A stretch of DNA of 64,000 nucleotides from Mycoemilia scoparia. Taxonomy: Eukaryota; Kickxellomycota; Kickxellomycetes; Kickxellales; Kickxellaceae. Both the position numbers and the translations under genes were made by a program. The DNA lies in NCBI GenBank assembly GCA_027575805.1, contig JANBPU010000025.1, positions 62,001 to 126,000 of the forward strand, read 5' to 3'. The notes below the pieces were generated by a model. It searched no databases. It was not told the DNA's origin and saw only the letters and a program-made list of their open reading frames with translations. Positions 1 to 64,000 of this stretch are shown piece after piece (position 1 is the first letter of the stretch; every line of letters starts with the position of its first letter).

Positions 1-641
1 TTTTGGAGGCGATGCCATTTTGGTTGGTTTCTGTTGTATGTGTGTATGTATATGTGTAAATTACAACGACAAGATAGAAATATTATATATATAAGTCTTG
101 TCGGACCTTTAAAAGCACAAACAGTGAGTAATAAAATAATAAATACAATAGTGATCAAAACGGAAAGTAAAAAGACAAGAATGAATTGGACAAACAGCAC
201 GGATCATGTCAGCCCGGAAATATATCGCCGCATTCATTCACATCCACATGAAAATCTGTCAATTCTCTCTCTCTCCCACTTGCAAACAGCAGCAGCAGCA
301 GCAGAGAGGTAAAAAGGGGTGAATTATCCCTGAGATTTTTAAGAAATTAAACACCCGTCTTATTTGCAGATTGCTGTGATAGCAGAGTATCCTACTGCAC
401 CAACTCCTCTTGTACATTGTCCCAAGGCATGCATGTGCACTTTCATATAAGAAGCTTTTAGAAGCTCAAGAGCGCCAGACACTTAATCAACTACAAATAA
501 TAATCATAGAAGCCACTTTATTAGAATTTTGAAATGCTAAGGAAAATCACATAGCTCAAGCTTCTGAGCTTTACAGAAATAGTAGTCTGATTCATACCCA
601 TAGATAATACTACTATAACAAATGATCATATTACACACAGT

Positions 642-726
642 CTTAGACAGAAATAGGCTCTTGGAGATTGCACATAAAAAAGCACATGGTTGGGCCAAAG
701 CTTGAGGGTCTATTTCTGCCTGCCAT
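642..726. repeat. weak inverted-repeat element, family 3, copy 1
   Basis: The ends read GACAGAAATAG on the left and, inverted, GGCAGAAATAG on the right, about 60 bases apart. The right half, around TTGGGCCAAA at 690-700 through the terminal repeat, aligns with 20493-20535 in the MTM1 gene. This suggests a dispersed, decayed element. Only two copies were found, so the family is tentative. Confidence 0.4.
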
Positions 727-761
727 ACATTTAATTGATCACTAGCAAAATTTCACCAAAT

Positions 762-890
762 AGATCATATTTTTTGAAGGGTACCTTTTGGTGGCCAACT
801 ATTAAAGGGGCGATTACAGCCAAATGGGTGATAATATCACCATTTTTTCGCAAATGGCCACACTTCAAAAATAACTACCCAAATGCTATT
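762..890. mobile_element. MITE-like element, family 1, copy A
   Basis: The terminal inverted repeats are TTTTTTGAAGGG on the left and, inverted, GTTATTTTTGAAGTG on the right. The interior matches other copies (GGTGGCCAACTATTAAAGGG, then CAGCCAAATG). There is no coding capacity. It ends about 65 bases beyond the stop codon of the minus-strand SDS23-like gene, so it probably lies in or near that 3' UTR. Confidence 0.8.
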
Positions 891-955
891 GAAATAAGAC
901 AATACAGATTTTCAGATAATTAAAGCGAGAAAAGGTTTAAATTAAACTCCGACTA

Positions 956-3119
956 CTATTTAGAGCGCTTCAATAGGGGAAGCTCCCTAAAGATCACAGC
1001 CAAGACATCGGTAAGACTAATGACGCTGCAAACAGCATCCTCAAATGCACCAGAGAAGGAGACACGGCGATACCTCTCCGTTCTAGCCGAAATGGACGGT
1101 AATGAGTTTGGTATGACAAGCGAGTGGCGACGATGCATTGGGGCAGGCATCTCCGTAGCAGGGCTTGGGCTTCCTACGATGCTAGGGTTCAGCACGTTAG
1201 GCTCAGCACCGAAGCAGAGTGATGGCGAGTGGCCCAAGGGGGATTCGTTTGTGGTGACCCAGACTCTGTGAGCATTGGTCGCGTTGAGCTTGGTAATTAC
1301 ATGTCGAAGAGTGGCATTTGGCCTAACACCAAACACGGGAATACGGTCCTTTCCTTCCTGTATGCCCTGGTAAAAACGGACAGCCTGGACAAGGGCTATC
1401 ACGCTTCCATAAAGCAGGTGGCGGAACTGTTTGGTCACAACGTACTTGATGTCACCAAGCGACAGGTTTCCTATAAGCGTGCGATTCTCGTCTACTATTG
1501 CCAGCGACGTGATGTGCCAGCGCGATAGTAAGCCTAGCGCCTTGAGAACAGGGGCATCAGGATGGACGTACACTACACTCTTCTGCGTGAGCCCGAGCTC
1601 CTCAACCTATTCGTAAAACACAGACAGCAGGGTATTGGAATAAATTTCCACAATATGAGAATCATTTGAAGAGGTTCATGATGCTTTTATTATCAGAATA
1701 CTTGCAGATTCGTCGAGCAGAGTACTAAAATAGGGAATCGTGCTCATCTAAATGTTATGAAAGTTGGATACAAACATGCATCAGGTTAGCTTAACGCCAA
1801 TATAAGCAGCGATATTGCTTTTATGTTGGTTGCTTACATTATTATACAAAAACTCAACAAGCCTTGACTGGGTCAGTATCCCCTACAAATTGCCAATGTG
1901 TTATTAAATATACTCATGCAGTAGTGCTAATATGGGGGATTTCGACTTATAGCATAGAGCCCACTGCTACCTTGATTTTACCATCGCTGTCAGTCACAGC
2001 AACACGATGAGTTCCCATTGAGAAAAGCTCAACAACCTGGTGGATCGGAGTCTCAGGAAGGACGGTGTAGAAGGGGTTGGCAGTCGAAATATCTAGTATA
2101 AGGTTAATATTCAATTCTGTCAATACTGGTTCACCTGGGATAGAAACAGACATGAACTGTGATGTCTATATGATTTGTATACACACATATGGGCGATTAT
2201 TTTTGAAGGGTTTAAAGCAAATTGCATTTATCAGCGATAATGTAGGCTGGCCAGTATGCAAGTTGAAACTGGCCTACTCATAAAAACTGGCCCTTCAAAA
2301 ATAATGGTCCATATGTATCAATAAGCAGATGTGTTTTACTGACCAGATAAAAGGTCTACAGTAATAGGCTTCTTTTCACGCATGTACCTGGTCAGCTTGT
2401 GGTATTCAAGCTCTGGCGTGATCCATTCCATGGGCTCAGGAAGCCTAAAGGAACCGCCACCAGATGCGCTGCTGGTGCTGGCTCTGCGCCTAACAGGACG
2501 ATAATCCCTGGTCGGAATGCCACTGCTGCCCATGCTACCAAGCCGCCCCATAGTTGGAGACTCCGGCATGCTGCTGTTCGATGTGAAGCTAGAGCTGATA
2601 GAAAATGTGCTTGATCTCCTCCTTTCAATGGCGCCGGGAGATTCACTTATAGCGGGCGGGACCTCTCCATCAGCCGTTGGATTGGACAAAAACTTGCCAA
2701 ACATCTTCATGCGTCTCTTCTCTTCGGGGTTGGACTGAGCGAGGATCAAAAGGAATGTGCAAAGATCGTGTAGATCGAAAAAGCCGACGTAGACCTTAGC
2801 CTTGGAGTCGTATATTGGAACAGAGGATATGTGGTGCTTGATTAGGAGTTCGCTTGTTTCTTCAATACCAGCATCTGTCCCTCTATGCCCCACATGTCGT
2901 AGCAGTTTTGGTTAGATGCTGCTAGTTGGAGATAACAACACTAAAAGAAAGTGTTCTTGTAAAGATGCTTATACAATAGGATGGTTACATTGCTTACACT
3001 TGAATGATGTTCTGGTCGCATACAAGGTCACCAGCCTTGACCATCAACCAGTCCTGTTGGGGGCCACCCATAGCCAAGGGTGGCTTTGGCTGGGCTCTTT
3101 GCTTATAACTAGCCGACAT
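956..3119 (-). CDS. SDS23: Sds23/Moc1-like CBS-domain protein (six exons)
   Basis: Exons on the minus strand are 3119-2998, 2882-2344, 2134-1971, 1882-1838, 1747-1706 and 1606-956, giving 1563 nt and 520 aa with consistent phases. It holds four CBS-type segments: KAGDLVCDQNIIQV / SSVPIYDSKAKVYVGFFDLHD at the N-terminus, then THRVAVTD.../GILTQSRLVEFLYNN, then TSLAIVDENRTLIGNLSLGDI, and a C-terminal half ending VISLTDVLAVIF. A Ser-rich linker of about 90 aa splits the first pair. The EGKDRIPVF and VISLTDVL motifs and the overall order fit Sds23/Moc1, linked in yeasts to PP2A/PP4 inhibition, glucose response and cell-cycle control; that role is inferred from family. Intron 2 carries a MITE. The last intron (1705-1607) uses a GC donor (GCAAGT). 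The 3' end of exon 3 could extend two codons to another donor (GTGGGC), adding Val-Ala. The start at 3119 is the first ATG in frame with the CBS exon. Confidence 0.88.
2185..2318. mobile_element. MITE-like element, family 1, copy B, inside an intron
   Basis: The outer repeats ATATGGGCGATTATTTTTG and, inverted, ATATGGACCATTATTTTTG match over about 24 bases and end in TGAAGGG. The interior belongs to a second subfamily shared with copy H (TAGGCTGGCCAGT ... GAAACTGGCCTACT), which has its own internal inverted repeat. It occupies most of SDS23 intron 2 (2343-2135). The splice sites lie just outside it. Confidence 0.85.
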
Positions 3120-4192
3120 ATATCGTGGAGGAGGAGATAGGAACAGTGCAAAACCGAGAATGAACTAGCTAGTGGTGCTTGGAAATAAGGTTGTATAAAA
3201 GCCTATAGATGGACTTGCCGAAATGGTAAATCCAAGTAGACAGAAAGGACGATGAATTTGTATACAAACTTGTTGCTAACAAAGGTCTAGATAAAAGAAA
3301 GATGCGGTTAAAGAAGCACAGGTGTTTACAGCCGCAAAAGATCTTTTATTTAACTTCTGCGCGCCATAAAACGAATAAATCTCTGTAAGCATAGCACGGC
3401 TCTGGGACTATCTTTTTGGCTAAGCCTGGGGCGGTGATAGCATCATTAAAGCTCCCGAGATTGTTCGCCAGCAATACCTTGGAAAATTACTAGTGATCTC
3501 ACTATTTGTGGCCACCTGAAACTCCGGTATCGGCCATTGGTCTTCGTGAGTATAATGATTGGGCTTGTGATCACGCCTTCGTTTATGCGATTTCAGAGTC
3601 GAAATTGCTTATCCAAAATGCCCTCGGGCGAGCCATTACCTACACATAAATGCCATAAAGAACGTCGACTCCAATTGGCAAAATCAACAAACTTGATCAA
3701 AAGATTCTGGACTTTGCCTACGTACTTGCAACGGGCTTCTTAGAACAGAGCACGGGTGCTAATTCATGGCTGAGATAACGGCGGGAGCGGGTTAATTATA
3801 CGGAGGAAAGCCTTTGCTCTGGAGTCTAGAATCACACATTCTCTCCAGTGGGCTAGGGAATATAGCAGCAAAGGATGTGAGACAAGTGCCACACCCGAGT
3901 ACAGGCACAGAACATTGCCATTGTTCCCAGATTGACAGTTTTTTCTAATATCATTTACACACGTCAGTAGTGCCACATACCTCTCGCATCCTACATTTTC
4001 GCCAGCCTTGCCACTAAAGGAAGCTTCTAAAACAAAGTCGAAGGTTCGCTTTGTTGTTTATTTGGTTCTCCTTTTTGCACACTAGCAGTATATACCTTTC
4101 TTTTGTTAATACCCGCTCACTCACACCTACACACAACCCCATTAGACTTTACCAGAGTATTGCTCTTTTAAAGCATTGTTAATACTACTACA
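3120..4192. other. divergent intergenic region SDS23-like / VTI1
   Basis: No gene is supported. It must hold the promoters of the two divergent genes. The VTI1 side (4080-4190) is pyrimidine-rich, with CACTCACACC-type leader sequence. Short open frames here (for example 3537-3743 and 3764-3976) look random. Confidence 0.55.
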
Positions 4193-5503
4193 ATGAGTAA
4201 CCTAAGCAGGCTCGAAGGCTATTTTGAAGACCTTGAGGGTTTGATAATCGAAGTTGACCTACAAATAACGAAAACTCTACCAACTCTAAGTTTTGGTATG
4301 AATACACTCAACACATTGGCTCTCTTCTCCCCCATTATGATACACATTTAAACATTTATACTCATTTGTGTTTTCTAAACATTGTATTTTGTATGACTTT
4401 GTAAAAGGTGCAAAGCAAAAGGAAATTCGAAGCTGTCAGGCCAAAATAGAGGAAATTGGAGAGATTGTAAGTCCGAAGAACTTTCAAAATGCGTATTTAT
4501 ATATGCCAAGACCCAAATTGATACATTTCATATGTTTTTCTGGCTTCATTTTTGGGAATAGATTGATCAGCTTGAAACAGAGTCTTCTCTAGAACATAAT
4601 GTCAAAGAGTCTGACCGCGCTCGGATAAGAGAGTACAAGAAACAACACCAGGGACTTAAGGAGAAGCTGGTAAGGATTATTTCCAAAACATATCTTAAGG
4701 CATTTATTTAATATATCCATTTATGATTATAATATATATATATATAATATATATATAGCAAAATACGGTTAATAATGCCGATGGATCCTCGGATGGCGCT
4801 GTCAGACGTGAGCTGTTTGGAGACTCGCATTATTCAAACTCTGGGGAGATGGAGGATGCCGTGAATTTAGATCAAAGGTCTAGGCTATTGAAAGGAACCG
4901 AACGCTTGGAGCAATCCACCCAGAGACTTCAAGATAGTCATCGCATTGCTATGCAGACAGGTAACAATAGCTTTGATAATTTGAATTTGACATTTTATTG
5001 CTGGTGATGCTATAATGGTGAATTTTAATATCTTGCATATATTTATATATATATTTAATTTCATTTAGAATCTGTTGGTATTGATATATTGGGCCACCTT
5101 AGGTCACAAAGAGAGCAAATCCAAAATACTCGCAACTCTGTAAGATACATTCTACACACCCCCATTTATTAATTCACATGCAAAAACATTATATTTATAT
5201 GATTTATAAAACCTTTGTAATGTTGCTGTGACTATAGCTTATGCAAGCAGATGAAAATATTGATCGGTCCCAAAGAACATTAAAGGTTATGGCTCGCAGG
5301 TAAAGAATACATACACTCATTTAGGGATATTACATCTTCTGCAACATTAAACAAGTACTAAATATATGAATAATCTAATTCCTAACAAATCTTTTGCGAA
5401 TTTCGACTATAGGATGATGCACAATAAGATGATTACAATGGGCATTGTCGCTGTGGTTGTCTTCTTTATAATTATGTTGTTATACTTTAAGCTATTTCGT
5501 TAG
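4193..5503 (+). CDS. VTI1: Vti1 v-SNARE (seven exons)
   Basis: Exons are 4193-4295, 4408-4466, 4562-4669, 4759-4960, 5069-5139, 5238-5299 and 5413-5503 (696 nt, 231 aa, the usual Vti1 length), all with GT-AG borders. The N-terminal three-helix region starts LSRLEGYFEDLEGLI. A Qb SNARE motif runs from about residue 135 (RLLKGTERLEQSTQRLQ ... SIGIDILGHLRSQREQI-like spacing), followed by a C-terminal membrane anchor of about 20 hydrophobic residues (MGIVAVVVFFIIMLLYF) with a two-residue lumenal tail after KLF. Vti1 pairs with several syntaxins in Golgi-endosome-vacuole fusion. Its 3' end converges on the TXNDC9-like gene, with only 137 bases between stop codons. Confidence 0.93.
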
Positions 5504-5640
5504 ATGATACATACAAACACTCTAGCATTATTATACATGCATTGATATTTGACACTTTTTCACCGTTTGCCTATTTTTCTTTCAGTACAAGTCATGTTCT
5601 TTTATTATTAAACGCCATTATTATTACTTTTAGTATCTCT

Positions 5641-6565
5641 TTAGTCATCAGAATGATAGTAGTAATCTTCGTCTTTATCAATAGAGTCTTGGTTGTATTT
5701 ATGGGCACTGCTTTCACCCTCATCGAGCTTGATTGCACCGCCCTTGGCTAGCCTTTTTTCCAGATTCTGGGTCTTGAAGTCGTCAACATTTCCAAGTTCT
5801 TCAAATCCAACGATTCTAAATGGATATAAATAAATACGTTGGTATACTTTTTTATCAAAATATAGTTGATGGAGTTGATATAATTGTACTGCCAGAACTG
5901 TACACATACCTATCAACAACCTTGTTGCCTTTGAACACTACAATACAAGGCAGGACTCTGACTCCCAGCTTCTGAACCAAAAAGGGCATCTTTTCGACAT
6001 TAGCCTTGACAAACCTCGTTTTAAAATGCCGTGGTGCCAGTTTCTATGAAAGAAGTAGCAAGAAAAGGGAACAAAAAGGTTATATTGGGCCACATCAGAA
6101 GCTTACCTACATTATATATGTAGATGAGCTTATGTTTGCAATGTAACATTAAAGTACCTCTAAATGGCTATCAATAATTTTACACCTGGTAAAATCCTTA
6201 TGATAAAAGTGGGCTATGACAGGCTGCTTGGTATTTACTGGCAGAACAACCATATCCTTCTCTTCAATGATCTCGGTGTATTCGCCATGATGCTCGCTTT
6301 TCAACTTCTGCATATTGTCCATCCTGTATACGTATAGATATATTTGCAACAATAATTATTTTCAGGTACTTCTGGTGGCTTTAGTCATATTTCGCAATTT
6401 TTAAACATACTCATTTTTAAGCTGTTGTAGACGCATCTCACGTAGCTTTTCAAACTCAGGGTCCAGCTCTAGCTCTTGCAAAAGCTCGTCCTCTGACAGT
6501 GCATCGGACCCATCATCCAAAACGCGTTGTGCTTGCGATTCAATCTTGTTCTTTATGGTACCCAT
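5641..6565 (-). CDS. PLP1: phosducin-like thioredoxin-fold protein (TXNDC9/Plp1), four exons
   Basis: Exons are 6565-6411, 6323-6158, 6043-5910 and 5815-5641 (630 nt, 209 aa). A charged N-terminal helix (ELLQELELDPEFEKLREMR) precedes a thioredoxin-like fold with VIAHFYHKDFTRCKIIDSHL, VKANVEKMPFLVQKLGVRVL and PCIVVFKGNKVVDRIVGFEE. The normal CxxC is reduced to a single Cys, as in this family, so it is not a redox enzyme. Plp1/TXNDC9 proteins work with the CCT chaperonin in tubulin and actin folding; this is known of the family. The acidic C-terminal tail ends YYYHSDD. Upstream lies tRNA-Tyr; the promoter sits in 6566-6835. Confidence 0.9.
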
Positions 6566-6824
6566 TGTTTCGATTCTCGTCCAGCAAAAAATAATTAAAG
6601 TGACACAATATTATTTCGTTTTGAACTATATGATGTAGATGGCATATTAAGTAGTGCAATAGAAAAATTGAAAAATAGCGTTTTATGGGTTATGGATATT
6701 ATCATGTTATTTATGGGCGTTGAAGGTTAAGATTAATTTTAGTTGGAATTTTAGTTATTAGAAAAGGTTGTATTAGTTGGTTAAACTGTTATCGTATAAC
6801 CATTCACCGCTTCTATAAAAAGTG

Positions 6825-6830
6825 AAAAAA
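6825..6830 (-). terminator. RNA polymerase III terminator
   Basis: A run of six T on the minus strand lies 5 bases beyond the tRNA-Tyr 3' end, as expected for Pol III termination. Confidence 0.75.
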
Positions 6831-6835
6831 GAGCA

Positions 6836-6922
6836 TCCGAGAACCCGGATTTGAACCAGGGACCTGCTGATTACTGATGAAACTCTACAGTCAGCCGCTA
6901 CTACCAACTGAGCTATTCTCGG
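6836..6922 (-). tRNA. tRNA-Tyr(GTA) with 13-base intron
   Basis: On the minus strand the acceptor arm CCGAGAA pairs with TTCTCGG, followed by discriminator A. The D arm carries the A-box-like TAGCTCAGTTGGTAGTAGC, and the T arm CCTGG-TTCAAAT-CCGGG holds the B box. The anticodon stem GCTGA/TCAGC encloses loop CTGTAGA once a 13-base intron, starting one base 3' of the anticodon, is removed. GTA gives tyrosine, and fungal tRNA-Tyr genes usually carry such an intron. The D stem has one weak pair (C with T) and a slightly long loop, which does not look disabling. Confidence 0.95.
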
Positions 6923-7400
6923 AGGATGCAAAAATTTTCACTTAATGCTATATATAGGAAACTTAATAACATGATTAGAATTTAATCTTTAAACAACTCA
7001 TCACCTCACCCTCACCTCACCCTCACCTTTCTCCAAATAGAATTTATTCAACTTTATCGCTATAATATTGTTAAGCCCTTATCTCATATTTTCACAATGA
7101 TATCCATTTACCACATAATACTGCCACGAATTTCTCATATGTGATGCCAAGCCTAGGTTGTCTGGAACAACTTTGAACTGTCAAGTAAGTTGTATAATCA
7201 ATAATCTTTTTTTTAAATAACAAACGCATTGATTCCTAGATTATAGACCACTCAAAATGTGTGTGTTGTGGGTGTAATAAGTTGTGGTCTTGAATTTTGA
7301 ATATATTTTTCGAATATAAATTATAATGCTTAATTTCAGCTATAGTTTGCATTCCATTGTTTATTAGAATCAAAAAAGCACAGATACCAAACAAACAAGA
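6923..7400. other. intergenic with short tandem repeat
   Basis: At 7001-7027 an 11-base unit (CACCTCACCCT-like) is repeated. The rest is AT-rich and holds the 3' flank of CFT1. No gene is seen. Confidence 0.5.
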
Positions 7401-10400
7401 CTAGAATATATCAGCCAGAGATTCAAACTGCATAAGCTCAGTAAGAACCCTGTCAGCCGTGGTTCCGACCTGCTGAGTCACTTCGCGCTGTCTCTGTAAT
7501 GACCCGTTAACAAAGTACCACTGCATCTGGTCGCCATCCAGAACCAGGCGCTGGGGGTTCTGATCACCTCTCAAATGACTGGGAACCATCCTAAATGCCC
7601 TGGGGTTTAATCCAGCATTTTGTGGGATAGTATGTGTGAGTCTCGAGTTGACCATGTTCATTCTCTTGAATGTTCGCTCTGGAACGGAAACAAGTGAGTA
7701 CATTGCTCCACTTCGTGTGGCAATGATTGTTACTTGACTGCCTTCAAATACACCAGCACCTCCGCTGCTGTCATTGGTATCATTGATAACCTGTGTTGCT
7801 GACTTTCCATCCGCGATAATTTGTGAATCCTGTCGCTGCTTCCAGAACCGTTTAATACACGTGATTCCCGATCCAAGGTGATATTCTCCCTTCCTAAGAA
7901 GCCTTTGTCCGGCATACGAGCGTGTATGATAAGGCGAATACGTAAACACATGCATGTTTCCATCCAGTACATCAGCAACCAAAATTGCCAGCCTATCCTT
8001 TCCAACCACATGGTAGTCAACCATCGACACTGGCAGTTCAGAATTGTAGTCCACTCCGAGTACCTGCAACTTTGTCGGATCCTCCTCCTGGAATCCCACA
8101 AACCAGACTCCTTTGACCAGATCGCCAATTATCAAAAAGTTTCTTAAGGAGACCATCGAAGTTATATAGCACTGGCAGTCCAAGAATGCCACGCTGACAA
8201 GATTCTCATTATCCTCGAAGCTCTGGACATACAGTTTGCTTCCAATCGACATCACCAAGTTGCCCTTGAGCTCTTCAATTGCGCTGATGGCTCCCTTGAA
8301 TTCTTTCTGGTACCTGAGCTTGAGTTTGCGGTTAGTCTGGGGCCGTCCTGGCTGTGGCACAACTTCGTGGACCTCCCAAATGTACACCTTTCCACGCGTA
8401 GTTACTTCCTCGCCCAGAACAAATGTCGTGCCAACTACCAGGAAATCTTTGCGGCCAGTGTCTGTCTCTTTGGATTCTAGTGACATACATTTGATGGCCG
8501 TGACATGCTCGTTGAGCTGAAACTGGTGCACATCGACTGTTTCCAATCCCACCGGGGCAACCAGCTCTAGCTGGAACCTGGGCACTTGTGGTGGCACACT
8601 GGTAGTTGCTACGTCTGATCGTTCGTGTTCGGGGATCAGCGGAGGTGCTACCATCGAGTTTGGATCTATAGTCACCGCATCCGATGCCTTTGCCTCTGCC
8701 AAAGCAACCTCAGGATCTTGCTCTTTTAGGTAGAAGGGCTTTGTAGTGCATGTTATAATTCCATAGTCGCCAGATGTGGGATGGTAGGCAATGCTAGCTG
8801 CTGCCAGGGATCCTACACCAGTCTTTGGACCGATTGGGATATGTCTCATAGGCCATGGCTGGCTATAGTCGATTCCATTGTCTGGAAGGGTGGCAATTAG
8901 AAGCGAGCCATTCTGGGTGATGGCAACTATTCCATTTTCACACATCGCAGGCTGATTGAATGTGCCAAATGAACTGATGGGATGAAGTTGTGCTGGGGAC
9001 AATGTAATGACAGAAGATCCTCCAATGCCACCAGTGTTCCTCTCATTGGTATTATCATTGTTTTTTGTGAGGGTATCTGCTGATATGGTAGACCGAGAAC
9101 CATCGCCACTTTCCAATATAAAGTTTTCAGGAACTCGCATCCGGTGTACTCTAACAGATTTATGATCACCTGCTACTATCCACATTGGCTGTGCACCAGC
9201 CACAAACACACCACTTCCCTTGAATCCACTTACATTGTCAAATGGCATGATCTTGCTGTACCTGATCCTTGAACTAGGTGGACGCTCCTCATATGCTTCC
9301 TCAAAATCGAATGGTAGAGACTCAAGCTCTGAAACTAATGGTTCCTCAACATTATCGTCACCACCATTATCAGCAGGAGCACTTTCGTCCTTCTTTGAAT
9401 CTTCTTCATCCAACTTGGGCTTGCCTAGATCATTTTTGCTGTCATCATCGCCATCTGCTGTTTTCTTATCTTTGGATTTAACATCATTGGCTGTGTTTGC
9501 TTTCTGATCTGATTCCGGGGATCCTTGGGCTTCCTTTTCTTTGTTCTGGACCTCAATTTGCTTTCTAAGCATCCAGGATTGTTTCATGTAATCGGGGAAA
9601 TACGAAATGGTATCAAGGCCAACTCGAACAAATCTCACCGGTAAGCATGCTCTTTGCAAGACATCATCACTGGTGGTTGTGGGTATAAATGCCTTGTACA
9701 AAGCGAGTTCAGATGCAGTAGTCAACACTACCAAATAGACATCGCCTCTTTCATCCTTGTCAATGTCTTCTCCAACCACAGCAATAGAAATCTGGTCTAT
9801 ATGTCTTGCCCCACCAGAAGATGTCAGAGATGGCAGCTCAAATGGGTATTTGTCAATAGGGCTTGGGTTAGAATCTTTGTTATTATCATTACCGAGATTT
9901 GGTACAACCTGCTCTGCCTTTTCAGAACCACTGAGTGCAGAAGCAGATATTGTTTTGTCTTCATTGTTTGTTTGTTTTATACCGTCATTAGAAATAGTTG
10001 AACTCAGGTAATCAAAGTTCTCTAACAGCTCTGGCAACAAATCAAACCTAGGCATCCGCCACACAATCTTGAATGAAATAACATTATATATCGCTAAATC
10101 ACCGTTGCTCAAGTGTGCCAAAATGTACCAGCCGCCGCCGTAATACTGTGATGATCCACTGAAATCATTGGCTGCACTTTCAAACAGATCAGAAATTTCC
10201 TCGGTCGCTTCTGTGGTTGCTTGAGTCTTTGCGACCTTGACCTGCTTTCCATCTGCATTGGAATCAGATGTTGGTGATGAAGTTGTTTTAGAAGCAGAGT
10301 CATCTCGCTTACGTTTCTTGTCAGTGTTATAAAGCCCCTTGTCTTCAGAATTCAAATCAAATTGTTCAGTGCCAGTATTATGTGACAAAGCTAAAGGAGT

Positions 10401-13321
10401 GCTACTTTGGAACATATTGTGCAAATCATTGAACATGTGAACATTTCGAGCCTTCTTCTCCAATTCATTTGGTAATTTTACTGAGCTTAGCTTTCCAGTA
10501 GACTCATCACATTTGAATAGCCTGTAATGCTGCGTGAGCCCATTTTTTTGCTCCTGTAGCTGTTGTTTCAAGGTATATTCATCGTCTTCATCTTCTTCAG
10601 TACTACCAGGTTCTACAACACTAGCCTTCTGCTTGCTACTTTCGACAATTCTAACAAGGATGTACGGATCCTGGATCTCAGCTTCGGATATAAATGTCTC
10701 TCTCGCACTATCACCTATATCTTGACCAAAGTCACTGACATCGAGGGAATGGACAAATCTACAACCAGAATCGACTACTCTAACTCCATTCATGTGTGCC
10801 TGTACAATATACCTGGATCCTGAAATCTGGCCCACACATACTGTTGGGCTCTTGGCTTCAAACCCTGTCCTTCCCGCCATCTCCTTAATTTCGTTGGTGA
10901 TTGAAAATACCATTGTTGAGGTCTGGCTGCTAATAACCATCCAGCTGGTTGTTGTAACTGAAGAATACCCATCCAAGGCACTGCTGCCGTTGGTGTTGGT
11001 AGACGATGACTGAATTGTCCATACATTTTGGATTGGTGATTCACCGGGGATCTTGAACGAGCTCAAAACATCTGGCCTTATGTTGCGTTGCAAAACAACC
11101 AGTGAACCCTGGGTAGCTGACCCAGTGCAGGCCATTATTTCAATGTCATCGCTATCGTTGTTACTGGATATGTTGGCATCTGGGGCTGATATGGTTGCAG
11201 TTGAGGGTCCGATGTCCATCTGGGTTATTGGACAGAATCCAGAAAGGTAGTCGGATATCCTAAACCTAAAGTTTTCATACCACGACCTCTTTGGTGTTTG
11301 TTTTGTCACTGTTGCTGTGGTGGCAGATCCAGGCTGAGATTTCCCGGAATTCAAATCTAGAATGCCATCAAGGTCTTCGTTATTGTTGCCATCATCATCT
11401 TTGAAAATTTCGTTGGAATCACTCTCCTCCTCCTCTTCTTCTTCATTTTCGTCTTCTTCGTTGTTCTCATCATCCTCATCGCCATAAAGGAATGAGTCTT
11501 CATCTATATCCTCTTTATTCTTTTTCTTGGGCTTGTTGGGCTTCTCGGTTGTCTTTTTCTTGGACTTTGTTGCTTTGATATCAGTGCTAGTTTGATCACT
11601 CTTATCTTTACTCGTAGTTTTGTTCTCTTCAGCAATAATTGGTGCAGGATGTGTTTTGTTTTTTGTTGGCCGAGCTGATGTAACCAGAGCTGAATTACCA
11701 ACATTGCTTCCAATAAACAAAAGGGCTCTTCCGACTGGCTGTCGCTCCTTGTTGCTTTCATTGCTGCTGTTGACAGTTGGTACATTAACCATGGGCGAGA
11801 GACTGACAATGCATGATGGTGCAACATCAAGTCCAACCAGCATGTTATTTATACACCCAAAATAATCCAAACTGCCACTGTCTACTGGGTGCAAAAGCAA
11901 TTCAGTATGATTTCTACGACTTTCATTCAGCCTCAACAAATATGGCTGACCTCCACGGTTATTCCACACACCAAAAGTACTGCCACTAGAATCGATCACA
12001 GCCGCATGCGCATCATCAAGCACAATTCCCAGATCCACATTAGTTTTGGTGTCCAGCCCCATTTTTGTATAATGACCACACCCAATGACGCCCAGCTTAT
12101 TCAGTGCCGTAATCCCCGCTAATGATCCATTATTGATATGGGCCAGCGTAGATGACCCGATTGCCAAAAACCCTTTGTTTGCATAGGGAATCGAAAACAG
12201 TCGGTACATGTCGTTTGGCAGATGTGGGATGGTATGAATCACAACCATAGACTTTTTGTTCAGATCCAATGACAATATGGAAATGGCGCAAGTATCAGCG
12301 TCAGTTTCTAGTGATCCTGCCCACCCAATAATCGGCTGGTGCAAAATGGCAATGACAGGATCAGTGTATCCATACAAGAAGGTGATGTCACGGATTCGTT
12401 TGATATTGTATTGGGAGTCCCACATATCGACTATGAAACTGGGTTTGTTGTATATGCCACTTTGATCCTTAGTCATAGCGGCATCGGTATCTGGGTCTTC
12501 GGTTAAATGGATGGTGTCTAGGTCGTGGAATGGAATAATGGCAATTTTGTCTTGGTAAAATTGCATCAGGGCACACCGATTCTTTGGATCTACCCTAATA
12601 TAGTTTTTGTTTGCACCTGTGTTGCTGACAAAACTTCTTTTGAGATCATCATGTTCGTAATAGTGGAGTGAGATTGTGATAATGTTTTGGGTATCTGCTG
12701 AGTACTCTACTAATGACATCTTGGCCTCACTGAAGCTCAGTAAGAGGCTGTCTATTCGACTGTCCCTTCCTGTTCGGCCACACCGAATTGTCTTTATATC
12801 AACGATATCACCATGTAACCGCCACTTTCCAACATGACGAAGTTGAGGCACAAGAGCTATACCGCTTTCTTCGCTGTCATCTATTCTTGAGCCACCAGCA
12901 CTCTTTGTAAACACACCTTTATTAGATTTCCCAGATCCAGATTCGAATGTAGGATAAGGCACCTATAATGCATAAACGCACCACCATTGTTATTATTGGC
13001 ATTTCAATTACCGGCCAAATATCCTGGGCTTGTGGACATCGATCTAGACAAATCCAAGTAAATATCACCATAGTGGTTAAGTTAACTTACACCTTCGGCA
13101 TCATATTGATTAAACCCATCTTTGCCATTAGCATCGCTGCCACTATTACCATCATTTTTGTCATTAAGATTTCTCTTTCTGTAAACACCTTCAACAGTAT
13201 ACAATTCTAGTGAATTTCCACGCGCCACGAACAGATCATTGCTACTCCGATGTATAAAACTTCCATTTGTGGCTGCCGTCACGCTGCTTGGTGGCAATAT
13301 TTCCCGACAATATGTGAACAT
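7401..13321 (-). CDS. CFT1: Cft1/CPSF160, cleavage and polyadenylation factor large subunit
   Basis: Exon 1 is 13321-13091 (77 codons) and exon 2 is 12962-7401, joined at GGT|GTG in phase 0, giving 1930 aa. The N-terminus (MFTYCREILPPSSVTAA) and the following VGKWRLHGDIVDI...SRIDSLLLSFSEAKMSLVEY match CPSF160/Cft1. The C-terminal CPSF_A domain includes GKVYIWEVHEVVPQPGRP, KEFKGAISAIEEL and LADVLDGNMHVFTYSP. Cft1 is the beta-propeller scaffold of the 3'-end processing complex that helps recognise AAUAAA. It is several hundred residues longer than the usual roughly 1300-1450. The excess lies in low-complexity insertions: a Lys- then Glu-rich block around residues 540-600 (EDENEEEEEEESDSNE), an Asp/Lys-rich linker near 970-1010 and another near 1200-1250. 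It is otherwise intact. Confidence 0.93.
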
Positions 13322-13611
13322 ATTCTCTAAACCTTTTGACCTTATCCACCCAGGAACTTATGATATTTTATATATGTGTGTATATCTTGTATATCTTTGT
13401 CGTAATGCTTTTTGAATTGTTATTATAAGATTAATAGAGCATATCAAGTGTGTATAAACCGTTGTAAACCCACTAATATGTTTGAATTTAATTGTCCCTT
13501 CTATTTATTAGGAAAATTGGTATAGTTATGGGATTATACGTTTTATTATGATCTGTGGCCATGGTTTTAAAAAAACAATAATGCTAAGCCCTTTGATTTA
13601 AAACATTATCT

Positions 13612-13766
13612 GACCAGTTCCCCGTCAAAAGGAAACAGACAGATACTCCTACACTTTACCTGAAAATCAGCATATACCCCATATGTTTTAGCTGGAGACT
13701 CAGTGATGATCGGCTGATATCCAAGGGAGTATCCTAGTACAACCCTTTTAGAGGAGGAGACTACTC
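13612..13766 (+). mobile_element. inverted-repeat element, family 2, copy 1
   Basis: It aligns over most of its length with 43486-43650 (inverted) and 46820-46960. Shared blocks are AAAAGGAAACAG, GAAAATCAGC, TTTTAGCTGGAG, GTGATGA-NN-GGCTG and GTATCCTAG, ending CCCTTTTAGAGGAGGAGAC. The ends are imperfect inverted repeats (AAAAGG near the left, CCCTTTT near the right). It is non-coding. Confidence 0.65.
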
Positions 13767-14307
13767 ATTCTGTTTAGATAGAAGGGCCGGGCACCGGAAG
13801 AGGAAGATGGATACTGTCAATGATTTTAAGATATTCAAGATCATTTTTACCGTTAATGCGGCCATGTTTGTTTAGTTAAAGACTGTCTGGCCACCCACAT
13901 CTTGATCTCCTCCCCTGATGATGAAGAAGAATCGGGGGTGCTGCTTTTGTATATCCATTAATATGGATCTCATATATGCGAATTCCAAACGTATAGGGTG
14001 AAGCGTGTTCCATTGATAACAATAGGTTTCCGGTTTTTCCATAAACTGGATAAGTCCCTCATTTCGCTATTTTTCCAAGATTGGCCAGGAGTTTTGGTAT
14101 TTTAGGATTATGAGTACATGGTTCATGGTTTGGCTGTGTGGTTGATGTGTGCTTGCGTAGTGAGGTGCAAATTTTAGAGTGCGGTCGGTGTGGTTTATTG
14201 GGAATATTTGTGGTTCATCATTAGAGTTGCTGTTGCTATTGATTAATTCAAGAGCAGGGATTGATTCTGTATCTAATAGCAGTCCTACCACTATTTCTTT
14301 AATTGAG

Positions 14308-14424
14308 GTCATGATTTTTAAAGGCACCTTTTGGAGACCAATGATTATAGGGACAATCATAGCCAAATTTGCGTCCACCATTTACTAACAAATAGCCACC
14401 ATTCAAAAATCACCATCCATATTT
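14308..14424. mobile_element. MITE-like element, family 1, copy C (decayed)
   Basis: The left end is ATGATTTTTAAAGGC; the right end, inverted, is ATGGTGATTTTTGAATGG. The interior CCAATGATTATAGGGACAAT ... AGCCAAAT matches copies A, F and K. Its terminal repeats are more diverged than most, suggesting an older insertion. Confidence 0.65.
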
Positions 14425-15021
14425 AACGTTTTCTTAATATAAAAAGTCCCCTGATCAACATAGTCAAGCTACAAACAAACATTAGTCATTAATGACATCA
14501 TTGACATTATCTAACCATGCTAAATGGGCTACACAAGATGTCACAAGCTAAAACTTTATTGTAAAGAAATACAGGTCCACTAACAATTATCAGGCGACTG
14601 CGGTATCTTGCAAACACCACGCTGGTTCATGTGAAAAATGACTTTTTATTGTATCATTCATACGCACAAAAGCTAACACAAGCTAGTCACTTTATAATTC
14701 GAAAGTATAATTCATGTCCAAGATCAGGCCAATAAACTACAGGGGCGCTGTCAATGACTGAATAAAGATAACGTCAATAGCATGCATGGTTATGAGTATG
14801 TTTGATAAACATTTATTTACATTATTATAATAAATAAGCTGAGAAGAAATATGGCAAATAGTCAAAAGATTGCAATTAAATAATGATGTATGATGCTGTT
14901 TTGTAAAAATAGAGAGAGAGATTATTAGCGAGGAGTAGTAGTATAGGAAGAATAATAATAACGGGAAAAGAAAATACGGACAATATTATATATTACAGTG
15001 ACGAAACTTTATTGGAGATTT

Positions 15022-16518
15022 TTAGAGACAGTAGTTTGACATCGCAATGCTGTTCTGAGGGCCGTTTGAAGATGCCTCCAAAGGCGATTCATGCTTACTG
15101 GTGCTCCGAGGCTGGTAGTAACCATTTTCAGTGTCAGCAGCAGAGTTGAGTCTAGAGGTAGCTGGGGTAGATGTGGATGACTCGGCCGAGGCGTTAGATA
15201 CCAATGTAGAGGCATTGCTGATCTTGGTTCTTGGCATTGTTGTCTGGTCGGCCTCGACGTCCATTACTACCTCCTCAGTTAGAGATGAGCCAAAGTTACC
15301 ATACTTTTCGTGCAAGTCCTTGACCCACTGGTACTCGAAGGCCTGTTGTATAGTTGGGCGCTTGGTGGAATCGATGCTAAGCATGTCATTGATGAGCTTG
15401 TTTGCTGGGTGCGATGGCTTAACCCAGTGGTCAATGACCTTGTGGCGGTGCTGGACGTAGAGCTGGTAATTTGGGTCAGAAGAGTTGGCAATCTCCCAGG
15501 GGAAGTGGCCAGAAATCATCGACAGGTAAACAATGGCCAAGGCCCAGATATCTACGGGGCGTGGGTCGTACTTGCGCTTGGCGAGCTGCTTGACGTTGAA
15601 GACCTCGGGAGCAATGTATGGGTTGGAGCCGCATACATCAGTAGCCTCTGGCTCATCGTCAGCAGACCACTCGAGAGAACAGCCAAAATCGATCATTCTA
15701 ATCCTGTCACCGTCTTCGACGCAAATGTTGTCAAGCTTGATGTCACGGTGGGCGATGCGAGCAGTGGTGTGGAGGTAGTGCATAGCACACAGAATCTGGT
15801 AAAATAGATACTCGGACCTCTGGTCGTCAAGTGCGCGCTCGGGGTGGTCGGGGACTGGTGGAGCATCCTGGATGACCGAGAAAAGGTCTAGCTCGCAGTA
15901 CTCCATGACCGAGTACACCTTATTATCCGGCTCACGAACGAACTCGTAGGTTTGTATTATGCAAGGGTGACGCAACGAGAGAGAGAAGTGGGCCTCATCC
16001 AGCAAGTGCTTCCACTGATTGGGAGAGATCCCATCGTCGGCAGTGGAGGCCGATGAGCCATATGTGCGACTTTTGCGTGTCTGGAACTGGAACTGCTTGA
16101 TGGCATACTTTTTCCCGCCAGCCTCGTAAAGACTCACTGTGCCGCCCGTTCCCTGGCCAATAGCCCGCAGTGGGGCGCCATAGTTCTCCGTGATATACCC
16201 GGCCTTGACCCAGCGGATTAGCTCGCCATCGACATGGGTGCTGCTGGATGAATTTGACGAGCTCGAGAGATGTGTGGCAGTTATGATCTGGCTTTCCTGG
16301 GATGTCGAGCTGGAGGTGGTAGATTCTTCAGACGACTCTTTGTTTGGGGATGAAGAGATCTCCTTGCCGTCGGCATCGCGCTTGCGGATACCAAACAGCT
16401 TCTTGAGGTTCTTGGCGGCTTTGCTGTGCCAGCGACTGTGGTGGCTATGGTGGCCATCAGTGAGGGTGGCAGTTGGTGAGAGCGCGGAAAAGGCGCTACT
16501 TCTCTTTTGGCCGCTCAT
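15022..16518 (-). CDS. HAL/NPR-family serine/threonine protein kinase
   Basis: A single exon encodes 498 aa. A Ser-rich basic N-terminus (about 1-90) precedes the kinase domain: glycine loop IGQGTGGTVSLYE near residue 115, lysine in YAIKQF, catalytic HRDIKLDN near 257, DFGCS near 277 (DFG intact) and SNPYIAPEVF in the activation segment. The region between, with DDGISPNQWKHLLDEAHFSLSLRHPCIIQTYE, and the LSMISGHFPWE block fit the fungal HAL4/HAL5/NPR group, which tunes plasma-membrane transporters and potassium/proton balance. The exact orthologue cannot be chosen. The start is the ATG at 16518 with MSGQKRSSAFS; the upstream frame is unlike coding sequence. Confidence 0.88.
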   Translation of the reverse strand: MSGQKRSSAFSALSPTATLTDGHHSHHSRWHSKAAKNLKKLFGIRKRDADGKEISSSPNKESSEESTTSSSTSQESQIITATHLSSSSNSSSSTHVDGELIRWVKAGYITENYGAPLRAIGQGTGGTVSLYEAGGKKYAIKQFQFQTRKSRTYGSSASTADDGISPNQWKHLLDEAHFSLSLRHPCIIQTYEFVREPDNKVYSVMEYCELDLFSVIQDAPPVPDHPERALDDQRSEYLFYQILCAMHYLHTTARIAHRDIKLDNICVEDGDRIRMIDFGCSLEWSADDEPEATDVCGSNPYIAPEVFNVKQLAKRKYDPRPVDIWALAIVYLSMISGHFPWEIANSSDPNYQLYVQHRHKVIDHWVKPSHPANKLINDMLSIDSTKRPTIQQAFEYQWVKDLHEKYGNFGSSLTEEVVMDVEADQTTMPRTKISNASTLVSNASAESSTSTPATSRLNSAADTENGYYQPRSTSKHESPLEASSNGPQNSIAMSNYCL

Positions 16519-18960
16519 TGTTTGTTTTGTACGTATGAATATGTGTTGTATAGCTTGAATAGGAACAATACCAAAACGGGCAGGTATTGTTTGAGTGGAA
16601 GTAAGGGCTGCGATGTGCTTTCGGTGGACGCGTGGCGGTGTGTTGGCTTGTGGGCTGAATAGACCTTTGTGTGCACCTGCGGACCGAAAGGGAATATATA
16701 TACCTTTTTGGTCACCGTTTATAAGGGCCTCTGCTTGTGCTGTATGGCCAGAAAGACTGGTGGTGGGTAGAAGACCAGGCTAAAAAATATAGTAGTAGTA
16801 TATGGCAGTAGGTGGGAGTGGAGGCAAAAGTAAAGCAATAAATAAACCAAGACTGAATGTGGGTATGAGAACAGTCTCTACGGTTAAGAGCGATGCACAC
16901 GGAAAAAGCTATGCTAATGATTTGTAAACCTGGAGATTATGAGGTAGTAGTGAAATCAAAGGGTAGATTTTGAATCTTGAGGATGATTAAAAGGAAGCAA
17001 TTGAAAAATCTGTTGTCAAAGAGAACAGTCAAAATCAAAAAGCAACAAGAGCTGGTGGTGTGCTGCTAGAGAGAAATCGGCAGAAAATGTAGTCTATAGT
17101 TGTGTATAAATCAGAACGTAAACAGAGCGGGGAGGCGACTTTTATACCAAACCAGGGTTGTGCCAAGAATAGAAAAGGTGGAGCAGGGCAAAGCTCTAAT
17201 TATTCATCTCTCACTGTTGTGTGTGCGACTTATCGGAGGGTTGTGCATATTGGCTGGTAGACTATTATTCCGTACATGGTGGAAGCGGCTCCGTAGGCAT
17301 TATTTTTATTGCGGGCCAAGCGATGATGATAGTGCGTGTGCATTCAAGCGAGAAATTCGCTACCCTACTTTTTTCCGTCCAATTATGCGCGGACTCACTT
17401 GCCAATCACTACTGAGCCACCAGACCCAAATGTGAGCAGCCCTGCCATCTCATTCGTCCCGCCGATTCCCGACCCATTTCCGTGTTCTAAGTCGGGATGC
17501 TTAAATCTCTGGCCAGGTCCGTGATATACTTATCATCGGCTGAAGTACACACAAACTTTAATAATTCTTGGGACGATGCTATGGGACACAGTTTTCTTTG
17601 AAAATGCAATGCTAAAATGCATTTTTGCCAAGGGGGCTGCTATGGACTCCAGGACAGGCTCTGGCCAGGGAATGCCTTCTGCCCAAGGGCGTCCAAAGGG
17701 ACAAACACAAAGGATGCAGATACGAACAGACGCCATCGATTAGTAAACATAATGCTCGTGGGTAGCATGCATCAGGAAGAATTACAAATGTCTTTATGGG
17801 CATGTGCGAATAGAAACAAGGCGAAATATTGGCTGTGGGCACGCTTTGGGTTGCCTGGTCCAATTGCAATAATCAATCCGTCTTGCGGAACTTCTGAAAA
17901 TTTCCCTAACCGCAATTTGTGGCTCCCTCAACCACTCTGCTTTATCCCCCCATTCAGATCTCTGCCTGTAGAATTCTCGGCTTTTCTGTTGTTCTGCGAA
18001 CAAGTTTTCTGCTGACCTTGCCCCAACTTGAGCCACCCTGTCAGCATCCCGTTGACTTGATCGTCGCTATGCCAGCCAACCTTTGTCCTTTGCTATTGGA
18101 AATACTGTGGAATTTTGCTGTTGCGTTTGGTGCAAGCCATCACCACAAGTGTCTTATGTTCAGCCACCCTACAAACGAAGTCCAGTGCAGAACAGCATGG
18201 TATAACAATTGGCAAATCTTTCTCCTATGCTTTGCCCGGCCATTGGCTCATCTTTGGCCACTCGCAAAATGACATGTTTATCACGCTAATTTATCAGGCG
18301 TTATTATTATTCGGCTTAGAATATAAAATTACTAATGCTTTGAATAGCGGGTATTCATAATCATTATTACAATAAGTCATCACCATCTATTTTGCCTTTC
18401 ATGCTTCCAGGCATATCACTCGCAATTTCATGTATTTTTCATCTGCTTCAAAATCAGCTCTGTGACATGTTGATCACCTGCAGATTTTTCTTCTTCAATC
18501 TAGAAAGCTGAAGAATTGGCATGACCACGCTTTCACCAAGCACATGTGGCATTAGTAAACAGCGCTGTCGATTAAACGATAACCTTTTTGCTGAGAGAGG
18601 TGCGGTGCTATGTTCAAGCAACAACCATCTAGCCCATCAACACCACCGCTACTAGTTTGCTCTATCTTATGGCTTTATTCGGAAAATGTACTACTAATGT
18701 TTTAACAGTAATGAAGTCACATCCGATGTCATTTTTCCCGGTCCGTTCGCTAGCCATCAGCCCATAATCCCTTCTATTGGCTCGCCTTCATTCTTGGAAG
18801 CCCCCCTGCGCTGTGGCTTTACCATTTTTATTTGCTACTACCACATTGATATCCGCCGTTACTTCTGGTCCACCGGCATCATCCCTTCCCTTCACCAACC
18901 TCCCACACATTTACCGGAGCTGGAGACCCTTAATCACCCGGACACGGATAGCAGCAGAAA
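16519..18960. other. long intergenic region upstream of the kinase and the DUF4604 gene
   Basis: About 2.4 kb lies between divergent starts. Open frames of 60-130 codons occur on both strands (for example 17617-18015 and 17919-18272), but they overlap each other, lack recognisable domains and have no clear intron pattern. Most likely it is a large regulatory region. A short non-coding or fast-evolving gene cannot be excluded. Confidence 0.45.
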
Positions 18961-19665
18961 ATGCAGTCAAAAAAGAAAAAATCCACGCCCTACCAGCTAC
19001 GGCAGAATCTTTCTTTCCAGTCCACAGCGCCGAAATTTCTCCAGAGACTTACAGCAGCAGAAACCACAGTATCAGATACAATAATATCAAAACATGATAC
19101 AGGTGATTCTGATAATACCAATGCGAATTTAGAAGCAACGCTTAAAAATTCCAAAAAAGCGGGAAATGATATGTCATCCCACACCACAGATGATAACAAG
19201 AACGATGATAGGGCTGGTGGTGGTGATGGTGCGGACACATCTGACGACTATTTGGAAAAAGATGATGAAAAACCACAGGTTGTTGTTCTAGATGACGGTC
19301 ATCCTGATGGTTTGTTGGCAAAAGGTAATAGCGATAGGCAGGCACAGCATGGTCGTGTTGTAAACAGATCTCCTCCAGAACTGTTGGATGCTTCTGAAGA
19401 TTCCAAAAGTAGTAATGATGATGGTGCTATCAATTCCAAGGAGCGCGAATTTGACATTACTAAAGACCGAGTCATTTTCAGTAATAAGAAAAGAAGAGTA
19501 GCCGTAGGCAATGATTCCAAGGCTGAAAGTAAGAGTGGGCCAAGTAAAGTAAAGAAAGATTCTTCTGGTCTTGATGAGTTGGGAAAAAAGTCCAAAAAGA
19601 AAAAGGCCAAGACGCGGACAAATAAGCAGTTGCTGTCATTCAATGCTGACGACGACGGTAACTAA
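18961..19665 (+). CDS. DUF4604 (KIAA1143-like) nuclear protein
   Basis: A single exon encodes 234 aa. The N-terminus reads YQLRQNLSFQSTAPKFLQRL (family-typical start that precedes the disordered part). A central EKPQVVVLDDGHP motif and a C-terminal KQLLSFNADDDGN match the DUF4604 family, which includes human KIAA1143. The Lys/Glu/Asp-rich sequence and KKRRVAV-like basic clusters suggest a nuclear, mostly disordered protein. The family's function is not established. The start at 18961 gives the conserved N-terminal block; no earlier in-frame ATG is needed. The gene is followed by an AT-rich tail and converges on MTM1. Confidence 0.82.
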   Translation: MQSKKKKSTPYQLRQNLSFQSTAPKFLQRLTAAETTVSDTIISKHDTGDSDNTNANLEATLKNSKKAGNDMSSHTTDDNKNDDRAGGGDGADTSDDYLEKDDEKPQVVVLDDGHPDGLLAKGNSDRQAQHGRVVNRSPPELLDASEDSKSSNDDGAINSKEREFDITKDRVIFSNKKRRVAVGNDSKAESKSGPSKVKKDSSGLDELGKKSKKKKAKTRTNKQLLSFNADDDGN

Positions 19666-19864
19666 GGGACAAACTATTAGTTCTTCAATGCAAATTCTAC
19701 ATACTGTATAATAACCTTCAAATATATATATATATACACAGACATATACGTACATGTGATACAACCACATTTGTTATTTTCAAATGGATGCAATAAAAGC
19801 GTAAAAATAATATGAAATATATATCTAATAATATTATTGTTGTTGCTCGGCTATTTCTCTCTCT

Positions 19865-22279
19865 CTAATCCAGACAGACAGCTGGCTGGCAGTTATTACG
19901 AGTAAAGAAATGCTTTCCAAGCTCATAGCTTGATATCATAATGGCACACGCTGGAGCCACTTTAAGTAACCGCGGCGTTAAGCCAGAAAATGCCCCACGC
20001 CAGCCATCCTCGGCAACTATCCGTTTAAGCAGCGATACAATGGTTTGAGGAGACCCACCCATGGATGCTTCTACCTGTCTGCGTGTTTTCGCCACATCAA
20101 ACGGAGTTGTAAGTGTGGCTGAGATTATTCCCGAAGTTGCCCCCGCGGCAAAGGATGTAACAAACGCCTCCGCTTTACTCTGTTTGCACCTACTAGTGAA
20201 TAGTGGCTTATATAGCGCATGTATACGCTCATACCCGAACCAGTAAAATGCCGAAAACGGCACATCTCTCCATAATGTGGGTACAAGTCCTCGATAAAGG
20301 GTTCCTATGCCTTCACTCCGGATCATTCCCTGGACTCCGATCAAGACATCTATAATGCCACCCCCACGTGCACACACACACACAAAAATAGACACAGGAC
20401 CACTTTAGTATTTGTCATACATATATGGTCAAAGTTCACAATGCTTTGGGCAAATGTGCTCCCAAGAGTAGTTGCATATCATATGAATAGTGATTGGGCC
20501 AAAATCCGATGAGAGTCCATCTCTGTCTAACATAGATTCGATTACTAGCGAAGGCCTCCAATAAATACACTTTTAATGGTCCATTAGACACTATGTGTAG
20601 ACTTTGTGGGAGTTTCCTGTTCAATTTCTATATGTATACGCTCCACGCTAGATTAAACTTACTTTTGAGATCGTGTGACGCGGAAGACTGCATTCTTGTT
20701 CTTATGAGTTCTAGCGGAGAAATTACCGTTGCCGAACATGCTAAATATGCAAAAATATGGCGTTATCATGTATATTCGTCATTATTAATTGACTAATGGG
20801 CGACATATTTGTGTGATGATAATAGTGAAACCTACTTCTTGCCACACATCCTGCCAGCAGTGGTGTGTAATCATCGAGTGGCTTTAATTTTTCAATACTT
20901 TGTGCCTTTGAGCCCATCCATGCACGTAGATAGTCATAGCCTACAAAGTAGATGACTGTTGATGGAATGGACGCTACCCTATTATGATTCGTAAGAAGAG
21001 ACCACATAGCCACAGAGACGCATGTGTTTTATTATGTTGAGTTGTTAGTTGCCTGACAGCTATCAAGATTTTTCCTATTGCGGTTATAATACCAATGCCA
21101 TGGATATGTGTGTGTGTGTGTGATTATTTTTGAAGAGCTAATTTCTATTAGTAGACCAGCTTTATCATGCATCTAGCCCTTCAAAAATAATGATCCATAT
21201 CAGTGACATTGGTATTATTAATACAAAACTATACTTACAGGGTAGGGCTTAAGCCGCGCCACAGACTTTTCAGTCCCTCGTTTCTGGATATTTGCATCAT
21301 ACCGTCCTATAATCACACAATGTTTACAATGTTAGTTGGATTTCGAATAAAATGCGCTTATTGTATATATCTCCTCTCTTACTCAAACTCAGGGCCAAAT
21401 ACATAGATAAATACTAGCTTTATACTATCATTGTAGATGTCATATACATACCAGAGTTCCATTAAATTTTGGTATAACCTCTTTTCCTTCTAATGTACGT
21501 TCTATGGAGCTTCCAAATGAGCTTCTTCCAAAATGTCTCCAGCCATCAGCACCCATTACGCTCGGTTTACCAACATTCCAGCCATGGAATACACACGAAG
21601 TGCTGCTCTTTTGGATCTGGCTTGACGACGCGAATTGCTGGACACAAAAGCAGTATCCATCAGTAGCTGGTGGAATAAAGAAATTTGGAGCGCACTGGGA
21701 TATTGTTGACATTGTGCTGGGGTTGATTTTGACTATTGAGGCCTGAGTGGGTCCCGTTGGTCTAATGTTCAGTGACTGGGATTGAAGTCTGGTCTTGACC
21801 ACATCAAATGGCGTCACTATATCACAACAATAGTTGTTTTTAACATTTTTGTGGTGACTGTTGGAAGTGTGGCTGAAACAAACACACAGTGGGGAGTTTG
21901 CGCCGTCATCGTGGCAATACCCAGGTATATGTTACTTACTGAGGCAGGATGTGACTATTGCTCCGCTGCATGCCGAAAATATCTTTTCTGTGAGCTTTGG
22001 CTCTATCTGTGTGCTTTTGCAGGTATTCGGTGACGAGGGCCTCGTTACGCCTGACGATTCATTGTGGCCTTCTTTTGTCTACATACAGATAAGAAAACAC
22101 ATGCATTGGAATCGTATAGGATCGTTTGAGTACAGGCTTATCTTTGCATAATCTGCAATGTTCCACCTAGAACTAAATACACGTACCAAGTCGTTTGGAC
22201 GTATTTTTGCACTTACATAAATGTCTTCTGATGTTTGTGATGCCATGGATAATGTGGATAAAGCTGGTTCCGTGGGCAT
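19865..22279 (-). CDS. MTM1: mitochondrial carrier, MTM1/SLC25A39-40 type (seven exons)
   Basis: Exons are 22279-22217, 22078-21940, 21816-21452, 21306-21239, 20978-20836, 20740-20663 and 20349-19865 (1341 nt, 446 aa). Three carrier repeats each bear the PxD/ExxK/R signature: MTPFDVVKTRL, ISPLELIRTRM and TTPFDVAKTRR. GLVPTLWRDVPFSAFYWFGY is typical of the SLC25A39/40-Mtm1 branch, which moves glutathione into mitochondria and affects manganese loading of SOD2 (family knowledge). The protein is longer than yeast Mtm1; most of the excess is a Ser/Cys-rich matrix loop in exon 3 after the first signature. Intron 4 holds MITE copy D and intron 6 a family-3 repeat copy. The start at 22279 is the first ATG in frame. 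Confidence 0.92.
20456..20535. repeat. weak repeat, family 3, copy 2, in MTM1 intron 6
   Basis: The stretch TTGGGCCAAA followed by GAGAGTCCATCTCTGTCTAA aligns with 690-726, and the upstream part (GCTC ... TTGCA) aligns weakly with 657-672. It lies wholly inside MTM1 intron 6 (20662-20350). Confidence 0.4.
21104..21201. mobile_element. MITE-like element, family 1, copy D, in MTM1 intron 4
   Basis: The right end, inverted, is GATATGGATCATTATTTTTG, then AAGGG. The left end is GATATG, a TG run (about 21106-21122), then ATTATTTTTGAAG. The TG microsatellite has therefore expanded inside the left terminal repeat. The interior is short (about 50 bases). It sits in MTM1 intron 4 (21238-20979). Confidence 0.8.
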
Positions 22280-23076
22280 ACTGTATTGTATTACTAATTC
22301 TATGGATCCCAGCTATTATATATATATATATATATATATGCGTGTGCGCGCTTTTATGTGATCTTTAGCCGATTTTCCTCATGTACATACATGCGCATGG
22401 CACGCTCTCTCCCCCGGTCTCCTCTAGTTAGTCACCTAAAGGCTATACAGTCGAACGCTGCTAAGTATCTATACGATCCATCAATATGGGCATGATGTTA
22501 GAAATCAAAGCCATGCTATCTATCAAGCTGGGCTCTGCCCGCAGCTTTTGGAAAATCTCCAATGTAAGGAAATTGCTTGCTATAAATTCGGAATTCCGGT
22601 ATATATATTTATGTATTTTTTCATGAAGCACCAAACAGTACTCTTTCTTACCCTTTACTGTTGGAGAGGTCTAGGAGTTTATAAGCTACAGCGGTTTTAT
22701 GTGGATAACAAAGAAAAAATCAAATCGGTTAGGCCACTACCAACGTTTTCTGTAAAGCGGTGTCCAAATAAGCTTAAAAGTAAAAATATTATTGAACTTA
22801 TGTAAAAAGCAAAATGTATTACAGTAATAATAGAAATGGATGTATCATCTATAGCATTTATAGGAGCACATACCAACCATCTTGGCAAAAGGCGCTCAAA
22901 AATATGCGTACAGGTGTACCAGCTTTTGTAGGCAAAATGTAAATCAGATAAATTAACCCATAACGAGTGGCGATAAAAATGCCTCAATACATAATAATTT
23001 TTCAAAAATTGGTGTGGCAAATTTTGTAGAAAAGAAACAACTATTAAAACCACATACACACACATATATATAAAAC
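22280..23076. other. divergent intergenic MTM1 / RRP45
   Basis: It has a (TA)n microsatellite at 22316-22339 and one candidate small spliced gene (22486-22805). The RRP45 side (23030-23076) is CACA- and TATATATAAA-rich just before the start, a plausible core promoter. Confidence 0.5.
22486..22805 (+). CDS. candidate small two-exon gene, unknown
   Basis: ATG at 22486 opens 26 codons ending at a good donor (AAT|GTAAGG at 22564). An in-frame acceptor CTACAG at 22686-22691 leads to 37 more codons and a stop at 22803-22805, giving a basic 63-aa product (KLGSARSFWKISN ... RPLPTFSVKRCPNKLK). The phases agree, but several other acceptors exist nearby and I recognise no family. It could be a small mitochondrial protein or chance. 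Confidence 0.28.
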
Positions 23077-24251
23077 ATGGGTCAAGAAAACAAGATCTCG
23101 AATAATAACAGAGAATTCCTGCTGTCAGCCCTCAAGAGTGGAACCAGAGTAGATGGCAGGGGAATATACGACTACAGAACCCTGAGGATTGAATTCGGTG
23201 AAACAAGTGGTACTGTTTATACATATTTGGGAAACACCAAAGTCCTTGTAAAAATATCCAGCCAAGTCGTGCGTCCATATGTTGATCGGCCAACTGAGGG
23301 AATAGTTCAGTTTAATACCGAGATTGCCACTTTGGCTTCACCTGTTTTTGATGCTGGTAAACCAACTCAGATGGAAGTCAACATTAGTAGGACTATAGAA
23401 AAAGTATTTCATAGAAATCGCGTGGTTGACACTGAATCCCTCTGCATCCTTGCTAATCGTAAAGTAAGTGTTATAAACCAATTCCCATGTTTACTATCTG
23501 CTAGGCGCATTGCTGTATATTTATATAAATGTTTTAAATTTCTTTTAAAACCTGCCTTTTAGGTATGGAATATTCGTGTCGATGTCCACTTCCTTGACTA
23601 TGATGGAAACATGCTTGATGCTGCATGCATAGGAATAGTTGCTGCGTTAAAAACATTCAAACGCCCAGATGTCACAGTAGATGGCGAAGAAGCAATAATT
23701 GTAAGCAAATAGTAAAACTTCACTAGCGACTAAATGTATGATAAACAAAAGTGGGACCTCGGATTTAGGCCTAATCACCAGTCATCTGCTATGCAATTCC
23801 TGAGGGTCCTTTTATGCATAAGGTCTTGTGAATTATAACCAAATAACCATAAAAACACGTATATTTACAACCTAAAATCCTCGAAATGTATAATTTCAAG
23901 AATACAGTTCTAACTCAAAGTATTACATCAATCATGTTCTGATCATAGCATTCTATTCTCGACAAGCCGCCCGTTCCCCTCAGTATCAACTATGCCCCGA
24001 TCTGCGTTACTTTCGGGTTTTTTGAGGATGGTGAATACATGATTCTAGACCCTGGGTCTTTGGAGGAGCAGGTTCAAACAGCCAGCCTCACAATGGCACT
24101 AAACAACCAAAGCGAGGTTTGTACCATCAACAAAGCTGGAGGTATTCCATTATCCCTTGACCAGGTTTTGCGATGCATAAAGATTGCTACTGCAAAAATT
24201 GAGGAAATACACAGCATAATCAATGAAGCCGTTGCCTCACAGAAAAAATAG
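23077..24251 (+). CDS. RRP45: Rrp45/EXOSC9, RNA exosome ring subunit (three exons)
   Basis: Exons are 23077-23463, 23563-23700 and 23949-24251 (828 nt, 275 aa). It is an RNase PH-like fold: NNREFLLSALKSGTRVDGRG at the N-terminus, FGETSGTVYTYLGNTKVLVKIS, RIEFGE and VDTESLCILANRKVWNIRVD, then the PH C-terminal half PPVPLSINYAPICVTFGFFE and DPGSLEEQVQTASLTMALNN. As in eukaryotic ring subunits, it is expected to be non-catalytic and to form the hexameric ring with Rrp41. The long C-terminal tail of animal EXOSC9 is absent, as in yeast. Its 3' end converges on ARP3 with about 230 bases between the stops. Confidence 0.94.
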
Positions 24252-24479
24252 CCCAAAATATACACACACACGAACCCCCTTTTTGCCATAAAGGAAAACC
24301 ACCAATTAAAAGCCCCTTTAGAGTCAGATTCTTACAGACTTTTCCAATATGAGAATAAAGCCGATTTGGGCTCTAATAAAGTCAAAAGCGTATGCTATAT
24401 GATAACAATAATCATCATCGAGTAGATAATTGTATTTGTACTAATATAAGTGTATATGTATATAAAAGTTGAGACAAAT

Positions 24480-26146
24480 TTAGCCAAGCATCTCAAAGAT
24501 GCGGTTGTGGCGACATATACCCGGACCATACTCTTCATATTCGGCTTTAGTGTGACTGAAGTTGTAGAATTGATCCTATATTGTGCAGCAACAAGTTCAA
24601 GACATTGGTGAGTATATGGAAATAGATGACAGGAAATCTGGATTGTGGTATAAAGATATATTGCTACACTTACTGTACAGGCCATGATGCTGGCACCAAA
24701 CCAAACGGCATTGCGCTGCTTCTTGTGTGAAATAACATTTACATCAATGGGCTGTGCATGCATACTGTTGCCACTAAGCTCCTCGCTTTTCCTGACACGG
24801 GCATCAACAATACGCTTGATATCTCTCTGAAGACGCTTGTTGAAGTCCTTAAACATTGTTGATCCACCAGATAAAACAATGTTCTATACAATGAAAACAA
24901 ATTCGGATTTCAAATATTAGTCGATACAATCGATTGGCAACACAATGCTGGTTCAGCTATATACTAGACACATACCTTGTATAGACCACGGCGGGTATCA
25001 ATGGGGCTGGATTGAATACATGTGTCGACAACATCTGGGAGAGGTGTCAAGAAATCCGAGGTAACCAATTCAGGGTTAAAGAACACCTCAGGGCCAAGGA
25101 ATCGCTCATATCCAACATCAACAGTATATGGCTTTCCAGTAACCGAATTAACGGCATTGTGCTGCTTAAAGTATTTGACCGGATCGGCATCATACTTCAA
25201 AAACTCCCGACCCATGTCGTGAGAGACATACGAATACTTTTCCTTTATGGTGCGGGCAGTCTCGAAAGAATCCTCTGGCGGAATGGATGTCTCGCCGTGA
25301 TCACGAAGGAGCTGCTGGACAAACCGAGTGATATTGCTTCCAGCAATGGGGATGTGCTTAATGCTTGAGCCCAAGACATAACCCTCATATACAGGAATAA
25401 CGTGAGTAACACCGTCACCAGAATCAATAACGGTACCGGTTAGAACTTGCTGCGAATTCTTTGCGGTCCAACTAGCAGCCAGAGCCATTACGGCCTGCAC
25501 AGCAATATAAAGACCCTTGATATTGAAGGACTCGAAAAAGATTTCGGCCATTTGCTCGCGGTTTTCTGGGGCATTGAGAGGTGGCTCAGTAAGGAGGAAA
25601 TAGTGATCCTCGGGCTCACATCTCAAATATTTGAAAATGCTCTGTTCCCAATATCTTTCCATATGGTCCCAGTTGTCGATTTGGCCGTGACGGATAGGAT
25701 AGCTGACGCCGTGTGAGCCAGAATTCTCCAATGCTTCGTATCCGATATGAAAGTCCAGGTCTTCTATTCCACGTCGGTTGGCAATGTTGCGTGATCGAGA
25801 GTTGCGTAGACCGATGGCAGTAGGAATCACAAACTGTGGGTCTGTGTTTCCAGCAAACCCCATCTTGGTATATCTATCAGTACATCATATACTTTGTTAT
25901 AGCGCTGCAAGCTAGTGTGGCCGATTTGTATGCAGATGGTCTGGGTTTCATGAACATGCAAATTAATGTTGGTCTTAGAAATGACAACAGCTGCTGCCCT
26001 CTTTGACACAGCTGAAACTCGATTGACCAGGTAAAGGTGTACCACATTGACCGCCATTTAGTTGATAATTCTATATATTTGCTTGTTGAAATTTAAGAAA
26101 CTTACCCAGTACCATTGTCAATGATAACGGGAGGCAATCTGCTCAT
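24480..26146 (-). CDS. ARP3: Arp3, actin-related protein 3 (four exons)
   Basis: Exons are 26146-26106, 25873-24976, 24883-24674 and 24575-24480 (1245 nt, 414 aa; family about 418-430). Exon 1 codes [14 protein letters not shown], joined to [20 protein letters not shown], the actin-fold phosphate-1 loop. [20 protein letters not shown] is phosphate loop 2, and [20 protein letters not shown] and NAVWFGAS are the adenosine and C-terminal motifs. The end [20 protein letters not shown] is characteristic of Arp3. It is the nucleating subunit of the Arp2/3 complex that builds branched actin at endocytic patches. Confidence 0.96.
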
Positions 26147-27162
26147 TTTCAAGACCGTGTCTTCACTTTCTAAAGATAGAGAGATATATGTGATATACAA
26201 AGGGAGAGAAAAAAGAGCTGGAACAAATATACACTTTATAAACTCAAGAAAGCAAAGTGTTAAAGCACTTTAGTGTTCCACACAAGCTGAACTAACATCT
26301 GCAGCTGTGTATTGGATTACTCTCTCTCTCTCTCTAGTTCAAAAATCCACACGCAGAATCAGCAGAGAGGCTGTTGATGACGAAGTATTGTGAAATAAAG
26401 CCATACCCATGCCATACAAAATAAGGGCAAAAACAAGCACTCAGCTATTCTATATTTAATCAGATCAGCTAACTGAAATTGCGAAATCTTGATCAAAACA
26501 AACTTTCAACAGAGCATTCTTGGTAAGGGATGCTCTAGATGAAACATTCCTTATTACAGACATTGCAATTGACAAAGAACACATAGAACTATGATGCAAA
26601 GCAAGCAAAGCCCTAGAATATAGCAACACAGATGGGAGCCTGATAGAAAATGCAATAAAGAAGATGGCAAGGAAAACAGCCAGTGAAAAGTCTACTTTAT
26701 AACAGCATCACTGCAGGATCATATATGCAAGCATTGTAGGGAACACACATCCTTACTACTAAATAACCAAGATAGAGGGGATGTCCTGTCCCTGTATGAA
26801 TGACAAGCGAGGGATCTCTACCTGTGGTACAATAGTCACCATAGGGGTGTTGTCTACTCACAAAAAACGATTTTCCCTAGTGGTTTTAGCCTGTTGGTCA
26901 GATTTCAGAGATAGTAATTTTCTCCTTATTGCCCTATAGAGGCATAGCTTGGACGTTGCAGCCTGTTGCTTTAATTATTATTACTTGATAAACACCCATT
27001 CATCATCGTCATCATTCCTTTTAAGAACCTTAGTGATAATCTAAAGAAGATTTGCATTAACACAGGAGGATTTTTTATGTTATATTATCCTTTAAGCAAA
27101 AATGAAATTTATTACAGATATTTTGGTGTGCTCACTATGAACTTGTTGGGAATATGGGGGGT
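26147..27162. other. intergenic ARP3 / SEN1
   Basis: This is about 1 kb with the ARP3 promoter. A CT tract (26320-26335) lies near the ARP3 start. No gene or clear repeat is recognised in the remainder. Confidence 0.5.
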
Positions 27163-30100
27163 TTAGAAAATACTATCAAAAAGTGACATTTGCTCTTTGG
27201 TGTCTACGGGCCTTTTGGATCCATCCTCACCGTCATCAGAGTTGGATGCCGAATCGTCCGAAAGGTCCATATCATTAACCTCACCTTCCTCAAAGCCAGA
27301 CTTTTTGCCATTGTTTTTAAGATCTTCAAGCTTCTTAGGAACTTTGATTTCCTTTTTGAAATTGCTCAAATGACTCTCAGATCTTCTCCCGCCATCACTG
27401 CGGGATGATGATCGCACTGTGGTCGAGTTTGCGTACCTGCCAGACCCAACGCTAGACTTTGTCTTCCGTCTGCTGATGAAGAGGGAGCTGTGGCTGCTGC
27501 TATGATGCTTGCTGCTACTGCTACGAGAATGCTTCTCACTCTCACCTGTATCTCTTCTTTTTCCACTGCGGCCTTCGTCTCCGGACCTACTGGTCTTTGG
27601 TTGTGGCCTGTAAGAGTCATATTCTTTTGTTTTTTCATATTTATCATCATGGTCGTCTTTTTTGTGGCCGGGGCGATGAGGGCTGTGATGGCTATTGTAG
27701 TCTTCTTCTGATGATATATGTGATCTGTGGCGATGGCTCTTATAATTTTCCCTATCGCGTTCTTTTCTATCAAGAGAATCCCTTCGATCTTTACTTCTGT
27801 CAATGTTTCGCTTGAATGCATCAACATCGTCTAGTGAGAAGTCGACTCTAGGCCTCTTATTGCTATTGCTACTGCTGCCACTACCATTGCTACTATTGGA
27901 ATCCCTGTGTCTGTGCTCGTAAGATCGACTTTCTCGGCTGCTGCTCCGGTCATGAACAGACGGGCTTCTCTTATTCTTTTCCTTTTCGATTGATCCATCG
28001 ACACTACGCTTTCTCGAATCCCTTTTCTCCGCATCTTTTGATGGTTGTGGTTGTGGCTGTGCAGACCTATGACCACTGGTACTGTCACTGTTCGCTGCCT
28101 TTGGAACTAAAGCTCCTTCTGGTTGTGCTGATGGTTTATTGATTTCTTTTGGTTTTTCAGGGACAGAGGTTTTGGTGGAATTGACTATCTGATTCATTAC
28201 AAAATCCTTCTTGTTCCCCTCTCCATCGGGAAGCAGTTCTACATTCGTTTCTTCCTTGGGATACTCAAACAGATTCTTCATAGTTCCTGGTCCTGCCGTC
28301 TTTATGTTGATTCCAAAGTATGGTTTCACGATATCCATATGCACTCTTCGGAATTTAGAGTCCTCAATAAGCTGACTCCAAAGAGCGTGTTCTTGCAAGT
28401 ATCTTGAATTTCCCAATACAAACAGCGACTTGCGGGCTCTTGTCAGCCCCACATTCATTCTACGAGTATCACTGAGGAACCCAATGCCCCTGCCACCGGC
28501 TCTGACGCACGAAAATATGATTATATCTTTCTCCTGTCCCTGGAACCCGTCAACTGTGTTGAAGTCAATAGCATCAAATATCCTTTTTCCAAATCGAATT
28601 GCAAATCTGCTCTTTAGTTCTTTAAGTTGCTGCTTGTAAGGTGTGATAATTCCAATACGAGATGCAAATGGTATGTTTTCAAAGTCTTTGCAGAGCCTTT
28701 CTACCAGAGACACTGCTGCCATTACCTCGGCATTGTTCAGGTATGAGCCTCCACGACCATTTGTCTCTTTGCCAGCATGTACATTAAAAAACATGAATGG
28801 TCTAAACAGGTTGCTCTTGTGCCACACATCTGTTTGCTTGACATCAAGGCCGGGGCCATCTTTCAGGCGGGAGTCATAGAACAGACGGCTAGGAAATTGG
28901 CTAATGTCTGGGTGCATGCGGTACTGGATGCTGAGTAAGTTGACAAGTGAGGGCGACCTATTCTGTATTCGAACAAACAGGCTCTGTTCGTAGTTGTACT
29001 CTGTTGCGGTCGTTGAAAGCACAGTTGGTGGGAGTTGGTTTGGGTCACCAACCAGCACACACCTTTTACAACCATTTCTTAGAGGAATCAGTGAAGCCAG
29101 CTCAACACTCTGGGCTGCTTCATCAATAATAACCGTCTCGAAATCACATGGCATGCTATTCATGATGTCATGGCCACTACCACTCAAAGTACAGCAGAGA
29201 ACGTCGGTGCGTCTTAGAATGTTTAAGCGAGCATTGCGCTGGACCATGTCCATCTCTTGAGTGGTTCTTCCAGAATCTGTCTTGGCTGAGTCGATGCGTG
29301 CTTCTATTTCCCGAATCTTTTTTCCATACTGCTTGGACATAGCTTCCAGTTCTCTTTGTTCGTCGAGGCTTGGAGCGTTGTCACTATTATGAAGCTTCAA
29401 TCGTATGTCATTCCTTTTGATAATGATACTGGCCTTCTGTTCAAACAACTCTGTTAATAGTTTTTCATTTTGGATCTTCTTTTGTTTTATTGAGAGCACT
29501 GCACTGGCAAGTGACTTTGCTGTGTCTGAAGATTCTTTGTAATTGGATAGCCCACCACCAGTACCTTCTTGTTTGCTGCTAGAGAGCTCAGAAAATGTGT
29601 TGAGTTCTTTATCTACTAAACTATCCAGCGACATGTCCTTGACAGCAGAATTTATGCTTTCTGACAGCCCGACTCTCACAACTCGCGGATAAAATGTCTT
29701 TCCAGTTCCATCCCTTATTCCCTGCATCAGGCGCTTTACAATCTCATCAACGGCTGCATTGCTGGGCGCACAGACCAGAATACGGTGCTTAGGATTCTTA
29801 TTATTCGAGTCTGTAGAAAAGTGGCTCCAGTGTTTTCTTTCATCTTCAGACATGAGTGATGATGATTGCCCTTTCGACTTTTTATAGTCTGGCTTGTAGT
29901 TAAGCTGTCCTGATAATAACGAGCCAATAAGTCCCAGAATCGTCTTTGTCTTTCCTGTGCCAGGCGGGCCCTGAACCAAAGTAAAACCTTCGCCCCTGTG
30001 TGTCGCAGTCAAAATCGATTCCGCTTGTGGCTGGTTGACACCGTGTGCTTTCATACATGCGCGCACCTTTGCCTCGTTAAGCATGGGGATGTTACGAATC

Positions 30101-33100
30101 TTGGCAAAAAGAATGTCATCGCTCAAATGCTTTGGCAAGAAACGCAGAGACTTTAGAGCAATATATTCGCGGTGGACTGGAGTAAGGCAGAAAAGTTTAA
30201 GACAGTCCCAAACTGAACCATCCACTAATTTGTTGTTTACTACTTTAAGCTTTTTTGGATTTGGAGAAAGACGAACGACAACATCGACCATATCTTTGGC
30301 GAATTTTTTGTTTTGTACCTTCCCCAAGACTGTAATTCTGTTACTGAATCTCTCCAAGGCTTTTTTCTGCAAGTCAGCTTCAGGAATACACTTTGACTGG
30401 TTATCACGAAACTTTTCAGCAATATTTTGCGCATCTTTTATAACCTTTTCGTTTGTGCCTAGATACGCCATGACTATCAGATCATTTTCAGATATGGTTT
30501 CGGCGTCTCCTCGAGTCATGGTCAGGGTAATATCAATAAATTTGTCAACACTGATCCTACCAGATTGAGTCGCGTTGAATGTTTGATTGTTAATGCATTC
30601 CTGTTTTGATGTTTGGAACTTGGTCCACGTCTCAAGGACTAGCAGTGGCTCAAAAACCTTTTCGTAGTGCTCAAAGCTCTCAAAAACCTTAGGTACCGTC
30701 ATATACTTAGTCTTGTCAAAATAGGTAGGGGTATCGCCCACATATTCATAGCTCCACTTTAATATTATCTGATGCAGAATATCCAGGTTGGGTGGTACGA
30801 ATTGTTTCTGCTGGTGGTCATCAGTAGGCTTTACAAGCGATCCGCCACCATTTCCTGCACTCGCGCCAAACTTGCGCCCAAATGGCTGAAGTGACATTCC
30901 TGGCAAATCAAACATTTTTGTACGCAACTGGGTCTCGTTGATAGGCCTTGGTGGAGATGAACTCCCATCAGCCAACATTCTAAGTGCCCCGCTGGCCTCA
31001 CGATCAGAATCACTGTTATCCTCTTCATCGGATGATTCTGAGTCCGAGTTTGAGGCAAGTTTTCCACGAGTTTTAGATATTTTTGGCGATTGAACTTTAG
31101 CACTTGCTTTAAGGTTCTGTCCACCAGCAGATTCTCCCAGTGCCAGAGATCTAGCAACTTTACTGACCTGTTGCTGAGGCTTTCTCTGCAATGTTGCAAA
31201 CGTGCTAGTTGGTGGCCTATTAAATGACGATGATGACGGCGGTGGCCTTTCTCCAACAATATCTCTTCGAAGTTCCTTTAAAAGTGTGCTGCTTCCCGCA
31301 TCTTTGGCCCTTCTTGATGGATTCAGTTTTGGATTTAACTTTCGCGACTTGTCTTTTAGAGACTCAGTTAACGATGGACGTCCAGTGTCCTTTCCGAGCC
31401 ATCCTGTTATAGTCTTTTGGAAGTGAGGCTTTGAATAGCTATGAGTGAGTTGGATTTCCTTGACATCTTGAGTTGCGGGTGGTTTTTCTGCCTTTTGGTA
31501 ATCTGTTTGGCCTTTATCAGGAATCTGAGGAACAGGAGTTTTGACTTCTTGATCCGAGGAGGCTTTTCTTGGTTTTTGAGCACCCAGCTGGTCTTTGACA
31601 GAATTATGAGAAATAGGCACATCAATGTCTGAAAGAGAATCAAGTACATCCAGAATATCATCGTCATTGATACTATCAAGGAGCATTTCGTCGTCACTTA
31701 TGTATACTGAGCCATTATCCATACCATTTCCACCAGACACAGCAGGACCCGAAGTTTGTATATCCGCATCAGGAAACTTGCTTACAATTAATTTATAAAC
31801 TCTGTCAAGGTTGTCAAAAATTGGCTGTGTAATGATAGCCCCAGATAACCTTTTTAAAGATGTCAGAGTCATTACCAGGGCTTTTGCATCCAAGTTGAGT
31901 TCTTTATCGGTACTTTCTATGACCTTTTGGTAGAGGGCAAGGAGCAACTGGAGTGACCTGTCGTCAGGGTTTCTCAGAACAAAGTGACCCAAAAGGCTCA
32001 ACATCTGCTGGACTGATCCAGCAGCTTTATTTAGACTCTTTGCATCTATACTTGGGTTTTCTTTTATGATTGATAGGGGGATACTCCCGATAATTGAAAT
32101 TATTGCCAAAATGACGCTAGTGATGCACAAATTGACCTGGCTGGGATCCATATTTCCGGACCTTTCGACTAAAACCACCATTGCCTTGGACATCCAGGAG
32201 TATGCAGTCAGACATAGCTTGCTGACATTTTGATCAGACAGTGGATATAATCTGCTCCCTTTGATATGGACGAATGTGTGCTGAAGGATTCGGGCAATTA
32301 GCGAAGACTCCATAACCAGCGCCATACCCTCCTTTACAAATCCTATCCATTCATCAAGAACCACATTAAGTGTTTCAATAAACAGTTGCTTGTGTCGAAG
32401 TAGCGTCTGCAAGGTCATCTGCAAGTACGGGTCAGCTTCGTCAACAATCATATCGCTAGTGGACACTGAGGACATACGTGACAAAAGCTTGATGGAAGTA
32501 TCTCTGGCAGCTTCCATGCACGATGTGGATAGTCTTATGGCTTGTGTCAGCACTATCTTTTCAAACTCTGCCCCGGTTTTTTCGTCCCTATTAACCAGTG
32601 TGTTTTCTATCGTTTTCAAATAGCCAACCAAGAGACCTTCAATCTTTTTAACTTGCTCTGGAAGTCCGTTTGATAACACAAAGTTGCCATTCGCAAAGTC
32701 CTGGCGTGCTATGAGCACTCCGTGCCAAGAAAACAAATAAGAGACCGCAGACAGGGTATGTGCAACAATATTTGTATCTCGAGGGTCTTCGAGGAGACTT
32801 TCCCATAGGCCTGGCATCAGGACAGGCGTTTTTTGGATCAAAGAAGATTCGTTGGTTTTGATGGTCGATATCCTCAAGTAAAGCTTCCAAGCATTGCATA
32901 TCTCGCTAGTCAGCATGTTTTCAATCAACTTCTCCGTACCGTCAAGGAGCTTTTTATAATTTATATATGGGCTATCAATATTTGAAATCTGGACGATCCG
33001 GCCAATATGCTCATTGATAAATTCGAATGGGATGTACATTTCAAAGACTGATGTGTTGTCGTTAATGTCAATCTGATTGTAGCAAAACTGGATCAGCCGG

Positions 33101-34708
33101 ATACTAGTTGTGTAGCACACAGCCTTGGAACTTAATGGGACATCGGTGTCGCTGGTCAACTCATAGATCAGTGGGCGCAATATGGCCGCAATTGCGGGTC
33201 TGTCTTGAGGAAATGAAAAGGAACCCACAAATGGTGATATCCAGTCAATAACTGTACTTAGGTGTTTCTTTGTGGCCCCCATGACTGGCTCGGATAATGG
33301 ATCAGGGACCTCTGTCTGGTTTTGAGCGCCACTTTCACTAGTAACTGGAGCAACAGCAGCTTTTCGTCGGAACTGGGCCTGGACATTTGGGTTGTGGAAT
33401 ATTGATATGGCAATGTCGGAAGGAACCATTTGGAGCTTTTTGGCCACGCTTCCCCAGAAATCAGTAGACCCATAAAAGGACAGGATTACAGAGAAAGATG
33501 ATAGCAATTCGAGATAGGAGCCATCGTCATTACCATCTACTATACAACGACAAAGCATGCTAGGCAGATCGGGGGTCAGCGTATTCAATAAATGTAGAAC
33601 CTCTCTGCTCATCCGCTTGAGTATAGTTTTGAACCCCCGCCAAAACTGTTCACTGGAGTATGGATATTCCATTTTTGCCAGTGGCTCGGTCTCCTTAACC
33701 TTTGTGGTCGCATCTCCAAATACATTGGCAAGTGCTGATACCAAATGCGACCGAATCCCGTTGTTAAAGTCACTGACACTTATCTCCGATCCTGCTCTCT
33801 TTATTATTGCACGACCACACCTCCTGACCACTGAATCTTTATGGAATGCCAGGGACACGGACCCAGGAAGAATATGGCTATCATTCCCAATCAACTGTCC
33901 ATTTGCAAATGTCGTCGTCAAGGCATTGGTCACTGCCTTTAATAGGTTTGGGTATTTCATTGTCAATGTTGGTGATCTGAGAGCCTCAAACACCATGTGG
34001 GAACAGATCGTGAGGTCACTTTTTGTGGTTTTTGCTATTGTGTCTATAATCCGAGCCACATCCCATTCCTCTACAACTCCAAAGAAATCTTCAACAGTCG
34101 GCGCCTCGTATTGCTCCAAGTATCTTTCAAAAAACACAGCAATTACGACATTATCTGTTTAGATCTCCTGAAAATGATAATATAGGGATTTGTCTTTCCA
34201 AAATATATGTATATAACCATTAAATTCTTACCTTTCCTTAATGACTGGTTTTTCATTATAATATGCCACGATACAATCTCTGCAAGACACTAGCCCTCTA
34301 GTCAGTTTTGCTTTGAAAAGTCGAACATACTCGTTATCAGTAAGCGAAAATATATGCATCAACATCGACACTATCGGCCTCACGTTCTCCTTGCACCACC
34401 AACATTCTTGTTCTGTATCAAGAAAATATTTCAACCCTTTTTGCAAAAACTCGTCCAATGCACCCGCTGACTCCTTTTTCCTTTCGACTTCCTGTAGTGC
34501 TTTTAAAACCTCCTCCAGCGTGGGGACTATATTCTCATCATCATTGAAAATAAGTCATGCTACTGATCGTATACCATTTACCGCTCAGATATGCATCTCA
34601 CGTCGCACTATGCTTTTTCTTGAGCAAATATATAGATATTTTAAGTTTTGTATTCAATTCACACATACCTTCTGAATCGCGAGAAGCGCCGGTATTGTTT
34701 TCGGCCAT
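27163..34708 (-). CDS. SEN1: Sen1/senataxin RNA-DNA helicase (three exons)
   Basis: Exons are 34708-34669, 34526-34232 and 34123-27163 (7296 nt, 2431 aa). An N-terminal alpha-helical Sen1_N region (DEFLQKGLKYFLDTEQECWW ...) precedes a disordered acidic/basic linker near 950-1200. The superfamily-1B helicase core follows: Walker A GPPGTGKT near residue 1500, Walker B DEAAQS near 1780, QYRMHP, then VDGFQGQEKDIIIFSCVRA and GLTRARKSLFVLGN near 1975-2010. The C-terminal tail is a long RS/SR- and DR-rich disordered segment. Sen1 unwinds R-loops and terminates Pol II on non-coding transcripts. Exons 2 and 3 both end or begin next to GAAAG (see findings). The start at 34708 is MAENNTGASRDSE. Confidence 0.95.
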
Positions 34709-35847
34709 TATTATGTATGCGATTTTATATTATATGTCGTTATAACAACAGGGGACTTGTATTTGTTTTAGAATGCAAAAAAATATTAGCTGTGTATTTG
34801 ATACAGGAGTCCATCCAAGACTTTTAACAAAAAGCCCAATGAAGCGAGCGAAAGATGTTTATTGAAAACACAAGTAAAGAGAAAAAATAACAACGATACC
34901 TGGTTGTGCTCAGAGTCATAATATTTCCTGTTGTCATTAGCAGATTTAGATGGTAGATCAAATCAGCAACTCGAGTCTACTAACGACGCGTCGTTAAGAT
35001 CAACGCCTCTCAACGTTAAAGCTAGTGGGTTGTGTGTATCTTGAAAGAAAGGGTAAACCCTATGGGATAGCCTAACGCACAAGGCCCGTATATGATGACG
35101 GCTTTATACCCTTAGAGAAAGTCGTCTAAAAATACAATATTTGTGGATCAACACCTGTTTGTTCTCAAAAAAAAACCTAGGGTGCTTTCAGAGTCAGCAC
35201 TACCCACCCTTTGGATTAAGATCATTCCGGCTAAGTTAGTCATACTAAATCCATAGACTGAAAACTTGGTCAGTCAACCTCAAGACATGTAAATTTTGGG
35301 ATGCCGGTGAAGGCTCGAAATGATTTTAGTGTTGGAATTCTACAACCATTACGCCACAGAGACAATCCTTTCCACGCACATCCCTGTCTACAATGATTTC
35401 GAGTGTGAATGTTGGCTGCCATCATGGTCATTAGCCAAGACTTTGTTGTTAAGAAAGAGAGGGTTCTCTGTCAACATTAAAAAGAAATTTTAGCACATTT
35501 TGTTTGTTGCAGATAGAACAATAACAGACTTTTAGTGAATAATGCAAACCCCAAACCAAGACAATTTGAAGCATAGGCTTGAGTAGGTAAGTTGTTGAGC
35601 AACATACCAGAGGTATTTTGTCAATTGTAAATGGCATTCAGGTCTTTATTGACTTCTGCATCCAGCATCTTTAGTAAAAAAGATACTTTCTCTTGTCTAC
35701 ATTTGGCGGTAACTTGCTTCTATTTCTTGTATCTTCTCGCTCATACCTTTACTTTTTCCTCATATATACATATCATTTCACCCCTGCTTTCCCTGTCCAT
35801 ATATCTGTGTGTGTGTGTGTCTTTACCCCCTGCCAAGTACCTTCAAA
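34709..35847. other. divergent intergenic SEN1 / Gag-like gene
   Basis: This is about 1.1 kb. A (TG)n run (35806-35820) and CTTTACCCCCTGCC leader sequence precede the Gag-like start. No LTR, primer-binding site or second gene was seen here. Confidence 0.5.
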
Positions 35848-37209
35848 ATGTTTTCGCTTACTTTGGAACAACTTAACGAATTGCAACGTATAATTTCTCA
35901 GCAACATCATCGTGGCCAAGTGGATGCCGACCTCCACGACTTGGTGAAAGTATTGGCCGCCAACACCCAGCTATTGGAAAAGTCGGATGCAGCCTTCATT
36001 GATGAGTCCAAAATGGGCCAGGCCAACCGCTTTATTCCACATACATTCAAAGGCGACCAGCATGACCAGCCCCGACTAACCAGCTGGCTTGCTATGCTTG
36101 AAATGTACTTTTATATGTGCGATGTGGAGCCCAAAGATCAAGTCCAGGTTGCTGCACTTTACCTCAGAGGCATTGCTCTTCAATGGTTCTGCCATTTGGC
36201 TGCCCAAGTCAATGCAGTGAGACTTGGAGACATATCCCAGTTGCAACAATCACAACAAAGCCTGCAGCAATCAGCCATTGAAATAGTCGAAAAATGCCGA
36301 CTGCCTTTTGCCAGTTGGTCTGAATTGAAGGACGCCATGACGATACGATTTTCGAGACTCTATGATGAAGTCCAGGCATTGCTTGAAATCCAGAGGATCA
36401 AGCAAGGAAACCGAAGCGTCCAATCGTATTCTCAGGCATTTTCGGAGATTTTGTATAGACTTCCGCCACAAAAAGAAGAAAGGGCAACCATCTGGTTTGT
36501 TGATGGACTTCGAGAGGACTTGCAGGATTTAGTCATGATCTCAAAGCCATCAACACTGTCTTCAACCATGGCTGTTGCCAGCATACTTGAACAATCCGGC
36601 ATGGGTGGAGGCAACCACAATAATAACAATAACAGTAATAGCAAGAGTACCAGGGGAGGAAATGGTGGTAACAACGGATCCATGAGGTCCAATCGTTCTT
36701 CAAAATCACCAACACCACGGACATCCAGACCCAGCTTGAGTGGTGTCTTTAATACTCCAGCTAGCAACAGGTCTGGCAGCTCAACGCCCCGCCACAATCC
36801 CAACACTAACATATCCAACAGCAATATTGGAATGGTCCACGGTCGTCCAAAGAGGCTTCCATTAACCCAAGAAGAGCGCGACTATCTTCGAGAAAACAAC
36901 GGGTGCTTCCGATGCCGCCTCCTCGGCCATATCGCCACTGATTGCCCTGAAAGCCAAGACCAGGGACACATTCAAAATTCAAATGGAGCTGATGCTGGTG
37001 ACTCATCAAAAAGAAGCGAGAGCAATGGCGGTGATAACAACAAATCTAACCAGTCAAAAAGAAACTCTATCAGAGGACCATCGATCCCCCTTTCATCTCC
37101 TCCATCCAAATCCACTAACACATCCAGCAACAATAACAATAATAATCGCAAAATTTCCAATCCACAAAATGCATCAGCCAAGTCCTCGCCAAAGGATAAC
37201 CAAGACTAA
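35848..37209 (+). CDS. stand-alone retrotransposon Gag-like protein with CCHC zinc knuckle
   Basis: A single exon encodes 453 aa from ATG 35848 (MFSLTLEQLNELQRIISQQH); an in-frame upstream start lies inside a TG tract and is less likely. A Ty3/gypsy-type Gag core spans residues about 60-235 (FIPHTFKGDQ..., WLAMLEMYFY, ALYLRGIALQWFCHLA, IRFSRLYDEVQALLEIQRIK, SVQSYSQAFSEIL). A Ser/Asn/Gly-rich linker follows, then a CCHC zinc knuckle (C-F-R-C-x4-GH-x4-C, near 353-366) and a Ser/Asn/Pro-rich tail. No protease, reverse transcriptase or LTR is evident within about 1 kb either side. An intact frame without partners suggests either domestication or a recent solo fragment. Confidence 0.8.
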   Translation: MFSLTLEQLNELQRIISQQHHRGQVDADLHDLVKVLAANTQLLEKSDAAFIDESKMGQANRFIPHTFKGDQHDQPRLTSWLAMLEMYFYMCDVEPKDQVQVAALYLRGIALQWFCHLAAQVNAVRLGDISQLQQSQQSLQQSAIEIVEKCRLPFASWSELKDAMTIRFSRLYDEVQALLEIQRIKQGNRSVQSYSQAFSEILYRLPPQKEERATIWFVDGLREDLQDLVMISKPSTLSSTMAVASILEQSGMGGGNHNNNNNSNSKSTRGGNGGNNGSMRSNRSSKSPTPRTSRPSLSGVFNTPASNRSGSSTPRHNPNTNISNSNIGMVHGRPKRLPLTQEERDYLRENNGCFRCRLLGHIATDCPESQDQGHIQNSNGADAGDSSKRSESNGGDNNKSNQSKRNSIRGPSIPLSSPPSKSTNTSSNNNNNNRKISNPQNASAKSSPKDNQD

Positions 37210-37683
37210 TGTAGTCAGCAGCAGCAATGATATGTCCACATTACCGTGTCAGCTTTCCCACTTTTTTGTTCACGTAAATTTTAAGATTTTGATTATGCAC
37301 ATCAATTATCGATTTTCTTTTCCTTTCAGGTCACCAATACAAGTGCTTTAGTAGTGTATGTTTTAGTTTTTATAATAATAAGGAGTTATTAAGGAAGTTT
37401 GGATCTTGTCGAGTTTTGTATAAAGCAATAATTGTTTGTCTTTTTTATTGGCTTGAGATTTTCGCATGGTATGACCACCAATCTCACTGTGCACACACGG
37501 TGAAATCAAGGACATATGCATTCGGACGAACAGGCGTTTTTTAAGCCCATGAGAATAGAAAATCAACACCATTTTCAAGTTTGTTTACCAGCAAGAAGCA
37601 TGGATTATTGAGAAGATGGGCAGATTCAGCCGCATACTGGAGCCAGGCTTGGTCGCTTGGATCCTATTCTAGATTCAATGATA

Positions 37684-37785
37684 GGTGAGATTGTTTTTGA
37701 AGGGTTAGACACACTCATTTGGCTGTGATTGTGTCTATAATCATTGGCCACCAAAACTTACCCTTCAAAAATTATGATCCATATA
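37684..37785. mobile_element. MITE-like element, family 1, copy E
   Basis: The left end is GATTGTTTTTGAAGGG; the right end, inverted, is TATGGATCATAATTTTTG, then AAGGG. The interior CTCATTTGGCTGTGATTG ... ATAATCATTGGCCACCA is shared with copies I and J (same orientation) and, inverted, with A, F and K. It ends about 100 bases past the stop codon of the minus-strand RPP1 gene. Confidence 0.85.
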
Positions 37786-37886
37786 CACACCTCCAAACTT
37801 TCAAGGCTGTTGCTTTAAAACTCATTATTGTATTTATAAAAATGTAACTAAAAAGTAAAAAAGATCATCAGTTTTTGTATTTTAGG

Positions 37887-39162
37887 TTACTGATCATTGG
37901 CCTTTCTCTTCTTTTGTGGTCTGGTGGCTGTAGTTGCTTCATTTCTTTTGGTTGAGTCATTGGATTTGGCTTCTTTTGCGGCTACACCAATACCAATAAC
38001 AGATTTAAGAGTGAATCTTCGTGTCACTGCATGGCAAATAACAGCCCTCGGGCCTGTACTTAGGCAGCATTTAGAAAGCGATGGGTTCATACCAGTAATG
38101 GTTCCCAAGTTGGTCAAGTCATATGGTGGTCGGAGATCAAACGCTGCAGAGCTTCCACTACTTATTACTAAACCCCTACCACGTGTAGCGCGTACTAGGC
38201 TAGAAGTGTTGCTTATCCACTGTCTCCTCACAGATGTATCTAATAGCAACATGGAGAGTTATATACAAATATACGTAAATGTATGTAAACACTTGTATAT
38301 GATAGGCGCAAAATAATAGTCGTAAGCAATTTGACTAACCATTAATCATTCCACTATACGAAATCTCAAATGAATATCCACTTTCGACACCTTGCATAAC
38401 CGTCTTCATCTTTATGTAAAATGGGAGGCGTGAATCGAGATCCAACGATATCAAGTCAGCAATTTGATACGTTCCTGAACACACTGCCTGCAAGAGCTTT
38501 TCGGTTGTAGGCCGAAGTGCAATTATGTCATAAGGATTTAGGACTGAAGCCATAGAATTGAGCGAAAAGTTTTGTGTATTATCCGTCAGCTCGATGGTCA
38601 GTCTTCTCAAAATTATTAGCTCATGTTGGTTGTTTTTTGCATAGCTTGACAATATATCGCTACCCGAAACTATTGCTGATGATGATGATAGCTGTGGATT
38701 TGTCCATGTAGTTGTGACACCTTCAATCTCTGGTATATTTTCCCAAACGTTTAGCTACAAGTAGGTCAGTGTTTTGGGAAAAGATAAAGGTGCTTTGAAA
38801 AAGATCCACCAATATAATATATATGCGTTTTTTATATTTTATAGTTTTAGGCTTTTTCTCTCTTACATGATCTGGGGATGGTTTTGAGTCTATGGTATGA
38901 TTCAATGCAATTATACGATAGCCAACTATACACAAAATCAAATATATATATATAGTTACTTGAAAATGTCGGTGATGTGTATATTTAAAATAAAAGAGCA
39001 TTCACAATATTATATATAAGTAGTATATATAACTAAACCGTAGAACGTACGATCTTTGGCCATCAATATGATCTTTTTTAGTGCATCTATGTCAGATGGT
39101 TTTGGTTTAACAGAAGCTTTCGTGAATGCTCCTGGTAAGTTTATGTTAAGGTCAATAAACAT
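37887..39162 (-). CDS. RPP1: Rpp1/RPP30, RNase P and MRP protein subunit (four exons)
   Basis: Exons are 39162-39051, 38925-38867, 38754-38340 and 38239-37887 (939 nt, 312 aa). It is a TIM-barrel (PHP-like) RNase P p30 family member: MFIDLNINLPGAF at the N-terminus, LGYRIIALNHTIDSKP, ILRRLTIELTD..., YDIIALRPTTEKLLQAVCSG, SLDLDSRLPFYIKMKTVMQ, GYSFEISYSG and VRATRGRGLVISSGS, ending with a basic tail (RPQKKRKANDQ). RNase P trims tRNA 5' ends and MRP processes rRNA; the subunit is nuclear. The MFIDLNI motif fixes the start. MITE copy E sits at its 3' flank. Confidence 0.94.
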
Positions 39163-39371
39163 GTTGATGAATAAATATACACAGCCACGTTTGAAAATAA
39201 AATCTAGAGTCAATGCCAATCAGGAGAAATATAGTCGACAAATTGTGGGATTTTATTAATGTATTTTAAAATGAGTACAAAAACATTGAAATATGATGCT
39301 ATACAGAGAAAAGGGGTATTGTTTAAAGAATCTTGTTCTAAAGCGGTGGTTAGGTCGTTTTAAACTGACAT
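39163..39371. other. intergenic RPP1 / H2B
   Basis: It holds the RPP1 promoter and the H2B 3' flank. Nothing else is seen. Confidence 0.5.
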
Positions 39372-39719
39372 TTACTTGCTGTTGGTGTACTTGGTGACAG
39401 CCTTGGTACCTTCGGAGACAGCGTGCTTGGAAAGTTCACCGGGGAGGAGGAGACGGACAGCAGTCTGGATTTCCCTAGAGGTGATGGTAGACTTCTTGCT
39501 GTAGGCGGCAAGCTTGGAGGCCTCGGAAGCAATACGCTCAAAGATATCCTGGACGAAGGAGTTGAGGATAGACATAGCTTTGTTGGAGATACCGGTGTCG
39601 GGGTGGACCTGCTTCAAGACCTTGTAGATATAGGTAGAGTATGTCTCCTTGCGGACCTTGGTGCGAGACTTCTTGTCACCGGAGGCGGCGGAGGACTTTG
39701 CGACTTTAGGAGGGGCCAT
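39372..39719 (-). CDS. HTB1: histone H2B
   Basis: A single exon encodes 115 aa. It has a short Lys-rich tail, then the H2B fold: [80 protein letters not shown] and [13 protein letters not shown]. The C-terminal Lys that is ubiquitinated in fungal H2B (in AVTKYTNSK) is present. It is transcribed divergently from H2A, whose start lies about 2.4 kb away, an unusually wide gap for a fungal H2A-H2B pair. Confidence 0.98.
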
Positions 39720-40917
39720 GTTGTTAAAGAGTAGGTGCTAGAGTGCTTGTGAGGGGAGATAAAAGCAAAAGCTGGTTGGGTATAATAAATAATATATATA
39801 TATACGAAACGAATAGTCAATAGACAGTCAGGTGTGAATAAAACAAAATAAAAAGGAGGGAGAGGTTAAGGTTTAAATATATGTCTGTGAAGGACTTCTG
39901 AACTTGGCTTTGGGACTACCACCATCTTTGCTTTGTGTTGGGTGGCCCAAAAATCTAATCGAGTGGTGTAGCGTACAGTGTGCCAAAGCATAGTAATTGA
40001 AGTACGCTGCTTACAGCAAAAAAGCCCAAGGCTCAGAACGATAGGCACCCAGTTTGGCTTGAAGCTCACACGCACAACGCGTCTTTACTTGCCAGCACGC
40101 GCTAAAATGCCTGCAGCACAATCCAAATGTTCTTTATAATATGGATGCCCAAAATCAAAGTAGCGCCCTGCCTCCCAGAGCTTTGTTTCCCTTGCACACT
40201 GTGCTTTGGTGGAGCGGTATACTGTGGGTATTGACAAAATCCAGTTTAGGCACCACAACTGAATACTCGAACACTATTGGCTGATGGTGACCATCGCTCA
40301 AATGCGCCTTCACACTTTTCAAAGAATATAAGAGACATTTTCATACTCACTCACTCACATACGCTCCGTCGCATATTCACAGCTCATACATACCAAGCAT
40401 CGTCTAGACATGGCTAGAAAACGTGTTTGGGCCTGAATGTGATGGCTCGAGCAAATCCTGGATTAGGTACGATATCGACTACGGTCTTAGAACCCTTGGC
40501 ACGCCCGAATTCACAATCCAAGGGGCGTGCTTCGGGTGTTTGCACATTTGGTGCTTCACATACCAATTTCCTAAAGATGCCTAGGATCTTTGCTGACAAT
40601 GCAAGTTTATAAGTTTACGCAAATTAAAGCCATGTAGAGTTGCCATCCTTGCACAGATTGGCGGAATTCAGACTAAACAACATTGGATATGAATCGAGCA
40701 GTGTTTACATCAAGGCAGTTACTCTATTGCATTGATTCAATAAGACTAATAGATAGGTATGGCATGCATTGCTTTCGGTATACGAACATATCAATTAGAT
40801 TACTGGAATCCTGTATTTATAGGTAGATATTGCAGCTTTAGACTTGTAAAGATGACAGTCACAATCAACATCTCTAATGGTCCATGTTTAGGCTTGTGAT
40901 AACATCGGCTATACTAC

Positions 40918-40965
40918 CATGCTATGCTATGTTCTGTTCTGTTCTGTTATGTTATGTTCTGTTAG
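40918..40965. repeat. short tandem repeat
   Basis: Tandem 5-base units of the form TGCTA, TGTTC and TGTTA run through the stretch. It is non-coding. Confidence 0.7.
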
Positions 40966-41293
40966 CCAGTCTATGTGTGGTTAGTGCCAAGTCTTTGCAT
41001 TAAGTGTTTTATAACATTTCATCTGGATGTTATATACGACAAACATCATCAAAAGTATTCATGATGTCTTTACATTTTTAATCGCAATGGTTTAACTCAA
41101 TTCTTGTTAAATCATAACAGCTGTAACATTATATTATTCAACGACATTAGACTTATTTCACAATAAACAATACTATTATTATTGCTATTATTATTTAAAG
41201 CCATTGCCACCATGTTATACTGAACGCTTTAACTTTAAGTTTAGCTTCAAATGTCGCAAACTGAATCCGATACTATTCGATTTATCTAACTAA

Positions 41294-41395
41294 AGATATG
41301 GGTGGTTATTTTTGAAGGGTGGCCAATGACTATAGGGGTAACCATAGCTAAATGTGCGTGCCTAACCCTTCAAAAATAAACTCCCAAATATCTAA
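41294..41395. mobile_element. MITE-like element, family 1, copy F
   Basis: The left end is AGATATGGGTGGTTATTTTTG, then AAGGG; the right end, inverted, is AGATATTTGGGAGTTTATTT, then TTGAAGGG. The interior (GTGGCCAATGACTATAGGGG ... AGCTAAATG) matches copies A, C and K. It lies midway between the divergent H2B and H2A genes. Confidence 0.88.
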
Positions 41396-41970
41396 ATTTG
41401 TTTAACTATTGCGATATTCATTCGTATAATTCAACATAGCTATCTACACGACTTTGAATCGATATGTAGTTCAAATGTCAAAGCCGTGATGATTCAAACC
41501 CAAGTAATAGATCCATTTGAGGGGTTTCCGCTACTGTCATACTTTAGAGCGTAAAGCTAGGCTGCGGCTGCAAACCCATACAATGATAGTTGTAGAAGCG
41601 GCGATGATTGTGATGTGGTAAAACATACGCGTTTTTGGATGAGGTGATTGTGTAATAGTAGCGGTGGTAGTAGCAGCAGTAAATATGAGGCCAGAAAAAG
41701 TGTGAATCTGATTGATTTACAGACGCGACGTGATTGGGCGCGGCCAGCACCCACACAAAGTGATGGCTGGATATGCCAAATCCAACAAGGCCTATACGAC
41801 TCGATTTCGTCTTTATGACTTCTGCACACTTTGCTTTGCACAGTGTGTTTGGTGATGCGCGCGTTCCCATTTTTTGGGCTTTTGTTGGCATTATGGCCAA
41901 CACATACCTGCACTATTTTAGGATATTACTGGTCTGTTCAAGCCCTGGGTTCTTTGCTTATGTTCTTCAA

Positions 41971-41978
41971 TATATAAA
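41971..41978 (+). promoter_or_regulatory. TATA-like box of histone H2A
   Basis: TATATAAA lies about 155 bases before the H2A start, upstream of a pyrimidine-rich, intron-free leader. The position and motif are plausible for a histone core promoter; no direct evidence of use. Confidence 0.45.
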
Positions 41979-42131
41979 TTGTTACGTTTTCCTTCCCTTT
42001 CCATTTTTTGCATCTAACTACTTTTCCTCAATCTCGAATAAACTTCTCTGTGTCAGGTCTCGCTTCGTTTCCTACAACTTTACAAACACACCTTTAACTC
42101 TACAAATACACTCTAACACAAACAACTAAAA

Positions 42132-42533
42132 ATGGTTGCTGGCAAATCCGGTGGTAAGGCTGCTATCCCTTCTGGTTCTACTACAAAGTCCCGCTCATCC
42201 AAGGCCGGTCTTCAATTCCCCGTCGGTCGTATCCACCGTCATCTTCGCAACGGTAACTACGCTCCTCGCATTGCCGCTGGTGCTCCCGTCTACCTTGCTG
42301 CCGTCCTTGAGTATCTTGCTGCTGAAATTCTCGAGTTGGCTGGTAACGCTGCCCGTGATAACAAGAAGTCTCGTATCATCCCTCGTCACCTTCAACTTGC
42401 CATCCGCAATGACGAAGAATTGAACAAGCTCCTTGGCAACGTCACAATCGCTCAAGGTGGTGTCCTTCCCAACATCCACGCCCAACTTCTTCCCCAGAAG
42501 TCCAAGAAGGGTGCTGCTTCCCAAGAAATGTAA
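42132..42533 (+). CDS. HTA1: histone H2A
   Basis: A single exon encodes 133 aa. The fold is complete: [80 protein letters not shown] and [20 protein letters not shown]. The tail ends SQEM, the SQ-E/D-hydrophobic motif that is phosphorylated at DNA breaks in fungal H2A. Codon use is strongly biased (many GGT, GCT and CGT/CGC codons), as expected for a highly expressed gene. Confidence 0.98.
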
Positions 42534-42849
42534 AGACTTTGTCACACATCTACTACAATATAGCTTGTTTTTTCTTTTCTACAACCAATATCAACACAGT
42601 TTTGTACCATATCATAATTTTAGATTGAAAATAAAATTCTCTCACATCATTTCATCTTTAATTTTTACATGTGTTTTATTGTATTTCCTTTTCTAAACTC
42701 CGGATGTCTTTAAAAAGTTACTGTTGCCTTTTTGACACCTTCATCATTTTTGTTTATTTAACTCAGCTTAAATAGTTTAAAGTCATTCAATTGTAGCTTT
42801 TTTATATATAAAAAACATTTTATTGAGATTTTTGCCTATAAAAACCAAA

Positions 42850-44027
42850 CTAAAAACCGTAATCCCTTCTGGTGGGGCTCTTTGACCTATCTCTGTCATA
42901 CCTTCTTGTCCATCTTCCTTCTCCTTGTCGGTCATTTGTATCTCTCCAGCTACTATCATTATCACCACTGATTGGACCCAGTCTTGAATGGATATCCTTC
43001 TTTTCCGATTCTTTGTTGTTCCCAAATCCCTCTTCCTCATTTTCGTGATGAACAAAAGCAAAGTCGACTTTTATCTCTTCTCCCAACAGTCTTTTGCCGT
43101 CCTCTTCATCGATTGCGTTCTTGGCCTCCTTGTATGTATCATACTCAATAAACGCATATCCCTATAACAACCACGCACATAACACATCTGTTGTTTTAGA
43201 GGATTGTCAATTTGATGGCATGTTTATACACATCACAATATGATCAAAGATTGGTCAAGTATGGAGGGTGACTGTACCTTTACAAATCCAGTTTCTCTGT
43301 CCAAGTTAAGATGAAGATTTTTTATTTTTCCATATTCACTAAACTTGTCGTGAATATCTTCCTCTCTAGTTTCTTCGTGTAGTCCCGTCAGCACAAGCAC
43401 CCATCCTTCAATTGCTATATATACATTGGCGATTATTAGTGTTTTGTTTTAAAGGAGCATTTGTGTCATGAAATACATATTGACAGGGTGGTCTCATCTA
43501 AAAGGGATTGTGGCGCTAGGATATTCCCTTAGCCTTAGATACCAGCCAGTCATCACCGAGGCTCCAGCTAAAATGGATGAGGTTATGGGCTGATTTGCAG
43601 GGAATGTGTGAGGGTATCATCTGGCTGTTCCCTTTTTGTGGAGACCTACTTTCCATAAGTATTATCATAGGGCTTTTTGGTAACAAATCTACTTACATCT
43701 TTGTGCTTTGGCAGCTTGTGTGAATACTGATGGTGTTCCGCTTCCTTTTATACTACCACCAACGTTCTCAACCTCCATCAATCCATCTTGTTGACCATTG
43801 GGTTCTTGCTTATCATTTCCTGCTTCCGATGGTAAAGGTGGTGCGGCAGATCTTATATTTGCTCGTTCCATTTGTGCCATAACGAAATTTTTCTTTGCGC
43901 GGGATTTTGTAGAAGCGATGATGACTTCTGTAGTAGTAGTATTCGGCTCAACCGGCACTGCACCTTGCTTTCCGCCATTATCATTATTTGTGGCTCCTTT
44001 CATATCAAGCTCGATTGTGTTGTTCAT
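42850..44027 (-). CDS. Y14/RBM8A, exon junction complex subunit (three exons)
   Basis: Exons are 44027-43697, 43414-43278 and 43161-42850 (780 nt, 259 aa). A long low-complexity N-terminus (about 110 aa; animal Y14 has about 70) precedes an [63 protein letters not shown] and [11 protein letters not shown]. The C-terminus is RS/RD-rich ([15 protein letters not shown]). The motifs are those of RBM8A/Tsunagi, the partner of Mago in the exon junction complex. The long insert [12 protein letters not shown] after the RRM is unusual. Intron 1 (43696-43415) hosts a family-2 repeat element. The start is the ATG at 44027 ([11 protein letters not shown]). Confidence 0.9.
43486..43650 (-). mobile_element. 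inverted-repeat element, family 2, copy 2, in Y14 intron 1
   Basis: The ends are GGTCTCATCTAAAAGGGA on the left and, inverted, GGTCTCCACAAAAAGGGA on the right, so this is the best-preserved copy. Read on the minus strand it aligns with 13612-13766 and 46820-46960 through TTTTAGCTGGAG and GTGATGACTGGCTGGTATC. It is non-coding and lies entirely inside the intron. Confidence 0.75.
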
Positions 44028-44429
44028 CTTGGCGGATTTTGTGTATTGTATAGGTCTTGTCAAAGTGTATATATATATATATATATATATATATTCCTCC
44101 TTTTTTTATTAATGTAAAGTGACAAGGTGACTATGGTTATGGTTTCCACAATAATACTAAAGTGGTAGTTCACAAATCCCTGTGGTTTATACCTGCTATT
44201 GATCCAGGTTATGGGAATATTATTACTTATAAGGGCTACGCGTAAAAAGCATGTCGTTTAACATAACGCGAAACCAGAATGCATGTATATGGTATTTTTA
44301 AAGACACACTCAAGCTACCAATTATTACAAGGATTACAGTGTATGTATTTAGATTTATTACGAGTATATAGAAAGACAAAATAGAATATCTCTAGATTAG
44401 TTGCTTTGCAACGGTTTTTCATGAAAGCA
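44028..44429. other. intergenic Y14 / chitinase
   Basis: A (TA)n microsatellite at 44068-44094 lies just before the Y14 start. The rest is the AT-rich 3' flank of the chitinase. No gene is seen. Confidence 0.55.
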
Positions 44430-45671
44430 TTAGTTTTTACCAAAAGAGTTGAGGACATCAAGAAGCTCGTCATTATAATCTTGGCCAAGAGCCCATATCA
44501 TTGTGCCAGCAAGCCCCTTCTTTGCAGCATAGTTGACCTTGATCCTCAAACTCTGAGGATCGTCGTAACTGATAAATGTGTTGTTCTTGGTGTTGAACAG
44601 CCATGGGGTTTGGGTGGCGTTGTCCCATGTCCTGACCCATTCACCAGCTGCAGTGGTTGGACTAGAGAGAAGGCCTTGGTCACGAAGATGGAGGTATTGC
44701 CAGGTGCCAGCCAATGATGTGCTGTTTGCGCATTTGTCAAAGAAGGGCGCATCGGTCTTATCACCGTGGGGTGGGGTTTTCTTAGCGGGTTGTTCAATGT
44801 AGGTAGAGTTTTTGGTCATGCCTTGTAGTGCTTGGAAAGAGCGTCCATAGAAGGGTACGCCAGCGACTAAGCGCTCCTTTGGCCAGCCGGCACTAGTCCA
44901 GTCATCAATTGCCTGTGCAAGCGAGAACGGCTGCTTGGCGTTCTTGGGGGCATTGAGTGGAGCATTAGCACCCGTTGAGCCCTGACCGACGGTGTTGATG
45001 TCGAAGCCCATTATCGAGGTGAAGTTAACGTACTTGGCATACTCGCTGACATCCTTGAGCGGGCCATCGGGTCCATCGAAAGGCTGGACACGGACTGCAA
45101 GAGAGATTCCCTTCTTTCCAACACCAAACCTGGAATTGAGGCAATGGCGTGTTTCGCTCAAAAGAGTCAAGAGGTTCTTTGCATCGTTTTCGGGGTCGTA
45201 TTTGTTACAGGTGTTTCCAAGACGCCCTGGATATTCCCAATCGAAATCAACTCCATCTAAGTCGTGTTTTTTGATGAAATCCGCGACGCCCTCAACCAGG
45301 GTTTTCCGAGTCTTGGTATTGGCCAGAACAGGAGTGAACAGGTTGGATGCTGACCACCCACCAAGGGATATTTGCATGGATACACCGTGATTATGTGCTT
45401 CCTTGACAACTTCGTCTATGAATGACTCGCCGTCCAAGGTGAACGTGCCGTTTTCTTGGAGAATCCCGAATGCAAAGTTGGCGTGAGTCAGCTTGCTCCA
45501 TGTGATGTTTTGAAGAGGGCTACCACTCCACGTAGGATAGTATCCAACAACAAGTGGTCGATGCCCAGGACACTTCTTTGGAGCAGCAGCATCAGAAGCA
45601 GGGGCAGCGTTGGCACTGAATGATATGAAAGCCAAGGTGGCTAACAATGCAAGAGAAGACTTGAGATTCAT
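44430..45671 (-). CDS. secreted GH18 chitinase
   Basis: A single exon encodes 413 aa. A signal peptide (about residues 1-22, hydrophobic LLATLAFISFSANA) precedes a glycoside hydrolase family 18 barrel. The catalytic DxxDxDxE motif is intact (DGVDFDWEYPG near 137-147), with SLGGW upstream (the SxGG strand) and, downstream, YAKYVNFTSIMGFDINT and VAGVPFYGRSF. The C-terminal GTMIWALGQDYNDELLDVLN is typical. There are several N-glycosylation sites and no chitin-binding or GPI signal. It would cleave beta-1,4-N-acetylglucosamine polymers in wall remodelling, nutrition or attack on other organisms; the role is not decided by sequence. Confidence 0.95.
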   Translation of the reverse strand: MNLKSSLALLATLAFISFSANAAPASDAAAPKKCPGHRPLVVGYYPTWSGSPLQNITWSKLTHANFAFGILQENGTFTLDGESFIDEVVKEAHNHGVSMQISLGGWSASNLFTPVLANTKTRKTLVEGVADFIKKHDLDGVDFDWEYPGRLGNTCNKYDPENDAKNLLTLLSETRHCLNSRFGVGKKGISLAVRVQPFDGPDGPLKDVSEYAKYVNFTSIMGFDINTVGQGSTGANAPLNAPKNAKQPFSLAQAIDDWTSAGWPKERLVAGVPFYGRSFQALQGMTKNSTYIEQPAKKTPPHGDKTDAPFFDKCANSTSLAGTWQYLHLRDQGLLSSPTTAAGEWVRTWDNATQTPWLFNTKNNTFISYDDPQSLRIKVNYAAKKGLAGTMIWALGQDYNDELLDVLNSFGKN

Positions 45672-46779
45672 GATGTGAAAGAAAAGTGGTTTATTCTATG
45701 TCTCGGAGATGTTCCGCGTAGAGAAGTCGTGTTTTGATGAATCTTGGTCAACAAGTTCAAGGCGGCGTATATGTATAAAATAGGTGGGTATGTAGATTTT
45801 TAACTTTTCTTCAAGAGACGTTTGGAAACCATGCTCTTTATATGGTTTCTGGTGATAGTTTGGTCAATGTTGATATTCTTAATATACTATCTATAAGCCA
45901 CAGCATGTTGGCTTCAAGTAAAATACCACTCCGCTCTTCTCCCCAACAATTGTCGAGTCGTGGCTGATAACCCAAATTTAACATAGATAAGGAGTCGTCA
46001 AGCTGATTGTTTTCTAAAACTAGATGATGTACTTGCTTTGAGTATGGCATTTAGGGCTAAAGTTAGAAACACAAGGTAAATCAATACTATAATCAAAGTA
46101 CCCCACATTTGACATACAGATGGAAACTCAGCGCTTATTGGTCTGTATGAAATGGATGAACGCTTGGTGCACTAAAGGTTGTCTATTATTAACAATAGAC
46201 GTCTGGTTCATTTCACTTGAAGCCACTCAGATAGTCAATTGTTTACCGAAATAGGCAACTTTGTAGCGATCATCCCCACAGCCAAATCTCTTTGGATTCT
46301 TTATGTCATGCAAAGATCAAAGACTATAGTCAAATTTGTGCCAAGTTGCATGGTTGATAAAGCACCAGAGCTATATTTTGATATTACTATTTCACAACAC
46401 AACAGATAAAAAAGGGTCCCCAAAAGTATAGTCAAAAAAATTAAAGTGCATATATAATATAATTATAAACTTTATTACAAGGAGTATCACTATGGTTATC
46501 ATGTAACAGTATTAGCATTGAAATCAGTACTCGCCTAAAAGCCTTGGGTCAATCGTTACCCAAGTAGCTTGTGTGTAACGATGTATCAACACACGTATCA
46601 CCCAAATGGGCTTTGTAAAGTAAATCAGGCTTACCACTGACTGAGAGCTACTTCTGTGAGACGGTCTACTTTAAAGTCTAACCAGGACTGAAGATAATGT
46701 TTAACTACTCTTTCCCATTATAAACCCATAATTATAGCCATGTCCTATACATCAGCAGCAATAATACAACAAATATAGG

Positions 46780-46800
46780 AAGATTATTTTTGAAGGATTA
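46780..46800. mobile_element. solitary MITE end, family 1, copy G (fragment)
   Basis: AGATTATTTTTGAAGGATTA is a family-1 left terminal repeat with no matching right end before the family-2 element begins at about 46820. It may be the remnant of a copy broken by that insertion. Confidence 0.55.
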
Positions 46801-46819
46801 GTTACTCATTTGGCAAGTT

Positions 46820-46960
46820 CTTCATCAATTGGAAACAGATGGGTACCCATATTGATTCCCTGCAAGTCGGCTCATAGCCTATACGCTTTGGCTGGAGTTT
46901 AACAGATTATTGGCTGTTATCTGGGGTATTCTTCTGGTACACACCTTCAAGGGAGATTCT
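46820..46960 (+). mobile_element. inverted-repeat element, family 2, copy 3 (decayed)
   Basis: It shares with copy 1 TTGGAAACAGATGGGTACCC ... CTGCAAGTCGGCTCATA, then TTTGGCTGGAG, TTGGCTGTTATCTGGGGTAT and CTGGTAC. The ends are weak. It lies between two family-1 sequences. Confidence 0.55.
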
Positions 46961-46967
46961 GATATTT

Positions 46968-47105
46968 GTGTAGCTATTTTTGAAGGGCTAAATGCAGATA
47001 GTGTATAATCATGTATTGGTCAATGTTAATATAGGCTGGTCACTATGTATGATGAAACTGGCCTACTAACAAAAATTAACCCTTCAAAAATTATTATACA
47101 TACGC
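46968..47105. mobile_element. MITE-like element, family 1, copy H
   Basis: The left end is GTAGCTATTTTTGAAGGG; the right end, inverted, is GTATAATAATTTTTGAAGGG. The interior TAGGCTGGTCACT ... GAAACTGGCCTACTAAC is that of copy B, with an internal inverted repeat. It lies about 220 bases beyond the stop of the minus-strand metacaspase-like gene. Confidence 0.82.
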
Positions 47106-47324
47106 ATTTACATTTGACTAGCAACGTTTTGATACATGTCTTGGTTAGATAAATAATAAATATGATATAGCTTAAAAATACGCACTAAATATGCTATAGT
47201 ATACAAAACTTCGATGCGTGGGGCACATATTATGCACTGGCATGATGTATACGACGAAACCACGGAATTGGCATAAAAACGCCGTATCCCTGGTCATTAA
47301 AAGGCCGGCTTGATTCACTATTTA

Positions 47325-49799
47325 TTAGATATTGAAATCACCATCAAAATCCAACTCTCGCCCCGATGAAATATATGGAGTCAAGCCAAATTGTGAAAAG
47401 CTATCAAAGAGGCTGCCCATCATATTTCTTATAGATATGCGGTTATTGACCGTCACATTGTTATTATAAAGGCAGGTCATGAGCGCGCTTGAGAGAGGTA
47501 CGGACGAGGATATCGATACTTTTGGCGTGCTATTATAAAAACCGATCAGCAAAAGATCCCCTTGGGCCGATTCTGATCCATTATTGCTATCAGAAGTTGC
47601 TTGGTTGTTCCCATGGTTTATGTTTGATGGCTGGCTTAGAGTCATTGAGCTGACAGAGTTTATGACGCTTTGCATGTCCGCAGGTTGTGATCCCTGAGTA
47701 GCAATACTATGACGGTTCTGTGACTTGCTTCTTCTTGCACTGCCATGGTTACTTGCTGTGTGTAGTGTATGGGCCGGAGGGGGTGGTGGCGGCGGGTTTC
47801 TGGGCACCAGTAGGTTTTCCTGGTAGGTGTAATTTAGAGGCAGTCCCATCGGATTGAACATTCGTGTGCTATCAAGCACAATAGTCATCCGAGTACCTCG
47901 TGGCAACTTTTGAGTTATAAGTCTATTGAGGCTGCTAGTAGTAAATGTCTTTGTTTCTTCAAAGTCCATTGGAAACATGACATTGCTACGAATGTTCATG
48001 TAGGCGTACCCTTTTTGGTTTTCGCCCACTGCTTCCTTCGGCAACCAGCCTAGGCCGCCATAGTAAATGAAAAGCGAGTCATCTGGCTTGGAGTTTTTGA
48101 TCATGGCTTTTATTTGGTGTTTGATGTTTTCATAGGTTGCGGGCATTTTATCTGCAGGGTTGTCTGATAGGGCAACAATGTTTTGACTTTCAAAACCAAA
48201 GTACTGTATGAGCATTTCTTTGATTGACAGAACCTGGTTGATGACTCCAGACAGGGAGTATTTCCGACCAAAGTAGTTGATCGCGATTATAACAGCTCTT
48301 TTCGTACCAGTGCATTTTGAGGAGGGCGCGCTGTATCTGTTCTGATATTCTTTTGCTTCTGATGCAGGGAGGACCTGTGGGTTATATACAATCCCACTTC
48401 CAACAAATGAGTCAATGAACGATGTGTTGTTTGTATTGTGGGCAGGCTGCTGCTGTACACTTGCCATAGAGTTCAAACCAGCAGGCTGACCGGGGTTCGA
48501 CACGGATATTGAGGACGACCACATACTTTGGCTGCTGTTGTTGTTGTTTGGATGATATGCAATAGTGTTTGCTCTACTTAGTTGAGAAACTGAAGCAGGG
48601 TGGTTCTGTGGAGGTGGTGGGGGTGGTTGCTGGTACTGTTGGTATGAATTCTGTGCTGGGGGCTGATAGTAGGAGGCTGTACTAACATTTGGAACGGCAG
48701 TGCCGGCAGTGTTTGAGGAGCCATAGTTCTGTGCAAATGATTGTGCCCGATGGTTATGCCCAGGCTGATAGTTGCTAAGAGCCGAACCCTCCTCGTATGA
48801 GTTGAAGGAGGCTGCCTGGTGAATGCTGTGGCGATAGCCAGATGTGTTTTCGTGGTATCCACCAGATTCATTTCTGGTGTAAGCAGTTTGAGCACGGTTG
48901 TTGCTATTAATCGGGATAGGGGCATGTGCAGACATATTGGAATGCGAAGCCCATGTTGTGTTGGCTGGTGAATATGGTGGCGTGGTAAGTGTTGAGTGAG
49001 AAGCATAGGGTGCTTGACTATGCTTTACAGCACTATCGGCAGAAAAACTAGGGGGAATAGTGGGCTGTGAATGATAGCCAGCGACATGGGGCTCGAAGTT
49101 TTTGGCTGTGTGTTGCTGATGATAATGACCAGCGTGAACCTGCATATTGGTATTACCAGGGTGGTTGGGAATTCCACTATGTGACAATGGTTGTTGGTGG
49201 TGTGGCAGGTCTGCATAGGTGTATGTCCCTCCTTGAGCTGGGGGATAAGTTGAATAGCTATGCAGAGAACCAGGATATGGTGGTTGATCAGAATCTCTAG
49301 GTTGAGAAAATGTACTATGGAATGTTTGCGCCGTTGATACTGGTGGTGGTGGCGGAGGACTCTGGTTGGCATTTTGGTATATTGCAGTGCTCTGCACTAA
49401 TGCTTGTTGCTCCAAAGCCCGAGATGCCATCTGTATATGGGGCGTCTGATTAATGCTGTAGTTGGTATATGTACTGCTCAACCCGCGGGCTCTGTTATCA
49501 GATGGATGCGGGGCCTGCTGGTTGTAGTTCTGGGGCTTTGCTGAAACATACCCACTAGCCTGTGTTCCATTATTGGGAATAGGCAAAGGCTCGTCTTTAA
49601 TATTGGGCTCAGGCATAGAAAGACTGAGGGCTGGGCGCTCTGGCTTTGAGGTTTGCGTTTGTGATCGTGGTGCACCAAAGCCTGTGGAGTGGTGTGGGTA
49701 TTGTATTTCACGGGAGGCGATATCGCTGTCAGTGTTGCCAGGACCGTAGTTCTCCTGTTCAAAGGCTTGATAAGCGGGAAGAGGGTGTTCTGTATACAT
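47325..49799 (-). CDS. metacaspase homologue lacking catalytic His and Cys (pseudo-metacaspase)
   Basis: A single exon encodes 824 aa from ATG 49799 (MYTEHPLPAYQAFEQENYGP). The first roughly 490 residues are Pro/Gln/Asn/Tyr/Ser-rich, like the prodomain of fungal metacaspases. The p20-like fold starts KRAVIIAINYFGRKYSLSGV and continues YFGFESQNIVALSD. Where type I metacaspases have HYSGHG, this has IYYGGLG (near 580), so His is replaced by Leu. Where they have DSCHSG, this has DSTRMF (near 642), so Cys is replaced by Thr. The fold is retained to the C-terminus (LLLIGFYNSTPKVS). The frame is intact, so it is probably a pseudoenzyme under constraint rather than a pseudogene. Role unknown; a regulator or aggregation-related protein is inference. 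Confidence 0.87.
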   Translation of the reverse strand: MYTEHPLPAYQAFEQENYGPGNTDSDIASREIQYPHHSTGFGAPRSQTQTSKPERPALSLSMPEPNIKDEPLPIPNNGTQASGYVSAKPQNYNQQAPHPSDNRARGLSSTYTNYSINQTPHIQMASRALEQQALVQSTAIYQNANQSPPPPPPVSTAQTFHSTFSQPRDSDQPPYPGSLHSYSTYPPAQGGTYTYADLPHHQQPLSHSGIPNHPGNTNMQVHAGHYHQQHTAKNFEPHVAGYHSQPTIPPSFSADSAVKHSQAPYASHSTLTTPPYSPANTTWASHSNMSAHAPIPINSNNRAQTAYTRNESGGYHENTSGYRHSIHQAASFNSYEEGSALSNYQPGHNHRAQSFAQNYGSSNTAGTAVPNVSTASYYQPPAQNSYQQYQQPPPPPPQNHPASVSQLSRANTIAYHPNNNNSSQSMWSSSISVSNPGQPAGLNSMASVQQQPAHNTNNTSFIDSFVGSGIVYNPQVLPASEAKEYQNRYSAPSSKCTGTKRAVIIAINYFGRKYSLSGVINQVLSIKEMLIQYFGFESQNIVALSDNPADKMPATYENIKHQIKAMIKNSKPDDSLFIYYGGLGWLPKEAVGENQKGYAYMNIRSNVMFPMDFEETKTFTTSSLNRLITQKLPRGTRMTIVLDSTRMFNPMGLPLNYTYQENLLVPRNPPPPPPPAHTLHTASNHGSARRSKSQNRHSIATQGSQPADMQSVINSVSSMTLSQPSNINHGNNQATSDSNNGSESAQGDLLLIGFYNSTPKVSISSSVPLSSALMTCLYNNNVTVNNRISIRNMMGSLFDSFSQFGLTPYISSGRELDFDGDFNI

Positions 49800-51460
49800 T
49801 TTGAAAGACAAACACACAGGCCTACTTAAAAACCAGTCTCAAAGGTGATTCTATTTCGAAGAACTATGATTACTATCTTTTATTCTTGGCTCTCTGGCGA
49901 CTTTTTGATTAGGACACCTTCGAACGAAAGTCGGTGGAATATTGTTTTAGCAATATTTTTGTGCTGGAGTCCCGTATAATATAGGTGTATAATAGCAATA
50001 AGATATTTGTAGTTCAAATGGTTGAAGAAAAAAGATATGATAGCCTAGCGTGATGGTGCAAAGCGACCAAGAGGGTATAAATGGTTATAACAGATTTTTT
50101 TGGTTTCTTAATATAAGCTCAACACAGGACATGTTATCTGCATATGAGCATTAAAACAATGGGCTGTAACTTATTAAATCTGCGCAAGTAAGCCCAAGTT
50201 CTAAATAAAAAACCACATCTATACTAAGGCTAGTGTGTGGGAGAATAGCTGTTGGGCTGTGCAGTGAGTATTTCTAGCCTGTATTAAACCCCCATACACT
50301 CATGAATAGGGGCGTTAAATAATCCTTGCCCGATATTCCCAAGATCCCTATGATTGAAATCGATAAGCCGGAAGATTGACAGGGCCTTTGGACACATGGT
50401 TACTTGTTTTAAACCGCAATGCATCCTCCTGACTACGCTTTCTTTGGAGTCCCAAGGTATTTTTGCTAAATGAGGTCATTGGTATTCTAGTCAACAGCTT
50501 CATGCACAAGCCTGTAGCTGTTTGTCTGATATCCCGATTTGACGTCTAAGTATGTATGTTTAAAAAGACGTAATGTCGATTCCTGTGTGGTACCTAGATG
50601 TCGAAATGAGCTTGGCTTTCATGTGTTGCTGATGGGTTTCTAATAATCGCAATACCAAATGGAAAAACATTTAGACATTTTAATAACTAGCGCAACATTG
50701 AAGTTGGATACTCAACCATACAAAAGCTACAAACCACCAATAATTCTTGAACTATGGTGAAACTATTTGTAGGCCAAGCGCCAAAGAAATGTATTGAACA
50801 AAGGCACATGGATCATAATTTCTCAGCGAGTCTCATTTTTTCCCAATACTTTGTGATTTGGGTAACTATTTTTGAAGGGTGACCATCTACTAACAGATGG
50901 TGATCGCTCATTTGGCTGTAGTTTCCCCTTTAATCGTTGGCCACCAAAAGTCACCCTTCAAAAATTATGATCCATTTTTAGCCACGCTTTAATCTTTAGC
51001 ATTTAAACAAATAATCTCATAATGAAGGCTAACTAGCACCACAGCCAAACAAACTTCTAAATCTTGGTACAAAAATAATAATGACCATCATATAATCATG
51101 GTAGTTCAGCTTTAGTATCAATAGTCCTATTTTTAACATTATCTATCTGAATACCAATTAGTGTCCTTACTTTTTGATTAATAATTCATTAGAAATATCA
51201 GATTAAACAATCATCATGGTTGTTATTGGGTATAGTAGAGGCCCGAGAAATTTGGGTGTTTTTGGGCTCCTAGAAATATCTCTTTGTTTGACGCGTTTGA
51301 AAACAAAAGCCAAAAACATTGCTTTCTACTTGTAAGCAAAACACAACACTTTCAGCTTCTGTCTATAAAGTAACGACACGCTTTAAATTCACAGCCATTT
51401 ATACCTGCCAACCTATTAGTATATATACACACGGGCGTGGACGAGGTCGCAATTATAAAG
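49800..51460. other. divergent intergenic metacaspase-like / SWI3
   Basis: Promoters of both genes should lie here, along with MITE copy I (50857-50977). No gene is recognised. The SWI3 side ends in TATATATACACACG at 51420-51434. Confidence 0.5.
50857..50977. mobile_element. MITE-like element, family 1, copy I
   Basis: The left end is TGGGTAACTATTTTTGAAGGG; the right end, inverted, is TGGATCATAATTTTTGAAGGG. The interior CTCATTTGGCTGTAGTTTCC ... ATCGTTGGCCACCA matches copies E and J. Flanking dinucleotides are TT on both sides, consistent with a short target duplication. Confidence 0.87.
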
Positions 51461-54400
51461 ATGTCGCCACCACCACCACCATTTGACCTAGAGGGCAAAA
51501 GGGCCTATTACCAGCGCGAAAATGTAGCCAAATTATACGAAAAGGCCGTAGAGCCTTTGACACGGCAGGTCGAGATCACAGTGACCGAAAAAGCACCTCA
51601 AGCAAACGTTCCTGATATCACAGCGGAGTTTCTAGCCATTTTGACATTTCAGATTTGCCAGATTTTCCAAGAAAAAGAAAAAGTGCAGGGAATGCAAATT
51701 GTTGTGCCACCAGCATCGTTTTTCATTCCACCAAAGGACGGAGTGAGCGAAGACAACAGCGGGAAAGTGCTTTACAATATATTGAGGTGGACACTAGAGT
51801 GGGGCTGTGAGCACCAAATATACTTTGGCGACAAAGCCTGGATAGCAAAAGCTACCGAAGACGAAAAGATACAACCATTGCGCCAACACTTGATTGATAA
51901 ATTGAAGAGTGGAAGCGATGCAGCATGGAAGCAGCCTCGTCTATTCTTTGCCACAACCGAGCCCCAACATCAAGACAAGGTTTCTAGTCTCAAAGAGCAG
52001 GCAAAAAATCTTGGAGCGGAAATAGTTGAGCTATCAGAAAGCCCATCGCACATAATTCAGTACGACCAATCCAAGGATGGAGCTGATGTGGAAGGCGAAG
52101 CCAACGAAGAAAATAAGGGGCATGTCTGGTTCAGAACCGTGTATAGAATAGACAACAATGTACTTGTCCATTGGTGGTACTACCCAGACTCGCTTGATAC
52201 CTGGGTAGCAGCTTCGGGTGAGTATGATACATATCCAGAACCAGAGCCCGAGAGAAATGGCAAGCCGTGGGTAGTTTCGCAGAAATGGCTTGTGGATAGT
52301 GCTAAATACAGAGAATGGGCAAACGAAGAAGACTATGAAGTCGAGACTTCAAGCGATGGAAGCTCATCAGCACCAAACACAGCAAGTGCCAGTATCAATC
52401 CAGCCAGCGATGCAACAAAATCTTTAAGAAGAGCGAGGCACATCGCCACTTCCCGTAGAGGCTCTCCACAAAATCTCTCGCAGTCTCTGCCCAAAGATGA
52501 TGGTGCTGACACCGATGATATCCCTGATCACCAGAAGCCAAAGGAAGTCGACATAGAGGAGAACAAGCAAAAGCTAAACTACCGCCAGCGTGCAGAGTAC
52601 GACCCAATTCCTGGAGGCAACATCGCAAACATCCCACCAGAGTCTGCCCCCGAAAAAGAGACACAAGCAACCAAAGCTAGTGATTCTATGGATGTTGAAG
52701 AGAAACAGGATGAAAAAGACGAGAATAAAGATGCTGAAAAGAAGCAAGACCAGGATAAGGAGCAAAAGGCCACCGAGGAGGATGTGCAGAAGAAAGATCA
52801 AGAAATGGCAAGACTGCTACCTGAGCAAACACAAGAGGTAATCATTCCGAGCTACAGTACATGGTTCAATTTTGGGTCTATTCATGAGAACGAGCGCAAG
52901 GCTCTACCAGAGTTCTTCAACGGACGCAACAGATCAAAGACGCCAACCATCTATGCCGAGTACCGAGACTTTATGATACATACATACCGCCTTAATCCTT
53001 CAGAGTATCTCACAGTGACTGCCTGCCGCAGAAACCTGGCTGGTGATGTCTGTGCAATCATGAGAGTACACGCATTCCTTGAACAATGGGGACTGATAAA
53101 TTATCAAGTAGATGCTGACACACGCCCATCTCTGATAACTGCGCCATTTACTGGACACTTCCGTGTCACTGCTGATACTCCTCGTGGTCTTCAACCGTTC
53201 CAACCACAAGCCGCGCCCAGTGACCTTGATAGCTCGGCAACTAAGAGCCAGCAAGATCCCCTTAAATCCCCGGCTAACGCTGTGCCAATTACCTCTGGTC
53301 CTGGGGCTGCTGCAAACAATCTCGCGGCTTCAAATCTGGCTTTAAGGAAAGATATATTTGATTCCGATGCAAATGAGGGCTCGAACACAGAAACTCCAAG
53401 CATCAAGGTCGAAGCTTCCAAATCTGTTTCAGACATTTCTACAAATGGTAGAGCCACACAGTCTGGAAGTGACTCTAACGCATTGAATCCATTGCCAAAG
53501 AAGGAATACTTTTGCTTTACTTGTAATGTAAACTGTACAAAGGTTCGATACCACTGCCTCAAGGCGTCTAGACAGAATCTCAATATATGCCCACAGTGCT
53601 ATCTCAGCGGGAGATTCCCTGGCACCCTTTCAAGTGCAGATTTTATAAAGCTCTCCTCAGAATCAGCAATCCAAGACAGCCTTGTTAGTAGGTCTGCAGA
53701 AGACTGGAGTGATCAGGAAACATTGTTGCTTCTAGAAGGTATTGAAATGTTTGATGATGATTGGAACCAAATTGCCGAGCATGTCGGTACTCGTACGCGT
53801 GAGCAATGTATATTACGGTTCTTGCAGATGCCCATCGAAGATCCATATGAAGAGTTCCCTGAGGGTGCTGGCGGTGGTGGTAACCTTGATTACCTAAAGT
53901 ATAACTATATCCCATTCTCAAAAGCCGATAACCCAGTCATGTCAGTGGTTGCCTTCTTGGCCGCAAATGTTAACCCTGGAATAGCCGCAGCAGCAGCAAA
54001 AGAAGCCTTGAAGCAGCTCGATAAAGCCAAATCAGAAACCAAGAAAGCTGAGAGTGATAACAAGGATAGTGACAGTCAGGCCCAAAAAGATAATAATGAC
54101 AAAATGGACATTGATGATGACGGGGACACGAAAGGGGAGCATACTGAGAAAACGCCAAACACAGCCCAGGATTCTGCTTCTTCTCCCCAAAACGAAAAGA
54201 ATGGTAATGTTGCTTCAGCCACAGGAAATGAGAAAAAGTCCGAGTTCACTCACTCCAAATTAGAACAGGCCGCCACTGTAGCTCTTGCAGCAGCAGCTAT
54301 CAAGGCATCGCATCTTGCCAACTACGAGGAGCGCGAGATGGAAAGAATGGTCCACAGGATAGGTGAGCTCCAACTTGCCAAGCTAGAACTAAAGATGAAG

Positions 54401-54697
54401 CAGTTTGAACAGATGGAGGTTGCATTGGAGCAGGAAAGAAGGAGCCTTGCACGTCAGAGGCAACAGCTTTTGGAGGACCAATTTGCTCTTAAACAAAAAA
54501 TGGCCCAAATAAACCAAGCTGGTCAACAACAGCAACAAGTACAACAATCACAACTTAGCGCTAGCAATGGTCCAAGTTCAAAGGAACCATTATCACCGCA
54601 ACAGCCTCAATCAGCTCCACCTGTACAAAGAACCGCCACAACTGGTGGAAGCATCCAACAGCAGCAACAGCAAACTAATGGCAGTCTCGGTTCATAG
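51461..54697 (+). CDS. Swi3/Rsc8-type subunit of a SWI/SNF-class remodeller
   Basis: A single exon encodes 1078 aa from ATG 51461 (MSPPPPPFDLEGKRAYYQ); the preceding in-frame GTG is not used. The order is: an N-terminal BRCT/chromo-like region of the SMARCC type (WWYYPDSLDTWV near 240); an acidic/Lys linker; a SWIRM domain near 459-547 (IIPSYSTWFNFGSIHENERK ... SEYLTVTACRRNLAGDVCAI); a ZZ-type zinc finger near 680 (FCFTCNVNC, then CPQCYLSG); a SANT domain near 746-800 (DWSDQETLLLLEGIEMF); and a long coiled coil near 930-1030. The Gln-rich tail ends QQQQQQTNGSLGS. This architecture is that of SMARCC/Swi3/Rsc8. The protein dimerises and anchors the SWI/SNF or RSC complex; the fungal complex is not decided. 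Confidence 0.94.
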   Translation: MSPPPPPFDLEGKRAYYQRENVAKLYEKAVEPLTRQVEITVTEKAPQANVPDITAEFLAILTFQICQIFQEKEKVQGMQIVVPPASFFIPPKDGVSEDNSGKVLYNILRWTLEWGCEHQIYFGDKAWIAKATEDEKIQPLRQHLIDKLKSGSDAAWKQPRLFFATTEPQHQDKVSSLKEQAKNLGAEIVELSESPSHIIQYDQSKDGADVEGEANEENKGHVWFRTVYRIDNNVLVHWWYYPDSLDTWVAASGEYDTYPEPEPERNGKPWVVSQKWLVDSAKYREWANEEDYEVETSSDGSSSAPNTASASINPASDATKSLRRARHIATSRRGSPQNLSQSLPKDDGADTDDIPDHQKPKEVDIEENKQKLNYRQRAEYDPIPGGNIANIPPESAPEKETQATKASDSMDVEEKQDEKDENKDAEKKQDQDKEQKATEEDVQKKDQEMARLLPEQTQEVIIPSYSTWFNFGSIHENERKALPEFFNGRNRSKTPTIYAEYRDFMIHTYRLNPSEYLTVTACRRNLAGDVCAIMRVHAFLEQWGLINYQVDADTRPSLITAPFTGHFRVTADTPRGLQPFQPQAAPSDLDSSATKSQQDPLKSPANAVPITSGPGAAANNLAASNLALRKDIFDSDANEGSNTETPSIKVEASKSVSDISTNGRATQSGSDSNALNPLPKKEYFCFTCNVNCTKVRYHCLKASRQNLNICPQCYLSGRFPGTLSSADFIKLSSESAIQDSLVSRSAEDWSDQETLLLLEGIEMFDDDWNQIAEHVGTRTREQCILRFLQMPIEDPYEEFPEGAGGGGNLDYLKYNYIPFSKADNPVMSVVAFLAANVNPGIAAAAAKEALKQLDKAKSETKKAESDNKDSDSQAQKDNNDKMDIDDDGDTKGEHTEKTPNTAQDSASSPQNEKNGNVASATGNEKKSEFTHSKLEQAATVALAAAAIKASHLANYEEREMERMVHRIGELQLAKLELKMKQFEQMEVALEQERRSLARQRQQLLEDQFALKQKMAQINQAGQQQQQVQQSQLSASNGPSSKEPLSPQQPQSAPPVQRTATTGGSIQQQQQQTNGSLGS

Positions 54698-54746
54698 ATT
54701 GTTTGCTTTCATACATTTTGATAGTAGAAATGCATTTAACCTTAGT

Positions 54747-54872
54747 ACTTGGGCGATAATTTTTGAAGGGTGAATGTTTATTGGAAAAATTGGACGTTCA
54801 TTTGGCTGTGGTTGCCCCTCTATAATCATTGGCCTCCAAAATGTATCCCTCAAAAATCATTACCCATACGAA
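54747..54872. mobile_element. MITE-like element, family 1, copy J
   Basis: The left end is TTGGGCGATAATTTTTGAAG, then GG; the right end, inverted, is TATGGGTAATGATTTTTGAG, then GGA. The interior TTCATTTGGCTGTGGTTGCC ... ATAATCATTGGCCTCCA matches copies E and I. It starts only about 50 bases after the SWI3 stop codon, so it is likely transcribed in that 3' UTR. Confidence 0.87.
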
Positions 54873-55526
54873 CCAATCCTTTATACAATGCCTGACATGT
54901 TTTATATACTCTTTTATTCAAATTCAAATATATATTATTATTTCAAAATCGTATATTGAGATTTTGCTACTGATCAAGTGTCAAATAGGCAGAAATGGGT
55001 CCTCATTTTTTGGCTCAATCACTAATCATTTTCTATGTAGTTCTAGCAGAGCCTTCTCGCTTAAGGGCATATAATAGATTATGGCCATGTCTTTATTTCT
55101 CAAGTCTGTGATAGTATTAAATGATATAAAGGTTTTTATTGTTTCAAACAACGATTTATTCAGCTGAATGTGGATCGCTATACAGAAATAAAGAAACTAT
55201 GAGTCTCATTTAGGTGACCGATCAGACAGTGTGAATACAAAGGACACTTTTGCAATCCAAATAGGAGCAACTTCCCTGAAAATATTTGTCCATCATTTCA
55301 GCCACCGAAAAAGACTACAAAATGCACAATGACTCAAAGATACGTGAAATACAATGGAGGATAATATACAAATATTCAATTAAATGCTTTCTTTAAATAA
55401 CCGTGAGTTTGGTGATAGCTAAAATATCGATTTTATTTGCAAATCTTCAAAGCATCAGAGCACTGTAGCAACAACCATATACCTATGTGTATAGCTTAAA
55501 AATTACTAGTAATGCGTACCAACACC
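54873..55526. other. intergenic SWI3 / RPS13 (convergent)
   Basis: This is AT-rich, with no gene or clear repeat beyond MITE copy J. It holds the downstream flank of RPS13. Confidence 0.5.
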
Positions 55527-56460
55527 TTAAGAGACGAGGGTAGAGGCAGTGGAGGATTCGCTGTAAAGGTACACAAAAAGAGACGAAGTGTGATAAGTAC
55601 AAATGATTACCAAAACAAGGAAAGACTATTACAGAGCAAGACACCCATTCGTGCAAACACACTACACACATCAAGCCATGACTCAAGTAGAACTCCCAAG
55701 CAAACCAGTGTCCATCCCAGAATATATTGAAGATTTATCTCATAATCTGGTTAGGACAGAGGTGTGTGCGAGAAAATTGACCTTGTGTTGTGGCATGATT
55801 AGTAGTAGTTATAAAGTGTTTTTAAGCACGACAGGAACCCCAATAATGTCCATTTAGCCACATTTATGTGGCATTATCCTGCTTGGCAGCCGGCAGAAAC
55901 AATAGTATAGACAGCATGATGTCAAATGTTCGCCAACAAGCAAAAACAGTTTACACAGAACAGGTAGCCAAGCTACAAAATAATAGTCTTAAAAATACAA
56001 GCGCATATATATAGATATACAAAGATCTGACTACTTACTACTTCCAGTTGGGAGGAAGCTGACCAGCGGTCTTGTAGTAGCGAGCAAGACGGTGGATACG
56101 GGACTCGATCAAAATGAGACGGTACTTGGCATCACAGTCCTTGCGGTTGCGTTCCAAGTGCTTACGGACGGAGACGGCCTTCTTGATGAGGTGGTAGAGA
56201 TCCTCAGGAATCTCGGGAGCCAAACCATTGGCACGAAGGATACGAACGACCTTGTTACCAGTGACAAAGCGGACCTGGGGGATACCCTGGGAGTCACGGA
56301 GGATAACACCAATTTGAGAGGGGGTAATACCCTTCTTGGCCAATTTGCAAATCTGAGTGCAAACCTCATCGGGGGTGGTCTTGACCCAGCTTGGGGGAGT
56401 ACGGCGGTAAGGGAGGGCAGAGGATGAAATACCCTTTCCTGGAGTGTGCATGCGACCCAT
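55527..56460 (-). CDS. RPS13: ribosomal protein S13 (uS15), two exons
   Basis: Exon 1 is 56460-56039 and a tiny last exon is 55560-55527 (456 nt, 151 aa, the standard length). Exon 1 codes [20 protein letters not shown] through [14 protein letters not shown] and ends within the next codon (TA|GTAAGT). After a 478-base intron, acceptor TTTACAG leads to C-GAA..., restoring the conserved tail [11 protein letters not shown] and a stop. Without that exon the protein would stop 11 residues early at an apparent TAG, so the donor is easily missed. It is a small-subunit ribosomal protein, and codon use fits high expression. The intron contains a plus-strand candidate gene. Confidence 0.95.
55678..56014 (+). 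CDS. candidate small gene nested antisense in the RPS13 intron
   Basis: Exon 1 is 55678-55763 and exon 2 is 55858-56014, giving 80 aa in consistent phase (GT|GTGTGC donor, CATTTAG acceptor). It begins [20 protein letters not shown] and ends [17 protein letters not shown]. It is predicted helical; no family is recognised. The donor is weak and an adjacent donor at 55762 would put the second exon out of frame. The second exon is a 52-codon open frame within the roughly 480-base intron. Tentative. Confidence 0.38.
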
Positions 56461-57386
56461 GTTTGCTTATTATTTGGCTTTAATAGTCAAGGTTTTAGCA
56501 GAAGATAAAAGAGGAAGAGTCTTTGGAATAAAAATTCTTCTTGGTCTTTTAAAGCGCTTGCTGAGCTCCCATGCCGAGTAGGTTTTTGTTGCCCCATCCA
56601 TAGTTCTACTCCCAGCATTTTCGTTCTCCCAAAAGAAATGATTGGCTGAATAAAAATTTTCTATAACTTGATGGGCTTCTACTAATTAGATCAGCATATT
56701 TGATTACTTGATTCTATAGTCTTTGAGTCTGTCATTCTGTCTATTTTTTATACACACATGAAGCCAGAAAGTAAGAATCAGTCCTATTTTGACGGCCTTA
56801 ATGTTGAGTACCTGAGAGCTGAGCCTAACCACTATTTGGATATGGGAAGGAAACAGATCAGATGGGCAATATTTTTTGAAGGGTATATTTTAGTGGCCAA
56901 TGACTATAGGGGCAATCCCAGCTAAATGGATGTCCAGCTTTACTAGTAAACATTCACCCTTCAAAAATTATTGCCCAGATAGTTTATGATGTATTTAAAT
57001 GAATTTTAAACTCCATTTATTGTTTATTAAATTCAGAGTGGCGATGTGTTATGCCAAGCTGAGCATAGTTTTAATAATAACATCAGGCGTTCATGAGGAT
57101 AAGAGCAATATTCGAATCGTGATCTAACATTCGCCAGAAGCAACTGTGACATCATTGCAGCCCTTAATAAAACGTGTACATGACCCACTACTGTTGCATC
57201 TAATGGAATGGATTCTGTCTAGCATAGAAATGATCCAACTAAGTCGACAAATATAAGGCTTATATGTAAAAGTATTTAGTATTGTCATTTAAAGTCAATA
57301 TCAGTCAAGTTATACACTGCAAGGCCACTAATAAACAAATGATTTTGCATAGCAGCCCGCTACATAGATAGGTACGAAAGGATAAT
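56461..57386. other. intergenic RPS13 / COX12
   Basis: It contains the RPS13 promoter (pyrimidine tracts at 56500-56640) and MITE copy K (56858-56985). No gene is seen. Confidence 0.55.
56858..56985. mobile_element. MITE-like element, family 1, copy K
   Basis: The left end is GATGGGCAATATTTTTTGAA, then GGG; the right end, inverted, is CTGGGCAATAATTTTTGAAG, then GG. The interior TAGTGGCCAATGACTATAGG ... CAGCTAAATGG matches copies A, C and F. Flanks GA|TGGGC and GCCCA|GA suggest a two-base target duplication. Confidence 0.9.
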
Positions 57387-57809
57387 CTATTCTAGACCGG
57401 CGGGGTGGAGACCATTGTCCTTCTGGGACTCCCAGTTGGAGATCTATAAAAATGACACAATAATAAATCAGGGATGGGCTAGTATGATGTGGTTATCGTA
57501 TATGAATAATGCTCTGTGCCTGGACTAGCGTGCGTAAATGTGTATTAGCACCAGACACAGCCTGGAGTACATTTACATTTTCCATACAAAATAATGGAGC
57601 TTATAAAGACTGCTGTTACTTACCCACTCATCGGGGCACAAGGAATGGAAGGCCTTGAAGAATCTCTTGCATGGAGCGTATTCCTCGCCCTTGGCCTGGA
57701 CGCATTTGTTGTAATCAACAAAGTTTTGCCAGCAGTTCTTGGTCTGGTTTACGTTGGGGAATCTAGCGTCGAATCCGGGGGTGGAGACGTCCTTGGCTTC
57801 AACAGACAT
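57387..57809 (-). CDS. COX12: cytochrome c oxidase subunit VIb (Cox12/COX6B), two exons
   Basis: Exons are 57809-57624 and 57443-57387 (243 nt, 80 aa; yeast Cox12 has 83). It is a twin-Cys CHCH protein: NQTKNCWQNFVDYNKCVQAK, then PCKRFFKAFHSLCPDEW, with CX9C and CX10C spacing. The last exon codes ISNWESQKDNGLHPAGLE. It is imported into the intermembrane space by the Mia40 route and binds the complex IV surface. The start MSVEAKDVSTPGFDARFPN is normal for the family. Confidence 0.95.
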
Positions 57810-58573
57810 GGTTGTGGGATCTATTAAATAAGAAGACTCAAGAAATTTAATCGCTTTTTGATATTTGAGAATATATCACAAAGAAATTTGCTTAATCCTG
57901 GGTTCATGGGCAGAAATGAAATTTCAAATTGTAGCTTGATACGTACAGGCAAATTATACAAAGCTGTAAAGAAAATAGGGTAAAGCTTGATGAAGTGAAA
58001 GCGGTTAAAACCGAGCCTTGTAGTGGAAGTGCTTATCACTAAAGTGAGAGAGTAACCAAATACGAATATTTGTGAGTTCGCCAATAATCTCTGATCGCTG
58101 AGCCTCGTTGCTCTCATGTTATTTTCAGTATTGGAGCACCAGAGCCTACCATGCTGGGTCAATCAAATTAGTGTCTTTTTGTAAGCCTTGCCACCACCCA
58201 CAGCTTTTCAAGCATGATGGTGAGCTCTGATTCTTTTTCAAGGCGGGAGCAAAGCAGCACATGTATATAGCCCAAAAGCTTTAAGGACTTTCTGACAAGA
58301 CTGGTTGTGGTTGTCCAGCTTTGCTCAAAAATACTAGGAAAATGTGTTATACCAGGCCGCATTAGGAAGCCTTTTGTTTCTTTAAAGGAACACTTGATCT
58401 ATTTGTGCCCCATAGTCATTGGCTGGAGGCATTTGATGTCTACTTGCTTTGGTTATGACGTTGAAAGTCTTTGTTATAAAATGTCTGTATATTTTTAAGT
58501 CCTGGGGCACATTGTAGCTGCTTTCTCTCCTATTTTTCTCTGTCTTTTGTTTCTGAATGTTCAGCACTAGTAA
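57810..58573. other. divergent intergenic COX12 / VPS8
   Basis: It holds both promoters. A fragment near 58412-58430 (CCCATAGTCATTGGCTGG) slightly resembles the interior of family-1 MITEs but lacks terminal repeats. No gene is seen. Confidence 0.45.
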
Positions 58574-61500
58574 ATGTTTAATAGTTTCAATACACCAAGA
58601 AACCCACTGACTAGGAGACCTAAGACTCCAAGCAGCAGCAGCAGCAGCAGGGCTTCTGCCACGCCCCTAAGCCCACCACCAGATTCAAGTAGCATTTCTA
58701 CAAACAGGACAATTCCAAGAAGAGGCAATAGACTGCATGCTAGCTCAATATTTGCAAACAACATAAACTCTGCAAGGTCCCCACGCGCTTCTCCAGATAC
58801 GCAAGGTAATATAAATGCATTTAAGACATTGGATTTTGCAATGCATTTACAGCCATTGTCAAACAGCTTTTGACCCTTTCTAATGGAACTTTCAGGTTTA
58901 GAAAACACGGGAAATTCCCCATACGTATTTGTAGAAAGACCAACCAATCATGATTATGCTAGCAATGTAAGTATACTGCGAGTTTAGATAAAACAATGAA
59001 AGGGTTACTCAGAGGAATAGCCCGTATAGCCCTAATCACACTGAAATTGATTTACTCATTGCTGTAAATATTGCGTTAAAATAGACATGGTCAACTACAG
59101 CATCAACTATAATCCCAAACGTGTATTCCAGCACCGATGAAACACCAAGCACACAAAGATCTAATGCAGATAGCCTAGAAGAGAGTATATATGAAGCACG
59201 GACTAGTGGATGGCTAGATCAGAGCATGGAAGGAAGTATGAGGAGTGGAAATAGACACATAGAAACGCGAAATGACCATGACAATAGCCAGTCATCAGCC
59301 CAACGTCGACCCATAGAGAATATTGTGCAATCAGATTACTTTAGATGGGTATCACTACCAAAACTAACAAGATCTATTTTCTCAAGAGAAACCAGAGAAA
59401 AGGCTGGAAATCCGATGGTGTTTCTGATCAAAGAGAATATTATTGTTGGTACTGACAAGGGGGTGGTCATTATGTGTGATATGCATGCTCAAATACAAGC
59501 CATAGTTGGGCCTCAAGACAAGAGTAAGTATATCCGCATCAATTTCACACCTAAGCGCAACACTATATCTTTCTATCAATGATCGAGGCACTTGTTTATA
59601 TTTATAATTGTGGTTGATGCTATAGACTATGGAATGGTGTCAAGTCTCGATATATCCGCAGACAGATCCTCTTTACTAGTAGGATATTCTGACGGGTATA
59701 TAGTGGTCTGGGACTGGAATAAAAACACACAGATTATGATATCCGAGCCTCAGAAGTCCGGGGATTCGAAGCCTAACACGAAATCAAGGGATCCTAGTCA
59801 TCTTCATATGATTCCTGTAACGCATGTCGCATTCATTGGGATAAGCAAGCATCGATTTGTCTCTGCTGATGCCAGGGTAAGCCTTAGCTATCTAATAAAA
59901 AGTTCTATGTATATGTCCATAGCTAACAATTATAAAATCTGAATTTTTAGGGTGCCGTGTTCTATCACCATATCATTAGAAGGGTAATGGTCATCAGTGT
60001 TAAGACAGTGGCACTAATAAACCTTAAAGATACTGATAGCTATTCTAGCTTTGAAGAGAATGTAGCCGATAGGGCCAATTCTGAACTTTTTGGCTTGAGT
60101 GCCCTGCCATATGGGACCCAGCCTCATGCCACAGATCAAATGGGCATTGTATCCATATTATCCAGGAGCACGCTTTCTATATACCAAACCAATCCAGTAC
60201 CCCAACTTTTATTCTCTACTGATTGTGCATTTGCATACATCGACTTTTTAATCCGCACTTCTCATACAAGCACCCAACATTCATTATCGCCAACAACACC
60301 ACTAAGTCATAATAGAAAGGCCTCAAGATCATATTCAGGCTGCGTTTCATGGTTGCCAGCTTTGAATCCACGTTCATCTGCATCAAATATTCCAAGCCCG
60401 CCCAAACTGGCATACTCACTTGGATCGTATATAGGTGTTTTGTCTATAAGTATCGACACCAATAATTCAGAGCGCATGGAAACACAATCATCAGACAGCC
60501 AGCTTTCACTCATTTCTTGGGCAGCTAGAAAAAAGACAGATCAAACACAGCTAAATACTACCAATTTATTCGAATGGAATGCCGAATCTGATATTGTGTC
60601 TTTGCATTGGATTGACCACAACATTTTGCTTTTCCTTTCAAAAGATCAAGCACTTTTTGCTCTTGATATCGCACAAGGAATAGAGACAAGAGTTTATGAC
60701 ACAATACCTTCGACAGTCTTGTCTCAGCCATGGATTTCGCTTGCTACTGGTCTAGAAGCTGAGCCACAATATTCTTACACTGTCCAAGTCTACCGACGAA
60801 GACTGTACATCCTATCAAGTGATAAGATTTTGACTGGAAAGATGCTCAACTGGAGTCAACGTCTGGTAAACTATATAACAGAAAACAACTTTATTGAGGC
60901 CATTACCTTAGCCACAGGGTTATACGAAGGCACATCTGGGCAGGTGGTAATTGGGCTTCCACCACCCTCTTCTGCTGTTACCCAAAGCAACATGGACAGA
61001 GCTATGTGGAGTAGCCTTAAAGAAGCCACGGCAGATGACAAAAAGCGCAAACAACTGGTTGGTCCCAAACTAATAGAGCTTCTCAGGGCATCATTGAAAT
61101 ACACATTTTTTACCCTCTCAAATCAGGAGCGTACCGCTGTAAATAGAAAAGAGATCTACGAACAAAATTCGCTGGGTTCCATATATCGTGCCCTTATACA
61201 GGCCTGTATTGAAGCTTGTCTTGCCACAAACGACATGCAGATTTTATTTGAGGATGTTTTCGAGGCTACATCTGAGGTTCCTGGAGCCAGTGATATCTTT
61301 CTTGATGTTTTAGAGCCCTATATCCTCAATGGTCAGATCGAATATATATACCCTGGGGTATTGGATGCATTCATCAAATATTATTCTGGTATGGATGATT
61401 GCCGGGATCGCCTTGGAAACTGCCTGGTACACCTTAACCTAATTCCAGGTAAATTCGATATAGATCGCGTGCTTGCAAAGTGCAAGGAGCTCGGCATATG

Positions 61501-64000
61501 GAGTGCCTATTCCCGAGTTTGGCTTAACACGCTTGATGATTCTGTGACTCCTATACAAAATATAATTGAGTATATAAAAACGCGCAGCGACAGTGGAGCA
61601 CCTGACATTGAAGAGGCAATTGATGTTATGTTCACCTTCATTTCCAAAGTAATGACCGGACATTTGTACCCAGATGGGTTTTCCATCTCGCCTAGAGATC
61701 GAGGAGAACGCTTGAGCAGCTCTTTAATATACTTTTTGCTCATTCCTGAGCCTAGGCTTAAGGGAGGCTCATCAAAAAATGACTGGAAGTCCTATGAACC
61801 TTTGATGCAATTGATACTGTGCAACACCATTCGTCTTATCAATGTTTTTGAGACAGCAATCAATGACCCATTTATTCAGTACATCAGCATCATTGTTCAG
61901 CCAGATGTTACTACCCAGAGGGACTTGGAAAGAAGCCTGAGGCGAGCAAGTGCCGTGAAGACTGTACCTCAAACTATAATAGATGCCTTGTTGGGGATTG
62001 TCTGTAGTCATTTTGAAAACACGGCAAGCACCGAATCAATCAGCAACACTGGTAATCCAGCCGGGCCTCTGTCTATCGACCAGCTTGGAGAATTGACATC
62101 GTGCATCGCTAGGATATATACTAGCAGGTACCCATTGGTCTTTATAAAGGACTCCAATATAACAATACTGTTGCGACTATTGATTGGTATTCAATCAAAT
62201 AGTACAAGGGGCTCTAGAGAACAAGCCACAGAAGCACTGATTATGGTTAACCCACCGCCTGAGCCAGAAGAATATATTGAGCCGTCAAAGAAAGCGAAAT
62301 TCTATCGTGTTTTGGATCGGATATATTCCCACCTTGGCGATTATGTAAAGGTTGTACAGACTTATTTGGATGAACAGGATGAGGCAAGAAAGCTTACAGT
62401 GTATAGCAGACTATCTGAGCTTCTCGATCGAAACCGAGTCAGTCTTTCTTCTATGCAAAAGCAGGACCTGATCAACGCAATTTTTGAAAACACAACTACG
62501 CTGACCATGCTGAGCCCAGAAAGTATGGTTAGATTGTCTGACGGATGTCCACAGCTTGGTCATGAGAGAATAGTGAAGAAGCTTCAGGAGCAATCTGAAA
62601 ACCAGGAGAGGACAAAGTCAACGTATTATTATCTGCATACCCTATTAAGCAGTATTCCAGAAGCAAGTCACGCTGTGTATTTGGAAGACAATGATAATGA
62701 AAAGCCGATGCTTTCATTCGAGGATCTAACCCCACCATCCACGATTTCTAGAGTATCAATAAATAATCTCCATTCAGCGGTGGCCTTTACCCCGTCCATG
62801 CAAATACCTCAGTATCTCCACGAGATCTACATACAGCTAATGTGCATATACTCCCCATCTGACATATTGCCATATCTGGAGCGGAGGGCCAATGATCAGC
62901 CACCAGCCTACCGCATGACCAAAGTTCAAGAAGTCTGTGAAAAATACGCAGTCACAAACGCATTGGTGTGGATTCACCAAAAGTATGGAGATTTCAGTGG
63001 TGCACTCGAAATTGTATTAAACGAAATAGATACTTATGGCACCGAGGCTGTTTCTGTGATGACACAATACTCACTAGCAAAGAGGGAAGGGGGTGGCGAT
63101 ATCAAGAGTTACGAGGATGTCATATCAAGCGTTTCAGAAATACCAGCAATGTGCAGGGCAGCTTTGGATGTGTGCCTTGTTGCAACAGAGAGGATAGGAA
63201 GAGACAACAGGCTGTCACACTTGGATGAAAAGACAGGAAGAAGTAGCATAAGAGAGAAACCCCGCGAATCAGGGTATTCCGAAAAGATCCACGAGCAGCT
63301 TGAAGAGCTGTGGTATACATTGCTAAGTCACATTCTGCATCTGGTGCACAGAATATTGAACAGCTTAAAGGATGGTCACTTTGTCGACCATACAAAGCTT
63401 CGCACCCATGTCGAAAGGCAATTCCATACGCCAATACAAGATATACTTGACGCGCTGATACATGCAACATCACCATCCAATAATGCGATATCTCTTCCAA
63501 AAATCCTTGAGCGCCTTATGCGAAGCGAACCAGAGTACCCACCAAAGAGTCCACTGGGATCCCGCATCAGTGTCCCACCTAGTCCTCAAACCAAAATGCC
63601 ACAGGAATCACTACTGCATTTTACAGAAATACAGATGCTGCTTGGGACTGCACTTGGAACATACAAGGCAGAGAGTCGAATGATGTCACTGGTCAGCTCG
63701 TTGATGAACTATGATTTATATATCAATGCGGTACGACTATTCCAAGCACAAAAGCAGGGCTGGCTGATCAAGATTGGGCCTAGGAAGGGCTTCCATCCTC
63801 AGCTAAGAGAATTCAAAAAGGCAGTGGAAGGAACCAATGGGAAGGAGACCGAAAACCAGGAAGAACAGCCAGAGAATGATGGTGCTGATGTCAGTTCTCT
63901 AGGACATGAAAGCCATGAACAGTCCAAGTGGAGATGCTATTGCTGCCATAACTCATTGTTCAGAGACAGCAGAAGAACCGACACCCTTTCAGTAGTTTCT
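58574..64000 (+). CDS. VPS8: Vps8, CORVET tethering complex subunit (partial at right edge)
   Basis: Exons are 58574-58805, 58896-58966, 59085-59523, 59626-59876, and 59951 to the window end (still open at 64000), all in phase. The N-terminus is a Ser/Arg-rich disordered tail including an AGC-repeat-encoded poly-Ser. A beta-propeller follows (FLIKENIIVGTDKGVVIMCD, YGMVSSLDISADRSSLLVGY, SDGYIVVWDW, HVAFIGISKHRFVSADARGA). Then a long alpha-solenoid runs from about residue 600, including LVNYITENNFIEAITLATGL, typical of Vps8/Vps41. The last visible codons reach WRCYCCHNSLF, the start of the C-terminal RING-like finger expected in Vps8. The CORVET-specific subunit binds Rab5/Vps21 on early endosomes. 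Nothing is truncated within the window; about 1681 residues are visible. Confidence 0.92.

Follow-up and report, generated by a model that had tools for sequence, protein, structure and literature searches.

A crowded family of miniature inverted-repeat elements with two-base target duplications and an A-NN-T target context in the Mycoemilia scoparia genome

Stowaway elements are plant miniature inverted-repeat elements (MITEs) mobilised by Tc1/mariner transposases; they are short, AT-rich and hairpin-forming, carry terminal inverted repeats (TIRs) that start CTCCCTCC, duplicate TA and occur in very many copies. The PIF/Harbinger MITEs (Tourist) instead have a DDE_Tnp_4 transposase and duplicate three bases, TWA, and the ends of CACTA-type elements start with CACT. 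Tc1/mariner elements use TA almost always, and among them is impala of Fusarium oxysporum, the mover of the mimp elements. According to the parts of PMC3599309 drawn on here, the three Impala copies of Fol4287 encode no full-length transposase, and its mimps number 54, 45 and 4 by chromosome class, with a maximum of 21 per Mb (Table 3 of that paper). For Sleeping Beauty, the relevant passages of PMC5801840 describe a target consensus that is palindromic about the TA; some 1.4% of insertions are at non-TA sites, and two of these, recovered by PCR, show perfect duplication. The non-TA sites are asymmetric in the same passages, and a later paper presents them as mainly aberrant in the portion used here (PMC7987939).

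The window analysed, a stretch of 64,000 nucleotides of contig JANBPU010000025.1 of Mycoemilia scoparia, contains ten short non-coding elements and one fragment, labelled A to K. Their TIRs are 21 bp long (TGGRYNATWATTTTTGAAGGG), the core ATTTTTGAAGGG and the tip TGG being the constant parts; TIR-to-TIR limits were set as the core positions plus nine bases on each side. Two related interiors are found, a K-type of about 115 bp and a B-type of about 116-134 bp. K-type interiors on the forward strand occur in copy A (761..881, duplication AA/AA), copy C (14305..14419, left tip degenerate), copy F (41299..41386, internal deletion, flanks TA/AA) and copy K (56863..56977, 115 bp, duplication GA/GA), whose closest relative is 93% identical, the best among 40 scored. 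The same interior is reversed, on the minus strand, in copy E (37684..37781, internal deletion, left tip mutated, flanks TA/TA), copy I (50859..50974, duplication TT/TT) and copy J (54750..54866, flanks CT/TA). The B-type is represented on the forward strand by copy B (2190..2311, duplication TA/TA), with a closest relative of 84% identity over 115 bases and up to 90% over 82 (best among 40 scored), and by copy H (46967..47100, flanks TT/TA). Copy D (21107..21197, minus strand, 91 bp) is a short B-type derivative missed by the interior HMMs, its left tip apparently expanded via a GT run; at fixed spacing it starts at 21117, which gives flanks TG/TA, or TA/TA if the GT run represents slippage. 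Fragment G (46777..46814, minus strand) consists of one TIR and subterminal sequence as far as CATTTGGC, without a partner end. An Rfam search of the window returned nothing but a tRNA.

The sequence-only reading of this DNA had counted ten copies and one lone end, and the core is present in the context described at all eleven places. Its TIR of about 20-24 bases is here 21 bp, and its single family of about 100-135 bp comes close to the spans of 88-134 bp observed, with interiors of two related types. The matching dinucleotides it listed are confirmed for copies B and E (TA), I (TT) and K (GA), and for D (TA) only with the GT run taken as slippage. Copy A matches too (AA/AA), beyond the copies it named; F, H and J do not match, and C gives no clear pair. 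It had also stated that copies lacking shared ends or duplications would count against the family, and genome-wide the copies share both. Short, non-coding and bounded by TIRs, the elements have the form of MITEs; none of 28 sampled elements overlaps an open reading frame of at least 120 amino acids, although the insertions themselves would break such frames.

Genome-wide, the core gives 1616 + 1624 exact 12-mer matches (3,240) in the 21.16-Mb assembly, compared with 1 + 1 for a reversed control pattern, and this count excludes a chance origin. At C1:435655-436577 a + core and a - core stand 0.9 kb apart. Similarity searches at first look returned 1,251 candidates for copy K and 424 for copy B, 40 of which were scored for each. 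In a 264-kb sample, 36 loci were found with the interior alone and the family density is about 144 loci per Mb; with the extrapolation included, the range becomes roughly 140-240 loci per Mb. The exact cores and interior-only loci represent many similar elements at unrelated sites, as is the case for MITEs, and by estimate the copies number in the thousands. Most sampled copies are diverged, with some pairs at different sites 98-99% identical (maximum 99.1%).

The family resembles Stowaway in its short, AT-rich, hairpin-forming elements, TIRs, two-base duplication and very many copies, but the TIR reads TGG...ATTTTTGAAGGG and does not begin with CTCCCTCC, TA is less strict, and the host is a fungus rather than a plant. 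Like the mimps, it is a fungal MITE family, and no full-length transposase comes from the Fol4287 Impala copies either, as far as the parts of PMC3599309 drawn on here describe them. The mimps reach at most 21 per Mb in those parts, whereas about 144 loci per Mb are found in our 264-kb sample. For a fungal genome the family is unusually dense. Text searches of one collection of papers returned none pairing Kickxellales or "early-diverging fungi" with "miniature inverted-repeat", a broader search gave no title on MITEs of this group among the matches listed, and the four matches to the core letters were unrelated, judged by title. The kind of element is well known and, apart from its crowding and target rule, ordinary.

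In two nested insertions (L084 and L086), what remains once the inner element and one dinucleotide are taken out is an unbroken copy of the family. Given that both host copies are restored in this way, with AA once and TA once, the duplication is 2 bp. Pair statistics show the same target-site duplication expected of a MITE: flanks match over 2 bp in 61 of 82 elements, against 49.4±1.8 in shuffles. A 4-bp duplication was rejected: the 4-base register matches in 53 of 82 (shuffles 41.4±2.0), but it contains the 2-bp register, and outer bases change without repeat on the other side. Membership in PIF/Harbinger (Tourist) was likewise rejected, since the duplication is 2 bp and DDE_Tnp_4 has no match in the genome. 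The two-base duplication of Tc1/mariner type proposed by the sequence-only reading is supported, with a dinucleotide that is not strictly TA: TA stands at 110 of 138 ends, and among 69 copies there are 8 in which a dinucleotide other than TA is duplicated. The pair flanking it, A...T, occurs at 131 of the 138 ends and varies less than TA itself. Among AA ends whose partner tip is readable, the partner is also AA in 22 of 30 (P about 5e-24; background, AA at 4 of 92 sampled ends). At 8 of 163 ends another copy follows directly, with one dinucleotide common to both. Compared with Sleeping Beauty, as covered by the passages cited above, the difference lies in matched non-TA dinucleotides at this frequency with the symmetric A...T kept.

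Mixed flanks, in which TA at one end is paired with a different dinucleotide at the other, occur in 10 of 69 copies; a likely cause is seen for three cases, namely an inversion between neighbours for two at L051 and slippage of the GT run for copy D. Together with the constancy of A...T outside a variable NN, such flanks would be expected of a serine or tyrosine recombinase acting on a circular form, where a CCCA-TA-TGGG junction pairs with A-NN-T and the 2-bp heteroduplex is resolved independently at each junction. Because of the mixed flanks, partner ends were examined. The genome holds 185 A-VA-TGG ends, and partners were taken for 60 among the 100 listed, in list order, omitting 5 (four already sampled and one at a contig start); 47 of the 60 were readable and 13 were dropped, giving 29 matched, 13 TA and 5 other. 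Unbiased resolution predicts as many matched as TA partners, yet 22 AA ends were matched versus 7 with TA (P=0.008), and the excess holds for all non-TA ends (29 versus 13, P=0.02) and in a looser hand count of AA ends (25 versus 7, P=0.002). Moreover, the genome has no match to Resolvase, the profile for resolvase-type serine recombinases, and the L051 flanks fit inversion between copies. These values disfavour the recombinase reading, which we regard as very improbable. An apparent transversion excess in mixed flanks, 10 versus 3 (P=0.02), fell to 8 versus 3 (P=0.06) after the pairing of two nested ends had been put right.

Six families were searched genome-wide by profile: DDE_3, DDE_1, Transposase_1, DDE_Tnp_4, Transposase_21 and Resolvase. 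Matches numbered 15 for DDE_3, 1 for DDE_1 and 3 for Transposase_1, with four for Transposase_21 above the curated cut-off (C398, C236, C297 and C232). None of the six matches inside the window, in keeping with the earlier statement that it lacks a transposase. The partner scan covered 16 stretches, namely all 15 DDE_3 matches and C15, several of them ending at contig ends; C287 combines DDE_1 and DDE_3 matches and C313 combines DDE_3 and Transposase_1, while the weak Transposase_1 match C351 and the four Transposase_21 loci lay outside it. The autonomous element with the same TIR anticipated by the sequence-only reading did not appear: in these 16 stretches with Tc1/mariner or pogo matches, no transposase element ends in the MITE TIR. 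Weight-matrix hits scoring above 9 all fall within MITE copies, and the remaining core-like matches look like chance, namely two with 2 mismatches in L030, one in L038, and one inside the mariner reading frame (L042, L046). The mariner and Tc1-like elements present in this genome (C313, C15, C14, C74, C267, C415, C112 and others) encode a transposase of the expected class but have other inverted repeats where visible (mariner TATCGTGATGAAATAAAGTTCTGATAATT; Tc1-like TACAGTAGGTGTCAAAAA..., and others). The mariner at C313, which lies between two MITE copies, was rejected as partner, having its own perfect 29-bp TIR. Both mariner copies of the genome adjoin MITE copies.

The lack of a Tc1/mariner partner in the examined stretches, the four Transposase_21 matches and a duplicated dinucleotide that is not strictly TA would suit a CACTA/CMC-type or other non-Tc1 DDE transposase making 2-bp duplications without requiring TA. 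However, the MITE ends start with TGG and not CACT, and TA is nonetheless the dinucleotide at about four-fifths of ends, so such a mover seems quite improbable.

Among 44 K-type copies found via similarity to K, the core differs by 1.8% and the interior by 7.1%, as expected for a transposase binding site. The same contrast (5.6% versus 14.6% in 18 copies selected because both ends are present) could reflect repeats retained by the host as a binding site, transcription terminator or hairpin RNA, with the rest drifting; owing to the TIRs, all six folded strands form a hairpin (z -4.3 to -6.0). Changes that arose after insertion are best approximated by single-copy variants, and these give no support to selection on the core, with 6/968 in the core and 37/3,207 in the interior of the 44 copies (P=0.20). 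The excess lies in shared variants, which is expected if constraint acts only on mobile source copies. Host function is thus given very little credence.

Taken together, we consider it probable that these MITEs are a non-autonomous cut-and-paste family with an A-NN-T two-base stagger, most likely moved by a Tc1/mariner-like DDE/D transposase; the existence and class of this enzyme, like the cut-and-paste mechanism, are what we infer. The transposase would be encoded elsewhere, now lost, unassembled or outside the examined stretches. It would bind the 21-bp TIRs through core and tip, excise the element and reinsert it at A-NN-T targets through cuts staggered by two bases, which would duplicate NN (usually TA). 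Counting against Tc1/mariner mobilisation are the scan without a partner, the duplicated non-TA dinucleotides and the mixed flanks. An enzyme from an undescribed branch of DDE transposases, reading its target through the outer bases of A-NN-T rather than the duplicated TA, is a possible but unlikely mover; if true, the thousands of MITEs in this 21-Mb fungal genome would be the product of such a branch. The A-NN-T target rule departs measurably from the one that Tc1/mariner elements usually follow, and at such density the family may shape the non-coding regions of this genome.

The window (G000:C168:62001-126000) belongs to an assembly of 21,160,063 bases in 466 contigs from Mycoemilia scoparia, a fungus of the Kickxellales. 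Its chitinase ORF matches H4219_001919 of this species with 100% identity at 98% query coverage, and a Pfam search of 13 window ORFs returned matches including CPSF_A, SEN1, SWIRM, CBS, Mito_carr and RNase P p30. A 498-aa ORF at 35713-37209 (+) matches the Ty3 capsid / Retrotrans_gag models and, weakly, a zinc knuckle. With no polymerase among the 13 ORFs analysed with Pfam, out of 54 listed for the window, it is read as a fragment or as a stand-alone gag. At Rfam's gathering threshold the window gives a single match, a tRNA gene at 6836-6922 (-).

The sequence-only reading had placed ten MITE copies and one fragment in the window, and the content described is present at all eleven sites. The TIR core ATTTTTGAAGGG has 1616 + 1624 exact matches genome-wide, against 1 + 1 for a control with the pattern reversed but uncomplemented. 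Models (HMMs) built from the interiors only yielded 36 loci, a few of them lacking one end, in 264 kb (200 kb of contig C1 plus the window); the K-type model was built from 35 copies from elsewhere, and the B-type model from four copies inside the sample itself, which match by construction. At the 72 ends of these loci, the core is exact in 23, has one mismatch in 30, two in 14, and three or more in five. Adding copies D and G, which the models missed, gives 38 loci, or about 144 per Mb. Scaling the 3,240 exact cores by the ratio of 24 exact cores to 38 loci puts the total, as a rough estimate, near 5,100 loci and their share of the assembly near 2.8%, figures that would be overestimates if other contigs hold younger copies; assuming two exact cores in every copy, the lower figure is 1,620 copies. 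Among the 40 K-type loci that were scored, copy K included, seven have a contig end less than 1 kb away (contigs C189, C65, C161, C361, C283, C247 and C48), where about 1.8 are expected (P = 0.002), and these repeats may be breaking the assembly there.

Read inwards, each end has the structure A-NN-TGG-RYNATW-ATTTTTGAAGGG. The TGG tip and the core are nearly constant, while the middle TIR bases fall into a few haplotypes (GGGCAATA, GGATCATA, GGGTGATT and others), and the two ends of one copy can differ. The K-type interior, found in window copies A, C, E, F, I, J and K, gives a total of 115 bp if undeleted, internal deletions being present in E and F; the B-type, found in B, H and three C1 copies, totals 116-134 bp, and D is a short derivative of it. 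When folded as RNA, all six strands considered (both strands of K and B, one each of I and H) form a TIR hairpin, with z from -4.3 to -6.0, each surpassing all of its 200 shuffles. Two partial copies, at window 46777-46814 and C1 121137, both end directly after CATTTGGC, which may mark a breakpoint that recurs.

With 30-base flanks available for 82 elements, the dinucleotides directly outside TGG agree in 61, whereas re-pairing left and right flanks at random between elements gives 49.4 +- 1.8. A four-base register also exceeds its shuffles (53/82 vs 41.4 +- 2.0), because the two-base register is contained in it; a 4-bp duplication is disfavoured, given that outer changes are not mirrored on the opposite side (e.g., left ATAT with right ATAC). 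The length is decided by two nested insertions: in L084 a K-type copy lies inside another copy (CAGCC-A-AA-element-AA-TGAG), and in L086 a K-type copy again lies within a family member (TCA-TA-element-TA-TGC). Taking out the inner element plus one dinucleotide leaves the host copy uninterrupted in both, hence the duplication is 2 bp and not necessarily TA.

Among the 69 of 83 elements with both tips readable (14 left out), and once the nested copies of L084, whose ends had been cross-paired, are paired correctly, flanks are TA/TA in 50, matched non-TA in eight, TA on one side only in ten, and other in one. Copy D is among these ten, and would become TA/TA if its GT run is interpreted as slippage within the tip. 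Two more are neighbouring copies in L051, flanked by GA/TA and TC/TA: from the sequence, inverting the intervening 27 bases would turn these into GA/GA and TA/TA without altering the outer A...T. Recombination, conversion or mutation may account for the remaining mixed-flank copies. Genome-wide, 185 A-VA-TGG ends were found by pattern, and the ends opposite 60 of them were taken from 100 listed, 47 being readable. Among these, AA is paired with AA in 22/30, GA with GA in 3/4, and CA with CA in 4/13 and with TA in 5/13, the latter as expected if many CA ends are TA after a T-to-C change.

The outer base A is present at 131/138 ends, more often than the TA dinucleotide (110/138; P = 0.0002), and likewise among 92 ends whose tip and core are intact (90 vs 76; P = 0.0008). 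C or T is preferred at the next position outward; therefore, the consensus target is YA-TA-TR. Eight of 163 ends adjoin another copy via one shared dinucleotide, thus the family inserts next to itself.

Transposase matches in the genome are Tc1-like, mariner and pogo-like, and the inverted repeats of these elements, where visible, differ from the MITE TIR. A weight-matrix scan for the MITE TIR in 16 fetched stretches, with flanks usually of about 1.5 kb and several stretches ending at contig ends, hit only MITE copies and no autonomous partner; in several stretches the transposon's own inverted repeat is not recognisable. The autonomous partner may have died out, may be missing from the assembly, or may lie at contig C351 or at one of four Transposase_21 loci beyond the scanned stretches. 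Mariner elements with their own 29-34 bp inverted repeats occupy L042 1334-2656, with a 384-aa ORF and a MITE copy on each side, and L046 1063-2395, adjoining a MITE end. The Tc1-like elements in L035-L037, L030, L031, L033 and L034 carry inverted repeats of 186-239 nt, 89-99% complementary; the long arms in L035-L037 enclose a further, shorter inverted pair of 20 nt around AGGGACAAAAGTGTCC.

Literature searches pairing "miniature inverted-repeat" with Kickxellales or with "early-diverging fungi" returned nothing in the collection searched, and the core letters searched as text occurred in four papers, unrelated by title; Repbase and bioRxiv were outside the search, and a name may exist there. 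The one mention of Mycoemilia scoparia concerns, by its title, a splicing factor. Comparison figures for Sleeping Beauty come from PMC5801840, with PMC7987939 as an additional source, and those for mimp from PMC3599309.

Among 40 scored matches each, the closest relative of copy K is 93% identical and that of copy B 84% over 115 bases. Pairwise identity across 44 K-type copies has a median of 88.7%, and near-identical pairs with different flanks exist (L056/L065, 99.1%; L048/L049, 98.3%). A set of 18 K-type copies taken from C1 and the window, selected because both ends are present (a choice that favours the core), differs from the consensus at 24/430 core sites, 175/1,202 interior sites and 98/320 of the outer nine bases. 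In the 44 copies, found by similarity to K, the difference is 1.8% in the core vs 7.1% in the interior. This core deficit sits in shared variants, single-copy variants presenting no significant difference between core and interior, which we read as constraint on the core acting on mobile source copies rather than on settled ones.
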